Assembly: GCA_030583865.1 (NCBI GenBank) | Contig: CP129479.1 | Location: forward strand, 942,744 to 1,006,743 | Direction of reading: 5' to 3' | Length of the DNA: 64,000 nt | Origin: Thermodesulfobacteriota bacterium | GTDB taxonomy: Bacteria > Desulfobacterota > GWC2-55-46 | Shown here: positions 1-64,000 of the stretch, piece after piece | Position numbering within the stretch: position 1 is the first letter of the stretch | How the letters are laid out: the number at the start of each line of letters is the position of its first letter | Translations under genes and position numbers: made by a program | Notes under the pieces: generated by a model | The model's input: only the letters and a program-made list of their open reading frames with translations | Database searches by the model: none | What the model was told of the DNA's origin: nothing

Positions 1-42
1 ATCGAGATGATAAATTACATGTGGGGCAGGAAAAGGGGTTAG
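1..42 (+). CDS. 3' end of an upstream gene (partial; possibly nuoG)
   Basis: An open frame runs in from the left edge and ends at TAG (40-42), giving a 13-residue tail, IEMINYMWGRKRG. It stops 24 bases before nuoH. In most nuo operons nuoG precedes nuoH, so this may be the last few residues of NuoG, but the tail is too short to recognise and the assignment is by position only. Confidence 0.35.
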   Translation: MEMINYMWGRKRG

Positions 43-66
43 CCCCCAAGGGCCCTGGACGGAAAA

Positions 67-1101
67 ATGCCGGATTTAGCGACACTGCTTGAAATTCTTA
101 TAATCGTTGTGAAGGTCTCGGTGATAAGCGGGATCCTTTTCAGCCTCCCGTTGCCCCTCACCTGGATCGAGAGGAAGGTCGCTGGGCACATACAGGTGCG
201 GCTCGGCCCCTGGAGGGTGGGCCCGCACGGCGTGCTCCAGCCGTTCGCGGACATGGTAAAGCTCCTCATTAAGGAGGACATAGTCCCGGACAGGGCGGAC
301 AAGTTCCTCTTCAAGCTCGCCCCGCTACTCTCGATGATACCTGCCTTCCTGGTATTCGTCGCCATACCGTTCGGCGAGAAGTTCGCCATCCCGTTCGTAG
401 GGAAGGAAATAACGCTTTACCTCTCCGACATGAACGTGGGGATACTCTACATACTCGCGATAGGCGGGCTCGGAATATACGGCATGATACTGGGCGGCTG
501 GGCCTCGAACTCGAAGTACTCGCTCCTCGGAGGCCTCCGTTCTTCCGCCCAGATGATAAGCTACGAGATATCCATGAGCTTCGCGGCCATAGGCGTCGTT
601 ATGCTCACGAATTCGCTTAACCTCCTCGAGATGGTGAGGAGCCAGTCGGGGAGCTTCCTCGACTGGAACATTTTCTACCTGCCGGTCGGGCCGGTGTGGT
701 TCGTGATATTCATAATCGCGGCCCTGGCTGAGATAAACCGCATACCCTTCGACCTCCCGGAGGACGAGGGTACTCTTGCGGCAGGGTTCCATACCGAGTA
801 CAGCGGAATGAGGTTCTCGTTCTTCATGCTCGCCGAGTACGTGGCGATGGTGACGATATCGGTCTTGACGGTAATCATGTTCTTCGGGGGCTGGAACCCG
901 CCCCTGGACATCTCGATATTCCACCTTGTGCCGTCGATATTCTGGTTCCTCGGGAAAGTAATCCTCTTCATATACTTCTTCATGTGGCTGAGGTTCACGC
1001 TTCCCAGGTACAGGTATGACCAGCTCATGACCATAGGCTGGAAGGTGCTGATACCGCTCTCGCTCGTAAACATACTTGTGACCGGGTTGATGATCATATG
1101 A
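67..1101 (+). CDS. nuoH: NADH-quinone oxidoreductase subunit H
   Basis: Membrane subunit of respiratory complex I that forms most of the quinone-binding chamber and links the peripheral arm to the antiporter arm. The 344-residue protein has about eight hydrophobic segments. It carries family signatures: TWIERKVAGHIQVRLGPWRV near residues 30-50 and the acidic loop AEINRIPFDLPEDEGTLAAG around residues 220-240, known to lie at the quinone cavity. Length matches the family. The stop overlaps the nuoI start by four bases (ATGA), indicating translational coupling. It is the first complete gene of the complex I membrane-arm cluster. Confidence 0.97.
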   Translation: MPDLATLLEILIIVVKVSVISGILFSLPLPLTWIERKVAGHIQVRLGPWRVGPHGVLQPFADMVKLLIKEDIVPDRADKFLFKLAPLLSMIPAFLVFVAIPFGEKFAIPFVGKEITLYLSDMNVGILYILAIGGLGIYGMILGGWASNSKYSLLGGLRSSAQMISYEISMSFAAIGVVMLTNSLNLLEMVRSQSGSFLDWNIFYLPVGPVWFVIFIIAALAEINRIPFDLPEDEGTLAAGFHTEYSGMRFSFFMLAEYVAMVTISVLTVIMFFGGWNPPLDISIFHLVPSIFWFLGKVILFIYFFMWLRFTLPRYRYDQLMTIGWKVLIPLSLVNILVTGLMII

Positions 1102-1670
1102 GCAAAGGGCCGAGCAGGATAGCGGAATTCATAAAGAAAGCCCTCTTCATCGATTTCGTGAAGGGGCTCTCGATAACGCTCAAGTACAACGTTTCGAGGA
1201 GCATAACCCTCAAGTACCCGGACGAGGAGAAGTGGGTCCCGGACAGGAGGTTCCGCGGCCAGCACACCCTCAACAAGGACGAGAACGGCAGGGAGCTCTG
1301 CGTGGCCTGCGAGCTCTGCGCAAAGGTGTGCCCGACCAAGTGCATAACCGTCATCCCGATGGAGGACGACACGGGCAGGGGCATAGCCGACAGGGTGGCC
1401 AAGGTCTGGAAAGTGGAGCTAGCGAGGTGCATGTTCTGCGGCTACTGCGAGGACGCATGCCCCACGAGGGCGGTAAGGCTCGGGCGCGACTACGAGCTCG
1501 CCTGCCTGGACCTCTCGTGCACGACCAGGGAAAAGGACGAGCTCCTTAAGCCCCAGTCCATACCCGAGACGATACAGGGCGGCTTTGTCGTAAGGTCGAA
1601 ATTCGAGAGGACGCCGGAGGGCATAAGGGTGGTGCCGGACCTCCGGATGCAGAAGAAAAGGAATATTTAG
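1098..1670 (+). CDS. nuoI: NADH-quinone oxidoreductase subunit I, 2x[4Fe-4S] ferredoxin-like
   Basis: Peripheral-arm subunit carrying the N6a and N6b iron-sulphur clusters that pass electrons toward the quinone site. Two cysteine motifs are visible: CVACELCAKVCPTKC (about residues 69-83) and CMFCGYCEDACPTRA (about residues 113-127), each providing ligands for the two [4Fe-4S] clusters. At 190 residues it is of normal length. The N-terminal part, with a GLSITLKYNV stretch, is the usual amphipathic anchor at the membrane. Start ATG at 1098 overlaps the nuoH stop. A gap of about 60 bases with a GC-rich repeat (CGGCCCGGCCCGG) precedes nuoJ. Confidence 0.97.
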   Translation: MSKGPSRIAEFIKKALFIDFVKGLSITLKYNVSRSITLKYPDEEKWVPDRRFRGQHTLNKDENGRELCVACELCAKVCPTKCITVIPMEDDTGRGIADRVAKVWKVELARCMFCGYCEDACPTRAVRLGRDYELACLDLSCTTREKDELLKPQSIPETIQGGFVVRSKFERTPEGIRVVPDLRMQKKRNI

Positions 1671-1731
1671 GAAGCCGAATAACGGCGGCCCGGCCCGGCC
1701 CGGCTCCGATGGAAAACAACAGGGAAGGCTG

Positions 1732-2220
1732 ATGGAAAAGCTATTTTTCTTGATGTTCGCGGCGGTCGCAATCGCCTCGGGCCTGGCGGTAGTAACCGTC
1801 AGGAATCCGGTGCACAGCGCGCTCGCGCTCATAGTGTGCCTCATACAGGTCGCGGCGCTCTTCGTGCTCCTCCGGTCGCCCTTCCTGGCGGCGGTGCAGA
1901 TATTCATATACGTGGGCGCGGTCATGGTGCTCTTCCTCTTCGTCGTCCTCATACTCGACATGAGGAAGGCCGTCCTTCAGGCGTTCCCGCCGGTGAAGAA
2001 GAAGTTCGTCGTCGGCGTCATCCTGGTCCTTATGGCGCAGATACTCGCATTCGTGTTCGTTACCCCGATGGGGCAAAACCCTGCCGAGGCGTGGGAGCCT
2101 ACGGTCGAGTCGATCGGAAGGATGCTCTTTACCAAGTACCTCTTCCCGTTTGAAGTCGTTTCGGTGATACTCCTGGCCGCGCTGGTCGCGGCCATAGTCA
2201 TAGCAAAGGAGCGTCGGTGA
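1732..2220 (+). CDS. nuoJ: NADH-quinone oxidoreductase subunit J
   Basis: Small membrane subunit of complex I. The 162-residue protein has about five transmembrane segments. The conserved stretch around residues 20-75 includes [20 protein letters not shown] and [19 protein letters not shown], the third-helix signature ([14 protein letters not shown]-like) containing the pi-bulge region. Start ATG at 1732 follows a GGGAAGG ribosome-binding site. The end overlaps the nuoK GTG start (GTGA). Length and position between nuoI and nuoK are canonical. Confidence 0.95.
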
Positions 2221-2525
2221 CAATGGTCCCGGTTACCTGGTACATAGCGCTTTCCGCCGTCCTCTTCCTGATAGGGGCGGCCGGGGTCCTCACGAGGCGG
2301 AACGTCATCGTGGTGCTCATGTCAATCGAGCTCATGCTTAACTCCGTGAATATCAACTTCATGGCGTTCTCGTATCTCCTCGGGGACATGACCGGGCAGA
2401 TATTCACCGTATTCACCATCACCGTGGCCGCGGCCGAGGTGGCGGTGGCGCTCGGAATCCTCATAGCGCTCGTAAGGAGCAACAAAACGTTCAACGTCGA
2501 CGAGATCGACGCTCTGAAAGGGTAA
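2217..2525 (+). CDS. nuoK: NADH-quinone oxidoreductase subunit K
   Basis: Complex I membrane subunit homologous to MrpC, with three transmembrane helices and two conserved glutamates in the proton path. The 102-residue protein shows the family pattern: [20 protein letters not shown] (the E of SIELMLN) and a second glutamate in [20 protein letters not shown]. The GTG at 2217 overlaps the nuoJ stop. An ATG at 2223 is a possible alternative start two residues in. It is followed directly by a nuoM-type gene rather than by nuoL. Confidence 0.95.
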
Positions 2526-2528
2526 TTG

Positions 2529-4051
2529 ATGTCCGGACACCTCTTGAGCTCAATCATATTCCTTCCGGTCCTCGGGGCGCTCGTGATCCTTTTCATAAAG
2601 GACGCGCGCGCGATACGGTGGGTGGCGCTCGTTACCCTTGCCGTGGATTTCGCGCTGGCCATACCACTCATGAGGGGCTTCGACGTCTCGACCCACAGCA
2701 TGCAGTTCGTCGAAAGGCACGAGTGGATACCGTCCTGGAACATAACCTATTACCTCGGCGTGGACGGCATAAGCGTCCTGTTCGTGTTCCTGACGGCGTT
2801 CCTCGGGATAATATGCGTGCTCGCCTCCTGGAAGGCCATCGAGAAGAAGGTCAAGGAGTTCATGATAGCGCTCCTTATTATGCAGGCGGCCATGCTGGGC
2901 GTCTTCTCGGCCCTCGACATGTTCCTCTTCTACCTCTTCTGGGAGGCGATGCTCATACCCATGTACCTCATAATCGGGGTCTGGGGCGGGCCTAACCGCG
3001 TCTACTCGGCGATAAAGTTTTTCCTTTACACGCTCGCCGGGAGCATCCTCATGCTCGTGGGCATGATAGCCCTCTACTTCGCCGCCGGGAAGACCTTCGA
3101 CATGCTCGTCCTCATGGAGTACAAGTACACCTTCACCTTCCAGGTATGGGTCTTCATGGCCTTCTTCGTGGCCTTTGCCGTGAAGGTGCCGATGTTCCCG
3201 TTCCATACATGGCTCCCGGACGCGCACGTCGAGGCGCCGACCGCCGGCAGCATCATCCTGGCCGGTGTGCTCCTCAAGATGGGCACCTACGGATTCCTGA
3301 GGTTCTGCCTCACCATGTTCCCGGACGCGTCGAGGTTCTTCGCCACCCCCATAGTAATAATATCGATAGTCGCCATAATATACGGGGCGTTCCTGGCGCT
3401 TGCGCAGAAGGACCTCAAGAAGCTCATCGCATACTCGAGCATAAGCCACATGGGCTTCATCACCATGGGCATATTCCTCTTCAACAAGAACGGAATCGAG
3501 GGCGCGATACTCCAGATGTTCAACCACGGCATAACGACGAGCGCGCTCTTCCTCTGCATCGGGCTCATCTACGAGAGGACGCACACGAGGCACATAGGCG
3601 ACTACGGCTGGGCCGCTTCCCGCGTGCCGGTCTACGCCACGTTCCTGTTCATATTCACGCTCGCTTCTCTCGGCTTCCCGGGGACGAACGGCTTCATAGG
3701 GGAGCTGCTCATCGCCTTCGGCGCCTACGAGGTCTACAAGCCTTATTTGATACTGCTCCTCATCGGCATCGTGGGCGGCGCCGCGTACATGCTCTACATG
3801 TACAAGAGCATGGCCTTCGGCGCAGACAGCCACGGGCACGGCGGACACGGGCACGGCGGCTCGCATGACGACTCGCACGGGGGGCACAAGGTCTGGGACG
3901 TGGACTTCAGGGAGGCCGTAGCCCTCATCGCCCTCGTCGTCTTCGTCTTCTGGGTGGGCTTCCATCCCGAGGATTTCCTCAGCTATATGCACGAATCGGT
4001 AGGCAACCTGATAAACCAGGCCAATGCCAGCAAATTTGAGGGTCTTGGATT

Positions 4052-4055
<4 letters not shown>
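2529..4055 (+). CDS. nuoM: NADH-quinone oxidoreductase subunit M (antiporter-like)
   Basis: Proton-pumping antiporter-like subunit of complex I. The protein of about 508 residues has roughly 14 transmembrane segments and NuoM signatures: LFWEAMLIPMYLIIGVWGG, KVPMFPFHTWLPDAHVEAPT with its lysine and acidic residues, and LKKLIAYSSISHMGF. I place the start at ATG 2529; the TTG at 2526 immediately before it is in frame but has no advantage. Odd feature: a His/Gly-rich stretch near residues 433-454 (about ten histidines) sits in a hydrophilic loop late in the protein. It overlaps nuoN by four bases. Confidence 0.96.
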
Positions 4056-5509
<1,454 letters not shown>

Positions 5510-5527
5510 GCCAGGGAAAGGAATGAG

Positions 5528-6994
5528 ATGGAAACGATAGTATCCATAAGGCCCTTCATAGCGATCCTGGCCTCGGCAGTGGTCGTGGCCCTGATAATCA
5601 TGTCGAGGAACAGGCCCAACCTGAGGGAAAGCTGGACCTACCTCGCGGCCCTCGTGAAGTTCGCGCTCGTGATATCGATGTTCCCGGACATATTCTCCGG
5701 GAAGATAATCGAGTATACGCTCTTTACGGTGCTGCCCGGCATAGAGCTCAAGTTCAGGGTGGACGCGCTCGGGCTATTCTTCGCTACGACGGCGTCGTTC
5801 CTCTGGATAATCGCGACCACCTACTCCATCGGGTACATGAGATCGCTCAACGAGCACGCGCAGACGCGTTATTACGCCTGCTTCGCCATAGCGCTCTCTT
5901 CGGCCCTCGGCGTCGCCTTCTCCGCGAACCTCTTCACGCTCTACCTCTTCTACGAGGTACTGAGCATAATGACGTATCCGCTCGTCGCGCACCACGAGGA
6001 CGACGAGGCATGGGAGGGGAGCAAGAAGTACATAGTCTACCTCATGGGCGCCTCGAAGACCTTCCTCCTCGGCGCGCTCATACTCACGTACATGATAACC
6101 GGCACGCTGGATTTCCAGCCCGGCGGCATATTCACCACCGGGATGTCGCAGACGCTCGTAACAATCACCTATATCTGCTTCCTCCTCGGGTTCGCAAAGG
6201 CCGGCATAATGCCGCTCCATAACTGGCTCCCGTCCGCGATGGTCGCGCCGACGCCCGTTAGCGGACTTCTCCACGCGGTCGCGGTCGTAAAGGTCGGCGT
6301 CTTCTCGGTCGTAAGGGTGATGCTCGACACCTTCGGGATAGACGTCATGTCGGCCTTCAACCTCGGGATGCCTACGGTCTATTTCGTCTCGATAACGATA
6401 CTTGCGGCCTCCATTATTGCGCTCACCAAGGACGACCTGAAGGCCAGGCTCGCGTATTCGACGGTAAGCCAGCTCTCATACGTCATACTCGGCGTTGCGC
6501 TCCTCACGCCCCACGGCATATCGGGCGGTATACTGCACATAGGGAACCACGCATTCTCGAAGATAACGCTCTTCTTTTGCGCGGGCTCGATTTTCGTTGC
6601 TTCGCACATAAAGAAGATAAGCAATTTAAGCGGCATAGGGTACAAGATGCCGCTTACCATGGCGGCGTTCACCATTGGGGCCCTGAGCATGATCGGCGTC
6701 CCGGCCATGGCCGGGTTCACGAGCAAATGGTACATGGGCATCGGCGCAATGGAGGCCATGGACACCGTCCCGCTCGTCGTGCTTCTGGCGAGCACGGTCT
6801 TGAACGCGGCATACTTCCTGCCGATCGTCTTCAAGGCTTACTTCGAGAGCCCGGAGGGGAACGTCCATCTGGAAGGCGTGAAAGAGGCCCCGAAGTTCGT
6901 GCTGGTCCCGCTCCTTGTGACCGCCTTCATAACCGTGGCGATAGGCGTTTACCCGGACTTCCTCCTGTCGCTCGCCGAAAGGGTGCTGCAATGA
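5528..6994 (+). CDS. MrpD/NuoM-family antiporter subunit
   Basis: A 488-residue polytopic protein of the proton-translocating NADH-quinone oxidoreductase/Mrp antiporter family. Visible motifs are FYEVLSIMTYPLVAHHEDDE (conserved TM5 glutamate), AKAGIMPLHNWLPSAMVAPT (TM7 lysine and H-loop), LKARLAYSTVSQLSYVILG, and MAGFTSKWYMG. It most resembles the MrpD-like proteins annotated as monovalent cation/H+ antiporter subunit D in deltaproteobacteria. SD GGAAAGGA precedes ATG 5528. It is coupled to the next small gene by ATGA. Whether it belongs to complex I here or to a separate Mrp-type module cannot be decided from sequence alone. Confidence 0.85.
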   Translation: METIVSIRPFIAILASAVVVALIIMSRNRPNLRESWTYLAALVKFALVISMFPDIFSGKIIEYTLFTVLPGIELKFRVDALGLFFATTASFLWIIATTYSIGYMRSLNEHAQTRYYACFAIALSSALGVAFSANLFTLYLFYEVLSIMTYPLVAHHEDDEAWEGSKKYIVYLMGASKTFLLGALILTYMITGTLDFQPGGIFTTGMSQTLVTITYICFLLGFAKAGIMPLHNWLPSAMVAPTPVSGLLHAVAVVKVGVFSVVRVMLDTFGIDVMSAFNLGMPTVYFVSITILAASIIALTKDDLKARLAYSTVSQLSYVILGVALLTPHGISGGILHIGNHAFSKITLFFCAGSIFVASHIKKISNLSGIGYKMPLTMAAFTIGALSMIGVPAMAGFTSKWYMGIGAMEAMDTVPLVVLLASTVLNAAYFLPIVFKAYFESPEGNVHLEGVKEAPKFVLVPLLVTAFITVAIGVYPDFLLSLAERVLQ

Positions 6995-7239
6995 GGCTCG
7001 ACAAGATATACGAGAACAAGGACACAATGAGGCTCCTGAAGTGGGCCTTTTACGCGGCCATGGTGGTATTCGTCGCGCTCGACTTCGTGACACCGAGGCA
7101 TCACGTGTACTTCTACTGGGACGAGGTGCCGGGCTTCAGCGCCGTATTCGGCTTCATCTCCTGCGTCCTCATAATCATCGTCTCCAAGGCCCTCGGGAAG
7201 CTATGGCTCCAGAGGAAAGAGGACTATTATGAAAAATAG
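6991..7239 (+). CDS. Small two-helix membrane protein between antiporter subunits
   Basis: An 82-residue protein with two predicted transmembrane helices (about residues 14-30 and 46-64), a short polar loop with HHVYFYWDEVPGF, and a charged C-terminus ending RKEDYYEK. I do not recognise a named family. It starts within the stop codon of the preceding antiporter gene (ATGA at 6991) and ends 14 bases before the next one, so all three are probably co-translated. Being locked between two Mrp-like subunits suggests it is an accessory subunit of the same membrane complex, by analogy with the small Mrp subunits; that is inference. Confidence 0.75.
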   Translation: MRLDKIYENKDTMRLLKWAFYAAMVVFVALDFVTPRHHVYFYWDEVPGFSAVFGFISCVLIIIVSKALGKLWLQRKEDYYEK

Positions 7240-7253
7240 CCCCGGGGGAACAA

Positions 7254-9011
7254 ATGGGAATATTTAACTGGATACACCCGGCCTTCATACTCATACTTGG
7301 CTCCGTCCTTATCCCGGTATTCCAGGGAAGGGTAAGGCAGGCCTATATCCTCCTTCTGCCCGCTCTCGCGTTCATAACGGTCGCCACCATGTCCTACGGT
7401 ACCTACGGCGTGGTGCCGCTCCTCGGCCAGGAGCTGGTTTTCGGGCGGGTCGATAAGCTCAGCTACGTTTTCGCCTTCATCTTTACGCTCATGGCCTTCA
7501 TAAGCGGGGTCTACAGCCTGCACGTCAAGGAGAGCGGGCAGCACATAGCGGCCTACGTGTACGCGGGCGGCGCCGTGGGCCTGGCCTTTGCCGGCGACTA
7601 CCTTACGCTATTCGTCTTCGCCGAGTTCATGGCCTTCGCGTCGATGTGCCTCATCCTCTTCAGGAGGACCCCCGAGTCCACCAAGGCGGCCTACCGCTAT
7701 ATACTCGTCCATATATTCAGCGGCATATGCATGCTCGGGGGTGCGCTACTCCAGTATTCGCATTCCGGGAGCTTCGCCTTCGACCCTGTGACCGCGGGCG
7801 GCCTCGCGTCGGCGCTTCTCCTCATAGGCTTCATCACAAACGCGGCCGTCCCGCCATTCGGCTCGTGGCTTCCCGATGCCTATCCCATGGCCACCGTTAC
7901 GGGCGCGGTCTTCATGTCGTCTTTTACGACAAAAAGCGCCATATACACCCTTGCGAGGGGCTTTGCAGGGACCGAGATACTCATAATCCTGGGGACGGTC
8001 ATGGCCATCTACGGCGTCGTGTACGCCGTCCTTGAAAACGACATACGGAGGCTTCTGGCCTACCACATCATAAGCCAGGTCGGGTACATGGTGGCCGCGG
8101 TCGGCATAGGCACCGAGCTCGCCATAAACGGCGCTGCCGCCCACGCCTTCGCGCACATACTTTACAAGGGCCTACTCTTCATGGGCGCGGGTTCCGTGCT
8201 TTACATGACCGGCAGGTCCAAGCTTACCGAGCTCGGCGGCATATACAAGCACATGCCGTGGACCTTCATCCTCTACATGATTGGCGGCTTCGCGATATCG
8301 TCGGTGCCGCTCTTCAGCGGCTTCGTGAGTAAATCCATAATACTCTCGGCAGCGGGCGAGTCGCACATGGCAGTAATATGGCTCCTGCTTACGCTCGCAT
8401 CCGCCGGCACGTTCCTGCATACCGGGCTCAAGCTCCCGTATTTCACGTTCCTGGGCAAGGACTCGGGAGTGCAGGCAAAGGACCCGCCGCTTAACATGCT
8501 CATCGGCATGGGCCTTGCCGCGTTCATGTGCGTTTTCGTGGGCATATACCCGCAGTTCCTCTACAGCCTCCTGCCGTACGCCGTTGAATACCACCCGTAC
8601 ACGGCGGAGCACGTGGTGTGGACCTCGCAGATACTCCTTTTCACGGCGCTCGGCTTCTGGCTCTACATAAAGAAGCTCGGCGGCGAACAGACGATGAGCC
8701 TCGATACCGACTGGTTCTACCGCAAGGGATCCGTCATGTTCATGAAGCTCACATACGGCCTCTTCGCCGCGGTCGACGACATCGTAAGCAACCTTTACAA
8801 GCCGATACTTTCAGGGGTAAAGAGGGCTGCGAACTGGTGCTGGGGCTTTGATTTCAAGTGGATTGACGGGATGGTCAACGGTGTGGCCGGGCTCGTGGTG
8901 TATGTCTCCGGAGACCTCCGCCGCTTGCAGACCGGGAAGCTCCAGCACTACGCTGTGACGATACTCCTCGGCCTCCTCTTCTTCATAAACCTGCTCCTTT
9001 TCTTCTCTTAA
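7254..9011 (+). CDS. Antiporter subunit (MrpA/D-like) with NuoL-like C-terminal tail
   Basis: A 585-residue antiporter-fold protein. Core motifs are FVFAEFMAFASMCLILFRRT (TM5 glutamate), PPFGSWLPDAYPMATVTGAV (TM7/8), IRRLLAYHIISQVGYMVAAV and FSGFVSKSIIL. The last 120 residues or so resemble the end of NuoL-type subunits: a DWFYRKG segment, then VDDIVSN, and finally RRLQTGKLQHYAVTILLGLL before a last helix. NuoL itself is missing from its usual place after nuoK, so this protein may take its role. SD GGGGGAAC precedes ATG 7254. It ends the complex I/antiporter cluster. Confidence 0.85.
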   Translation: MGIFNWIHPAFILILGSVLIPVFQGRVRQAYILLLPALAFITVATMSYGTYGVVPLLGQELVFGRVDKLSYVFAFIFTLMAFISGVYSLHVKESGQHIAAYVYAGGAVGLAFAGDYLTLFVFAEFMAFASMCLILFRRTPESTKAAYRYILVHIFSGICMLGGALLQYSHSGSFAFDPVTAGGLASALLLIGFITNAAVPPFGSWLPDAYPMATVTGAVFMSSFTTKSAIYTLARGFAGTEILIILGTVMAIYGVVYAVLENDIRRLLAYHIISQVGYMVAAVGIGTELAINGAAAHAFAHILYKGLLFMGAGSVLYMTGRSKLTELGGIYKHMPWTFILYMIGGFAISSVPLFSGFVSKSIILSAAGESHMAVIWLLLTLASAGTFLHTGLKLPYFTFLGKDSGVQAKDPPLNMLIGMGLAAFMCVFVGIYPQFLYSLLPYAVEYHPYTAEHVVWTSQILLFTALGFWLYIKKLGGEQTMSLDTDWFYRKGSVMFMKLTYGLFAAVDDIVSNLYKPILSGVKRAANWCWGFDFKWIDGMVNGVAGLVVYVSGDLRRLQTGKLQHYAVTILLGLLFFINLLLFFS

Positions 9012-9018
9012 CGTTCTC

Positions 9019-9870
9019 ATGCACCTGAAGGTCTTTTCCCCTGCCAAGGTGAACCTTTTCCTCAGGGTGCTGGGGAAAAGGCCGGACGGGTACCACGAGA
9101 TCATTTCGCTCATGCAGCCGGTCTCGCTCTATGACGAAATCGAGGTCGCCGTCTCCGAAGGCGACGGCATAGAAGCGGACTCGGACTCCCCTGAAGCCCC
9201 AGGCGGGCGCGAAAATCTCGCCTACAGGGCGGCCAGCCTGTTCCTTGAAAGGGCCGGGGTCCGGAAGCGGGTATTGATCAGCATAAAAAAGAGGATACCG
9301 GTCGGGGCCGGGCTCGGCGGCGGAAGCTCGGACGCCGCATCGGTCATAATGGCGCTGAACGGGCTTTTAGGGACCGGGTTTCCTGACCGGGAACTTATGG
9401 AGATGGGCGCCAAGCTCGGCTCGGACGTGCCTTTTTTCTTCCTAAAGGGCCCTGCCCTGGCCAGGGGAAGGGGCGAGGTGCTTGAGAGTACGAGCCTTCC
9501 GTCCCTTTATTACGTCCTCATAAACCCCGGCTTCCATGTGCCGACCGCGTGGGTTTATTCGAGTTTGCGCTTGACAAAAAAGGGCGAAAATAATATTCTT
9601 TTGTATTCTTCGGAGGTCTTCGCCGACAGGGATGGGCTTAAGAAAGCCCTCACTAACGACCTGGAGACGGTGACCATCGGAAGGTATCCTGAGATTTCCG
9701 CCATGAAGGAGAAATTGGCCGAGGCCGGCGCCTCCGGGACCCTCATGTCCGGGAGCGGACCTACCGTCTTCGGCGTTTTCCATTCCCGTGAGGATGCCAT
9801 GCGGGCCTACAGGACGCTTGAGCCGAGGGTGGCCCTGCCTGCGCGCATTTTTTTCGCGGAAGGCCTGTGA
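9019..9870 (+). CDS. ispE: 4-diphosphocytidyl-2-C-methyl-D-erythritol kinase
   Basis: GHMP-family kinase of the MEP isoprenoid pathway; it phosphorylates CDP-methylerythritol with ATP in the cytoplasm. The 283-residue protein starts with FSPAKVNLFLRVLGKRPDGY, typical of IspE (catalytic lysine in AKVNL), has the glycine-rich ATP loop PVGAGLGGGSSDAA (about residues 95-108), the SDVPFF motif and the C-terminal GHMP motif MSGSGPTVFGVF. ATG 9019 lies 7 bases after the preceding stop. In many bacteria ispE is followed by prs and rplY, as here, with a tRNA-Gln between. Confidence 0.97.
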   Translation: MHLKVFSPAKVNLFLRVLGKRPDGYHEIISLMQPVSLYDEIEVAVSEGDGIEADSDSPEAPGGRENLAYRAASLFLERAGVRKRVLISIKKRIPVGAGLGGGSSDAASVIMALNGLLGTGFPDRELMEMGAKLGSDVPFFFLKGPALARGRGEVLESTSLPSLYYVLINPGFHVPTAWVYSSLRLTKKGENNILLYSSEVFADRDGLKKALTNDLETVTIGRYPEISAMKEKLAEAGASGTLMSGSGPTVFGVFHSREDAMRAYRTLEPRVALPARIFFAEGL

Positions 9871-9904
9871 CCGGCTGAAATGGGCTTCGGGTGCATGCTC
9901 CGGC

Positions 9905-9979
9905 TGGGGCGTCGCCAAGCGGTAAGGCACGGGGTTTTGATCCCCGCATTCGGAGGTTCGAATCCTCCCGCCCCATCCA
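9905..9979 (+). tRNA. tRNA-Gln (anticodon TTG)
   Basis: A 75-base cloverleaf. The acceptor arm TGGGGCG pairs with CGCCCCA, followed by T and an encoded CCA. The anticodon loop TTTTGAT carries TTG for CAA, and the T arm is GAGGTTCGAATCCTC. Position between ispE and prs is a common proteobacterial arrangement (ispE-tRNA-Gln-prs-rplY). Confidence 0.95.
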
Positions 9980-9995
9980 GTTATAAGGCAGCCTC

Positions 9996-10136
9996 GGCTG
10001 CCTCTAAAAATTAGAAATTTTTTCTGAGGTCAAGGAAGGGCGGAAATAAAAGCGCAGCATATATGTGAATATGTGGGCATTTTTATTTACGCCCTGACGC
10101 AGAGATCAGGAAAAAGAGCAATTTTTAGAGGTAGCC
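9996..10136. repeat. Palindromic repeat family A, copy 1
   Basis: A 141-base imperfect palindrome filling the gap between tRNA-Gln and prs. The ends are GGCTGCCTCTAAAAATT and AATTTTTAGAGGTAGCC, complementary at all but one position. An inner stem pairs GGGCGGAAATAAAA with TTTTTATTTACGCCC around a core CATATATGTGAATATG. Three other copies lie at 22218-22348, 41051-41194 and 43263-43403. No open reading frame is evident, so this resembles a MITE or large REP-like element. Confidence 0.85.
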
Positions 10137-10167
10137 ATAAAAGAATAGCCAGAGGTCGAGACAAAGG

Positions 10168-11106
10168 ATGATCGAGAGGATAAAGGTATTCGCCGGTAAT
10201 TCGAACAAGCCGCTGGCGGTCGAGATCTGCGACCACCTGGGGATAGAGCTCGGGAAGTCGGACGTAAGGAGCTTCAGCGACGGCGAGGTCTACGTCGACA
10301 TACAGGAGAGCGTGCGGGGGGTCGAGGTATACGTCCTCCAGTCGACCTGCACCCCCACGAACGACAACCTGATGGAGCTCCTCATAATGCTCGACGCCTT
10401 CAAGAGGGCCTCGGCGTCTTCGGTCACCGCGGTAATACCATATTACGGATACGCGAGGCAGGACAGGAAGGTCGCGCCGAGGACGCCGATCTCCGCGAAG
10501 CTCGTAGCCGACCTCATAACAGTGGCCGGTGCAAAAAGGGCCGTCTGCGTAGACCTCCACGCCGGGCAGATACAGGGCTTTTTCAACATACCCGTCGACC
10601 ACCTCTACGCGACGCCTGTTCTCCTGAATTACATCAGGGAGAACTTCCAGAACGACGTGGTGGTGGTGTCGCCGGACGCTGGCGGGGTCGAGAGGGCGAG
10701 GGCGTTCGCAAAGAGGCTCGGCGCGACCCTGGCCATAGTAGACAAGCGGCGCCCGAGCCCCAACGTCTCGGAAGTCATGAACATAATAGGCGAGGTCGAG
10801 GGCAAGACAGCCGTGCTCCTCGACGACATGATAGACACGGCAGGCACCATAACGCAGGCCGCCGCGGCCCTCCATGAAAAGGGCGCGAAGCAGGTCTATG
10901 CCTGCGCCACCCACGCCGTGCTTTCGGGGCCGGCGATAAAGAGAATAAACGAGTCGCCGATCAAGGAGCTCGTCGTCACCAACACCATTCCCAAGTCGCA
11001 GGGCGCTGATTCGCCCAAGATTAAGAGGCTTTCAATAGGCCCGCTACTGGGCGAGGCCATAAAGAGGATACATTTAGGCGAGTCGGTGAGCTCTCTTTTT
11101 GTTTGA
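10168..11106 (+). CDS. prs: Ribose-phosphate pyrophosphokinase (PRPP synthetase)
   Basis: Makes 5-phosphoribosyl diphosphate from ribose 5-phosphate and ATP, supplying purine, pyrimidine, histidine and tryptophan synthesis. The 312-residue protein is of standard class I length. It shows [13 protein letters not shown] at the start, the flexible-loop region [20 protein letters not shown], the PRPP-binding segment [18 protein letters not shown] and the ribose-phosphate loop [23 protein letters not shown] precedes ATG 10168. The family A repeat lies immediately upstream, so any promoter would sit in or before it. Confidence 0.98.
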
Positions 11107-11144
11107 GCGCCGCAGCCCTTAAGGAATAATACCGGAGGAAACAG

Positions 11145-11792
11145 ATGGAAAAGATAAACCTTTCAGCAGAGCAGAGGAACGAGACGGGAAACGGACCGGC
11201 GCGGAGGCTACGCGCGAACGGCAAGGTGCCGGGCATCCTGTACGGCCCGGGCATTGAAAAAGCGCTCGCGGTTACCCTTGAAAAGAAGGAGCTCGACAAG
11301 ACGCTCGGGACCGGCGCCCGCGGGAACGTGCTTGTGAACCTCGACATAGCAGGAGACAAGGTCCGCACCGTGATGTTCAAGGAGGTGCTCCGCCACCCGC
11401 TCAAGGGGACCGTGCAGCATGTGGACCTCCTCGAGGTGCAGATGGACCACAAGGTCGTGGTCGAGGTGCCAGTGCACCTTACCGGCAAGGCGGCGGGGCT
11501 CGCCTTCGGCGGCATAGTCCAGCACGAAACGAGGAGGATCAGGATAGAGTGCCTCCCTGGCAACATCCCGGACAGCATAGACGTGGACATCACCCGGCTC
11601 GGAGTCGGCGACTCGGTCCATGTCAGGGACATAGCCCTGAACGAGGGTCTTGAGGCTGTGGACGAGCCTGAGCTGACTGTAGTCTCGGTCGTTGCTCCGA
11701 CAGCGGAGGCCGCGCCCAGGACCGCCGAAGAGGTTGAGGCCGAGCTTGCAAAGAGCTTCGAGGAAAAGGAAGGGGCCAAGAAGGAAGAGTAA
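11145..11792 (+). CDS. rplY: 50S ribosomal protein L25/general stress protein Ctc (long form)
   Basis: 5S rRNA-binding ribosomal protein of the long TL5/Ctc type: an N-terminal L25 domain (to about residue 95; RLRANGKVPGILYGPG) and a C-terminal beta domain (about 100-185; VEVPVHLTGKAAG, with IECLPGNIPDSIDVDITRLG). The 215-residue length fits the two-domain form. The last 30 residues are an acidic, lysine-rich tail. SD CGGAGGAA precedes ATG 11145. It follows prs and precedes pth, a conserved order. Confidence 0.95.
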   Translation: MEKINLSAEQRNETGNGPARRLRANGKVPGILYGPGIEKALAVTLEKKELDKTLGTGARGNVLVNLDIAGDKVRTVMFKEVLRHPLKGTVQHVDLLEVQMDHKVVVEVPVHLTGKAAGLAFGGIVQHETRRIRIECLPGNIPDSIDVDITRLGVGDSVHVRDIALNEGLEAVDEPELTVVSVVAPTAEAAPRTAEEVEAELAKSFEEKEGAKKEE

Positions 11793-11891
11793 CGCCCGGG
11801 ACGCTCCAGGCTTGTGCCGCCGCTTCCGTTCCTCTTCATGGCTTTCCGTGAGATGAGTATTGGCGGCCAGCCTTTCAAGCTCGGGAATCAG

Positions 11892-11925
11892 AGCCCCTTT
11901 GGCCCAGCTGCCAAGGGGGCTTTTA
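11892..11925 (+). terminator. Intrinsic terminator after rplY
   Basis: AGCCCCTTTGGC pairs with GCCAAGGGGGCT across a CCAGCT loop (12 pairs, one G-T), followed by TTTT. It lies between rplY and pth. Confidence 0.8.
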
Positions 11926-11940
11926 ATTGAAGCTGACCGA

Positions 11941-12495
11941 ATGACGCTGATAATCGGATTGGGAAACCCTGGCGGCGAGTACGCCCTTACCAGGCACAAC
12001 GCCGGGTTCATGCTCGTGGACAGGCTCTCAGCCGAGTACGGGATAGGGCTATCCATCAAGGGAAAGGGGCTCCGGGGTATGGGCCGGATAGCCGGAGAGG
12101 AGGTGGCGCTCCTCAAGCCGCTGACCTATATGAACCGGAGCGGCCAGGCTGTTTCGGAATTCCTCCAGCTCCATCCAGTAGGGCCGGAGAATATCATCGT
12201 AGCCTTTGACGATTGCGACCTGCCTCTCGGGAAGATCCGGATTCGGGGGGGCGGCGGAAGCGGCGGCCACAATGGCCTGGCGTCAGTCATCGAGGCCCTC
12301 GGCACTAAAGACATACCTCGTATTCGGCTCGGGATAGGAAGACCTCACGACGGTGACGTAGTCGATTTCGTTTTGAGCCCGTTTCACCCTGATGAGCAGC
12401 CGGCCCTTGAAGGGATGCTCGGCAGGGCACGGGACGCGGTAGAATCGATAATAACCTGCGGAATGGCGCAGGCCATGAACAGGCACAATAACTGA
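11941..12495 (+). CDS. pth: Peptidyl-tRNA hydrolase
   Basis: Releases peptides from peptidyl-tRNAs that fall off ribosomes, recycling tRNA. The protein from ATG 11941 is 184 residues, the usual length, and opens with the conserved LIIGLGNPGGEYALTRHNAG (catalytic histidine in RHNAG). It also has LLKPLTYMNRSGQAV, the DDCDLPLGKIRIR segment and GGSGGHNGL. The frame extends 27 codons upstream, but those codons run through the preceding terminator and are not conserved in Pth, so 11941 is chosen. Confidence 0.96.
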   Translation: MTLIIGLGNPGGEYALTRHNAGFMLVDRLSAEYGIGLSIKGKGLRGMGRIAGEEVALLKPLTYMNRSGQAVSEFLQLHPVGPENIIVAFDDCDLPLGKIRIRGGGGSGGHNGLASVIEALGTKDIPRIRLGIGRPHDGDVVDFVLSPFHPDEQPALEGMLGRARDAVESIITCGMAQAMNRHNN

Positions 12496-12560
12496 AGGCC
12501 CGCCCATCATAAGAACCCGCAGCCCCCGCCAACGATTCTAACTTAAAGAGGGTATCAGTA

Positions 12561-14579
12561 ATGTCCACTCTGGCAAATTACGCGCCCATTTTCGGCATCA
12601 TCGGACTTGCCGCAGCCCTTTTGGTATACCGCCGCATCAAGCGCTTGCCCGCAGGGAACGCGAGGATGAGGGAGATATCGGACCTCATCCATTCCGGTTC
12701 CATGACATACCTCAAGCGCCAGTATTCGATAATCGTCATCTTCCTCGCCGGCGTTGCTTTGGCCCTGGCCCTCTCACTGGGGGTGCCGACGGCAATAGCC
12801 TATCTCTCGGGAGGGGCCCTTTCCATGCTCGCGGGCTTCATCGGCATGAAAGGGGCCACAAAGGCCAACGTAAGGACTGCCGAGGCGGCGCACATCCATA
12901 AGCCAGACGCCTCGCAAGCCCTGGCTGCCGCCTTTTACGGCGGCTCGGTAATGGGGTTTTCCGTGGCGAGCCTGGGGCTTGTGGGGGTCGGCATATTCTT
13001 CCTCGCGTTCGGCAGGCCGGAAGAGGCGAAAGTCATCAACGGGTTTGCAATGGGCGCTTCCTCCATAGCGTTCTTCGCAAGGGTGGGCGGAGGCATCTTC
13101 ACCAAGACTGCCGACGTCGGAGCCGACCTCGTGGGCAAGGTCGAGGCCGGCATACCAGAGGACGACCCCAGGAACCCGGGTGTCGTGGCCGATAACGTCG
13201 GCGACAACGTCGGCGACGTGGCGGGGCTGGGGGCGGACATCTTCGAATCCTACGTGGGGGCGGTCATAGCTTCGGTCGCGCTGGCCGCGACCATACCGGT
13301 TGCCGAGCTTGCAAGTCTCGGGGAAAGGGAGGCGCTCATGTCCTATCCCCTGGTCCTTATAATGGCTGGGCTCGTATCCTCTTTCCTGGGCCTCTTTTCA
13401 ATACGGGCTCTCGGAAGGCTCGGGCCTGCCCCGGCTTTGAGGTACTCTGCGATAATATCCGCAGGCGCTTTCCTTGTGCTCGCATATTTCGTGACCATAT
13501 TAACGGGCTGCGGATTTGGCTGCTTCCTTGCGGTTGCGGCCGGGTCGCTCGGCGGGAGCCTGATCGGGCTCCTGAGCGAATTCTATACAGGAGGAAGGCC
13601 GGTCGGAAGGATAGCGAGGTCTTCCACCACTGGAGCGGGCACGAACGTAATAACCGGCATCGCTGTCGGGCTTGAAAGCTGCGTCCTTCCGGTCGTGGCG
13701 ATCGGCACCGTGATATTCGCCGCCAACTACGGGGCCGGCATATACGGCATTGGCATAGCCGCTGTCGGAATGCTCGCGACCACCGGCATAACGATGAGCG
13801 TCGACGCATACGGCCCCATAGCCGACAACGCGGGCGGCATTACGGAGATGAGCGCGCTCGGGGACGACGTGAGGGCGATAACCGACACCCTCGATTCGCT
13901 CGGGAATACCACGGCCGCCGTCGGGAAGGGCTTTGCCATCGGCTCGGCCGCCCTTACGGCGATAGCGCTATTTACGGCATTCGGGCAGGCTGTTTCCGCG
14001 GCGACCGGAATGCCGTTCGATATAACCCTTTCGGACCCGCTCGTGGTAATAGGCCTCCTCGTGGGGGGGGCGATCCCTTTCCTCATAGGCGCGCTTACAA
14101 TGACGAGTGTGGGGAAGTCCGCCATGAAGATGGTGGAGGAGATAAGGAGGCAGTTCAGGGAGATACCAGGGCTCCTCGAAGGCAGGGCCGGGGTAAAACC
14201 GGACGTCGAGAGGTGTGTGGACATAAGCACCAGGGCCGCCTTGAAGGAGATGATACTGCCGGGACTGCTCGCCGCCTCGGCGCCGGTCGCGGTGGGTTTT
14301 CTTTTCGGTGCCAAGGCGCTCGGCGGCATGCTTGCCGGAGCTACGGTGACCGGCATATTGCTCGCGATTTTCATGGCAAACGCCGGCGGGGCATGGGATA
14401 ATGCGAAAAAACATATCGAAAAGGGCAGACTTGGCGGAAAGGGCTCTGCCGCGCACAAGGCGGCAGTGGTCGGCGACACTGTAGGGGACCCGTTCAAGGA
14501 CACCTCCGGCCCTGCCATGAACATACTTATCAAGCTTATGAGCATCGTCTCGCTCACCATAGCGCCGCTTATCGTCTGA
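12561..14579 (+). CDS. hppA: Membrane-bound ion-pumping pyrophosphatase
   Basis: Hydrolyses pyrophosphate from biosynthesis and pumps H+ or Na+ across the cytoplasmic membrane. The 672-residue protein has about 16 transmembrane helices. Active-site signatures are [40 protein letters not shown] and near the end [19 protein letters not shown]. The [10 protein letters not shown] segment (about residues 448-457) has alanine where K+-independent enzymes carry lysine, so this is predicted to be the K+-stimulated class. I cannot tell H+ from Na+ transport with confidence. It is flanked by pth and a strong terminator, and probably has its own promoter. Confidence 0.96.
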
Positions 14580-14602
14580 GCGTTACTAGTATTTGAGGGT
14601 CG

Positions 14603-14631
14603 ACAGGGCACTCGTGCCCTGTTTTTATTTT
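14603..14631 (+). terminator. Intrinsic terminator after hppA
   Basis: ACAGGGCA pairs perfectly with TGCCCTGT around a CTCG loop and is followed by TTTTATTTT. It is a textbook rho-independent terminator 23 bases after the hppA stop. Confidence 0.9.
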
Positions 14632-14634
14632 GAC

Positions 14635-14763
14635 AGGCTGCTGCAAAAGTCCATCTGCGTCGAAGGCTACGTCGCTGGCTACGAAGGCGTACACGAAAAG
14701 TTCGCCTCATTCCTCGCTCCCTTGTCCAATGGGGCCTCGCATCTGGAGCTTTTTGAGCAGCCT
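14635..14763. repeat. Palindromic repeat family B, long copy
   Basis: A 129-base element between hppA and ychF. Its ends, AGGCTGCTGCAAAAGTCC and GGAGCTTTTTGAGCAGCCT, are nearly complementary. The right end, read in reverse complement, matches the left part of a 52-base copy at 44000-44051. No coding potential is seen. Confidence 0.7.
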
Positions 14764-14820
14764 GAATAAAAACTGAGTTTTTCAGCAAGCTATTAAAGAA
14801 CACAAAGGAGAGCAGGTCCA

Positions 14821-15912
14821 ATGGGTTTCAATTGCGGGATAGTAGGGCTTCCGAACGTTGGAAAATCCACCATATTCAACGCGATGACCGCCGCGGGCGC
14901 GGAGGCGTCGAATTATCCGTTCTGCACGATAAACCCCAACATAGGGATGGTGCCGCTACGCGACGAGAGGATATACAGGATAGCGGACCTCGTCAAGCCG
15001 GAGAGGACGCTCCCGACCGCGGTGGAGTTCGTGGACATCGCAGGGATAGTGAGAGGCGCGAGCAAGGGGGAGGGGCTAGGAAACCAGTTCCTCGGGAATA
15101 TCAGGAGCGTTGACATGGTCGCCCACGTGGTAAGGTGCTTCGAGGACGAGCAGGTCGTCCACGTGGACGGCAAGGTGGACCCCAATGGCGATATCGAGAC
15201 GATAAATACGGAGCTGATACTCGCGGACATGGATTCCGTCGAAAGGAGGCTCGAAAGGGCCTCGAAGCTTGCCAAGAGCGGAGACAAGGCGGTTACAGAG
15301 GCGCTGCCGATATACCAGGAGCTCAAGAAGGCATTCGACGCAGGGAAGCCCGCGCGGAGCGTGCTTACCAGGGAGACCGCCCAGCTCGTGAAGGACCTGA
15401 ACCTCCTGACGGCAAAGCCCGTCGTCTATGTTGCGAACGTCGGCGAGGACGACCTTTCCGGCGCCTCCCGGGCAGCCGCGAGGGTAAGGGAGGTCGCCGA
15501 GGCCGAGGGCGCTGGTTTCGTCATCATATGCGGGAAGATAGAATCCGAGATCGCGGAACTCTCAGAGGAGGAGAGGGCCGGGTTCCTTTCAGGGCTGGGC
15601 CTCTCGGAATCAGGCCTTGACAGGCTTGCCGCGGCAGCGTACAGGCTACTGGGCCTCATCACGTTCTTCACGGCAGGCAAGAAGGAGGTCAGGGCGTGGA
15701 CGGTCGAGGAAGGCTCAAAGGCGCCGGCGGCCGCTGGCGTGATACACAGCGATTTTGAGCGTGGCTTCATAAAGGCCGAGGTGATAGCCTACGAGGACTT
15801 CATCAAATACGGCTCGGAAGCGGCGTGCAGGGAGAAAGGCGTCCTAAGGATAGAGGGAAAGGAATATGTCGTCAAGGACGGAGACCTGATGCACTTCAGG
15901 TTCAACGTCTGA
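14821..15912 (+). CDS. ychF: Redox-regulated ATPase/GTPase YchF (Obg family)
   Basis: OLA1/YchF-type P-loop NTPase that binds ribosomes and hydrolyses ATP. The 363-residue protein has G1 GLPNVGKSTIFNAM (residues 8-21), the G3 region FVDIAGIVRGASKGEGLGNQ, and the specificity motif region YVANVGEDD. YchF proteins have a non-canonical NxxE-like G4, which explains ATP preference. The C-terminal TGS domain includes TFFTAGKKEVRAWT and IHSDFERGFIKAEV. SD AAAGGAGA precedes ATG 14821. Lying on the left border of the phage-like cluster, it marks ordinary chromosome. Confidence 0.97.
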   Translation: MGFNCGIVGLPNVGKSTIFNAMTAAGAEASNYPFCTINPNIGMVPLRDERIYRIADLVKPERTLPTAVEFVDIAGIVRGASKGEGLGNQFLGNIRSVDMVAHVVRCFEDEQVVHVDGKVDPNGDIETINTELILADMDSVERRLERASKLAKSGDKAVTEALPIYQELKKAFDAGKPARSVLTRETAQLVKDLNLLTAKPVVYVANVGEDDLSGASRAAARVREVAEAEGAGFVIICGKIESEIAELSEEERAGFLSGLGLSESGLDRLAAAAYRLLGLITFFTAGKKEVRAWTVEEGSKAPAAAGVIHSDFERGFIKAEVIAYEDFIKYGSEAACREKGVLRIEGKEYVVKDGDLMHFRFNV

Positions 15913-15959
15913 GAATCTGCACACAAGTACAGTTGACAGGCTGTCCGGGCTGTAATGGC

Positions 15960-15988
15960 TTGACAGTGTACGGTCCTGAAAGTATAAT
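15960..15988 (+). promoter_or_regulatory. Perfect-consensus sigma-70 promoter at the head of the phage-like cluster
   Basis: TTGACA (15960-15965), a 17-base spacer and TATAAT (15983-15988): both hexamers match the consensus exactly. Transcription would begin near 15995, 48 bases after the ychF stop, and read toward the cluster. An intrinsic terminator lies at 16017-16068. Confidence 0.85.
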
Positions 15989-16016
15989 TTTTTGCACCCG
16001 ACATTCGACCGCGTAT

Positions 16017-16068
16017 AGCTTCTCTCCGCTTCGGGCCTCAAGCGCCTGAACCAGAGAGGAGCTTTTTT
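16017..16068 (+). terminator. Leader terminator/attenuator of the phage-like cluster
   Basis: AGCTTCTCTC (16017-16026) pairs with GAGAGGAGCT (16054-16063, one G-T), with an inner CGCTT/AAGCG stem, followed by six T. It is about 22 bases after the predicted start of transcription and before the first gene, so transcripts would end here unless antitermination occurs. Alternatively promoter and terminator delimit a small RNA of about 75 bases. Confidence 0.75.
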
Positions 16069-16122
16069 CAGGCCGTGTGTGTTCGTATTACGCACTAAAA
16101 ATGCAAAGGGGGAGGGGGCGAA

Positions 16123-16389
16123 TTGACGAGGAACTGCTGCGATCCGGAGGTTTTTTACGAGGGGCTCAGGCATTCGGGGGTGGAGATAAGAGACCTGCTC
16201 TGGCCGCTGTCATGCCTGAGCGCAAGGGAAAGGGCGGTCTTCACCGAGTACCATTACTGGAAGACGCACATGAAGGTCATCGCTGAGAGCCACAGAATCT
16301 CACTCGGGAGGGCGTATGAGATACTCTACAGGGCAGAGGAGAAAATCGCGGCTTCAAGGACACAGGAAGAGAAGGAGAAAGCCGGTTGA
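16123..16389 (+). CDS. Small sigma-70 region 4-like HTH protein, probable late-gene regulator
   Basis: An 88-residue protein starting at TTG 16123 behind a GGGGGAGGGGG ribosome-binding site. Residues about 33-76 (LSARERAVFTEYHYWKTHMK, then VIAESHRISLGRAYEILYRA) follow the pattern of sigma-factor region 4: a helix beginning LSxRER, a turn and a recognition helix. No region 2 is present, so it is not a full sigma factor. Small region 4-like activators (ArpU/RinA type) precede terminase genes in many siphophages, and the position here matches. Role as activator of the packaging and structural genes is inference. Confidence 0.65.
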   Translation: MTRNCCDPEVFYEGLRHSGVEIRDLLWPLSCLSARERAVFTEYHYWKTHMKVIAESHRISLGRAYEILYRAEEKIAASRTQEEKEKAG

Positions 16390-16420
16390 GGCCACGGAAA
16401 AGCCCAAAGAAGAGCCGCCG

Positions 16421-16603
16421 GTGAGCCTTGTGGACTTCAAGATCATCAAGCAGTACCAGCCGCTCGGCGATATACTCGACAGCATGCGCATTTATGGTTA
16501 CAGGGGCGGTATAGAAGAGCTGCTGAACAGGCCGTGGAACCCTTACGGGGATAGTTTTCAAGACTGGACTGCAAACGACATCGAAATGAAAGAAGGCAAA
16601 TAG
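16421..16603 (+). CDS. Small hypothetical protein
   Basis: An open frame encoding about 60 residues from GTG 16421, beginning VSLVDFKIIKQYQPLGDILD and containing GYRGGIEELLNRPWNPYG. The frame is open back to ATG 16316, but that start would overlap the preceding gene by 74 bases with a basic, non-protein-like stretch. Codons just before 16421 (EATEKPKEEPP) do look coding, so the true start is uncertain. I recognise no family. It is followed by a strong terminator, so with the HTH gene it forms a short early unit upstream of the terminase genes. Confidence 0.5.
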   Translation: MSLVDFKIIKQYQPLGDILDSMRIYGYRGGIEELLNRPWNPYGDSFQDWTANDIEMKEGK

Positions 16604-16628
16604 GAAGACATATAGCGCGATTGGAAAA

Positions 16629-16658
16629 AGGCCAGGCATTCAGCCTGGCCTTTTTTTT
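16629..16658 (+). terminator. Intrinsic terminator within the cluster, before the packaging genes
   Basis: AGGCCAGGC pairs perfectly with GCCTGGCCT around ATTCA and runs into eight T. It separates the two small leading genes from the terminase and structural block. Confidence 0.9.
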
Positions 16659-16691
16659 GTCTCCGTACAGAATAACTTTTGAGCTTTTCCT

Positions 16692-16934
16692 GTGAACCTA
16701 CCGGAGGTTAGCGCAGGCCGGGTAGAAGCATTACACCATATGGCATCAAGGGAGCGGGAGGTGGCGTATGGGGTCTGGGGCCAGCGCGGAAAAGAAATCG
16801 CCCGGGTATTACAGGAGGGAGCATCAAGGGTCCTCCTGAGGGAGCCGGAGGCGTGCATGGAATGCAACAGGGTCTTCGTGAGCCTCTATCCGATAAGGAG
16901 CTGCAGGGAGCACGAGGGCCTTGATGAGATATGA
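16692..16934 (+). CDS. Small protein with a C-x2-C-x12-C-x2-H zinc-ribbon-like motif
   Basis: An 80-residue frame from GTG 16692; ATG 16740 is an alternative start giving 64 residues. Neither has a strong ribosome-binding site. The C-terminal third has CMEC and, 12 residues on, CREH, a spacing expected of a small zinc-binding knuckle. The middle is Arg/Glu-rich and helical. I recognise no family. It sits just before the terminase small subunit, where phages often keep small HNH or DNA-binding proteins; the HNH catalytic motif is absent. Confidence 0.5.
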   Translation: MNLPEVSAGRVEALHHMASREREVAYGVWGQRGKEIARVLQEGASRVLLREPEACMECNRVFVSLYPIRSCREHEGLDEI

Positions 16935-16957
16935 AGAAAGCGGCACGGGGTTGATTG

Positions 16958-17395
16958 GTGAAAATAGACTGGAAGGCTGTAAAAAGGGGCTACCAGGGCG
17001 GTATGGGCGCGCCTGAGCTCGCAAAAAGGCACGGGTGCAGCGCCGAGACCGTTCGCAAAAAGGCAAGGAAAGAGAACTGGAGCAGAAAGGAGCTCGAAAA
17101 GAGCGCTGCAGGCACGGATGCCGGGGTTGACGCCGCGGCAGACCACAGGACGCTCCTGAACGGGGTGAGGAGGAGGCTCGTAAAAGGGCTCGAGAACGCG
17201 GACCTGAAGCTGGGGCTCGAGGAGCTCAGGGTAGCGAAGACCGCGCTGGAGGTACTCTCCGACTACCGGAAGGAGGAGGAGCTTGCGCTGGGGCTCGGGA
17301 GCGGGAGAGAAGATGAGCACTGCAGTGCGCTTGCCGCCGAGATGGCTGAGGCTACGGCCCCATCCGGAGCAGATGAGGCTCTGGAACGAGAATAA
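16958..17395 (+). CDS. Terminase small subunit-like protein
   Basis: A protein of about 145 residues. The N-terminus has a helix-turn-helix typical of small terminases (VKRGYQGGMGAPELAKRHGC, then SAETVRKKARKENWSRKELE), which binds DNA for packaging. The middle (about 60-110) is helical and could form the oligomerisation core, and the tail is acidic. GTG 16958 is preferred because it lies 6 bases after GGGGT; TTG 16955 is just upstream. It overlaps the start of the large terminase gene in another frame. The call depends on the HTH plus adjacency to TerL. Confidence 0.75.
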   Translation: MKIDWKAVKRGYQGGMGAPELAKRHGCSAETVRKKARKENWSRKELEKSAAGTDAGVDAAADHRTLLNGVRRRLVKGLENADLKLGLEELRVAKTALEVLSDYRKEEELALGLGSGREDEHCSALAAEMAEATAPSGADEALERE

Positions 17396-18584
17396 GAGGT
17401 TTGCGGTCGTCCCGGCGGGGAGAAGGAGCGGGAAGACCGAGCTCGCGAAACGTAAGCTCGTCATAGGCCTGAACGAAAAAAAGAACTGGACCGATCCGAA
17501 GTATTTCGCGGCGGCCCCGACGAGGGAGCAGGCGAAACGGATATTCTGGAAGGACCTGAAGGAGCTCACGCCGCGCGAATGGACAAAGAGGGTTTACGAG
17601 ACAGACCTGTGCATAAAGACCGTTTTCGGCAGCGAGCTGTGGGTCGTCGGGGTTGATAAGCCGGAAAGGGTCGAGGGAGTGCCGTGGGACGGCGGGGTGC
17701 TCGACGAGTTTGCCAACATGAGGGAGACCGCCTGGACTGAGCACATAAGGCCGGCCCTCTCCGACAGAAAAGGGTGGTGCTGGTTCATAGGCGTGCCCGA
17801 AGGGCTTAACCACTATAAGGAGGTCGCGGACTATGCCGCGAGCGGAAGCGACCCGGACTGGGGCCTCTACACATGGCCGTCCTCTGAAATCCTGCCGCAG
17901 GAGGAGGTAGAGGCGGCAAGGAGGGTGCTTGACGCAAAGACGTTCAGGCAGGAGTACGAGGCGAGCTTCGAGGGTTCCTCAGGCCGGGCATATTACGCAT
18001 ACGACCCGGCGAAGCACGAAGACCAGGGGCTGTCGATAAATGAAACATTGAGGCTTGCTGTCTGCTGCGATTTCAACGTGGACCTCTGCGTGTGGGAAGT
18101 CGCGCAGACCGACGGCAGGTCGGTTTGGGTGCTGGACGAGATAGCCTTGAGAAACACGAATACGGCAGAGATGGGAAAGGCGCTCCTTGCGAAATACGGA
18201 GGACACAAGGCAGGGCTGGCCATATACGGGGACGCCGCTGGGATGAGCAGGTCCACGGCGGGCATGAGCGATTACGCCATACTCGACAGGATGGGTCTAA
18301 GGACGCAGAGGGTGAAGAGAGCAAATCCGGCAGTGCGGGACCGGGTGAACGCCGTGAACGCGATGCTTGAGAGCTCGAACGGAGATGTGAAGCTGTACAT
18401 CCACCCGAGGTGCGCTCACTTAAGGAAGGACTTCGAGACGGTCGAATGGCGTTCTGGAGGCATGGAGATAAATAAGTCCGACCCGGAGCGCACCCACGCG
18501 TCTGACGCGCTCGGGTACTTTATGGAGTACGAGTTCCCGCTGAGGCTCAACAGGCCGGACCCGGCAAAAAGGTTCTATAAGTAG
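17313..18584 (+). CDS. Terminase large subunit (packaging ATPase/nuclease)
   Basis: Motor protein that pumps DNA into preformed capsids and cuts it. The ATPase domain has Walker A PAGRRSGKT (residues 34-42), Walker B GGVLDEFANM around 130, and the coupling motif FIGVPEGLNHY. The RNase H-like nuclease domain has CCDFNVD (about 251-257), YGDAAG (about 304-309) and a late HASDALGY aspartate, the expected three acidic positions. ATG 17313 follows GGGAGAGA; ATG 17373 would remove most overlap with TerS but leave little before Walker A. All catalytic residues look intact, so the motor is probably functional. Confidence 0.93.
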   Translation: MSTAVRLPPRWLRLRPHPEQMRLWNENKRFAVVPAGRRSGKTELAKRKLVIGLNEKKNWTDPKYFAAAPTREQAKRIFWKDLKELTPREWTKRVYETDLCIKTVFGSELWVVGVDKPERVEGVPWDGGVLDEFANMRETAWTEHIRPALSDRKGWCWFIGVPEGLNHYKEVADYAASGSDPDWGLYTWPSSEILPQEEVEAARRVLDAKTFRQEYEASFEGSSGRAYYAYDPAKHEDQGLSINETLRLAVCCDFNVDLCVWEVAQTDGRSVWVLDEIALRNTNTAEMGKALLAKYGGHKAGLAIYGDAAGMSRSTAGMSDYAILDRMGLRTQRVKRANPAVRDRVNAVNAMLESSNGDVKLYIHPRCAHLRKDFETVEWRSGGMEINKSDPERTHASDALGYFMEYEFPLRLNRPDPAKRFYK

Positions 18585-18624
18585 CGAAGCGGCATTTGAC
18601 GAGTAAATAAAAGGAGGGGCGCGA

Positions 18625-19986
18625 ATGACCCATGAGGAGCTTGAAAGGACGCATCCGCTTTACGCTGGCCACATAGACGAATGGCTCTTCTATGTCCGTT
18701 CCTACTTCGGCGGCAGGATGTACAAGACGGGCGACTACCTCCTGCAGCACCCTTTCGAGAGCGCGGCTAACTACGCCCGGCGAAAGGAGACGAGCTACTA
18801 CTACAATTATTGCGGCCCGATAATCGATATCTTCGTCTCCCACCTTTTCAGGAAGGACGCGCTCCGCGACTTCGGGTCGCTCGCCGGGGACAGGCTCTTC
18901 CACATGTTCCTTTGCGACGCCGACCTCGAGGGAAATACGTTCAAGTCGTTCATGCGAGAGGCGCAGCGGTTCGCGAGCGTTTACGGAAGGGTATCGATAG
19001 TTGTCGATAAATCGCAGACACTCGCGGTCACCAGGGCCGAGGCCGAGGATTTCGGCATAAGGCCCTATATCGCGCTGGTTACGCCGGAGAACCTCCTGGA
19101 CTGGTCGTTCATAAGGCTCCCCTATTCCGGAAGGCCCGTACTCGACAGCGTGAAAATAAAAGAGGCCCCGGATACCTACAGGATATGGAACAGGGAGGGC
19201 TGGGAGCTCTGGCAGGCCGCGGAGGGAGAGGCTGCGCTCCTGGACGCGGGCTGGCACGGGCTCGGCGAAGTGCCGCTCGTGAACCTCTATAACAAGCAGT
19301 CCGGTACGCGGATGGCAGGCGTTTCCGACATCCAGGACATAGCCGACATAAACAGGAACATATACTACCTCTGCAGCGATGCCCGGGAGATAATCGAGAA
19401 CACGGCCTTTCCCATGCTGGCCGTCCCGTACTCGCGCGGGGAATCCGGCGAAAGGGAGCTCGGCCCCAGGAACATCCTCCAGTTCGACCCGGCAGAGCCG
19501 AACTCCAGGCCGTACTGGCTCGAGGCGCCGCACTCGTCGCTTTCAGAAATACGGGAGTGGGTGCGGCACGACATTGAAGAGATATACAGGATTGCGAAGC
19601 TCGGCGGTGTGAAGTCCGCCGAGGACTACGGGAGCGTGCGTTCGGGGGTCGCGCTCGAACTCGAGTACCAGCAGCTTTATTCCACCTTGAGCGAAAAAGC
19701 CGACAACATCGAGCAGGCGGAGACCAGGGTCCTCGAGCTATGGGCCAAGTGGGAGGGAAGGAAGTTCGACGGGCACATAGACTACCCGGATGATTTCTCC
19801 GTAAGGGACCTGGACAGGGAGCTTCAGAACGCCTTGAAGGCGCAGACAGCGCTTGTAGGCTCGGAGACCTTCATGAGGGAGCTTCAGAAGAGGATAGCGC
19901 ATTCGGTCCTGCCCAAGGCAGGCGAAGACGTGATGTCGAGGATATACGAGGAGATAGAAAAAGGCGGCGCGCCGGTTAAGGAATAA
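18625..19986 (+). CDS. Portal protein
   Basis: A 453-residue protein directly after TerL, the standard place for the dodecameric portal through which DNA enters the head and to which the tail joins. The N-terminal region has YFGGRMYKTGDYLL and Tyr-rich helices, the middle has a mixed wing-like part, and ISDIQDIADINRNIYYLCSD resembles the long helix region of SPP1/HK97-like portals. The C-terminus is helical and charged. I infer the function from size, position and fold pattern rather than from a sharp motif. SD AGGAGG precedes ATG 18625. Confidence 0.8.
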   Translation: MTHEELERTHPLYAGHIDEWLFYVRSYFGGRMYKTGDYLLQHPFESAANYARRKETSYYYNYCGPIIDIFVSHLFRKDALRDFGSLAGDRLFHMFLCDADLEGNTFKSFMREAQRFASVYGRVSIVVDKSQTLAVTRAEAEDFGIRPYIALVTPENLLDWSFIRLPYSGRPVLDSVKIKEAPDTYRIWNREGWELWQAAEGEAALLDAGWHGLGEVPLVNLYNKQSGTRMAGVSDIQDIADINRNIYYLCSDAREIIENTAFPMLAVPYSRGESGERELGPRNILQFDPAEPNSRPYWLEAPHSSLSEIREWVRHDIEEIYRIAKLGGVKSAEDYGSVRSGVALELEYQQLYSTLSEKADNIEQAETRVLELWAKWEGRKFDGHIDYPDDFSVRDLDRELQNALKAQTALVGSETFMRELQKRIAHSVLPKAGEDVMSRIYEEIEKGGAPVKE

Positions 19987-20061
19987 AAAGCCTGCGCGGC
20001 GCCGGGCCGCCCAGCCACCCCGGGGCGCGGTTTGAAAAAAGGGGGTTCAAAGGAGGCAGGC

Positions 20062-20724
20062 ATGGTTGACGAACTTAAAACGGTTGAAGGCGACGGCCAT
20101 AGCGGCAGCGAGGAAGCCCGAAAGGTGATGTTCCTCCCGGAGCAGCAGGCAAAGGTGCAGGAGCTCATAGACGAGGCGTACAGGAAGGCCTACGCAAAGG
20201 CCCAAAAGGGAAAGGGCGGGAGCGAAGAGGTGGAGAAGTTAAAGGGCGAGGTCGACAGGCTCAGGGAAGAGAGGAAATCGGCCGCGCTCTTGAGGGCCAT
20301 ATCCAGGCACAACGTGGTCGACGCCGAGGAGGTATCAGAGCTCGTAAAACACCGGGTGAGGATGGAAGAGGACGGGAGCATGAGGGTGCTCGGCGACTCG
20401 GGGGCCGTGCGCATAAATACGTCCGGCCAGCCGATGACGCTTGACGAGTTCGTCGTTGACTGGCTCGGCGAGAGGCCGCACCACCTGCGGGCATCCGCCG
20501 GAACTGGGGCTGGTTCACAAGGCGCAAGGTTCGGCGCCTGGACAGCGCGGCATAACCTCTCGGACCCTGCCTCCTGGCGCACCATGCCAAGGGAGGAGCT
20601 CGACAGGCTTCTCAGGGAAGGATTGAGCGTTCAAGGCTCTGCCGGGCAGACCTACAGGTTCAGGGACGTGAAGAACCCTTTCCTGGAGGCCCGGAGAAGG
20701 AAGTTCAACACCGCGGCCGTCTGA
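20062..20724 (+). CDS. Capsid scaffolding-like protein
   Basis: A 220-residue highly charged protein with a coiled-coil-prone segment (about residues 30-85: QQAKVQELIDEAYRKAYAKA through EEVEKLKGEVDRLREERKSA), followed by a Gly/Ala-rich linker and a basic end. Small helical proteins of this kind located just before the major capsid gene are usually internal scaffolds. No protease motif is visible. ATG 20062 has a perfect AGGAGG at 20051-20056; the TTG at 20032 is in frame but lacks one. A separate head-maturation protease is not apparent anywhere in the cluster. Confidence 0.65.
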   Translation: MVDELKTVEGDGHSGSEEARKVMFLPEQQAKVQELIDEAYRKAYAKAQKGKGGSEEVEKLKGEVDRLREERKSAALLRAISRHNVVDAEEVSELVKHRVRMEEDGSMRVLGDSGAVRINTSGQPMTLDEFVVDWLGERPHHLRASAGTGAGSQGARFGAWTARHNLSDPASWRTMPREELDRLLREGLSVQGSAGQTYRFRDVKNPFLEARRRKFNTAAV

Positions 20725-20753
20725 CGGCGCGGCATCAAAGGAGGAAAGTCTGA

Positions 20754-21617
20754 ATGGCAAATGAAGTGACGACCGCCGCCGGGTCCGCAGGAGAGCTGGT
20801 GGCCGCAGAGATAGTATCGAGGCTCGTGATAGACGCGGCATACGCCGAGGCCGTGATGCCGCCGCTCGTAAGGGTTGCGGACATAAGCGGGGAGTCGACG
20901 CTCGCGGTCGAGTTCCCGAAATGGCCGCTCCTCATGGCCGCCGACCTCACCGAGGCGACGGACATGAGCAATACGGCGGTAAACACCACGTCTACGCTCG
21001 TTACCGCTGACGAGGCAGGCATCCTCATCACCGTGTCCGACATGCTCCTCAACGGGGCCGGTCTCGGCGGGCTCGAGCCCTTCGCCGAAGAGCTCGGCAA
21101 GGCGCTCGCGAACAAGATAGACGCGGACATCCTGTCGAGCGCGGCGAGCTTCACGAGCTCGGTCGGGACCTCGGGCTCGGACATGGACGAGTCGCATTTC
21201 CTCTCGGCCATCTACAAGCTCGAGCTGGGGAACGCCAAGGGCCCGTTCGTAGCGGTGCTCCACCCGTACCAGGTCAGTAATCTCAGGACCGCGATAGCGG
21301 CATCGACCGGCGCGGTCTGGGGAGGCCCTTCGGTCCCGGCGGCGGAAGTGGGCTCGCTTGGCACCCTTTACGGCGTGGACATTGTGCAGTCCACGAACTG
21401 CGCGTCGATAAACCTGGACGCGGACAGGCTCGGGGTGATGATGCCCATGGGGAACCAGTCGGGTCTGGCCTACGTGCTCAAGACCGGGGCAAAGACCGAA
21501 TTCCAGAGGGATGCATCGCTTCGCGCAACCGAGATAGTCGTGACCGCGCTTTACGGCCACGGCTGCGTGAACGCCGCATCCGGCGGCGGCGTGAAGATCA
21601 TAAGCAAGCACGAGTAG
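20754..21617 (+). CDS. Major capsid protein (HK97-fold-like)
   Basis: A 287-residue protein with the typical appearance of a HK97-fold capsid: an acidic/small-residue N-terminus, the E-loop-like stretch SGESTLAVEFPKWPLL, a long helix-rich part (EELGKALANKIDADILSSAA), VAVLHPYQVSNLRTAI, and a final beta-rich domain including YGVDIVQSTNC and TEIVVTALYGHGCVNAASGG. Its size, high Ala/Gly/Ser content and place between scaffold and connectors support the call. SD AAAGGAGGAA precedes ATG 20754. A strong stem-loop without a T-run follows. Confidence 0.85.
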   Translation: MANEVTTAAGSAGELVAAEIVSRLVIDAAYAEAVMPPLVRVADISGESTLAVEFPKWPLLMAADLTEATDMSNTAVNTTSTLVTADEAGILITVSDMLLNGAGLGGLEPFAEELGKALANKIDADILSSAASFTSSVGTSGSDMDESHFLSAIYKLELGNAKGPFVAVLHPYQVSNLRTAIAASTGAVWGGPSVPAAEVGSLGTLYGVDIVQSTNCASINLDADRLGVMMPMGNQSGLAYVLKTGAKTEFQRDASLRATEIVVTALYGHGCVNAASGGGVKIISKHE

Positions 21618-21623
21618 AAAAGA

Positions 21624-21648
21624 GGCGGAGGGGCCAAGCGCCCCTCCG
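21624..21648 (+). other. Stem-loop after the capsid gene
   Basis: GCGGAGGGG pairs perfectly with CCCCTCCGC around a seven-base loop, 7 bases after the capsid stop. No T-run follows, so it probably blocks 3' decay of the capsid mRNA or partly attenuates downstream transcription rather than terminating it. Confidence 0.6.
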
Positions 21649-21666
21649 CACGCTTAAAGGAATAGC

Positions 21667-22047
21667 ATGGCACTTGATCCCGGCGCATTGAAAGAGAAAG
21701 GATATATGCCTATAGCCTACAACGGCTATGCTTCCATAGCCTGGCAAGGCGAGCTGGCGAATGACCTCTGGATGTGGACAGGGCAGTATATCCAGGGGCC
21801 GGCGGGCAGGATGTCATTGCAAACTGTCAGGATACGAGAACTGAAAGAGGCCGCGCTCAGGTATTGGAGGGACGGCTGGGTCCCGCTCAAATGGGACCAG
21901 GGCCTACTTCAGAGGATGGAGCACGCGCTCAGGGAGCACAAGGGGCTCAAGGCCGCCGGAGTACGCTTTCCTGAGGGACGGTTCCTTCCGGACCCGAAAG
22001 AGCTGCCGGATATCAACCGGGAAGAGGCTCCGGCAGAGGAGGCTTAA
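21667..22047 (+). CDS. Hypothetical virion-cluster protein
   Basis: A 126-residue protein, unrecognised. It has Trp/Tyr-rich stretches (YASIAWQGELANDLWMWTGQ; LRYWRDGWVPLKWDQGLLQR) and an acidic end EEAPAEEA. The position after the capsid gene suggests a head-completion or decoration role, but nothing in the sequence proves it. ATG 21667 lies 8 bases after AAAGGA. Confidence 0.6.
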   Translation: MALDPGALKEKGYMPIAYNGYASIAWQGELANDLWMWTGQYIQGPAGRMSLQTVRIRELKEAALRYWRDGWVPLKWDQGLLQRMEHALREHKGLKAAGVRFPEGRFLPDPKELPDINREEAPAEEA

Positions 22048-22053
22048 AGTTTT

Positions 22054-22209
22054 ATGAGGGAAAGGCGAGCGGTCGAAAGGCTTGTGGAGAGGCTCTACAA
22101 GGACAGTGTCGAGCGCACGGGGCGGCTGCCCGAGGCAAAAGAGGTGCGCGATATGGAAAAGAAGGCGGCAAAAATAGCGAGCGTGAACGACAAAAAGGCG
22201 AGGAAGTAA
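22054..22209 (+). CDS. Small charged hypothetical protein (51 aa)
   Basis: A short open frame from ATG 22054 to TAA 22209, 6 bases after the preceding stop. The product is highly charged (RERRAVERLVERLYKDSVER; EVRDMEKKAAKIASVNDKKA) and predicted wholly helical. Codon use matches its neighbours, and a GGAGG lies 12-16 bases upstream inside the end of the previous gene. Function unknown; small helical proteins here may be assembly factors. Confidence 0.55.
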   Translation: MRERRAVERLVERLYKDSVERTGRLPEAKEVRDMEKKAAKIASVNDKKARK

Positions 22210-22217
22210 TTATTAAA

Positions 22218-22348
22218 GGCAACCTCTAAAAGTTTAAGATTTTTCCTGCAATTAAGGAAGGGCGGGAATAAAAAGCCGAGCATAAATGTGAGCATTTTAT
22301 TCACGCCTGAGCAAAGTCCGGGGAAAATGGCAATTTTTAGATGTTGCC
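22218..22348. repeat. Palindromic repeat family A, copy 2 (inside the phage-like cluster)
   Basis: A 131-base copy with ends GGCAACCTCTAAAAG and TTTTTAGATGTTGCC and an inner stem GGGCGGGAATAAAA against ATTTTATTCACGCC. It fills the space between the 51-residue gene and the next connector gene, whose start codon (22365) lies 16 bases past it. Its presence means that this host element entered or arose inside the particle gene block after the block became resident. Confidence 0.85.
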
Positions 22349-22364
22349 TGAACGCGGAGACGAA

Positions 22365-23252
22365 ATGAGGCAGCAATTCCTTCTGAATACGCCGGACAGG
22401 TTCCAGACATATATATATGAGAGCAACAGGAAGCTCGTGCCGGATGCCGCTTTCATAACAATTTACACTCCCGGCGGCCTCCTGCTGGCCGAGAGAGCCT
22501 CCATGACGATAGCGGCCGACGGGCTATTGTCATACGAACTGGGACAGGAGGAAAACTCCATTGCGGCCCTCAACTACAAGGCAGTCATAGAGTACGCGCA
22601 TGGGGCCAATACGCATTACGCCACCATCCTTTACGACGTGGTGAGGTCGAGGCTCGGGAAGGTGGTCACGGACGAGGACCTCATGGCGGAGCTTCCCCAG
22701 CTCAGGGAATCCAATTGGAGCGTCAGGGGAGTAGCGGAGTCCGGATCGGAGGCCGAGATAACCGACACCGGATTAAAGAGGTACGGGGACGGTTATTTCA
22801 CCGGAGGGTCCGCGTATCTCCCTGCCAGGGGCGAGAGGAGGGAGATCACGGGTTTCGCTGCGGCAAGCGGGACGGTAACCGTTGAGGCCTTCCCGGAGCC
22901 TGTCTCGCCAGGAGACAGTTATATACTTTCAAGGTCTTTCGGCAAGGAGATACAGAGGGCGTTTGAAAAGCTGGAGGAGAGGCTAACGAGGCTCGGGAAA
23001 AGACCCCATCTCGTGCTCGACCCGTATGACCTGAGGGAGGCGCACATACTCCTTTCAGTCTCCGAGGCCTGCAAGGGGCTTGCCGTTGAGAGCAAGGGGC
23101 TCTGGTGGAACTTCTGGAAGGAGTATGAGAGGAAGGCGGACGAGGCCATTTCGGAGGTCACTTTAAAGTATGACCGCACCGGTGACGGCCTGATATCAGG
23201 GACGGAGGGGAGCCATAAGCTCAACAGCACCCTCAAGGCGGGCAGGAGATGA
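22365..23252 (+). CDS. Head-tail connector-region protein with an EF-hand-like loop
   Basis: A 295-residue protein of uncertain family. The N-terminal half is beta-rich (FITIYTPGGLLLAERASMTI) and includes VEAFPEPVSPGDSYILSRSF; the C-terminal half is helical. Near the end DRTGDGLISGTE matches the EF-hand calcium-loop pattern (D at 1, D at 5, G at 6, I at 8, E at 12). I choose ATG 22365, which follows GGAG; ATG 22341 would begin inside the repeat. Position suggests a head-tail adaptor or minor virion protein. It overlaps the next gene by four bases. Confidence 0.6.
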   Translation: MRQQFLLNTPDRFQTYIYESNRKLVPDAAFITIYTPGGLLLAERASMTIAADGLLSYELGQEENSIAALNYKAVIEYAHGANTHYATILYDVVRSRLGKVVTDEDLMAELPQLRESNWSVRGVAESGSEAEITDTGLKRYGDGYFTGGSAYLPARGERREITGFAAASGTVTVEAFPEPVSPGDSYILSRSFGKEIQRAFEKLEERLTRLGKRPHLVLDPYDLREAHILLSVSEACKGLAVESKGLWWNFWKEYERKADEAISEVTLKYDRTGDGLISGTEGSHKLNSTLKAGRR

Positions 23253-23683
23253 TGACGGGTTACGAGACCGTAGCGGCCCTCACCGACAATATCGAGGCAA
23301 TACTGAGGGCGCTGGGCATCAACTTCGCAAGGAAGTCATTTGAGCACCAGGAGGGCATACCCGCCGGTCTTCTGCCACTTGGAGAGATCTTCTACACGGG
23401 AGAGTCGTTCGGGCAGGGCCTGGGGCAGGGGCCAATGTATGCCGAGGCGGGCTTCGTTATAAGGGTGACAATGCCTCAGGGAGAACCTTCGGTCTTGATA
23501 AGAGAGGAACAGAAGATAATCCACATGATAAGGGGCGCCCTGACCGTTGACGCCTTGAACACGAATGCGCTATCGGACTCGAAGAGCGTCAGCTGGGTCA
23601 GGATCGAAAAGGGCGAGGTCAACGGCAGGAGCAGCAGGCCGGAAGTGAGCGTGAGGGCATCCGTAAGGTACAGGGTGAGATAG
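23249..23683 (+). CDS. Tail terminator/completion-like protein
   Basis: A 144-residue protein whose size, alpha/beta pattern and position just before the tail tube gene fit tail terminator or tail completion proteins, which cap the tube and join it to the head. Features include an N-terminal helix (VAALTDNIEAILRALGINFA), a central Gly-rich segment and a C-terminal beta stretch PEVSVRASVRYRVR. The start ATG 23249 overlaps the upstream stop. No sharp motif is present, so the name rests on synteny. Confidence 0.55.
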   Translation: MMTGYETVAALTDNIEAILRALGINFARKSFEHQEGIPAGLLPLGEIFYTGESFGQGLGQGPMYAEAGFVIRVTMPQGEPSVLIREEQKIIHMIRGALTVDALNTNALSDSKSVSWVRIEKGEVNGRSSRPEVSVRASVRYRVR

Positions 23684-23759
23684 TTTTCCTTCGGGGCGCT
23701 CTGTCGGTCCATTTTGGAAATGGCTACTGTAATCACTTGAACCAGGATCAGGAGGGGAG

Positions 23760-24851
23760 ATGGCCAGGAACTTGATATACGCGGCGCTTGGCGAAGAGGC
23801 TGAAAGGGGTATAAAGGAGTCAGGGACAGTAGGGTTCCTGCCGCTATTGAGCCCCGTAGTGCCCAAGTCCGAGTTCGACGACAGGAAGAGAAAGGAGTGG
23901 AGAGGCGAGGAGGCCGCCCTCGGCCCTCGCGCGGTCGAGAGGTTTTCCGAAAGATGGAGCGCGTCTCTCGATATGCCGTTCTTTACTGAGGCAAGTCCGG
24001 CCAAGGGCATGGTCGGGACCCTCCTTAAGCACTTTTTCGGGAAAAGCGCCTCCGGACAGAACGGCTCGACAGGGCAGTATTACCATATGATGTGCCCGGC
24101 TGCCGACCCATTCTCTGAGAGCCTGCTCGGCCACAAGGCCCTTACTCTCAACTTCAATATAAACGAAGGGGCGAACGTCAGGAACTGGCCGTTTGTAGGC
24201 GGCAGGGTAAAGGCCCTCACCTTCGAGCAGGAGGCGGGCCAGGCCCTCAAGCTCTCGGCCGAGATCTTCGGACAGAGAAGGGACGCGGACACGGTTGAAC
24301 TGGGGAGCCCGGTATTCGCCGCTGAAAACCTGAGGTGCGACTACAATAACCTGTCGATCAGCACAGGGCTCATAAGCCGGACCGGGACCGCGCCGGACTT
24401 TACCGGTTTTTCCGCTGCCGGAGCTACGGCCATAAGGCCCGACAAGGTATCCATCAAGGTGGAGAACGGGATGGAGGACGCGCTAAGGCTCTCTGGAGCA
24501 GCCTACCCTGACAGGACACGCATGGGGGAGTTCAAGGTCTCGGTAGAGCTCGTAATAGACTGGGAGGACCCCTCGAACGGTTTCTCTTCCATAGCCGAGT
24601 TCAGGGAATGGGTATCAGGTGCGGGCACGACCAACCTCTTTTTCCACTGGGATACCTGCACGACAGCTGGCACAGGCGGGACCCACGGGCTCATTATAGA
24701 CCTCCCCAGGCTACACAGGACCGGCGGGGAGCCTGAATACTCGCGCGAAAAGGACCCGATGGTAACGCTCAAGTACGAAGGCCTTTTCGACGGCGCTGAA
24801 GCCAGGTACATGATGGGGCTCATGCTCATCAACACGGCACCGACAGTTTGA
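23760..24851 (+). CDS. Tail tube protein
   Basis: A 363-residue protein resembling the larger family of siphophage tail tube proteins: an N-terminal arm, then beta-rich segments such as NVRNWPFVGGRVKALTFEQE, a central VSIKVENGMEDALRLSG-like part and a last domain with GEFKVSVELVIDWEDPSNGF and YSREKDPMVTLKYEGLFDGA. These repeated beta layers, and its place before the frameshifted chaperone and tape measure, support the call. SD GGAGGGGA precedes ATG 23760. Confidence 0.75.
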   Translation: MARNLIYAALGEEAERGIKESGTVGFLPLLSPVVPKSEFDDRKRKEWRGEEAALGPRAVERFSERWSASLDMPFFTEASPAKGMVGTLLKHFFGKSASGQNGSTGQYYHMMCPAADPFSESLLGHKALTLNFNINEGANVRNWPFVGGRVKALTFEQEAGQALKLSAEIFGQRRDADTVELGSPVFAAENLRCDYNNLSISTGLISRTGTAPDFTGFSAAGATAIRPDKVSIKVENGMEDALRLSGAAYPDRTRMGEFKVSVELVIDWEDPSNGFSSIAEFREWVSGAGTTNLFFHWDTCTTAGTGGTHGLIIDLPRLHRTGGEPEYSREKDPMVTLKYEGLFDGAEARYMMGLMLINTAPTV

Positions 24852-24900
24852 CGGCAGCCGTCCGCAAGAACCATCCTAAAACCGTCCGGGGAGGAGAGAT

Positions 24901-25275
24901 ATGGCCATAGTGAGTTTCGACAGCGAGAGCATCATCGATTATATGCCCGAGTATGGAGGGAACAGGGAGAGCCTGGACCCGTGCATAGTGAGCCTGAGGT
25001 TCGTCCCTTATTCAAGAGTGCAGGAATACTCGCGCCTTCTCGCGGCCAGGACAAGGGGGCTCGCAGACCAGGCAAGGATAGCGGAGCTTACGCACTCGGT
25101 CCAGAGAAAGCAGTTCGTCGAGAACGTCGAATGCATACAGGGATACTATGTAGGCGAGACCAGGGTCTCTGACCCCGGAGAGTTCTATGATACGGCGGAT
25201 ACGGACCTGGTGCTCGAGATAATAAGGGCAATGGAGTCGAATTCAAGGCTCTCGGAGGGACAGAGAAAAAACTGA
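24901..25275 (+). CDS. Tail assembly chaperone, short form (gpG-like)
   Basis: A 124-residue protein in the position of lambda gpG, between the tail tube and tape measure genes. Its last codons before TGA are AGA AAA AAC, forming the slippery heptamer A AAA AAC (25266-25272) exactly in register for a -1 shift. The protein is mixed alpha/beta with a long helix (QARIAELTHSVQRKQFVENV). These chaperones wrap the tape measure protein during tail assembly and are absent from the particle. SD GGGAGGAGAG precedes ATG 24901. Confidence 0.8.
   Translation: MAIVSFDSESIIDYMPEYGGNRESLDPCIVSLRFVPYSRVQEYSRLLAARTRGLADQARIAELTHSVQRKQFVENVECIQGYYVGETRVSDPGEFYDTADTDLVLEIIRAMESNSRLSEGQRKN
25266..25272 (+). other. 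Programmed -1 ribosomal frameshift site A AAA AAC
   Basis: In the zero frame the codons read AGA AAA AAC TGA. A one-base slip gives AAA AAA CTG ATT GCG and opens the next frame to 25673. This is the canonical X XXY YYZ form, right before the stop codon, at the site where most long-tailed phages make their gpGT-type fusion. Confidence 0.85.
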
Positions 25276-25673
25276 TTGCGGGCTTCCGCTGGGCCTTCAA
25301 GACCGCAGCCGGGAGCCCGTTTCAATGCGATAGCTGCGCCGAGATGGACAGGGAGGCCAGGAACTGCGGTAACTTCAGGGGCCTCTCCGAAGAGGCCCGG
25401 GCAGTGGAGGAATACACCCCGGGCATCACGGGGGAGCTCAAGAGAAAGCGCTGCCGGAAGGTCTTGGGCCTCGGGGGTATAAGGCTTTACGAATGCCCCC
25501 TGAGTTATTTTGACGAGGAGACGCAGAGGATAATCGGCCTTGTCTTCCGTCTTCAGGGCGCGGTGCAGTCCTACTTCGATGGAGGGCTTTCAAGCCAGCC
25601 CTGCTGGCTCGTCGAGGCAGTTGAGATATTCGAAAACGAAAGGTCCGCGCGCGAGGGAAAAGCGAATGACTGA
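25272..25673 (+). CDS. Tail assembly chaperone, frameshift extension (gpT-like)
   Basis: Reading in the -1 frame from 25272 gives 133 residues that extend the short chaperone to about 257. The extension has CDSC near its start, then a Cys 10 residues on (NCGNF) and another in YECPLSYF, a possible zinc site. ATG 25344 inside it has no good ribosome-binding site and would lose the CDSC pair, favouring production by frameshift. In lambda-like tails the T domain contacts the tail tube protein. It overlaps the tape measure start by eight bases. Confidence 0.8.
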   Translation: MIAGFRWAFKTAAGSPFQCDSCAEMDREARNCGNFRGLSEEARAVEEYTPGITGELKRKRCRKVLGLGGIRLYECPLSYFDEETQRIIGLVFRLQGAVQSYFDGGLSSQPCWLVEAVEIFENERSAREGKAND

Positions 25674-26580
25674 GAGCGAGATGAAAGTAGCTTCACTGTC
25701 AAGAGATGTCCACCCTGGGCTTGACGGCTTGAGGGAAAACACCAGGACCGCTGTCGAGGAGATAGCGTCGGAGCTTGAAAAGCTTAACGCAAAAGGCTTC
25801 AGAAGGTTCTCGTCTTCCGCGGAAAAGGACCTGCTCTCGGTCGAGAGGGCGTTTTCAGGCCTTAAGGAGACCATTGCTGGACTGCCCCGGATAGAGCCCT
25901 TGAGCGAAGGCCTCGTGGCAGGAGAAGAAGAGCGGATGAAGAGGCTCAAGGACATGAACCGGCTCCGGATGCAAGAGAAGGAGATGCTCCTGTCAGAGGA
26001 GGCCGCGCTTACGGGCGGGCACCTCCGTCAAATAGAGGATATGGAAATGGCGTCATGGGCGACGAGGCTCATGTACGCCCAGACCGCGGCCTCCATTCTC
26101 ACGAATACGCTGCAGAACCTTTTCGTAGCTACCGGGAGCAAGCACAGGGCCATGTTCGAGGCCATGAAGTCCTTTGCAATAGCAGAGACCCTGATACAGA
26201 CCTACAGGGCGGCGCAGGGCTCGTACGCCGCGCTGGCCCCTATTCCCGTGGTGGGCCCTGCCCTCGGCGCGGCGGCTGCAGCCGCCGCGATCGCCGCCGG
26301 GCTGGCGAGGGTTGAGCAGATAAGGGGCACTACCCCAAAGGGCGCGACCTCTTCAATAAGCGCGGGAGGCAGGGCCAATCCGCAGTATTCGGGAGGCTCC
26401 CCTAGCGCATACCCGGTGCCGACGAGGATCGAGGACGAAAGGCCGACCCAGTACATAACGATCCAGATATACAACCCGCTTTCTGAGCAGAACTGGCAGA
26501 AGATAATCGAGGACAACGTAATCCCTGCCATGAGGGAAGCCGGCGACAGGAACATAGCCCTCAGCATGAGGACCATGTAG
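25666..26580 (+). CDS. Short tape measure protein
   Basis: A 304-residue protein with a charged, helical N-terminal two thirds (VEEIASELEKLNAKGFRRFS; EERMKRLKDMNRLRMQEKEM) and the hydrophobic region KSFAIAETLIQTYRAAQGSY through PVVGPALGAAAAAAAIAAGL and ARVEQIRGT. That last motif is common near the C-terminal end of siphophage tape measure proteins. Tape measure length sets tail length, so a tail of only several tens of nanometres is expected, like gene transfer agents. ATG 25666 is chosen; the frame is open further back but only through the overlapping chaperone gene. Confidence 0.8.
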   Translation: MTESEMKVASLSRDVHPGLDGLRENTRTAVEEIASELEKLNAKGFRRFSSSAEKDLLSVERAFSGLKETIAGLPRIEPLSEGLVAGEEERMKRLKDMNRLRMQEKEMLLSEEAALTGGHLRQIEDMEMASWATRLMYAQTAASILTNTLQNLFVATGSKHRAMFEAMKSFAIAETLIQTYRAAQGSYAALAPIPVVGPALGAAAAAAAIAAGLARVEQIRGTTPKGATSSISAGGRANPQYSGGSPSAYPVPTRIEDERPTQYITIQIYNPLSEQNWQKIIEDNVIPAMREAGDRNIALSMRTM

Positions 26581-26595
26581 GGCCGAGGAGTCAGG

Positions 26596-27369
26596 ATGGC
26601 GGATTGGGCGAAAATAAAATTCTTCTGGAGAAACATGCTGGGCAGCGAGGGATCGACCTTGAGCGCAAGCTCCACGTTTTCCGGTTTCGATGTGGCTTAC
26701 ATATCGAACATGATGGAGACTAACATGTGGGTCGCAGCCGATGCCGCCGGGCCGCATTACATAACGTATGACGCAGGGACAGGGAACTCGGAAGAGGCCG
26801 ATTACCTGGCCGTATCCGGGCATAACCTTTCGACAACCGGGGCGCGCGTTTCGCTTCAGCACTCGAATGACGACGAGGTCTATGAGGATGCCCTGGCCCC
26901 CTTTATGCCTTCTTCTGACAAGACGTTCGTGAAGGAATTCCCGAACCCCGGGGCATACAGGTTCTGGAGACTCGTAATAGAGGACACGACCGCGGCCCCA
27001 TGCATAACTATCTGCGCTCTCGGAACCGGGACCGAGCTCGATTACGCAACTTACTCGTTTGACCCGCATGAGGAGGAAACAAAGGCAAGCATAAATATAA
27101 GCCAGGGGGGCTACCTCGCAGGCGCGCATTCGCATTACATAGAAAGGTCGATATCGTTAAGGTTTGATGATGCGGACCCGGCCCTGTACGAGAAAATTGC
27201 CGAATGGCGAGTCTTGAGCGGGATCAAGAACTTCTTCGTCATGTGGGAGCCCTCCGGCCATCCGGAGGAGGTCTTCCTCATGAGGCCCGAGCCGAGGTTC
27301 TATAACCCCCTGAAGCAAGGAGGTAAACGCAGGGACATAACCCTTCACCTCACGGGAAGAAAGGAATAG
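26596..27369 (+). CDS. Distal tail/minor tail protein
   Basis: A 257-residue, beta-rich protein after the tape measure gene. Residues about 20-150 resemble a galactose-binding/discoidin-like jelly roll (DYLAVSGHNLSTTGARVSLQ; PNPGAYRFWRLVIEDT), and the C-terminal part (SHYIERSISLRFDDADPALY) resembles distal tail domains. Such proteins form the hub ring at the tail tip and may bind sugars. Called by synteny and fold impression. ATG 26596 follows GGAGTCAGG. Confidence 0.6.
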   Translation: MADWAKIKFFWRNMLGSEGSTLSASSTFSGFDVAYISNMMETNMWVAADAAGPHYITYDAGTGNSEEADYLAVSGHNLSTTGARVSLQHSNDDEVYEDALAPFMPSSDKTFVKEFPNPGAYRFWRLVIEDTTAAPCITICALGTGTELDYATYSFDPHEEETKASINISQGGYLAGAHSHYIERSISLRFDDADPALYEKIAEWRVLSGIKNFFVMWEPSGHPEEVFLMRPEPRFYNPLKQGGKRRDITLHLTGRKE

Positions 27370-27377
27370 GGATCTGA

Positions 27378-29192
27378 ATGGAAGACCATCGCATAATGTA
27401 TGACGAGGAGATGGTGGGGGCCGGGCACCCCGCAAAGGCCGATACGCTCAACAGGCTGGCGCTAACAGAGCACAACCCGGACGGGACGCATAGGGACACG
27501 AACGTATATCCGGACTTCCTGACCAAGGGCCCGTGGGTGGACGTGAGGGCGTTCGGGGCCGCTGACGACGGCACTGACGACAGCGAGGCCATACAGGACG
27601 CCATAGACCATATCGAGAGTCTCGGCGGCGGGACGGTTCTCCTGGGGCACAATCACGGCATAGGAAGCTCTATCGTCATTCCCGTAGGCGTAGACGTTAT
27701 AGGGCATGGAAGGGGTACGACCATTTCGATCCTGCCTGGCGCATCCCTTACGGGCGATTTCGCCATACTCGTCAACAGCACTGACGGCTCGGGGTGGACA
27801 GCCCCTTATGCGGCTGCTCCCTGCAACCGCATCGGCAACTTCAAGATAAAGAACGACAACCATGCGACCGTCACCTGCCGGGGCATGTTCGTGGCCTCGG
27901 GCGCTGAGATTTTCGACATAAGGACGGATAACCTTCACCAGACCATAAAGACGACCTCCCAATACCTCGACCTCCTGACCTTGAGGCGAATCGCCTGTAT
28001 GTACAGCAGGGGAGACGACTATCCCATAGAGATTGACAACCTGGGCGACGGCCTCGATATCTCGCAGGTAATTTTCACTGGAACGGGAGAGTGGCACTCG
28101 AACACGAAAGGGCTTTCCGTCAAGGGCTGTAACGGTGGCCAGGTCGGGAAGCTCATTGCAGGGAAGCACCAAATAGTCAACAGCGTGGGCGTAGTTTGCT
28201 CAGGCTGGCACAGCGAGGCCGAGGACGGCGTGATACTCACGATAGACAATAGCTCAGTCGTCCTCGATGGAATGTACCTCTGGGCAGGGAACGCGCCGAG
28301 AATTAAGCTCGTCTCGACGGTTGACAACCAGCATACGGTTTCCCTGCGGAACGTGAACTTCATTGTCAGGCATGACGAGATGCCGGACTCATACGACTGG
28401 TACGACTTGCAGACGCATCCGAATTTCCTCGTAACGGTCGAGAATTGCGGGAAGCTGGCCACGAAGATAGGGAACATAGCCCTTGCGGATGTGGGCGGTA
28501 TGCTGGTCAAGGACAGTACGGGAGCCGCCCTTTCCTCCTGGAACAATTACTCGCATCTCTTGAGCAAGCGCGGCGTAATAGGATACCGGGAGACCCCGGA
28601 GCTTGACCACGCCTTCGACTGCGGGAGCGGGAACATATTCGTCGTATCGGCGATTCAGACCAACGTGGCTGTCACATGGGGCGAGGCGACAGGGACTTAC
28701 TACTACAGGTGCCAGCTCCTCTATGACCCTGTGAGGATGGTGGGGGTGAGCGATTCGGGGAGCGAGTCAAGTCTTGCCCTTATCGAGGACGGAAACGGGG
28801 TCCTAATTACCATCACCTTCGGCATCCGGAAGCGGAACGCCATTTTGAGGGTCTACCGGGGAACTACTACCAACACCTATGACAAGTATGCGGACATCCC
28901 CCTCCTGGCCATAGAGCGGCTCTATGACGACGGGACGTATGTGAACGGCTACCCCTGGCAGGAAAGAAGCGCCGGGGCCGTGGACACGCTCTTTGCGGAC
29001 CCGGTTTCGATTAAGTGGGCCGGGGCCTTGCTTGAGATGCGGGGCGCGGCCTCAGACCCCACGGCAGGGACATGGAAGGCGGCGGACATTATTTATGCAG
29101 GAGCACCCACGCCAGGGGGGAAAATAGGGCGGGTTTGCGTTACCGCCGGGACACCGGGGACATGGAAGCCCTGGGGCGGGATAGACGCATGA
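27378..29192 (+). CDS. Pectate-lyase-superfamily beta-helix tail spike
   Basis: A 604-residue protein. Near residues 50-70 VDVRAFGAADDGTDDSEAIQ, continuing DAIDHI, is the hallmark start of the Pectate_lyase_3/tailspike parallel beta-helix family. It is followed by a solenoid-like region with repeated short strands (about 75-380) and a C-terminal domain with VSIKWAGALLEMRG and a Gly/Pro-rich tail. Phage spikes of this family bind or cleave surface polysaccharide. Catalytic residues cannot be assigned by eye. Location within the tail-tip genes supports virion function and implies a defined cell-surface target. Confidence 0.75.
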   Translation: MEDHRIMYDEEMVGAGHPAKADTLNRLALTEHNPDGTHRDTNVYPDFLTKGPWVDVRAFGAADDGTDDSEAIQDAIDHIESLGGGTVLLGHNHGIGSSIVIPVGVDVIGHGRGTTISILPGASLTGDFAILVNSTDGSGWTAPYAAAPCNRIGNFKIKNDNHATVTCRGMFVASGAEIFDIRTDNLHQTIKTTSQYLDLLTLRRIACMYSRGDDYPIEIDNLGDGLDISQVIFTGTGEWHSNTKGLSVKGCNGGQVGKLIAGKHQIVNSVGVVCSGWHSEAEDGVILTIDNSSVVLDGMYLWAGNAPRIKLVSTVDNQHTVSLRNVNFIVRHDEMPDSYDWYDLQTHPNFLVTVENCGKLATKIGNIALADVGGMLVKDSTGAALSSWNNYSHLLSKRGVIGYRETPELDHAFDCGSGNIFVVSAIQTNVAVTWGEATGTYYYRCQLLYDPVRMVGVSDSGSESSLALIEDGNGVLITITFGIRKRNAILRVYRGTTTNTYDKYADIPLLAIERLYDDGTYVNGYPWQERSAGAVDTLFADPVSIKWAGALLEMRGAASDPTAGTWKAADIIYAGAPTPGGKIGRVCVTAGTPGTWKPWGGIDA

Positions 29193-29262
29193 GCTTTTGT
29201 ACATGTCATTTGAGGAACGCAATTCAGGGCCGGGTAACGAGATCTCCGGCAGGGGAGCCGGG

Positions 29263-30981
29263 ATGGCGATAAGTCTCACAAAGAGATTCATGCGCGAGCT
29301 TGAGAGGGGAGTCAATTCGCCCAATGTGGTCGTGGAACTCGTTCTTGACGGCGGCACGGTCCGCTTCGGGTACCACGGGAGGAACGGGCACCCGATAATA
29401 AGGTTCCTGGCAGGCGGAGAACACGCTGCCGACGGGAGCGCGTTCGCAGCCGGAAGCGACGAGCTACCGGGTGTTGTACCGGCGCTCAAGGCTGTATCCT
29501 CGCTACAGAACAGGCTAGACCCCAGGGCCGGGTACTCGACCAGAGGACAACTTACCGCAATCATATCCGGAAGGGAGAACTTTACTCCCATTATTTCGGG
29601 GAAGTTCCTGAAGAACAGGCGAGCCGTCCGTAAGGACGGGTTCCTGGCCCCTGGTTTCACCTATCCCGACTACGCAGCGACGTTCTCGGGGAAGATTATA
29701 GACTGGTCCAGAAAGGGCGACGAGCTTACCATAGTCATCGCTGACGACTTGAAGGACGCGTCCGCCAAGATACCCGTAGAGAGCGAGTCCAGGACCGAAG
29801 CGATCGATTACACCGGGATGAACCCGGTCGACATAATGGCCGATATCCTCATAAACCGGCTCGGCATAGACCAGTCTTTTGTAGACCTCGGCGGCTTCGA
29901 GCAGGAGCGGGACATGTGGCTTGCCGGATGGCGCTTCGACAGGGTGCTCACGGAACCCAAGGAGGCCAACCAGTACCTGAACGAGCTGCAATCAGAGACT
30001 AATTCGTTCATCGTCCATGACGGAGAAAAGGTCTCGCTCAAGGTCTTCGCCCCGCCAGCGCCCTGGCAGGATGTAGAGGAATGGACGGACAGGACCATAC
30101 TTGAGGGCTCCTTCAGCCTGAAGAGCGGCTCGCGCGAAAGCTTCTACAACAGGATAGTGGTCTATTACGACTATGACGAGTCCGGCGGGGACAGGGAGGA
30201 GAACTTCGAGTCCGCCATAATCGCGGCGGATGCTGCATCGCAGGACCAGTCCGAGTGGAACGAGGTAAGCACCAGGGTGATAAAGAGCAGGTGGATGCGC
30301 TCGCTGGCCTTTTCCCAGCCGGAAGGGATAAGCGGGTTAAGAGTCTATCATGTCTCCAAGGGCAACGGGTCGGGAGAGGGGAACCTATTTTACGACAGCA
30401 CGGCGATGGCCCTTTACTGGAGGGCGCCCGGCGGCCTTCAAGGAGAGCCTGTAAGGCTCTCGCAGGACGGCAAGTACCAGGTCTTCGATACCGACAGGAA
30501 CAGATACATACGGGTTATAGCGGTGATTTCGGAGCTGCCATACTCGGATGCGAGCGCCCCGGTCCTGATAACCGGCGGAAGGGGCGAGACGCATGCAGCG
30601 GCGCTCGCCCAGAAGCTCCTTAGCAGGTTCCGCGACCCTGTCGCCACCGCGAGCTTCGAGATAGACATGAACAGCATCGCCTTCATGGACCGGTTCATAA
30701 AACCATCCGACCTCAAGGACTGCACTACCGATGAAGCCTGTGGCATGGGAAGGACCGGCTGGGTAAGGAACCGGCTCATGCTTACGAGCGTAAGGCCGGA
30801 TTTTTCGACGCACAAGGTCTCCGTCGAGGCCGTGGAGACCAAGATGCACAGGAGATACGCCTTTATAGCCGCGTGCGGCCAGAACGATTACGGGGAAGCC
30901 TCGGGAAAAGAGAGGGCATACGGATTCGTTGGCGGGGCAGGAAACTCGACAGGCGGCGAGGACGGATATTATATCTGGTAG
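29263..30981 (+). CDS. Tail hub/tip protein
   Basis: A protein of about 572 residues, probably the central tail-tip hub (gp27/gpJ-like region). It begins with a segment typical of such proteins (LERGVNSPNVVVELVLDGGT), has AIDYTGMNPVDIMADILINR resembling the hub lateral domain, then long beta-rich repeats. The end, GGAGNSTGGEDGYYIW, is Gly/Tyr-rich. I choose ATG 29263, preceded by AGGGGAG; TTG 29197 and ATG 29203 lie upstream in frame without as good a site. Call based on domain pattern and synteny. Confidence 0.65.
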   Translation: MAISLTKRFMRELERGVNSPNVVVELVLDGGTVRFGYHGRNGHPIIRFLAGGEHAADGSAFAAGSDELPGVVPALKAVSSLQNRLDPRAGYSTRGQLTAIISGRENFTPIISGKFLKNRRAVRKDGFLAPGFTYPDYAATFSGKIIDWSRKGDELTIVIADDLKDASAKIPVESESRTEAIDYTGMNPVDIMADILINRLGIDQSFVDLGGFEQERDMWLAGWRFDRVLTEPKEANQYLNELQSETNSFIVHDGEKVSLKVFAPPAPWQDVEEWTDRTILEGSFSLKSGSRESFYNRIVVYYDYDESGGDREENFESAIIAADAASQDQSEWNEVSTRVIKSRWMRSLAFSQPEGISGLRVYHVSKGNGSGEGNLFYDSTAMALYWRAPGGLQGEPVRLSQDGKYQVFDTDRNRYIRVIAVISELPYSDASAPVLITGGRGETHAAALAQKLLSRFRDPVATASFEIDMNSIAFMDRFIKPSDLKDCTTDEACGMGRTGWVRNRLMLTSVRPDFSTHKVSVEAVETKMHRRYAFIAACGQNDYGEASGKERAYGFVGGAGNSTGGEDGYYIW

Positions 30982-30990
30982 GAGACCATC

Positions 30991-31440
30991 ATGGCAGACC
31001 CGACGTATGACTGGAACGAGATAACCGAGGCGCAGACCGACGCGGACAGCCCCATTGACACGGCCCTTATGGAGGGGATAAGGCGGAACCTTGAGCATCT
31101 GAGGGAGTGGATGGGCGAAAGCTTTACCCCGGCAAGGGACCACGACCATGACGGGATGAACAGCAAGAGCGTCCTGCTCGCCGATTCGGTCGTGACGGTT
31201 GCCAAGCTCAACCTCATGAGTGGGAGCTTTTCAGCCGCGAGCGGGGGCGACTTCTACATAAGCGTCAGCAGGTATTCCCATGTCCCGAGCCTTACCAAGC
31301 TCGGCTCGGTTTACAATGTGCAGCTCTTTCTCCAGACGGACATGCATTCCACGGTTTCCGATATGCACGAGGTGCTCGTCCGTGCGCCGATCGGAAACGG
31401 CGAGACCTTTCACGTATTCTGGGACTATCACGCAGGCTAA
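30991..31440 (+). CDS. Tail fibre-like protein
   Basis: A 149-residue protein starting MADPTYDWNEITEAQTDADS and containing RDHDHDGMNSKSVLLADSVV, a motif seen in trimeric tail-fibre shafts and attachment proteins. The remainder is beta-rich. It is probably a small fibre or spike accessory. It sits between the hub gene and a second small virion-type gene; no enzymatic motif. Confidence 0.55.
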   Translation: MADPTYDWNEITEAQTDADSPIDTALMEGIRRNLEHLREWMGESFTPARDHDHDGMNSKSVLLADSVVTVAKLNLMSGSFSAASGGDFYISVSRYSHVPSLTKLGSVYNVQLFLQTDMHSTVSDMHEVLVRAPIGNGETFHVFWDYHAG

Positions 31441-31449
31441 GGAGGCGTT

Positions 31450-31776
31450 ATGTATTCAGAGGTTTTACACGACGGTTCTGGCAACATCAAGGCATGCTAC
31501 TGCGCAGACACTCTGCCTGTCGAGGCAAACGCCCCGATGTTCAGGTTTACAGGGGTGCCGGACGGGTTTGCGCACGCAAGGCTCAACATAGATACTCTCA
31601 CCGCGATGGAGATAGAGGCCGGGTGCGGGACAAGGGCCGAGCTCGACGGAGGCGGCAACCCTGTGCTTGTGAACGTGGACAGGACCATGTACATAATGGA
31701 GAACTTCGTCGTGGACCTCGAAGCGGAACTCGCCCATGAGGGCCTGGTCCTCCGTGGCATAAAGAAAAAGGGGTAG
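31450..31776 (+). CDS. Hypothetical protein of the tail/lysis junction
   Basis: A 108-residue protein with beta-type composition, starting MYSEVLHDGSGNIKACYCAD and ending in a basic tail. I do not recognise it. SD AAGGAGG precedes ATG 31450. It ends two bases before the holin-like gene and may be a minor tail component. Confidence 0.55.
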   Translation: MYSEVLHDGSGNIKACYCADTLPVEANAPMFRFTGVPDGFAHARLNIDTLTAMEIEAGCGTRAELDGGGNPVLVNVDRTMYIMENFVVDLEAELAHEGLVLRGIKKKG

Positions 31777-31778
31777 AC

Positions 31779-32012
31779 ATGGACGCTCAGGGGAGGAAGG
31801 CTGCGGAGGAGATGGCGGAACTAATAGCGGAGAAGCTCTCGTCGAGTTTCGGGGCCTGCGCCTTTACGCCTTCCGAGCAGGAGGCCGTGAAGGACCTCCT
31901 TAGGACCAAGAGGAACGCGGTAAGGGCCTTCCTCTGGATATGCGGGGCGGTCATGCTCTGGATAATCAAGGACGTATACGTTTACCTTGCGGGGCATCTC
32001 ACGCTCAAGTAG
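31779..32012 (+). CDS. Single-helix membrane protein, holin-like
   Basis: A 77-residue protein with one clear transmembrane helix (about residues 47-70: AVRAFLWICGAVMLWIIKDV), a long helical, acidic N-terminus and a short C-terminus. Its place directly before the endolysin gene is the usual place for a holin, which would open the cytoplasmic membrane for lysis. The single helix fits class III or membrane-anchor types. Function is inferred from context only. Confidence 0.55.
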   Translation: MDAQGRKAAEEMAELIAEKLSSSFGACAFTPSEQEAVKDLLRTKRNAVRAFLWICGAVMLWIIKDVYVYLAGHLTLK

Positions 32013-32025
32013 GAGACGATACCCT

Positions 32026-32379
32026 ATGGAGCTTTCAGAGAAGCAGAGGCGGTTCACGGCCCGGGTGGCCGAGCTTATAAGGTTCGCTTACTCGAACGGC
32101 CTCGAGCTCACACTTGGAGAGGCATACAGGACAGAGGAGCAGCAGAAGCTCTATCTAAAATCCGGGAAAAGCAGGACCATGGCCTCGCCCCACAGGGAAC
32201 GGCTAGCGGTGGACCTTAACCTCTTTATCGGGGGAAAGTACGTCTCGGACGGGGAGGCCTACAGGCCGCTCGGCGAGAAATGGGAGTCGCTCGGTGGAAG
32301 GTGGGGCGGCAGGTTCGGCGTGAGGAAAGAGGAATACGGGACAAAGGTCGGCTGGGACGCAAACCACTTCGAGTATTAA
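32026..32379 (+). CDS. M15-family peptidase endolysin
   Basis: A 117-residue L-alanyl-D-glutamate or D-Ala-D-Ala type metallopeptidase that would cut peptidoglycan cross-links or stems. The zinc-site residues are visible: SPHRERLAVD (H56 and D63) and the C-terminal WDANHFEY (H114), matching the SxHxxGxAxD and xxxWHFE patterns of the family, although the usual Gly is Arg. The ELTLGEAYRTEEQQKLYLKS segment is also typical. ATG 32026 follows AGGAGA. It is compact, without a binding domain, and ends the cluster. Confidence 0.85.
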   Translation: MELSEKQRRFTARVAELIRFAYSNGLELTLGEAYRTEEQQKLYLKSGKSRTMASPHRERLAVDLNLFIGGKYVSDGEAYRPLGEKWESLGGRWGGRFGVRKEEYGTKVGWDANHFEY

Positions 32380-32400
32380 GGCCCTTACTTCCCCTTTCTG

Positions 32401-32445
32401 TTGACAGGCACCTGGCGCGAACCTATACTTAAGTAAGGTTCGCGC
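32401..32445 (+). promoter_or_regulatory. Consensus promoter with a perfect 10-bp inverted repeat over the -10
   Basis: TTGACA (32401-32406), a 17-base spacer and TATACT (32424-32429). GCGCGAACCT (32415-32424) and AGGTTCGCGC (32436-32445) are perfect inverted repeats 11 bases apart, flanking the -10 and start site, as in repressor operators. It would drive the DUF2905 gene and perhaps lpxC. Confidence 0.75.
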
Positions 32446-32535
32446 CCGCTCAGGGCCACTGAGTTGCGGGGCTGGCTCTACTGGCGGAAAGCGCCTGGAT
32501 TCCAATGGGTTTCGCCCTTTAAGTTAAGGCCGTTT

Positions 32536-32751
32536 ATGCCAGGAGTCGGCAAGACCTTAATCATAATAGGTATAATCATACTGATCATCGGGCTTTTCGT
32601 TTCTTTTGGCCCGAGGATACCGTATCTTGGAAAGCTGCCAGGAGACATATATGTAAAAAGGGACAATTTCGTCTTCTATTTCCCGCTTGCCACGTCCATT
32701 ATTGTGAGCCTTGTCCTGACACTCATGCTATATCTCTTCTTCAGGCGATAG
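32536..32751 (+). CDS. DUF2905 small membrane protein
   Basis: A 71-residue protein of the DUF2905 family: VGKTLIIIGIIILIIGLFVS (first helix), a short loop with RIPYLGKLPGDIYVKRDNFV, and a second helix ending in LFFRR. The LGxLPGDIxxKRxNF core is the family signature. Function unknown. I choose ATG 32536 by family length; the frame is open to TTG 32464 but those codons lie in the leader. A palindromic promoter lies about 100 bases upstream. Confidence 0.85.
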   Translation: MPGVGKTLIIIGIIILIIGLFVSFGPRIPYLGKLPGDIYVKRDNFVFYFPLATSIIVSLVLTLMLYLFFRR

Positions 32752-32849
32752 TTGTTGCAAAAAAGAGAAAAATAATCCTTTTTTGGTATTAAAGCTACAC
32801 TGTCGCCATCTTGCAGGACAAAAATACCTGAAAACAAAAGGTTTCCTTC

Positions 32850-33803
32850 ATGGCATACTTATTGCTACATACAACGTCAATGATGATGCAGCAGACTTTG
32901 AAAAACATAATAGAGTTCAGGGGGATCGGGCTCCATACCGGCAGGGAAGTGAACGCCAGGCTCGTCCCTTCCTGCGGAGATTCCGGAATAACCTTTTTCA
33001 GGCGCGACCTCCCGGGCGCTCCTGCCATAAGGGCGGTCTCCTCAAACGTTATATCCACGTCATACGCTACCACGCTCGGGGCGCGTGGCGCTACCGTCTC
33101 CACCATAGAGCACCTCATGGCGGCTTTCTATGGCATGGGCGTTGATAACGCGATAGTCGAGCTCGACGGACCGGAAGTGCCTATTCTCGACGGAAGCGCC
33201 ACCGGGTTCGTCGGAATGATAGAGTCCGCCGGCCTTGTCCAGCTTTCGATGCCGCGGCGGTACATGGTCGTAAAGAAGCCCATAAAGGTCATCGAGGACG
33301 ATAAATACATCTTCCTGCTCCCTTCGGACGGTTCCGGGCTCTCGATAAATTATTCAATAGACTTTGCGCACCCGTTCCTTGCGAAGCAGTCGTTTTCGAG
33401 GCCCTTCTCGAAAGACGTCTTCAGGAAAGAGCTCGGAAGCGCACGCACATTCGGCTTTCTCAAGGACGTTGAGATGATGAGGGCCAACGGCCTCGCGAAG
33501 GGCGGTTCGCTGGACAACGCCATAGTAATAAGCGATAACGAGATACTGAACGAGGGCGGGCTAAGGTATCCGGACGAATTCGTCAGGCACAAGGTCCTCG
33601 ACCTTATGGGCGACATAGCCCTTGTGGGGGCTCCGCTCATAGGCAACATCGTAGCCTACAGGTCGGGCCACGCGCTTAACCATAAGCTCGCCCAGGAGAT
33701 ATGGAGAAAGCCGGGTAAATGGGAGTTCATGGACTCCCACTCATGGGACGACGGCATACACGCTCCGGCTCCCGTGCTCATGGAGAAGATGGCGAGCGTT
33801 TAG
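32850..33803 (+). CDS. lpxC: UDP-3-O-acyl-N-acetylglucosamine deacetylase
   Basis: Zinc deacetylase that commits UDP-acyl-GlcNAc to lipid A synthesis. The protein carries EFRGIGLHTGREVNARLVP, STIEHLMAAFYGMGVDNAIV (zinc-binding histidine in EHL), DEFVRHKVLDLMGDIAL (zinc-binding His and Asp) and the C-terminal YRSGHALNHKLA (catalytic histidine). Length is about 305-317. ATG 32850 follows AAAGG at good spacing; ATGs at 32880-32886 match the family start (MQQTLK) more closely and could be the real one. Its presence shows a Gram-negative outer membrane. A strong terminator follows. Confidence 0.96.
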   Translation: MAYLLLHTTSMMMQQTLKNIIEFRGIGLHTGREVNARLVPSCGDSGITFFRRDLPGAPAIRAVSSNVISTSYATTLGARGATVSTIEHLMAAFYGMGVDNAIVELDGPEVPILDGSATGFVGMIESAGLVQLSMPRRYMVVKKPIKVIEDDKYIFLLPSDGSGLSINYSIDFAHPFLAKQSFSRPFSKDVFRKELGSARTFGFLKDVEMMRANGLAKGGSLDNAIVISDNEILNEGGLRYPDEFVRHKVLDLMGDIALVGAPLIGNIVAYRSGHALNHKLAQEIWRKPGKWEFMDSHSWDDGIHAPAPVLMEKMASV

Positions 33804-33822
33804 CGCCACTGGATAGATATGG

Positions 33823-33850
33823 AAAAGCCCCTTGCGGGGCTTTTTTTTTG
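33823..33850 (+). terminator. Intrinsic terminator after lpxC
   Basis: AAAAGCCCC pairs with GGGGCTTTT around TTGC and continues into a run of nine T. It ends the lpxC transcript 20 bases after the stop. Confidence 0.92.
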
Positions 33851-33884
33851 CCTTCGCGGCCAAGGCGCGACAGGAACGCTTTGA

Positions 33885-33913
33885 TTGCAAAAATGCATGA
33901 TTTATGTTAATAT
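33885..33913 (+). promoter_or_regulatory. Possible promoter for the phoH-lnt-prfB group
   Basis: TTGCAA, a 17-base spacer and TAATAT in an AT-rich patch between the lpxC terminator and phoH. Each hexamer matches the consensus at four of six positions, so support is moderate. The local AT-richness stands out from the GC-rich surroundings. Confidence 0.45.
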
Positions 33914-33950
33914 TTTAAACTGATGTGAAATGGGATAATCCCTGTATCGG

Positions 33951-33970
33951 CCCCTCTACGGAGGGGTTTT
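33951..33970 (+). terminator. Stem-loop with T-run in the phoH leader
   Basis: CCCCTC, TACG loop, GAGGGG and TTTT, ending 16 bases before the phoH ATG. The stem is short but with a stable UACG tetraloop. It could be a weak terminator or attenuator in the leader. Confidence 0.5.
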
Positions 33971-33986
33971 GAATTCAAATACGAGA

Positions 33987-34988
33987 ATGAGCTTGGAAAA
34001 GAACGGTATCGTAAAGAAGCAGTTCGCCTTCGAGGACAACAGCCTTGCCGTGCGTCTTTTCGGCGAGGGCGGGGAGAGCCTCAGGCGATTCGAGAAGAAG
34101 CTCGGGGTCGAGATCAACAGCAGGGGCTCGCTCGTGACGATTAGCGGGACCCCCGAAAAGGCGGAGCTCGCGGAAAGGCTCCTTAAAGAGCTCTATGATC
34201 TCCTGGCCAGGGGCTATCCACTCTACCAGCACGACCTGGACTACGCCCTGAGGATGGTCCTTGGCGACAAAGACGTGAAGCTGGCCAACGTATTCATGGA
34301 TACAATCTACGTCTCGTACCGCAAGAAATCGATAGCCCCCAAAAGCGTTGCCCAGAAAAAGTACATAGACGCCATCAGGGAGAACGACATAGTATTCGGC
34401 ATAGGGCCTGCCGGCACAGGCAAGACCTATCTCGCGATGGCAATGGCTGTCGCGGCCCTTACCAGCAAGGAAGTTGACAGGATAATCCTCACGAGGCCCG
34501 CAGTTGAAGCGGGAGAGAAGCTCGGGTTTTTGCCCGGCGACCTCGCGGCCAAGGTCGACCCGTACCTGAGGCCGCTCTATGACGCGCTCCACGACATGAT
34601 GGATTACGAGAGGGCGCAGAAGCTCCTTGAAAGGGGAACGATAGAGGTGGCGCCGCTCGCCTTCATGAGGGGCAGGACCCTGAACGACTCCTTCATCATA
34701 CTCGACGAGGCCCAGAATACCACGATCGAGCAGATGAAGATGTTCCTTACGAGGCTTGGCTTCGGCTCCAAGGCGGTGATAACCGGCGACATAACACAGA
34801 TTGACCTGCCCCTTGCCAAGCCCTCGGGGCTCGTGGAGGTGCAGAAGATACTTGAGGGCGTGGAAAGGATAGAGTTCACAACCTTCTCCGAGACCGACGT
34901 GGTAAGGCACCCCATAGTGCAGAAGGTCGTAAAGGCGTTCGAGAAGATGGAGCAGAAAAGGAAAGCAGCGGCAGCGGAGGGCGCCTGA
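33987..34988 (+). CDS. PhoH-like ATPase
   Basis: A 333-residue PhoH family protein, cytoplasmic ATPase linked to RNA metabolism with YbeY. A KH-like N-terminal part (RRFEKKLGVEINSRGSLVTI) is followed by the PhoH domain: Walker A GIGPAGTGKTYLAMAMAV (about residues 140-157), the LTRPAVEAGEKLGFLPGDL motif, Walker B FIILDEAQNTT and ITGDITQIDLP. ATG 33987 is chosen; TTG 33969 is in frame. It is coupled to the HD phosphohydrolase gene (TGATG) and shares an operon with ybeY, a conserved arrangement. Confidence 0.94.
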   Translation: MSLEKNGIVKKQFAFEDNSLAVRLFGEGGESLRRFEKKLGVEINSRGSLVTISGTPEKAELAERLLKELYDLLARGYPLYQHDLDYALRMVLGDKDVKLANVFMDTIYVSYRKKSIAPKSVAQKKYIDAIRENDIVFGIGPAGTGKTYLAMAMAVAALTSKEVDRIILTRPAVEAGEKLGFLPGDLAAKVDPYLRPLYDALHDMMDYERAQKLLERGTIEVAPLAFMRGRTLNDSFIILDEAQNTTIEQMKMFLTRLGFGSKAVITGDITQIDLPLAKPSGLVEVQKILEGVERIEFTTFSETDVVRHPIVQKVVKAFEKMEQKRKAAAAEGA

Positions 34989-36700
34989 TGCAGTCCAGGC
35001 AGGAACCGGTCTCTTCGAGGAAGAACCCGCGCCAGTTCGGGGACGCGGCCAAGGTTATAGGGCTTATGCTGGTCTTGAGCCTCCTGGCCACGGTGCTCTT
35101 TTTCCCTAACCTGACATTCCGCGGCTATGAATACGCCGCCGGCGAGGTCGCCCGCACGGATATCAAATCGCCGGTCGAGGCCAAGGCCGACGGGCTGGTC
35201 GTGAGAAAAGGAGAGACTGTCGTCCGGGAAGGGCAGGTCCTTACCGAAGACGACCTCATGAAGCTCCTCCTTATCGAGGAGTCCGTAAGGAAGGAGAAAA
35301 CCGGGCTTCCGGCAATCGGGTTTTTCGTATTGACGGCGGTCCTCTTTGCCGTAAGCTATTACTTCTCCAGATGGAACATAAGGAAGTTCGCCTCTTCGGC
35401 CAAGGACATCCTTCTTCAGGCTACGGTCCTTTCCGGCGTACTCGTCATCATAAACCTCTCCGATACCGTCGCCCTGGTCATGACCGACCTCCTCCCCGGT
35501 TCAGCTTCGGCCTACAGGTACGTGGTCCCGGTCGCCATAGGCCCGATGCTCGTAAGGCTTCTCCTCAATTCCGAGACCGCCTACGTCTTCGCTGCCGTAA
35601 GCTCGATAATCACCGGGTTCTTCATGGGCGGGGTCGAGATGGCGGCCTTCGCCTTTGCGGGCGGAGTAACCGGGGCGGCTGGCGTAAGGCACTGCACTCA
35701 CAGGTCGATAGTCATCAAGGCCGGTTTCGTGCTCGGCATAGTAAATGCCGCCGTCCTCCTCTGCATCTCCGCTTTGAAGGGCGGAGCGTTCGGCGGGCCG
35801 GTGCAGCTCGTATTCACCGGGCTCCTTAACGGCCTCCTGGCCTCGGTCCTGGCCATAGGCATCGCCCCGCTCCTGGAAGCGGTCTTCCAGTACACGACTA
35901 ACATCAGGCTCCTTGAGCTCTCCAGGATGGAGCACCCGCTCCTTAAGGAGCTCGCCATAAAGGCCCCCGGCACGTACCACCACTCCCTTATGATCGGCAC
36001 CCTGGCCGAGGCCGCCGCGGAGTCGATAAACGCAAATCCGCTGCTTGCCCGCGTCGCCGCCTATTACCATGACATCGGCAAGCTCAGGATGCCGCAGTAT
36101 TTCATAGAGAACACTTCGGGCGAGAGCAGGCATGACAAGCTCAGCCCTTCCATGAGCGCCCTCATACTGTCGAGCCACGTAAAGGAAGGGGCGGACCTTG
36201 CCGGGAAATACAGGCTCGGCGCAGAGATAACCGACATAATAAGCCAGCACCACGGGAGCGCCGTAATAACGTATTTCTACCAGAAGGCAAAGGCCATGGA
36301 AGGGGACTCGGAGGTCAAGGAAGGCGACTACCGCTACCCGGGGCCCAAGCCGCAGACCAAGGAGGCCGGCATCATAATGCTGGCCGACGCCATCGAGGCC
36401 GCGAGCAAGACCCTGCCCGACCCCAGCCCGGACAGGATACAGTGGCTTACCCAGAAGATAGTGAACAGGATATTCTCCGACGGGCAGCTGGATGAATGTG
36501 AGCTGACGCTCAAGGACCTAAACGCAATAACGAAGAGTTTCAACAGGGTCTTTGTCGGGATGTACCACCAGAGGATCGAGTACCCGGAGCCGGTCGACAT
36601 CTTGAAGGAGAAAGGCATTGAAGGTCCTGGTGCAGGGAAAAAAGCGGCGGACGACGGCAAAAAGGATGGCAGAGACCGCCTTAGAAGGCTTGGGGTATAA
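34988..36700 (+). CDS. PgpH-like 7TM HD-domain phosphohydrolase
   Basis: A 570-residue membrane protein of the 7TMR-HD family, whose known members (PgpH) hydrolyse cyclic di-AMP. TM1 is at about residues 23-41, then a short outside segment ending VRKGETVVREGQVLTEDDLM, six more helices (about 105-305), and the HD domain: MEHPLLKELAIKAPGTYHHS, YYHDIGKLRMPQYF and SQHHGS. The outside domain is only about 65 residues, far shorter than in typical members. The last 40 residues overlap ybeY in another frame and are Lys/Asp-rich. Confidence 0.88.
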   Translation: MQSRQEPVSSRKNPRQFGDAAKVIGLMLVLSLLATVLFFPNLTFRGYEYAAGEVARTDIKSPVEAKADGLVVRKGETVVREGQVLTEDDLMKLLLIEESVRKEKTGLPAIGFFVLTAVLFAVSYYFSRWNIRKFASSAKDILLQATVLSGVLVIINLSDTVALVMTDLLPGSASAYRYVVPVAIGPMLVRLLLNSETAYVFAAVSSIITGFFMGGVEMAAFAFAGGVTGAAGVRHCTHRSIVIKAGFVLGIVNAAVLLCISALKGGAFGGPVQLVFTGLLNGLLASVLAIGIAPLLEAVFQYTTNIRLLELSRMEHPLLKELAIKAPGTYHHSLMIGTLAEAAAESINANPLLARVAAYYHDIGKLRMPQYFIENTSGESRHDKLSPSMSALILSSHVKEGADLAGKYRLGAEITDIISQHHGSAVITYFYQKAKAMEGDSEVKEGDYRYPGPKPQTKEAGIIMLADAIEAASKTLPDPSPDRIQWLTQKIVNRIFSDGQLDECELTLKDLNAITKSFNRVFVGMYHQRIEYPEPVDILKEKGIEGPGAGKKAADDGKKDGRDRLRRLGV

Positions 36701-37031
36701 GGACCGCGAGCTTTCGGTCCTTTTGACGGACGACGCAGGCATAAGGGAGCTTAACTTGAGGTTCAGGGGCAAGGACAAGCCCACCGACGTGCTGAGTTTC
36801 CCGATGGAAGACCCCTCGCTCCTTGGAGATATCGCCATATCGATGGAGCGGGCCGGCGCGCAGGCCGCCGAATTTGGGGTAAGCGAGGACGAAGAGCTTG
36901 CAAGGCTCCTCGTTCATGGTATATTGCACCTTGCGGGCCACGACCATGTAAAGGGCGGCAGGCAGGCCAGGAAGATGAAGGAGAACGAGGAGACGCTCAT
37001 GCGCCTTCTCAGGGAAAAGGGGCTTTATTGA
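36618..37031 (+). CDS. ybeY: Endoribonuclease YbeY (rRNA maturation factor)
   Basis: Zinc-dependent endoribonuclease for 16S rRNA 3'-end processing and ribosome quality control. The 137-residue protein has ELSVLLTDDAGIRELNLRFR, GKDKPTDVLSFPMED and the metal motif HGILHLAGHDH with three histidines. TTG 36618, behind AAGGAGAAAGG, gives the normal N-terminus (KVLVQGKKRRTTAK); it overlaps the upstream HD gene by 83 bases. ATG 36666 would remove the first strand. Its place after phoH and a PgpH-like gene is conserved in bacteria. Confidence 0.93.
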   Translation: MKVLVQGKKRRTTAKRMAETALEGLGYKDRELSVLLTDDAGIRELNLRFRGKDKPTDVLSFPMEDPSLLGDIAISMERAGAQAAEFGVSEDEELARLLVHGILHLAGHDHVKGGRQARKMKENEETLMRLLREKGLY

Positions 37032-37552
37032 TAAGGATGAAGGTCTGGGGGGATTTCAGGAAGTACCTGCTGAAAGCGATAGAGATCGTAAAGCTCAGGA
37101 AGGAAGCGGCCAGGGAAGCCGGCTCGGACGAGGCGGCCCTGATCCCCGGGATACTGGTCCTGGCAATAGGCGGCCTGGCCGTGGCCATAGGGGCGATATT
37201 GCAGGGCGGCGCAAGCTCGCCGGTGGAGGCCGTTTTTTTCCTCTTCCTCGCGCCGGTACTCAATATCCTGGTCTTCTCTCTGTTCATATCCGTATTCCAC
37301 GCCGTTGCGAGGCTTTTCGGCGGCAAAGCCTCGTTCCAGTCCTATTACAGGGCCGCGGCACTGGCTTCGATCGTAAGCTGGGCTCAGGCCATCCCAGTCG
37401 TCGGCTCCTTTATCGGCATATGGGGCATACCGGTGAACGTCATAGTCCTCGAGGGCGTCCATGGGTTGAAGCGCCTCGAGGCCGCCGCGGTCGTCTCCCT
37501 CATGATGGCGGCGGCCATGGGTCTTCTTTATTTTGCCGGCCTCTTGGGCTAA
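37028..37552 (+). CDS. Yip1-like membrane protein
   Basis: A 174-residue protein with about five transmembrane segments (from residue 38 on), resembling Yip1/YIF1 domain proteins of bacteria: FRKYLLKAIEIVKLRKEAAR at the start, SYYRAAALASIVSWAQAIPV in the middle and LEGVHGLKRLEAAAVV before the last helix. Function unknown. TTG 37028 overlaps the ybeY stop and has AAAAGGGG at good distance; ATG 37037 is the alternative. Confidence 0.72.
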   Translation: MIRMKVWGDFRKYLLKAIEIVKLRKEAAREAGSDEAALIPGILVLAIGGLAVAIGAILQGGASSPVEAVFFLFLAPVLNILVFSLFISVFHAVARLFGGKASFQSYYRAAALASIVSWAQAIPVVGSFIGIWGIPVNVIVLEGVHGLKRLEAAAVVSLMMAAAMGLLYFAGLLG

Positions 37553-37561
37553 AATAGTCAA

Positions 37562-38290
37562 ATGGACAGAAAAGAGGTCACAAGGCCGAAGAACTGGTTC
37601 GAGAGCCTGAACTACGCCATCGAGGGCGTAATCTACGCCTTCAAGACCCAGAAGCACATAAGGTATCATTACCTCATCGCCGCAGCCGCGCTCTTCACAA
37701 GCCTTTTCCTCGAGCTCCCGATGACCGAGTTCGTCCTCTTCACAATGGCGGTCCTCTTTCTCCTTTTCGCGGAGATGGTCAACACCGCCCTGGAGGAGAT
37801 AGTCAACCTGGTCGAGGAGAAGCACCACATGACCGCCAAGAACGCCAAGGACGTGGCTGCCGGGGCCGTGCTCATAGCCTCGGTCGGGGTAGCGGTCATG
37901 GTCTACACGATATTCTCCAAGTACCTTCACGAGCCCATCGGCGTGGCCATACGCGAGGCGCGGGCCTTCTCCGTGCACATAGCCGTAATATCGCTCCTCC
38001 TTGTCCTCATATCGGTCGTGTGCCTGAAGGCGCTCACTCGGAGGGGGAGGCCGCTCCACGGCGGGATGCCGAGCGGGCACGCGGCGGTCGCGTTCTCCAT
38101 CTTCACCAGCATAACCGTGCTTACGCTCGACCCGACGGTGGCGATACTCGCCTTTGCGCTCGCTTTCATGGTGAGCCATTCGAGGCTCCTGGGCGGCATA
38201 CACTCGAAGCTCGAGATATTCCTGGGGGGCCTCCTGGGGTTCGGCCTGACGCTCCTCGTCTTCAGGATATTCTTCATGACTCTGCAATGA
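37562..38290 (+). CDS. Fused diacylglycerol/undecaprenol kinase (DgkA-like) and PAP2 phosphatase
   Basis: A 242-residue membrane protein joining two enzymes. Residues 1-120 are DgkA-like: SLNYAIEGVIYAFKTQKHIR, the active-site stretch FAEMVNTALEEIVNLVE and AKNAKDVAAGAVLI. Residues about 130-242 form a PAP2 phosphatase with the three motifs KALTRRGRP, PSGHAAVAFS and SRLLGGIHSKLE. It could phosphorylate and dephosphorylate lipid carriers such as undecaprenol or diacylglycerol. Which substrate it uses cannot be told from sequence. The stop overlaps the lnt start (ATGA). Confidence 0.9.
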   Translation: MDRKEVTRPKNWFESLNYAIEGVIYAFKTQKHIRYHYLIAAAALFTSLFLELPMTEFVLFTMAVLFLLFAEMVNTALEEIVNLVEEKHHMTAKNAKDVAAGAVLIASVGVAVMVYTIFSKYLHEPIGVAIREARAFSVHIAVISLLLVLISVVCLKALTRRGRPLHGGMPSGHAAVAFSIFTSITVLTLDPTVAILAFALAFMVSHSRLLGGIHSKLEIFLGGLLGFGLTLLVFRIFFMTLQ

Positions 38291-39813
38291 AAAAGCTCAT
38301 CCTTGCAGCGGTTTCGGGCGTGGCCCTTGTGCTCGCGTTCCCGCCCTTCGGGCTGGGCTTTCTTGCGTGGTTCGCGCTCGTCCCGCTCTTGATAGCGCTC
38401 GAAGGAGAGGGGCGGCTGAGGGGTTTTTCGCTCGCCTTCGCATCCGGCTTCGCTTTCCATCTCGGCTCCGTGTACTGGGTCGTCCACTCGATGCATAACT
38501 TCGGTGGAGTGCCTATTGCCGCCAGTATCGGTGTCATGCTCCTGCTGGTCCTGTACCTGAGCCTTTTCTGGGGCGCCTTCGGCTTCGTCTTCTCGCTCGC
38601 GTCCAGGCTCGATAATATCGGAAGGCTCCTCGTCCTCCCTTCCGCCTGGGTCGCGCTCGAGTTCCTGAGGGGGCACCTCTTTACCGGCTTCCCCTGGGTG
38701 CTCGCGGGATATACGCAGGCCGGGTATCTGCCGCTCATACAGGTGGCCGACACTACCGGGGTATGGGGGGTCTCGTTCGCGGTGGTCGCGGTGAACGCGG
38801 CGCTGGCTTCAGTTGCCGGGCATCTCCTCCGTAAAGAGGAGGGGATGCCGCCCTTGCTTCCGGCTGCCGTTGCGGCAGCGCTCGTCCTCTCGATGGCGTC
38901 GTACGGCTTTGTCCGGATGAAGGCGGTTGACGGGGAAGTGCGGAGGTGGAGCGGCATAAAGGTCGGGATAGCGCAGGGCTCAATAGACCAGTCGGTCAAA
39001 TGGGACGGCAGGTACCAGGAGAGCACGATAGACATATACAGGGGGCTTACCTCGCTCGCCTCGGACCGGTTGGCGCACCTTGTCGTATGGCCGGAGACCG
39101 CCATCCCCTACTACTATGAGCCGGACCAGATAGAGAAGGGCCCGGTTGGGGAGCTTGCGAGGAAAACGGGGTCGTACGTATTGACCGGGGCCCCCTCTTA
39201 CACTTATAATCCGGTCTCGAATTCGGTACAGTACTTTAACAGCGCCTTTCTCCTGAATGCCGTGGGCGAAACCGTCGGGAGATATGACAAGTCGCACTTA
39301 GTGCCGTTCGGCGAATATGTTCCGCTCCGGGGCATATTGCCGGTCAAGAAGCTCACGGCAGGCGTAGGCGATTTCACGGAGGGGCCCGGGCCTCTTCCGA
39401 TACCGTTCGAGGGGGGCGGCATAGGGGTGCTCGTCTGCTTCGAGTCCATATTCCCCGAGATAGCCAGGGGGCAGGTAAAGGCCGGGGCTACAGTGCTCGT
39501 CAACCTGACGAACGACGCGTGGTTCGGGCATACGTCGGCCCCGTACCAGCACTTCCAGATGTCTGTATTGAGGGCCGTGGAGAACAGGTCGTTCCTCGTC
39601 CGCTCGGCCAACACCGGCATAAGCGGGTTCATAGACCCTAACGGCAGGGTGAGGGAGGCGACGGGCCTTTTTGAGAGGACCGTCCTTGTGGACGAGGTGC
39701 GGATGCGCTCCGGCGCGCCGACATTTTATACGGCTTACGGCGACCTCTTCGCGTGGGGCTGCTCGATAATCGCCGGTGTCTTCACCGGAACAAGTTTAAG
39801 AAGGAGGAAATGA
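38287..39813 (+). CDS. lnt: Apolipoprotein N-acyltransferase
   Basis: Adds the third acyl chain to lipoproteins in the inner membrane of Gram-negative bacteria. The 508-residue protein starts with about six helices (GVALVLAFPPFGLGFLAWFA) and then a nitrilase-type domain from about residue 220. The catalytic triad motifs are WPETAIPYYYE (Glu), GRYDKSHLVPFGEYVPLR (Lys) and VLVCFESIFPE (Cys). The LTNDAWFG and NTGISGFIDPNG motifs are also typical. ATG 38287 is fixed by homology and coupling. It precedes prfB by 3 bases. Confidence 0.96.
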   Translation: MKKLILAAVSGVALVLAFPPFGLGFLAWFALVPLLIALEGEGRLRGFSLAFASGFAFHLGSVYWVVHSMHNFGGVPIAASIGVMLLLVLYLSLFWGAFGFVFSLASRLDNIGRLLVLPSAWVALEFLRGHLFTGFPWVLAGYTQAGYLPLIQVADTTGVWGVSFAVVAVNAALASVAGHLLRKEEGMPPLLPAAVAAALVLSMASYGFVRMKAVDGEVRRWSGIKVGIAQGSIDQSVKWDGRYQESTIDIYRGLTSLASDRLAHLVVWPETAIPYYYEPDQIEKGPVGELARKTGSYVLTGAPSYTYNPVSNSVQYFNSAFLLNAVGETVGRYDKSHLVPFGEYVPLRGILPVKKLTAGVGDFTEGPGPLPIPFEGGGIGVLVCFESIFPEIARGQVKAGATVLVNLTNDAWFGHTSAPYQHFQMSVLRAVENRSFLVRSANTGISGFIDPNGRVREATGLFERTVLVDEVRMRSGAPTFYTAYGDLFAWGCSIIAGVFTGTSLRRRK

Positions 39814-39816
39814 ACA

Positions 39817-40930
39817 ATGTTCGAGGAGCTCAAGGAAGACCTGCACGGGGTGCGGGAGAGGTATAACGAGCTAAGGAGCTATCTTTGACCAGGCTTCCAG
39901 GGCTGATGAACTGAAGGAACTCGATGCAAGGCTTTCGGACCCCGCGGTGTGGGCCGACCCTGAAGAGGCGCAGAAGCTCACGAAGAGGAAGGCCCAGCTA
40001 ACCTCGGGGCTGGACGTCATCGGCAGGATAGGCGCTTTGGTCGAAGAGGCCGAGGTCCTTCTCGAGCTCGCGGACGAGGCGCATGACGACTCCGTGGCCA
40101 GGGAGTCCGGGGAGAAGCTCAAGGAGGCGAGCGAGGCCATAAGGAAGGCCGAGGTCCAGAGGATGCTCTCGGGCGAGCACGACCGCTCGAACGCCATCGT
40201 CTCCATACATCCCGGCGCGGGCGGCACAGAGGCGCAGGACTGGGCGGAGATCCTCTTACGGATGTATCTCCGGTGGGCCGAGTCCAGGGGCTACGCTACA
40301 GAGGTGCTCGACTACCAGCCGGGCGACGAGGCTGGGATTAAGAGCGTCACATTCACCGTCTCCGGCGAGTACGCTTACGGGTACGCGAAGGCAGAGGGCG
40401 GCGTGCACAGGCTCGTGCGGATTTCCCCCTTCGACGCCAACAAGAGGAGGCACACGTCTTTCGCCTCGGTGTTCGTGTATCCCGAGATCGAGGAGGACGT
40501 CGAGGTCGAGGTGAACGAGGCTGATTTGAAGGTCGACACCTTCCGCGCAAGCGGCGCCGGCGGGCAGCACGTCAACAAGACCGATTCGGCCGTGAGGATA
40601 ACCCACGTCCCGACCGGGATAATCGTCCAGTGCCAGAACGAAAGGAGCCAGCACAAGAACAGGGCCGTTGCGATGAAGCTTCTCCGCTCCAGGCTATATG
40701 AGCTTAAGCAGAAGGAGCAGGAAGAGAAGATGCAGGAGTTTACGAAGGAGAAGCGCGAGATCGCCTGGGGAAGCCAGATAAGGTCATACGTCATGCAGCC
40801 ATACAGGCTCATAAAGGACCACAGGACCGGCTACGAGACCGGGAACATAGACCCGGTGCTAGACGGCGCGCTTGACCAGTTCATAGAGGCGTACCTTCAA
40901 GCCTTTGCCGGCAAGGGTTTGAAAAAGTAG
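39817..40930 (+). CDS. prfB: Peptide chain release factor 2 (programmed +1 frameshift)
   Basis: RF2 recognises UGA and UAA. Translation starts at ATG 39817 after AAGGAGGAA and reaches TGA at 39886-39888 in the context CTAAGGAGC TAT CTT TGA C; a +1 shift at CTT continues at GAC 39887 and reads to 40930. This is the classical autoregulated frameshift: an SD-like AAGGAG upstream, CTT slip codon and UGAC stop. The rest has the SPF anticodon-like motif (VRISPFDANKRRHTSF) and GAGGQHVNKTDSAVR for peptide release. It is an intact gene, not a pseudogene. Confidence 0.96.
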
Positions 40931-41050
40931 TATTTCGGGCCATTTGCGGGGAGTAGCCGCTGTCATTATGGTATGCCGGCATCCCTGCCTTGAGGCGCAT
41001 GGAAAATAGTAGGCGCACTTGCGGCAGGTTATGATATACTTATAAATTGT

Positions 41051-41194
41051 GGCAACCTCTAAAAATTGAGTCTTTTCCCCGGACTCTGTGTCAGGCCGGG
41101 AATAAAAATGCTCACATATTATCATAATATGCTCCGCTTTTTATTCCCGGCCTTCCTTGATTGCGTGGAAAATCTCTAGTTTTTAGAGGTTGCC
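41051..41194. repeat. Palindromic repeat family A, copy 3
   Basis: The most symmetrical copy, 144 bases: ends GGCAACCTCTAAAAA and TTTTTAGAGGTTGCC are exact complements. The inner stem pairs GGCCGGGAATAAAA with TTTTTATTCCCGGCC around a core with ACATATTATCATAATATG. It lies in the gap between prfB and the tRNA operon promoter. Confidence 0.9.
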
Positions 41195-41274
41195 TTGCGC
41201 GACTCTATCGCGCGGACGCAGCAGCATCTCCGATTGGCCTGTTTTTTCTCTTAGCCCGCCGGAAAAAAAGCCCT

Positions 41275-41303
41275 TGACAAGGCAGAGGTTGTGTTTTATA
41301 TAT
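41275..41303 (+). promoter_or_regulatory. Promoter of the tRNA-tuf operon
   Basis: TTGACA (41275-41280), a 17-base spacer and TATATA (41298-41303), followed by an AT-rich start region, about 75 bases before the first tRNA. This is a strong promoter as expected for stable RNA and EF-Tu. The rest of the 40931-41377 gap holds repeat copy 3 and no convincing gene. Confidence 0.75.
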
Positions 41304-41377
41304 TAAAATTCTGTTTTCGCCGTCAGGAGAGGCGTGGTACGCCTTTTTTCCGGTTTTGTGCTTTCTCCAGTTTTCAC

Positions 41378-41452
41378 GCTGGCGTAGCTCAACGGTAGAG
41401 CAGCTGATTTGTAATCAGCAGGTTGCGGGTTCGAATCCCATCGCCAGCTCCA
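41378..41452 (+). tRNA. tRNA-Thr (anticodon TGT)
   Basis: A 75-base cloverleaf: acceptor GCTGGCG with CGCCAGC, T plus encoded CCA. Anticodon stem GCTGA/TCAGC with loop TTTGTAA gives TGT for ACA. First of four tRNAs before tuf, matching the thrU-tyrU-glyT-thrT-tufB order of proteobacteria. Confidence 0.95.
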
Positions 41453-41712
41453 GTTGAGATTCGGCGGTCTTTACCGGCCTGGCAATGTCCGGAGGATTTA
41501 AGTGGCTGGTCATCTCGCCTGGTCCCATTCTCCAGGAGTCGAACTCGACCTTTGAACGAACCAGGCCCGATCGTAAGCCGGGCGCATCCGAGCCCTCGTC
41601 GGGCCGGGCGAGCGAATAGCAAGGTATCCCGCCCTGCGGTCAGCGGGCGGGCGGCTTGAACCCGTTTCCTGAATGGCGAGCCGGTACAGGAAGTTTCATA
41701 CAGCTTGGCAAT
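41453..41712. other. Unassigned spacer between tRNA-Thr and tRNA-Tyr
   Basis: A 260-base GC-rich stretch inside the tRNA operon. It has a perfect 7-bp stem CCCGCCC/GGGCGGG (41628-41651) and other G/C-rich palindromic patches. The small + strand open frame here has no recognisable product. Between the other tRNAs of this cluster the gaps are only 17-53 bases, so this one is unusually long; it may hold tRNA-processing structure or remains of a lost tRNA. Confidence 0.4.
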
Positions 41713-41797
41713 GGAGAGGTTCCCGAGCGGCCAAAGGGGGCAGACTGTAAATCTGCTGGCTCAGCCTTCGGAGGTTCGAATCCTCCCCTCTCCACCA
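41713..41797 (+). tRNA. tRNA-Tyr (anticodon GTA)
   Basis: An 85-base class II tRNA with a long variable arm. Acceptor GGAGAGG with CCTCTCC, then A and encoded CCA. Anticodon stem GCAGA/TCTGC with loop CTGTAAA gives GTA. Confidence 0.95.
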
Positions 41798-41814
41798 TTA
41801 TATCAGGATTTCGC

Positions 41815-41888
41815 GCGGGTGTAGTTCAATGGTAGAACTCCAGCCTTCCAAGCTGGATGCGTGGGTTCGATTCCCATCACCCGCTCCA
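41815..41888 (+). tRNA. tRNA-Gly (anticodon TCC)
   Basis: A 74-base cloverleaf: acceptor GCGGGTG with CACCCGC, T plus encoded CCA. Anticodon stem CCAGC/GCTGG, loop CTTCCAA, anticodon TCC for GGA. Confidence 0.95.
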
Positions 41889-41941
41889 TTTAAATATAAC
41901 GGCGACTGCGCCGGAGCGCAACCGGAACCTGAAATCTATAC

Positions 41942-42017
<76 letters not shown>

Positions 42018-42057
42018 ACTGACCCGAAATCAAAATATATTCTGCCTGGAGGAAAAA

Positions 42058-43257
42058 ATGAGCAAGGCTAAATTCGAGAGAGGCAAGGCGCACCTTAACG
42101 TAGGCACGATAGGCCACGTTGACCACGGGAAGACCTCGCTTACCGCGGCGATAACCAAGGTCCTTAGCTCGAAGGGGTACGCGGAGTTTCTTGCGTACGA
42201 GAACATAGACAAGGCGCCCGAGGAGAGGGAGAGGGGAGTAACGATCTCCATATCCCACGTCGAGTACCAGACGGACAAGAGGCACTACGCGCACATAGAC
42301 TGCCCGGGCCACGCGGACTACATAAAGAACATGATAACGGGCGCGGCGCAGATGGACGGCGCGATAATGGTGGTCTCCGCGGCTGACGGCCCGATGCCGC
42401 AGACGAGGGAGCATATACTCCTTGCGAGGCAGGTTGGGGTTCCCTACATAGTCGTATTCCTTAACAAGGTTGACATGGTAGACGACAAGGAGCTTCTGGA
42501 CCTTGTGGAGCTCGAGGTGAGGGAGCTTCTGAACCAGTACAAGTTCCCGGGTGACGAGATCCCGGTAATAAAGGGGAGCGCCCTTAAGATACTGGAGTGC
42601 GGGTGCGGCAAGAAGGAATGCCAGTGGTGCGGGGCGATACACGAGCTTACCGAGGCGCTGGACACCTATATACCGGAGCCCAAGCGGGAAGTGGACAAGC
42701 CTTTCCTGATGCCTGTCGAGGACGTCTTTTCGATATCCGGGCGCGGCACCGTGGTGACGGGCAGGGTCGAGAGGGGCATTGTAAAGGTAGGCGAGGAGAT
42801 CGAGATAATAGGGCTTCGTCCGACGACGAAGACTACCGTTACGGGAGTCGAGATGTTCAGGAAGCTCCTGGACGAGGGGCGCGCCGGCGACAACATCGGG
42901 GCGCTCTTGAGGGGCACGAAGAAGGAAGAGGTTGAGAGGGGCCAGGTGCTGGCGAAGCCCGGGTCTGTGACTCCGCACACGAAGTTCAAGGGCGAGGTCT
43001 ACATCCTCACGAAGGAGGAGGGAGGCCGCCACACGCCGTTCTTCAACGGCTACAGGCCGCAGTTCTACTTCAGGACGACGGACGTCACTGGCATCGTGAC
43101 CCTTCCCGAGGGCACGGAGATGGTCATGCCCGGAGACAACATAAGCATAGACGTGGCGCTCATAACGCCGATAGCGATGGAAGAGGGCTTGAGGTTCGCG
43201 ATCCGCGAGGGCGGAAGGACGGTCGGAGCGGGCGTAGTCACCAAGATAACCGAATAA
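42058..43257 (+). CDS. tuf: Elongation factor Tu (copy 1)
   Basis: GTPase that brings aminoacyl-tRNA to the ribosome. The 399-residue protein has G1 GHVDHGKT, G3 [12 protein letters not shown] and G4 NKVDMVDD, with full domains 2 and 3 ([32 protein letters not shown]). Odd feature: at residues 181-191 it has [11 protein letters not shown], four cysteines (C-x-C-x4-C-x2-C) in the surface loop before domain 2, where many EF-Tu proteins have no cysteine. The protein is identical to copy 2 at 58993; the DNA seems to differ by one synonymous base (C at 43239, T at 60174). Confidence 0.98.
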
Positions 43258-43262
43258 CATTT

Positions 43263-43403
43263 GGCGCTGCTAAAAATTGCTCTTTTCCCCGATCTCTTCG
43301 TTAGGGTGGATTTGAAAATGCTCACATATTTACATATATGCTGCGCTTTTCAATTCCACCCTGCCTCGACCTCGGGAAAAATATCAAATTTTTTAGAGGC
43401 ACC
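43263..43403. repeat. Palindromic repeat family A, copy 4 (diverged)
   Basis: A 141-base copy directly after tuf. Ends GGCGCTGCTAAAAATT and AATTTTTTAGAGGCACC are less well paired than in other copies. The inner stem AGGGTGGATTTGAAAA pairs with CTTTTCAATTCCACCCT; its sequence differs from the stems of other copies while the ACATAT...ATATGC core is kept. It separates tuf from rpmG. Confidence 0.82.
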
Positions 43404-43441
43404 AGTAAATTGGCGGGCCATCGCGTGCCGCGGAGGATGAG

Positions 43442-43591
43442 ATGAGGGACATAATAACCCTGGCCTGCACCGAGTGCAAGCGCAGGAATTATTCGACTAC
43501 CAAGAACAAGAAGACCACGCCCGACAGGCTTGAGCTCAAGAAATTCTGCAAGTTCTGCCAGAAGCACACGGTGCACAGGGAGACAAAGTAG
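43442..43591 (+). CDS. rpmG: 50S ribosomal protein L33
   Basis: A 49-residue ribosomal protein from ATG 43442 behind GCGGAGG. Sequence motifs fit the zinc-binding form of L33: [20 protein letters not shown], with CTEC, and [20 protein letters not shown], with CKFC, making a four-cysteine zinc ribbon. It sits between tuf and tRNA-Trp/secE, a common location. Having all four cysteines means it is the zinc-dependent C+ form. Confidence 0.95.
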
Positions 43592-43673
43592 TTTTCATGG
43601 CCGGGGAATCCCGGCAGGGCCTTGCCACGCCTCCGGCATCTCAGCCGGGGGCTTGAATATACAACCGGGCGAC

Positions 43674-43749
43674 AGGGCAGTAGCTCCAACGGTAGAGCGG
43701 CGGTCTCCAAAACCGCATGTTGGGGGTTCGAATCCCTCCTGCCCTGCCA
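43674..43749 (+). tRNA. tRNA-Trp (anticodon CCA)
   Basis: A 76-base cloverleaf: acceptor AGGGCAG with CTGCCCT, then G and encoded CCA. Anticodon stem GCGGT/ACCGC, loop CTCCAAA, anticodon CCA. It lies before secE as in many bacteria. Confidence 0.95.
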
Positions 43750-43782
43750 TTTTTTCCGGGCAGGGGAAAGAGAACGGGCTTG

Positions 43783-43974
43783 ATGGAAAAGATAGACAAG
43801 GCTAAAGAGTTTCTGGCCGAAGCCAGGCAGGAAATAAAGAAGGTAACCTGGCCCACGAGGCAGCAGACCATGACCTCCACCTGGGTGGTGCTCGCGGTCA
43901 CGTTCATCCTCGCTTTGTTCCTCGGCCTGGTGGACATGGCTTTCGCGAAACTGGTCGGCCTGATATTGAAATAA
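43783..43974 (+). CDS. secE: Preprotein translocase subunit SecE
   Basis: Essential small subunit of the SecYEG channel. The 63-residue single-helix type starts at ATG 43783: an amphipathic part KAKEFLAEARQEIKKVTWPT with the conserved KVTWPTR motif, then one transmembrane helix (VVLAVTFILALFLGLVDMAF). The frame is open through the tRNA upstream, but those codons are not protein. It is followed by a family B repeat and nusG. Confidence 0.95.
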   Translation: MEKIDKAKEFLAEARQEIKKVTWPTRQQTMTSTWVVLAVTFILALFLGLVDMAFAKLVGLILK

Positions 43975-43999
43975 AGGCAGAAAACTCAAGATCACATTC

Positions 44000-44051
44000 A
44001 GGCTGCTCAAAAAAGCTCAAGATGCGGCAGACCGGGTTTTTTCAGCAGCCT
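44000..44051. repeat. Palindromic repeat family B, short copy
   Basis: A 52-base copy between secE and nusG with complementary ends AGGCTGCTCAAAAAA and TTTTTTCAGCAGCCT. Its left half matches the reverse complement of the right end of the 129-base copy at 14635-14763. The stem-loop with T-run resembles a bidirectional terminator within the secE-nusG transcript. Confidence 0.75.
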
Positions 44052-44066
44052 GCCAAGAGGGTGTAG

Positions 44067-44597
44067 ATGGGGAGAAAGTGGTACGTAGTCCATACCTATT
44101 CCGGGTATGAGAACAAGGTAAAGGCCGCGCTGGAGGAGAAGATAAAGACCTCCGGCAGGGAAGAGCTTTTCGGAGAGGTGCTTGTCCCTTCCGAAAAGGT
44201 AGTGGACATGGTAAAGGGCCAGAAAAGGACCACTTCGCGCAAGTTCTTCCCCGGCTACATCCTCATCAATATGGAGCTTAACGACGAGACCTGGCATCTC
44301 GTCAAGGGCATTCCCAAGGTGACCGGGTTCGTGGGCGGGCAGGAGACGCCTCCGACCATCTCCGAGGAGGAGGTCCACAAGATTACCCGCCAGATGGAAG
44401 AGGGCGCCGTAAAGCCGAAGCCCAAGGTGAGCTTCGAAAGGGGCGAGAACGTGAGGGTCATCGACGGCCCGTTCACCAACTTCACTGGTGTCGTGGAGGA
44501 AGTGAAGCCCGACAAAGGGAAGCTACGCGTTCTGGTGAGCATATTCGGCAGGGCCACCCCTGTCGAGCTGGATTTCGTACAGGTCGAGAAGTCCTGA
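44067..44597 (+). CDS. nusG: Transcription termination/antitermination protein NusG
   Basis: Binds RNA polymerase and links it to Rho or ribosomes. The 176-residue protein has the NGN domain (WYVVHTYSGYENKVKAALEE at the start; FPGYILINMELNDETWHLVK) and a C-terminal KOW domain (GENVRVIDGPFTNFTGVVEE). Length and order secE-nusG-rplK are canonical. A leader of about 160 bases with palindromic patches separates it from rplK. Confidence 0.97.
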   Translation: MGRKWYVVHTYSGYENKVKAALEEKIKTSGREELFGEVLVPSEKVVDMVKGQKRTTSRKFFPGYILINMELNDETWHLVKGIPKVTGFVGGQETPPTISEEEVHKITRQMEEGAVKPKPKVSFERGENVRVIDGPFTNFTGVVEEVKPDKGKLRVLVSIFGRATPVELDFVQVEKS

Positions 44598-44757
44598 CCG
44601 GGGCCGGTTTGGTAACTGAACGGTTTCATCCAAAGCGGGCGACTCTGGTGGAGACGCGATAAAAGAGGATTCAACCACACCGGCTGGAAGACGCGGTGAT
44701 GACGCGACCGGAGGCCTGAAAAGCCGATTGCACGGTCCGGAATAGCGAGAGGAAGAG

Positions 44758-45183
44758 ATGGCAAAAAAGGTAACAGGACAGGTAAAGCTCCAGATACCTG
44801 CCGGCAAGGCGAACCCTTCGCCCCCGGTCGGCCCGGCGCTCGGCCAGCACGGCGTCAACATAATGGAGTTCTGCAAGACGTTCAACGCCAGGACCCAGGC
44901 CCAGGACGGTATGATCATACCGGTGGTCATAACCGTATACTCCGACAGGTCGTTCTCGTTCATAACCAAGACCCCCCCAGCTTCCGTGCTGCTTTTGAAG
45001 GCCGCAGGCGTCGAGAAGGGCTCGAAGGAGCCCAACAAGACGAAGGTGGCCAAGGTAACGAAGAAGCAGGTAGAGGACATAGCCAAGCTCAAGATGCCGG
45101 ACCTGACGGCAGGGAGCCTCGAAGCGGCGATAAAGACCGTCGAGGGCACCGCGCGGAGCATGGGCATCACGGTGGAGGGTTAG
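44758..45183 (+). CDS. rplK: 50S ribosomal protein L11
   Basis: Ribosomal stalk-base protein that binds 23S rRNA at the GTPase centre. The 141-residue protein shows [20 protein letters not shown], the N-terminal proline-rich domain contacting release and elongation factors, and the C-terminal RNA-binding domain with [31 protein letters not shown] precedes ATG 44758. Typical L11-L1 pair; the stop is four bases before rplA. Confidence 0.98.
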
Positions 45184-45187
45184 AGCG

Positions 45188-45883
45188 ATGGGAAAGAGAT
45201 ACGAGGCAGCCAAGGCGAAGGTAGATGCCGATAAGGCTTACGAATTAGAAGAGGGTTTCACGCTGGTCCCCGAGACCATATGCGCAAAGTTCGACGAGAC
45301 GGTCGAGGTCTCGGGCAGGCTCGGGGTCGACCCCAAGCACCCTGACCAGATGGTGAGGGGCACTGTCGTCCTACCGCACGGCATAGGGAAGACCGTCCGT
45401 GTGCTGGTCTTCGCCAAGGGCGAGAAGGCCGTTGAGGCCCAGGAGGCCGGGGCCGATTACGTCGGCGCCGAGGACCTCCTTGAGAAGGTATCCAAGGGCT
45501 GGCTGGACTTCGACGCGATTGTGGCGACTCCTGACATAATGGGCGCGGTCGGAAAGCTCGGAAAGGTGCTGGGCCCCAGGGGGCTCATGCCGAACCCCAA
45601 GCTCGGCACCGTTACATTCGAGGTCAAAAAGGCGGTTTCCGACCTCAAGGCCGGAAAGGTCGAGTTCAGGGTGGACAAGGCCGGGAACATCCACGTGCCG
45701 GTCGGGAAGGCTTCCTTCGGCGCCGTTAAGCTCAAGGAGAACTTCCTCGCGCTCATGGAGGCCATCGTAAAGGCAAAGCCCGCGGCGAGCAAGGGCACTT
45801 ATTTGAGGAGCCTTTTCCTCTCCACGACCATGGGCCCGAGCATCAGGCTCAACCCTGTCGAGGTAAGGAACCTCTTTAAGTAG
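45188..45883 (+). CDS. rplA: 50S ribosomal protein L1
   Basis: L1-stalk protein that moves deacylated tRNA from the E site and, in many bacteria, represses the L11-L1 mRNA. The 231-residue protein has the family motifs [40 protein letters not shown] and [16 protein letters not shown]. Length is normal. It ends at TAG 45883, followed by a terminator-like hairpin and the L10 leader. Confidence 0.98.
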
Positions 45884-45906
45884 TTTTGACGTGAGCACCA
45901 GGCGGG

Positions 45907-45934
45907 CCGGGGCGTTCAGCCCCGGGCGCTTTTT
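45907..45934 (+). terminator. Terminator/attenuator between rplA and rplJ
   Basis: CCGGGGC pairs with GCCCCGG around GTTCA, extended by GC pairs and followed within four bases by TTTTT. Probably partial, as the rplJ-L-rpoBC genes may also be read through. Confidence 0.65.
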
Positions 45935-45944
45935 CACCAAACAT

Positions 45945-46085
45945 AGCGGTCAAAGACAGTAGGGGCTCAGGCTTAAAAATCCTACCGAGGCCATAGGCGC
46001 GGAATCGTGGGCCCGATCATGGGGTCCCGCGGTGCGAGGGAGACGTATTCCTTCGCGCCGGCTTTATTTTTGCCTTGTGACTCTT
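45945..46085 (+). ncRNA. Ribosomal protein L10 leader
   Basis: The rplJ leader contains the L10-leader core: CAAAGACAGTAGGGGC, then CTTAAAAATCCTACCGAGG, pairing GTAGG with CCTAC and keeping the kink-turn-like AGACAG and ACCGAGG parts. After it, GGTGCGAGG pairs with CTTCGCGCC, followed by GGCTTTATTTTT, an attenuator. L10(L12)4 is known to bind such leaders to lower its own expression. Boundaries are approximate. Confidence 0.85.
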
Positions 46086-46124
46086 CTGTCTTTTGATCGC
46101 AAAAAGACAGAAAGGAGGAAAGAG

Positions 46125-46658
46125 TTGGACAGGACTGAGAAGACCAGGATCGTTGAAGAAGTCCAGGAGAGCTTCAGGAAGGCGAACGCGACCTTCATAG
46201 CCGAGTACCAGGGCATAAAGGCTTTGGAGATGAACGAGTTCAGGAAGGCCCTGAGGGACGCCTCGATGGAGTTCAGGGTCGTAAGGAACACGCTCGCCAG
46301 GCGCGCCGTCCAGGGCACCGAAATCGAGGGCATGGCAGCGGACCTCAAGGGGCCGACCGCCATCGCGTTCAGCTTCAAGGACCCGGCAGCGGCGGCCAAG
46401 GCGCTCGTGGAGTTCACCAAGACCCAGCCGAAGCTCAAGTTGAAGACAGGCACCCTCGGCGCCAGGGTACTCAGCATCGCGGACATAAGGGGCCTCTCGG
46501 AGCTCCCGTCGAGGGAAGTGCTCCTCGGTAAGATGCTCGGTTCCATGAAGTCCCCGGTCACCGGAATAGCCGTGGTCCTGAGCGCGGTCCCGAAAAAGCT
46601 CCTTTACGCGCTCAATGCCGTGAAGGAGAAGAAGGCCGCCGAGGCGGGAGCGGCTTAA
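46125..46658 (+). CDS. rplJ: 50S ribosomal protein L10
   Basis: Base of the L7/L12 stalk. The protein from TTG 46125 is 177 residues: RTEKTRIVEEVQESFRKANA, FIAEYQGIKALEMNEFRKAL, VVRNTLARRAVQGT, and the LKGPTAIAFSFKDPAAAAKA motif. A perfect AAGGAGGAA lies 6 bases before this TTG. The frame is open to 46032 but those codons belong to the L10 leader RNA. It is autoregulated through that leader. Confidence 0.96.
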   Translation: MDRTEKTRIVEEVQESFRKANATFIAEYQGIKALEMNEFRKALRDASMEFRVVRNTLARRAVQGTEIEGMAADLKGPTAIAFSFKDPAAAAKALVEFTKTQPKLKLKTGTLGARVLSIADIRGLSELPSREVLLGKMLGSMKSPVTGIAVVLSAVPKKLLYALNAVKEKKAAEAGAA

Positions 46659-46713
46659 CCTTTAACCAGCTTACAAAAAATTATAGAATAACCTGTTTGA
46701 GGAGGGATTTACG

Positions 46714-47097
46714 ATGGCCGACCTGAAGAGAGAAGACGTTATAAAGTACATCGAGAACATGACCGTTCTCGAGCTTTCCGAGCTTGTAAAGGAGCTCGAG
46801 GAGAAGTTCGGCGTTTCCGCTGCCGCGCCAGTGGCCGTGGCTGCCGCCGCCCCCGCAGCCGGCGCCGCCCCCGCAGCCGCAGAGAAGACCGAGTTCAACG
46901 TGGTCCTGAAGGACGCCGGGGCCGAGAAGATAAAGGTCATCAAGGAAGTAAGGGCCATCACCGGCCTCGGCCTCAAGGAGGCGAAGGACCTGGTCGAAGG
47001 CGCGCCCAAGACCCTGAAGGAAGGCGTCTCCAAGGACGAGGCGGAGAAGATAAAGAAGCAGGTCGAGAGCGCCGGCGCCAAGGTGTCGGTCGAGTAG
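46714..47097 (+). CDS. rplL: 50S ribosomal protein L7/L12
   Basis: Multi-copy stalk protein recruiting translation GTPases. The 127-residue protein has an N-terminal dimerisation helix pair ([20 protein letters not shown]), an Ala/Pro hinge rich in AAP repeats (about residues 37-57) and the C-terminal factor-binding domain ([20 protein letters not shown]). SD TGAGGAGGGA precedes ATG 46714. Three stem-loops follow before rpoB. Confidence 0.98.
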
Positions 47098-47131
47098 GCT
47101 ACGCTTAAGCCTCTTGCAGCAATACGCCACT

Positions 47132-47214
47132 GGAGGCGCCGTGACGGCGCCTCCGCGGCCCGAAGGGCCGCAGCCAATCTGATGGGCCGTCCGCCGGATT
47201 ATCCGGCGGACGGC
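47132..47214 (+). promoter_or_regulatory. Three tandem stem-loops between rplL and rpoB
   Basis: GGAGGCGCCG-TGA-CGGCGCCTCC (47132-47154), GCGGCCC-GAA-GGGCCGC (47155-47171) and GCCGTCCGCCGGA-TTA-TCCGGCGGACGGC (47186-47214), all perfect stems; the last is followed by TTT. They probably attenuate transcription or serve as RNase III sites, setting the ratio of stalk protein to RNA polymerase, as the rplL-rpoB gap does in E. coli. Confidence 0.7.
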
Positions 47215-47252
47215 TTTCATCCCACAGGATTCCAAAAAGGAGTTGCTAAAAT

Positions 47253-51398
<4,146 letters not shown>

Positions 51399-51464
51399 GT
51401 AACGGTCCGGCAACCGCCGCCCGCTGAACCGGGCGGCCCGAACCAGCTTAAAAGGAGGTTGACT

Positions 51465-55604
<4,140 letters not shown>

Positions 55605-55712
55605 CGGGCGCGTCCCTGCACCTTTCATGGGGCTTGATAGGCCCTGTAATAGGTGGTAAAATTTTTCGTTGTGTTTTTCATCGATTCAAGTCGCATTTTG
55701 GCCATTTAGGCC

Positions 55713-55741
55713 TTGACAAGGAAATTGAAAGCTGGTAGATT
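55713..55741 (+). promoter_or_regulatory. Promoter of the str (rpsL) operon
   Basis: TTGACA (55713-55718), 17-base spacer, TAGATT (55736-55741), about 50 bases before rpsL in the 185-base gap after rpoC. It would drive rpsL-rpsG-fusA-tuf and probably the S10 genes. Confidence 0.75.
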
Positions 55742-55789
55742 GCTTTGATTTACGCCAGAAGGCAAGCGAAAAACGAAAGGTAATCCGGT

Positions 55790-56161
55790 ATGCCTACAAT
55801 CAATCAGCTCGTACGCAAGGGCAGGCTTAAGCCGAGGGTAAAGACGGCCTCTCCGGCCCTTGAATCATGCCCGCAGAAAAGGGGCGTGTGCGTGAGGGTG
55901 TATACGACAACGCCGAAGAAGCCGAACTCGGCGCTCCGGAAGGTCGCGAGGGTAAGGCTCACGAACGGGATGGAGGTCACCTCCTATATACCCGGGATAG
56001 GCCATAACCTCCAGGAGCACTCGGTCGTCCTCATAAGGGGCGGAAGGGTCAAGGACCTCCCGGGCGTGAGGTATCACATAGTAAGGGGCACCCTCGACGC
56101 CGTCGGCGTGGCTGACAGGAAGCAGGCGCGCTCCAAGTACGGGGCAAAGAGGCCCAAGTAG
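55790..56161 (+). CDS. rpsL: 30S ribosomal protein S12
   Basis: Decoding-centre protein, 123 residues. It carries [20 protein letters not shown] and [29 protein letters not shown]. The lysines at the two classical streptomycin-resistance positions (in PKKPNS and VKDLPG) are the sensitive type. SD GAAAGGTAAT precedes ATG 55790. First gene of the str operon. Confidence 0.98.
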
Positions 56162-56187
56162 CAATCAAGCAAGGAAGTTGTTTTTAA

Positions 56188-56670
<483 letters not shown>

Positions 56671-56837
56671 TCCCGGCTGTGTCCCGGGGTCGTGGATGCG
56701 CCCCCGGCTGCAAGAGGCTTTAGCCTTCTGCCCCCTGTTGCAAAACCTTAAAATCCGTACCCAGATAATGCGGGCGGGGCCCTGCGGGCCGCGCTCAAAC
56801 CGAAGTATCTTAAGAGATTTATCGAGGAGTAGTCGCT

Positions 56838-58922
56838 TTGGCCAGGCAAGTATCATTAGAGAAGCAAAGAAATATCGGGATCATGGCCCATATAGACGCG
56901 GGCAAGACCACGACCACAGAGAGGATCCTCTTCTACACGGGCGTGACCTACAAGATAGGCGAAGTCCACGAGGGGACCGCGGTCATGGACTGGATGGAGC
57001 AGGAGAAGGAGAGGGGCATAACGATAACCTCGGCCGCCACGACCTGCTCCTGGAAGGAAACCCGCATCAACATAATAGACACCCCGGGCCACGTCGACTT
57101 CACGATTGAGGTCGAGAGGTCGCTTCGCGTCCTTGACGGCGCCGTGGCGGTATTCTGCTCCGTGGGCGGCGTTGAGCCCCAGAGCGAGACCGTCTGGAGG
57201 CAGGCAAACAAGTACCACGTTCCGAGGATCGCGTTCGTCAACAAGATGGACCGCGTGGGCGCGGACTTCTACAGGGTCGTCGGAATGATATCCGACAGGC
57301 TCAAGGCAAGGCCGGTCGTTCTCCAGATCCCCATCGGCAAGGAAGAGACCTTCAAGGGCGTAGTGGACCTGGTGCAGAACAAGGGCATCATCTGGGAAGA
57401 GGAGACCCTCGGCGCAAAGTACACCGTGATAGACGTGCCCGCAGAGATGAAGGACGAGGTCGCCGAGTGGAGGGAGAAGCTCGTCGAGGCCGCCGCCGAC
57501 TTTGACGAGAGCCTGATGGAGAAGTACCTTGACGGGCAGGAGGTAACCCCCGAGGAGCTTAAGAAGGCCCTGAGGAAGGGCACCATTGCGATGGAGCTTA
57601 CGCCGGTCATATGCGGCTCCTCCTTCAAGAACAAGGGCGTACAGCTCCTCCTTGACTCGGTAGTCGAATACCTTCCTTCACCGATAGACATACCCCCCAT
57701 AAAAGGCATAAACCCGGAGACGAACGAAGAGGACTCGCGTCCCACTTCCGATGACGCTCCGTTTTCGGCCCTGGCTTTCAAGATCATGACAGACCCGTTC
57801 GTGGGCCAGCTTACGTTCTTCCGCGTATATTCCGGCTGCATGACCGCCGGCTCGTACGTCTATAACTCCACCAAGGACCAGAAGGAGAGGATAGGGCGTC
57901 TGGTCAAGCTCCACGCCAACAAGCGCGAGGACGTGAAAGAGGTCTATGCCGGCGACATTGCCGCCGCGGTCGGCATGAAGTACACCGTCACGGGCGATAC
58001 CATATGCGACCCGGCGAAGCCCGTAATACTCGAGTCCATGGACTTCCCCGAGCCGGTCATCTCGATTGCCATCGAGCCGAAGACCAAGGCTGACCAGGAG
58101 AAGCTCGGTATCGCGCTGCAGAAGCTGGCGATCGAGGACCCCTCCTTCCGCGTGAAAACGGACGAGGAGACTGGCCAGACCATCATATCGGGAATGGGCG
58201 AGCTCCATCTCGAGATAATCGTGGACAGGATGCTCCGCGAGTTCAAGGTAGAGGCTTCGGTCGGAAAGCCCCAGGTCGCCTACAGGGAGACCATCACCAG
58301 GAAGGCGAAGGCCGAGGGCAAGTACATAAGGCAGACGGGCGGACGCGGCCAGTACGGCCACGTATACATAGAGATAGAGCCGGGCGAGAAGGGCAAGAAC
58401 TTCGAATTCGTCAATAAAATCGTCGGCGGAACCATCCCGAAGGAATATGTAGGCCCGGTAGAGAACGGCATGAGGGAGGCCTCTGAGAACGGCTCGCTCG
58501 CCGGATACCCGGTCGTTGACGTCAAGGTCACGCTTTACGACGGCTCATACCATGACGTGGACTCGTCCGAGATGGCCTTTAAGATTGCCGGCTCCATGGC
58601 CTTCAAGGAGGCCGTTAGGAACGCGGGCCCCATACTGCTTGAACCCATCATGTCGGTCGAGGTCGTAGTGCCCGAGCAGTTCATGGGCGACGTCATAGGC
58701 GACCTCAACTCGAGGAGGGGTAAGATCCAGGGCATGGAATCGAGGGGCGGCTTTCAGGTGGTGGGCGCGACTGTCCCGCTTGCCAACATGTTCGGATATT
58801 CAACCGACCTCCGGTCAAAGACGCAGGGCAGGGCATCCTACACCATGCAGTTCTCGCATTACGAGCAGGTGCCCAATTCCGTCACAGAGGTGCTGACCGC
58901 GAAGGTGCAGGCCGCGAAATAG
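56838..58922 (+). CDS. fusA: Elongation factor G
   Basis: Translocation GTPase, 694 residues. G1 [20 protein letters not shown]2 [16 protein letters not shown]3 [20 protein letters not shown] and G4 [10 protein letters not shown] are all visible, then domains II-V ([40 protein letters not shown]). TTG 56838 is the start, 8 bases after GAGGAG, giving the usual [14 protein letters not shown] opening; no ATG lies before the conserved region. Single copy in this window. Confidence 0.98.
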
Positions 58923-58992
58923 GGCCCGGCGCAAACGCGCCAGGGTGTGCTGAAAACAGTTATTCAAAACCGAAGGGAGTTCGGAGGAAAAA

Positions 58993-60192
58993 ATGAGCAA
59001 GGCTAAATTCGAGAGAGGCAAGGCGCACCTTAACGTAGGCACGATAGGCCACGTTGACCACGGGAAGACCTCGCTTACCGCGGCGATAACCAAGGTCCTT
59101 AGCTCGAAGGGGTACGCGGAGTTTCTTGCGTACGAGAACATAGACAAGGCGCCCGAGGAGAGGGAGAGGGGAGTAACGATCTCCATATCCCACGTCGAGT
59201 ACCAGACGGACAAGAGGCACTACGCGCACATAGACTGCCCGGGCCACGCGGACTACATAAAGAACATGATAACGGGCGCGGCGCAGATGGACGGCGCGAT
59301 AATGGTGGTCTCCGCGGCTGACGGCCCGATGCCGCAGACGAGGGAGCATATACTCCTTGCGAGGCAGGTTGGGGTTCCCTACATAGTCGTATTCCTTAAC
59401 AAGGTTGACATGGTAGACGACAAGGAGCTTCTGGACCTTGTGGAGCTCGAGGTGAGGGAGCTTCTGAACCAGTACAAGTTCCCGGGTGACGAGATCCCGG
59501 TAATAAAGGGGAGCGCCCTTAAGATACTGGAGTGCGGGTGCGGCAAGAAGGAATGCCAGTGGTGCGGGGCGATACACGAGCTTACCGAGGCGCTGGACAC
59601 CTATATACCGGAGCCCAAGCGGGAAGTGGACAAGCCTTTCCTGATGCCTGTCGAGGACGTCTTTTCGATATCCGGGCGCGGCACCGTGGTGACGGGCAGG
59701 GTCGAGAGGGGCATTGTAAAGGTAGGCGAGGAGATCGAGATAATAGGGCTTCGTCCGACGACGAAGACTACCGTTACGGGAGTCGAGATGTTCAGGAAGC
59801 TCCTGGACGAGGGGCGCGCCGGCGACAACATCGGGGCGCTCTTGAGGGGCACGAAGAAGGAAGAGGTTGAGAGGGGCCAGGTGCTGGCGAAGCCCGGGTC
59901 TGTGACTCCGCACACGAAGTTCAAGGGCGAGGTCTACATCCTCACGAAGGAGGAGGGAGGCCGCCACACGCCGTTCTTCAACGGCTACAGGCCGCAGTTC
60001 TACTTCAGGACGACGGACGTCACTGGCATCGTGACCCTTCCCGAGGGCACGGAGATGGTCATGCCCGGAGACAACATAAGCATAGACGTGGCGCTCATAA
60101 CGCCGATAGCGATGGAAGAGGGCTTGAGGTTCGCGATCCGCGAGGGCGGAAGGACGGTCGGAGCGGGCGTAGTTACCAAGATAACCGAATAA
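58993..60192 (+). CDS. tuf: Elongation factor Tu (copy 2)
   Basis: Second EF-Tu gene, 399 residues, protein identical to the copy at 42058 including the four-cysteine loop (residues 181-191). The DNA identity begins at GGAGGAAAAA just before the ATG and ends right after the stop; I find one base difference (T at 60174). Position between fusA and rpsJ is the usual tufA place. Near-identity with unrelated flanks indicates gene conversion between the copies. Confidence 0.98.
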
Positions 60193-60240
60193 CAAGCCCG
60201 TAGTCCGGGCCAGGAACAATAAGTTACGGAGTTAAACAGG

Positions 60241-60552
60241 GTGGACAACCAGAAGATCAGGATAAGGCTTAAGGCGTTCGACCACAGGCTTCTCGACAAG
60301 TCCGTGAAGGAGATAGTCGATACCGCGAAAAGGACGGGCGCGGCCATAAAAGGCCCGATACCGCTCCCGACCAGGATCAACAGGTTCACGGTCCTCAGAT
60401 CGCCGCATGTCGACAAGAAGAGCCGCGAGCAGTTCGAGATACGCACGCACAAGCGGCTCATGGATATCATGGAACCCACTCAGACCACGGTAGACGCGCT
60501 CATGAAGCTCGACCTCCCGGCGGGCGTGGACGTGGAGATAAAGCTCGAGTAG
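60241..60552 (+). CDS. rpsJ: 30S ribosomal protein S10
   Basis: S10, also NusE in antitermination. The 103-residue protein has [40 protein letters not shown] and [23 protein letters not shown] start at 60241 preceded by ACGGAG. First gene of the S10 operon, only 48 bases after tuf, so probably continuous with the str operon. Confidence 0.97.
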
Positions 60553-60643
60553 TCGCCCTCCGGGGAAAACGTTCGGCCACCTCATACCATTAACGCGCGC
60601 ATGCACCCGCCACACAGGGGGCCTCTGCGGCAGGGAACTCAAG

Positions 60644-61282
60644 ATGATTGCAGGAATCGTAGGGAAGAAGATCGGAATGACCCACGTCTACTCCGAGGGG
60701 GGTGCGATGGTGCCCGTTACGGTCATAAAGACCGGCAACACCGTCGTGCAGAGAAAGACCAGGGAAAAGGACGGGTACGACGCCGTGCAGGTAGGCTTCC
60801 TCGAGAAGAAGGAGAGGAGGGAGACGAAACCCCTCCAGGGCCACTTCAAGAAGGCGGGCACCCCGTGCTTCTATCACCTCATTGAGTTCAAGGGCGCCGA
60901 GCTCGACGCATACAAGCCCGGCACCGCCGTCAACGCGGCAGACGTCTTCAAGCCCGGCGACTGGGTGGACGTATCCGGGAATTCCAAGGGCAAGGGCTTC
61001 ATGGGCTCAATGAGGCGGCACAACTTCAGGGGCGGCTCCGAGTCCCACGGCTCCATGCACAACAGGGCTCCCGGGTCCATAGGCTCGAGCTCCGACCCGT
61101 CACGCGTCTTCAAAGGCATGAAGATGGCCGGCCACATGGGCGCGGCTAACGTCACCGTGCAGAACCTTCAGGTCGTCGCGATAAGGCCCGAGGAGAACGT
61201 CATCCTTATAAAGGGCGCGGTCCCCGGCGCGATCAACGGCGTGGTTGTAATAAAAAAGGCGCTCAAAAAGAACAATAAATAG
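60644..61282 (+). CDS. rplC: 50S ribosomal protein L3
   Basis: Early assembly 23S rRNA-binding protein near the peptidyl-transferase centre, 212 residues. Motifs: MIAGIVGKKIGMTHVYSEGG, KGKGFMGSMRRHNFRGGSES-HGSMHNRAPGSIG and MKMAGHMGAANVTVQNL. The glutamine usually N5-methylated lies in this part in other species; here the loop reads GSMHNRAPGS. A gap of 91 bases precedes it. Confidence 0.97.
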   Translation: MIAGIVGKKIGMTHVYSEGGAMVPVTVIKTGNTVVQRKTREKDGYDAVQVGFLEKKERRETKPLQGHFKKAGTPCFYHLIEFKGAELDAYKPGTAVNAADVFKPGDWVDVSGNSKGKGFMGSMRRHNFRGGSESHGSMHNRAPGSIGSSSDPSRVFKGMKMAGHMGAANVTVQNLQVVAIRPEENVILIKGAVPGAINGVVVIKKALKKNNK

Positions 61283-61292
61283 CTTTTTCTTC

Positions 61293-61321
61293 TTGAGAAG
61301 TCACAAACTTTTGTATATAGT
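61293..61321 (+). promoter_or_regulatory. Possible internal promoter between rplC and rplD
   Basis: TTGAGA (61293-61298), 17-base spacer, TATAGT (61316-61321) in an AT-rich 72-base gap between rplC and rplD, 34 bases before the rplD ATG. Five of six matches to consensus in each hexamer. An internal promoter within the S10 operon is unusual. Confidence 0.5.
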
Positions 61322-61354
61322 AACTGTTTACCGAAAAATCAAGGGATTAGGCAG

Positions 61355-61972
61355 ATGAACGTAGAGGTTCTGGACACGAACGGCTCGAAGGTCTCCGAGG
61401 TGGCCCTTAGCGAAGAGGTCTTCTCTGGAGAGGTCAAGGAGCACCTCTTTTACGAGGTCGTGAAGATGCAGCTCGCCAACAGGCGCTCGGGCACCGCCTC
61501 GACCAAGACCAAGGGAGAGGTAAGCGGCGGCGGCATAAAGCCCTGGAAGCAGAAAGGCACTGGCCGGGCAAGGTCGGGATCGAACAGGTCTCCGGTATGG
61601 AGGCACGGCGGCACGGTATTCGGCCCGCACCCGAGGGATTATTCATACAAGCTCCCGAAGAAGGTCATGAAGGAAGCCCTGAAGAACGCGCTCCGGCTCC
61701 GTCTCAAGGAGGGCAGGCTCAAGGTGCTATCTTCCATCGACCTCGCCGAGCCGAAGACGAAGTCGGCCCTGGATCTCCTTCAGAAACATGGGCTTCAAAA
61801 CGCCCTTATCGTCATCGACGGCCCGAACAGGAACCTTGAGCTCGCGGTAAGGAACCTGAAGGACTTCCAGGTGCAGTTGTCCGGCGGGCTTAACGTCTAC
61901 GACATACTGAGCTATGACAACCTGGTCATGACCAGGGGCGCGCTCGAGAAAGTAGAGGCGTTGGTGCAATGA
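61355..61972 (+). CDS. rplD: 50S ribosomal protein L4
   Basis: 23S rRNA-binding exit-tunnel protein, 205 residues. The tunnel loop GEVSGGGIKPWKQKGTGRAR-SGSNRSPVWRHGGTVFGPHP is plain, along with DYSYKLPKKVMKEALKNALR and the C-terminal NVYDILSYDNLVMTRGALEK. In E. coli L4 represses the S10 operon. The stop overlaps the rplW start (ATGA). Confidence 0.97.
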   Translation: MNVEVLDTNGSKVSEVALSEEVFSGEVKEHLFYEVVKMQLANRRSGTASTKTKGEVSGGGIKPWKQKGTGRARSGSNRSPVWRHGGTVFGPHPRDYSYKLPKKVMKEALKNALRLRLKEGRLKVLSSIDLAEPKTKSALDLLQKHGLQNALIVIDGPNRNLELAVRNLKDFQVQLSGGLNVYDILSYDNLVMTRGALEKVEALVQ

Positions 61973-62256
61973 AAAACCATTATACAGTACTCAAGTCGCC
62001 GGTCATAACCGAGAAGAGCACCGCCGCCGCAGCCGACGGCAAGGTCGTCTTCTGGGTGGACGTGAACGCCACCAAGAAGGACATCAAGGAGGCGGTGGAG
62101 AGCATATTCAAGGTAAAGGTGCTCGACGTAAACACGCACAGGCTCGCGGGCAAGATAAAGCGCATGGGGAAGTACGCCGGGCAGAGGCCCACGCGGAAGA
62201 AGGCATATCTTAAGCTCCGCGAGGGCGACCGGATAGAGATATTCGAGGGCGTATAG
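61969..62256 (+). CDS. rplW: 50S ribosomal protein L23
   Basis: Exit-site protein that docks trigger factor and SRP. The 95-residue protein has [40 protein letters not shown] and [20 protein letters not shown], ending in the usual [14 protein letters not shown]. Start ATG 61969 coupled to rplD. Confidence 0.97.
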
Positions 62257-62314
62257 GAACGTCCATTGCGCCCGCTCTCAGCGAGGCTCAAATCAAATCG
62301 AGAAGAGAAAGACG

Positions 62315-63133
62315 ATGCCAGTAAAAAAGTACAACCCTACGTCGCCGGCCATGAGAGAGAAGACGACGCTCGTCCACGACGTCGCCAAAAAGAGGCCGGA
62401 AAAGAGCCTTACCGCGCCTGTCAAGAGGACGGGCGGCAGGAATAACCTCGGCAGGGTCACAAGCCGCTGGATAGGCGGGGGCCACAAGAGGATTTACAGG
62501 CTGATCGACTTCAAGAGGGACAAGGTCAGTATCCCCGCGAAGGTCGCGGCCATAGAGTACGACCCGAACAGGACCGCTAATATAGCGCTCCTTAACTACG
62601 CGGACGGCGAGAAGCGCTACATACTCGCGCCGGTGGACTTGAAGGTGGGCGACACTGTGGTCGCCGGCCCCGAGGCCGACATAAAGCCGGGCAACGCCCT
62701 GCCGCTCCGTTCAATACCAGTGGGCACCTTCGTCCATAACGTGGAGATGAGGAAGGGCAAGGGCGGCCAGCTTGTAAAGAGCGCCGGTTCCTACGCCCAG
62801 CTCATGGCCAAGGAAGGCGCCTACGCGACCATAAAGCTTCCCTCGAACGAGGTCAGGTACGTTTTGCAGGACTGCTACGCGACCATAGGGCAGGTCGGCA
62901 ACATCGACCACGAGAACGTGACCATAGGCAAGGCCGGCAGGTCCCGCTGGCTCGGAAGGAACCCGAAGGTGAGGGGCGTGGCCATGAACCCGGTCGACCA
63001 CCCGCACGGCGGCGGCGAAGGCAAGAGCAAGGGCGGCAACCACCCGACCAACCCCTGGGGCGTGCCGACCAAGGGATATAAGACCAGGCGGCGGAAGTAC
63101 ACAGACAAGTTTATAATTACCAGGAGGAAATAG
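62315..63133 (+). CDS. rplB: 50S ribosomal protein L2
   Basis: Large rRNA-binding protein near the peptidyl-transferase centre, 272 residues. Motifs: [66 protein letters not shown] and [15 protein letters not shown], with the key histidine in the HPHGGGEG loop. Length typical. Followed two bases later by rpsS. Confidence 0.98.
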
Positions 63134-63135
63134 CG

Positions 63136-63423
63136 TTGCGTTCCTTAAAAAAAGGCCCGTTCGTGGACTCGCACCTGATGGAGAAGGTTAACGCCGCCGG
63201 CGACGCCAGGCAGCGGAAGGTCATAAAGACCTGGTCAAGGCGTTCCATGATAGTCCCCGAGATGGTGGGCTTCACCATAGCAGTGCATAACGGGAAGAAG
63301 TTCGTCCCGGTCTTCGTGACCGAGAACATGGTCGGGCACAAGCTCGGCGAGTTCTCCCCGACCCGCACCTTCCACGGCCACTCGGGCGTAAAGAAGGCAA
63401 AGGTGCCCGGGGCAAAGGGTTAA
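63136..63423 (+). CDS. rpsS: 30S ribosomal protein S19
   Basis: Head protein of the 30S subunit, 95 residues. It begins [20 protein letters not shown] and has [20 protein letters not shown] and [20 protein letters not shown] start at 63136, nine bases after AGGAGG in the end of rplB; no ATG is available before the conserved part. Confidence 0.97.
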
Positions 63424-63532
63424 GCCGGGCCGCGGCCCGGGGCAAACGTTCCGGGCGTGAAATCCGGATGGGATAATGGATTCGGGCCCGACCCGGACAT
63501 TCAAAAAAGGCAATAGGGAGCCGGTAATAGAA

Positions 63533-63865
63533 ATGGAAGCCAAGGCAGTTCTCAGATACTTGAAGACCTCACCGCAGAAGACGCGCCTGGTCATCGACCT
63601 CATAAGGGGCAAGAAGATAGACGAGGCGCTTACGCTCCTCGGCCATAGCGACAAGGCCGTGAGCAGGGACCTCATAAAGCTCGTGAAGAGCGCGATGGCG
63701 AACGCCGAGAACACCAAGAACCTGAACGTGGACAGGCTTTTCGTAAAGGCGGCTTACGTCGACGGCGGGCCGGTGCTTAAGCGCACGCACGCGAAGGCGA
63801 TGGGCAGGGGCTCGCTCATAAGGCGCAGGACCAGCCACGTTACCGTGGTCCTCGGAGAGGCATAA
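63533..63865 (+). CDS. rplV: 50S ribosomal protein L22
   Basis: Exit-tunnel protein, 110 residues from ATG 63533: MEAKAVLRYLKTSPQKTRLV, IDLIRGKKIDEALTLLGHSD and KRTHAKAMGRGSLIRRRTSH, the tunnel beta-hairpin. The frame is open back to ATG 63476, but the added residues do not belong to L22 and ATG 63533 matches the family start. The 109-base gap before it has GC-rich palindromes. Confidence 0.95.
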   Translation: MEAKAVLRYLKTSPQKTRLVIDLIRGKKIDEALTLLGHSDKAVSRDLIKLVKSAMANAENTKNLNVDRLFVKAAYVDGGPVLKRTHAKAMGRGSLIRRRTSHVTVVLGEA

Positions 63866-63929
63866 AGGGGCCGCGGACAAGGGCGGCGATATAATTCAGA
63901 ACCGAAGAACTTAGAACGGAGGTCTTTTT

Positions 63930-64000
63930 TTGGGTCAGAAGGTACATCCAATAGGATTCAGGCTCGGCATTTCCAAGGGCTGGAACTCGAGGTGGTTCGG
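63930..64000 (+). CDS. rpsC: 30S ribosomal protein S3 (5' part, cut by the window edge)
   Basis: TTG 63930, preceded by GGAGG and a T-run, opens GQKVHPIGFRLGISKGWNSR-WF, the conserved N-terminus of S3. Only about 23 codons lie in the window. It continues the S10 operon order rplV-rpsC. Confidence 0.93.
   Translation, partial: MGQKVHPIGFRLGISKGWNSRWF

What the first reader, a model, noticed from the sequence alone, without database searches (positions are those of the whole stretch)
15960..32379. Compact 16.4-kb tailed-particle locus without any lysogeny or replication genes: gene-transfer-agent-like system
Seen: TerS, TerL, portal, scaffold-like, capsid, connectors, tail tube, frameshifted chaperone, short tape measure, distal tail, spike, hub, fibre-like, holin-like and M15 endolysin genes, all on one strand between ychF and lpxC. 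TerL catalytic motifs look intact. There is no integrase, excisionase, repressor, replication gene or clear att site, and codon habits match the flanks. Known: gene transfer agents such as RcGTA use a cluster of about 15 kb with this content to package host DNA. Inference: this is a GTA-like or domesticated particle in a non-alphaproteobacterial lineage. A decaying prophage remains possible, but most genes look intact.
Basis: partly seen in the sequence, partly recalled or inferred. Interest (0 to 1): 0.82.

Follow-up and report, generated by a model that had tools for sequence, protein, structure and literature searches.

The report
Order-wide domesticated phage particle with toxin regulon
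This bacterium carries a tamed set of virus genes, inherited from parent to offspring across its whole order, for building a small DNA-packing tailed particle, and in its relatives the same dedicated DNA switch also stands in front of wall-attacking toxins and their likely antidotes, which suggests gene exchange and bacterial warfare may be run as one programme.

Summary
The block at about 16.1-32.4 kb is an intact head-tail module with no integration or replication genes. It is not a decaying prophage. Homologues are confined to one order, where at least 41 of 48 genomes carry the block or part of it, one copy each, in the same gene order. It lies beside hppA-ychF across the window's family and a second family, and downstream of a DUF3108 gene in most of the others examined. 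Its synonymous divergence equals that of flanking housekeeping genes. Purifying selection on capsid and portal matches that on ychF and rpoB. Its tree largely follows the host tree. One congener lacks it at a clean empty site, best read as a loss.

A model built only from cluster copies finds about 45 further sites in the order at E<1e-6; none below 1e-4 in 34 outgroup genomes. Downstream lie particle fibre genes and modular peptidoglycan-attacking toxins with putative immunity genes. T6SS sheath genes are absent.

Best reading: a GTA-like domesticated particle with its own regulon. Host-DNA packaging and toxin delivery are untested.

The parts
14821..15912 (+). ychF, upstream chromosomal neighbour
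   Evidence: adjacent to the cluster in f1 and f7 genomes
16123..16389 (+). sigma-70 region-4-like small protein, candidate late activator
   Evidence: Pfam Sigma70_r4 E=0.0018 (below cut-off), PHROG 1190 1.6e-5; mean pairwise identity 69% across the order
16316..16603 (+). small ORF overlapping the sigma-like gene; no known family
   Evidence: present in 30 genomes, conserved C-terminal half
16625..16658 (+). intrinsic terminator between the regulator genes and the structural operon
   Evidence: GGCCAGGCATTCAGCCTGGCC + T run; terminators of different sequence in the same place in most relatives
16667..16741 (+). twin-box element (boxes at 16668-16675 and 16719-16727), putative late promoter/operator
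   Evidence: 37 of 37 clusters; model R1 hit E=1.7e-12 in G000
16740..16934 (+). 64-aa CxxC..CxxH protein (zinc-finger-like)
   Evidence: C-terminal ~38 residues conserved across the order
16955..17395 (+). terminase small subunit with N-terminal HTH
   Evidence: PHROG 1206 9.9e-10
17313..18584 (+). terminase large subunit
   Evidence: PHROG 2 6.8e-33; catalytic motifs conserved; dN/dS 0.12-0.14
18625..19986 (+). portal protein
   Evidence: PHROG 145 1.7e-71; dN/dS 0.05-0.08
20032..20724 (+). scaffolding protein
   Evidence: PHROG 206 1.6e-15
20754..21617 (+). major capsid protein
   Evidence: PHROG 544 6.2e-13; mean pairwise identity 80% in the order; dN/dS 0.036-0.086
21667..22047 (+). putative head-tail adaptor
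   Evidence: position; 40-84% identity in relatives
22341..23252 (+). conserved structural protein of unknown role
   Evidence: syntenic in relatives
23249..23683 (+). putative tail terminator/connector
   Evidence: position, synteny
23760..24851 (+). tail tube protein
   Evidence: Pfam Phage_tube_2 3.4e-9
24901..25673 (+). tail chaperone G/GT-type pair with -1 frameshift; slippery A AAA AAC at 25266-25272
25663..26580 (+). short tape-measure protein
   Evidence: PHROG 9483 2.1e-16
26596..27369 (+). distal-tail-like protein
   Evidence: position; PHROG 11633 (unknown function) 1.4e-7
27378..29192 (+). tail spike, pectate-lyase-like; variable between genera
29197..30981 (+). tail hub/fibre-like protein
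   Evidence: PHROG 11439 2.5e-14
30991..31776 (+). two conserved small tail-associated genes
   Evidence: synteny
31779..32012 (+). holin candidate
   Evidence: position only; dN/dS 0.04-0.08
32026..32379 (+). M15 endolysin
   Evidence: Pfam Peptidase_M15_4 6.6e-6
32464..33803 (+). DUF2905-like gene and lpxC, downstream chromosomal neighbours

Best explanation
This is a domesticated caudoviricete particle system, GTA-like, inherited vertically in one order of uncultured 'Deltaproteobacteria', with its own dispersed regulon. Shown: order-wide vertical inheritance, purifying selection, intact packaging enzyme motifs, a conserved terminator plus twin-box at the clusters, and the same element upstream of unlinked particle-fibre modules and of peptidoglycan-attacking toxin/putative-immunity cassettes in relatives. 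Inferred: the sigma-region-4-like protein binds the GGGGTAGAA boxes and recruits RNA polymerase, so a subset of cells makes small tailed heads, fills them with DNA that is mostly host chromosome, makes immunity proteins and toxins, and lyses through holin and endolysin, releasing particles and toxins together.
For: TerL in 39 of 59 relatives, all inside the order, 62-92% identical except one weak second hit; elsewhere in the phylum at most 35%. Same gene order in about 27 loci. Locus shared by families f1 and f7, second shared locus in f2/f3/f4. dS equals that of ychF, lpxC and hppA; dN/dS capsid 0.037, portal 0.05. 14 of 20 splits shared with the rpoB+ychF tree. Twin-box model: about 45 non-cluster sites at E<1e-6 in the order against best 6.8e-4 in 34 outgroups; none in four clusterless genomes G017, G024, G030, G039. 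Unlinked twin-box loci encode homologues of in-cluster fibre modules of other genera, E=8e-91, 4e-79, 2e-33. Toxin domains M23, Tlde1, Colicin_M, SLT, Glucosaminidase, and GTA_holin_3TM. No T6SS sheath in 48 genomes.
Against: No particle, packaged DNA or transfer was tested. [quoted passage not shown] AU test mildly rejects strict co-divergence (p=0.041; G032 is the one well-supported conflict). The promoter role is inferred: a same-strand ORF of at least 90 aa starts within 160 bp of 34 of 39 sites, but 56% of random positions also pass. The window's own genome has only one further site, upstream of a 45-aa ORF and near a transposase, so the toxin arm is shown in relatives rather than in this strain.
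Confidence: 0.78

Rival explanations
1. A decaying or defective prophage remnant with no current function.
For: No integrase or replication genes; genes broken in some relatives (G034 portal split; G035 truncated TerL beside an IS3-like element); a clean empty site in G003.
Against: At least 41 of 48 genomes keep it or part of it, dN/dS of capsid equals that of ychF, capsid averages 80% identity across an order, and catalytic motifs, the frameshift site, terminator and twin-box are kept.
Confidence: 0.03
2. An active temperate phage or satellite that repeatedly inserts at the ychF-lpxC site.
For: Related portals exist in phage-like contigs (G022:C16, 57% portal with a different terminase and capsid).
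Against: dS equals that of the chromosome, one copy per genome, host-like tree, no integrase, no closely related phage (best TerL 45%, portal 37%, capsid 32%).
Confidence: 0.02
3. The particle is primarily an antibacterial weapon: tagged peptidoglycan toxins ride on or inside the particle, with little or no productive gene transfer.
For: Two modular tag domains shared by enzymes with unrelated catalytic domains, adjacent secreted or membrane putative immunity genes, shared twin-box, no T6SS sheath. Related hydrolase domains occur in phage tail and head proteins.
Against: TerL, portal and capsid are under strong selection, which predicts DNA packaging; no tag was found in particle proteins; free release at lysis is simpler. 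Other injection systems (eCIS) were not searched for.
Confidence: 0.25
4. The twin-box is a packaging (pac) site recognised by the HTH-bearing TerS, so particles preferentially carry toxin/immunity cassettes and the cluster itself.
For: TerS retains an HTH; the element lies just upstream of terS; copies sit beside cassettes.
Against: Orientation ahead of genes, a -10-like sequence CATAGGGTATA after the second box, and a terminator immediately before it fit a promoter better.
Confidence: 0.07

Closest known systems
RcGTA and RcGTA-like alphaproteobacterial GTAs (Rhodogtaviriformidae)
   Same: Compact head-tail cluster of about 15 kb, vertical co-divergence, particle parts dispersed at other loci, dedicated regulation; GTA_holin_3TM homologues occur in relatives.
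   Different: Different lineage; direct homology to RcGTA was not tested; TerS keeps an HTH; twin-box regulon with toxin/immunity cassettes, which the searched literature does not report for GTAs.
Desulfovibrio Dd1 and Brachyspira VSH-1/BhGTA
   Same: Non-alphaproteobacterial GTAs, independently derived from caudoviricetes.
   Different: No direct homology test was made; phylum TerL hits outside the order are at most 35% identical.
Phage late activators of the RinA/ArpU type upstream of terS
   Same: Small sigma-region-4-like protein just upstream of the packaging genes (recalled, not tested).
   Different: Weak Pfam match only (E=0.0018); here the boxes also occur at unlinked chromosomal genes.
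T6SS/bacteriocin effector-immunity pairs (Tlde1, colicin M, M23)
   Same: Catalytic domains and adjacent secreted or membrane partner genes.
   Different: No T6SS sheath gene in any of 48 genomes; own modular tags A and B; same cis element as a capsid-bearing particle.
R/F-type tailocins
   Same: Phage-tail-derived host assets.
   Different: This cluster keeps TerL, portal, scaffold and capsid under purifying selection.

Membership tests
Gene transfer agent (attributes in PMC9662315) | Encodes homologues of caudoviricete virion proteins | tested here: met
Gene transfer agent | Genome endogenised in the host, often at several loci | tested here: met
   Fixed chromosomal loci; unlinked fibre modules with the same element in G005, G010, G019
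Gene transfer agent | Mostly vertical inheritance, co-diversifies with host | tested here: met
   14 of 20 splits shared, distance correlation 0.78, matching dS; one well-supported conflict, AU p=0.041
Gene transfer agent | Packages mostly random host DNA | not testable with these tools
   needs particle sequencing
Gene transfer agent | Head too small for its own gene set | not testable with these tools
   capsid model was poor (pLDDT 29)
Gene transfer agent | DNA delivered to other cells | not testable with these tools
   needs experiment
Gene transfer agent | Small terminase without detectable DNA-binding domain (reported for known GTAs, PMC11841831; an observation, not part of the ICTV list) | tested here: not met
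   PHROG terminase small subunit match over the N-terminal HTH region, weak Pfam HTH_23
Temperate prophage | Integrase, repressor or replication genes in the element | tested here: not met
   no such hit among block ORFs
Temperate prophage | Patchy distribution and divergence independent of host | tested here: not met
Tailocin | Tail without head or packaging genes | tested here: not met
   TerL, portal, scaffold and capsid present
T6SS effector system (for the toxin cassettes) | T6SS sheath genes in the genome | tested here: not met
   PF05943 in 0 of 48 genomes; control rings in E. coli
Effector-immunity pair | Neighbour gene neutralises the toxin | not testable with these tools
   architecture only

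The most novel reading that the evidence does not exclude
An armed gene-transfer agent: one activator switches on a DNA-packing tailed particle together with a polymorphic set of tagged peptidoglycan toxins and matching immunity proteins. Toxins are carried by, or released with, the particles, so DNA donation and killing of non-kin are a single programme fixed for the age of an order.
Probability: 0.3. Interest if true: 0.95.

Novelty: new variant of a known kind. Interest (0 to 1): 0.86.

Why it matters
The reviews read here list few GTAs outside Alphaproteobacteria and say new ones cannot be told from prophages by sequence alone (PMC11841831, PMC12946183). This case has order-wide depth, matching dS and an own regulon, so it offers a way to recognise domestication from sequence. 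The shared twin-box links a DNA-packing particle to antibacterial toxins and putative immunity genes, which makes the question of why GTAs are kept directly testable through kin discrimination and killing. The element model can also be used to find all parts of such a system in uncultured genomes.

Tried and rejected
AlphaFold model of the capsid failed (pLDDT 29 with four sequences), so no fold search was run. Alignment of the 22341-23252 protein for a second model was stopped by in-frame stops in L031 and L037; L031 belongs to the G001 MAG, whose rpoB is also fragmented. The sigma-like protein has no PDB match. Considered and rejected: decaying prophage, active prophage, tailocin, T6SS cargo. 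ORF distance after the twin-box was tested as promoter evidence and found weak (34 of 39 against 56% at random). Colicin-M toxin in phage genomes: none. M23 effector in viral contigs: none.

Full report
Observation. The window lies at 942744-1006743 of a closed 2.75-Mb chromosome. Between ychF (14821-15912) and DUF2905-lpxC (32464-33803) sits a one-strand head-tail module. PHROGs and Pfam name terminase small and large subunits, portal, scaffold, capsid, tail tube, tape measure, spike, hub and an M15 endolysin. No block ORF matches an integrase, repressor or replication protein. GC and codon usage equal the flanks. The tail chaperone frameshift is a canonical A AAA AAC before the stop and is kept in all relatives checked. 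The block proper starts with the sigma-region-4-like gene at 16123.

Distribution. TerL was found in 39 of 59 close genomes, 62-92% identical apart from one weak second hit in G022, and every positive genome belongs to the window's order. Capsid and portal agree. The same-class genomes outside the order have none, and the best hit elsewhere in the phylum is 35%. Counting contig-broken clusters found through ychF or the hub (G027, G038), at least 41 of 48 genomes in the order carry the system or part of it. Named relatives are uncultured 'Deltaproteobacteria' MAGs.

Synteny. The same gene order was mapped by tblastn in about 27 loci. In family f1 the cluster follows hppA-ychF; lpxC follows it in the genus and in neighbouring genera where the contig reaches. 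In f7 it also follows ychF (G040, G035, G038), and in G035 a remnant with an IS3-like insertion lies between ychF and lpxC. In f2, f3 and f4 most clusters instead follow a DUF3108 gene. In G003, a basal member of the window's genus, ychF and DUF2905-lpxC are neighbours with no remnant found. Because the other genus members and nearly all outgroups hold the cluster at that site, G003 is a loss.

Selection and inheritance. Within the genus, dS of cluster genes (about 0.2-0.3 to G001, 0.4-0.7 to G005) equals that of ychF, hppA and lpxC. dN/dS is 0.036-0.086 for capsid, 0.05-0.08 for portal and 0.12-0.14 for TerL, against 0.03-0.055 for ychF and 0.045-0.07 for rpoB. Across 23 genomes the cluster tree shares 14 of 20 splits with the rpoB+ychF tree. 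The one well-supported conflict is G032; the AU test gives p=0.041 for the host topology. Capsid mean pairwise identity is 0.80, between ychF (0.74) and rpoB (0.83). The closest sequenced phages reach 45% (TerL), 37% (portal) and 32% (capsid).

Cis-regulation. The sigma-region-4-like gene and an overlapping ORF are followed by a strong intrinsic terminator (16625-16658). Most relatives have terminators of different sequence in the same place. Next comes a twin-box: in all 37 loci two copies related to GGGGTAGAATAA and GGGGTAGAAAAAAAACACCATAG, about 50-56 bp apart, just before a 64-aa CxxC..CxxH gene and terS. The second box is followed by a -10-like CATAGGGTATA. The terminator suggests the structural operon is expressed only when the twin-box fires.

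Regulon. A sequence-only model built from cluster copies finds the cluster elements and about 45 further sites at E<1e-6 in the order, with none in four clusterless genomes, G017, G024, G030 and G039. In 34 outgroup genomes the best hit is 6.8e-4. Regions were fetched and read. Three sites (L290, L291, L293; weaker scores, E 1e-5 to 4e-3) stand before particle parts: in G010, G019 and G005 the unlinked genes are homologous to the variable fibre modules that other genera carry inside the cluster, and the G005 set starts with GTA_holin_3TM (1.3e-10). About 27 sites precede peptidoglycan-directed enzymes; representatives match M23, Tlde1 (two), Colicin_M, SLT/Phage_lysozyme2 and Glucosaminidase. 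By inspection the enzymes lack signal peptides and sit next to secreted or membrane proteins. Enzymes of different class share one of two tag regions, A or B. MqsR-MqsA and an AAA_21 ATPase also occur. No genome in the order has a T6SS sheath gene. Families were assigned by Pfam for representatives and by BLAST clustering for the rest.

Mechanism. Most likely the sigma-like protein acts as a late activator on the GGGGTAGAA boxes. Responding cells make tailed heads, package DNA by the intact terminase, make toxins and putative immunity proteins, and lyse. The conserved cis element and its target list are shown; the identity of the activator, the DNA cargo and any toxin delivery are inferred. 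TerS retains an HTH, unlike reports for known GTAs (PMC11841831), so preferred packaging sites are possible.

Comparison. Measured against the attributes in PMC9662315, three are met (virion homologues, endogenised and dispersed, vertical co-divergence) and three are not testable here. It is therefore GTA-like by sequence; 'GTA' should wait for packaged host DNA. The literature searched holds no GTA in this lineage and no toxin regulon tied to a GTA, but only open-access papers were searched. GWC2-55-46, a Desulfobacterota class discussed in PMC13386864, may be the group concerned, but this was not established.

Limits. Genome handles are anonymous and many are fragmented MAGs. The window strain itself has one further twin-box site (G000:C1:1865639-1865712), followed by a 45-aa ORF and, further on, a transposase, so the toxin arm is evident in relatives (for example an M23 cassette in congener G001, at a weak element, E=0.0017) rather than in this genome.

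Noticed in passing
L106 (G003:C143): Same-genus genome with a clean ychF-DUF2905-lpxC empty site, yet one twin-box copy remains elsewhere (G003:C49, L281).
   Followed up: yes
L111 (G035:C14:1-16000): Degraded cluster: TerL truncated next to an IS3-like transposase; DUF5675 and GTA_holin_3TM genes remain beside lpxC.
   Followed up: partly
L269 (G047:C205): Twin-box, weak GTA_holin_3TM match (below cut-off) and lpxC in a genome where the main cluster was not found.
   Followed up: partly
L193 (G037:C62), L205 (G045:C46): MqsR toxin genes (with MqsA in G037) directly behind a twin-box.
   Followed up: partly
L261 (G037:C118): AAA_21 (putative AbiEii-type) ATPase gene behind a twin-box, possibly a defence gene.
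   Followed up: no
L156 (G022:C16): Contig with a 57% identical portal but a different, larger terminase and a different capsid: a related phage or prophage fragment.
   Followed up: partly
L037, L038 (IMG/VR contigs): 'Viral' contigs that carry this cluster and are probably chromosomal fragments of the order.
   Followed up: no
L219 (G000:C1:1865639-1865712): Second twin-box of the window genome precedes a 45-aa ORF; similar small ORFs follow sites in G001 (L287) and G003 (L281).
   Followed up: partly
L050, L051, L054, L055, L063, L037: Variable 3-6 kb modules of fibre- or decoration-like genes between adaptor and tail genes in other genera, absent at this place in the window genus.
   Followed up: partly
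L123 (G009:C1:140000-150926): About 3 kb of extra DNA with strong hairpins between the small ORF and the twin-box in this genome.
   Followed up: no
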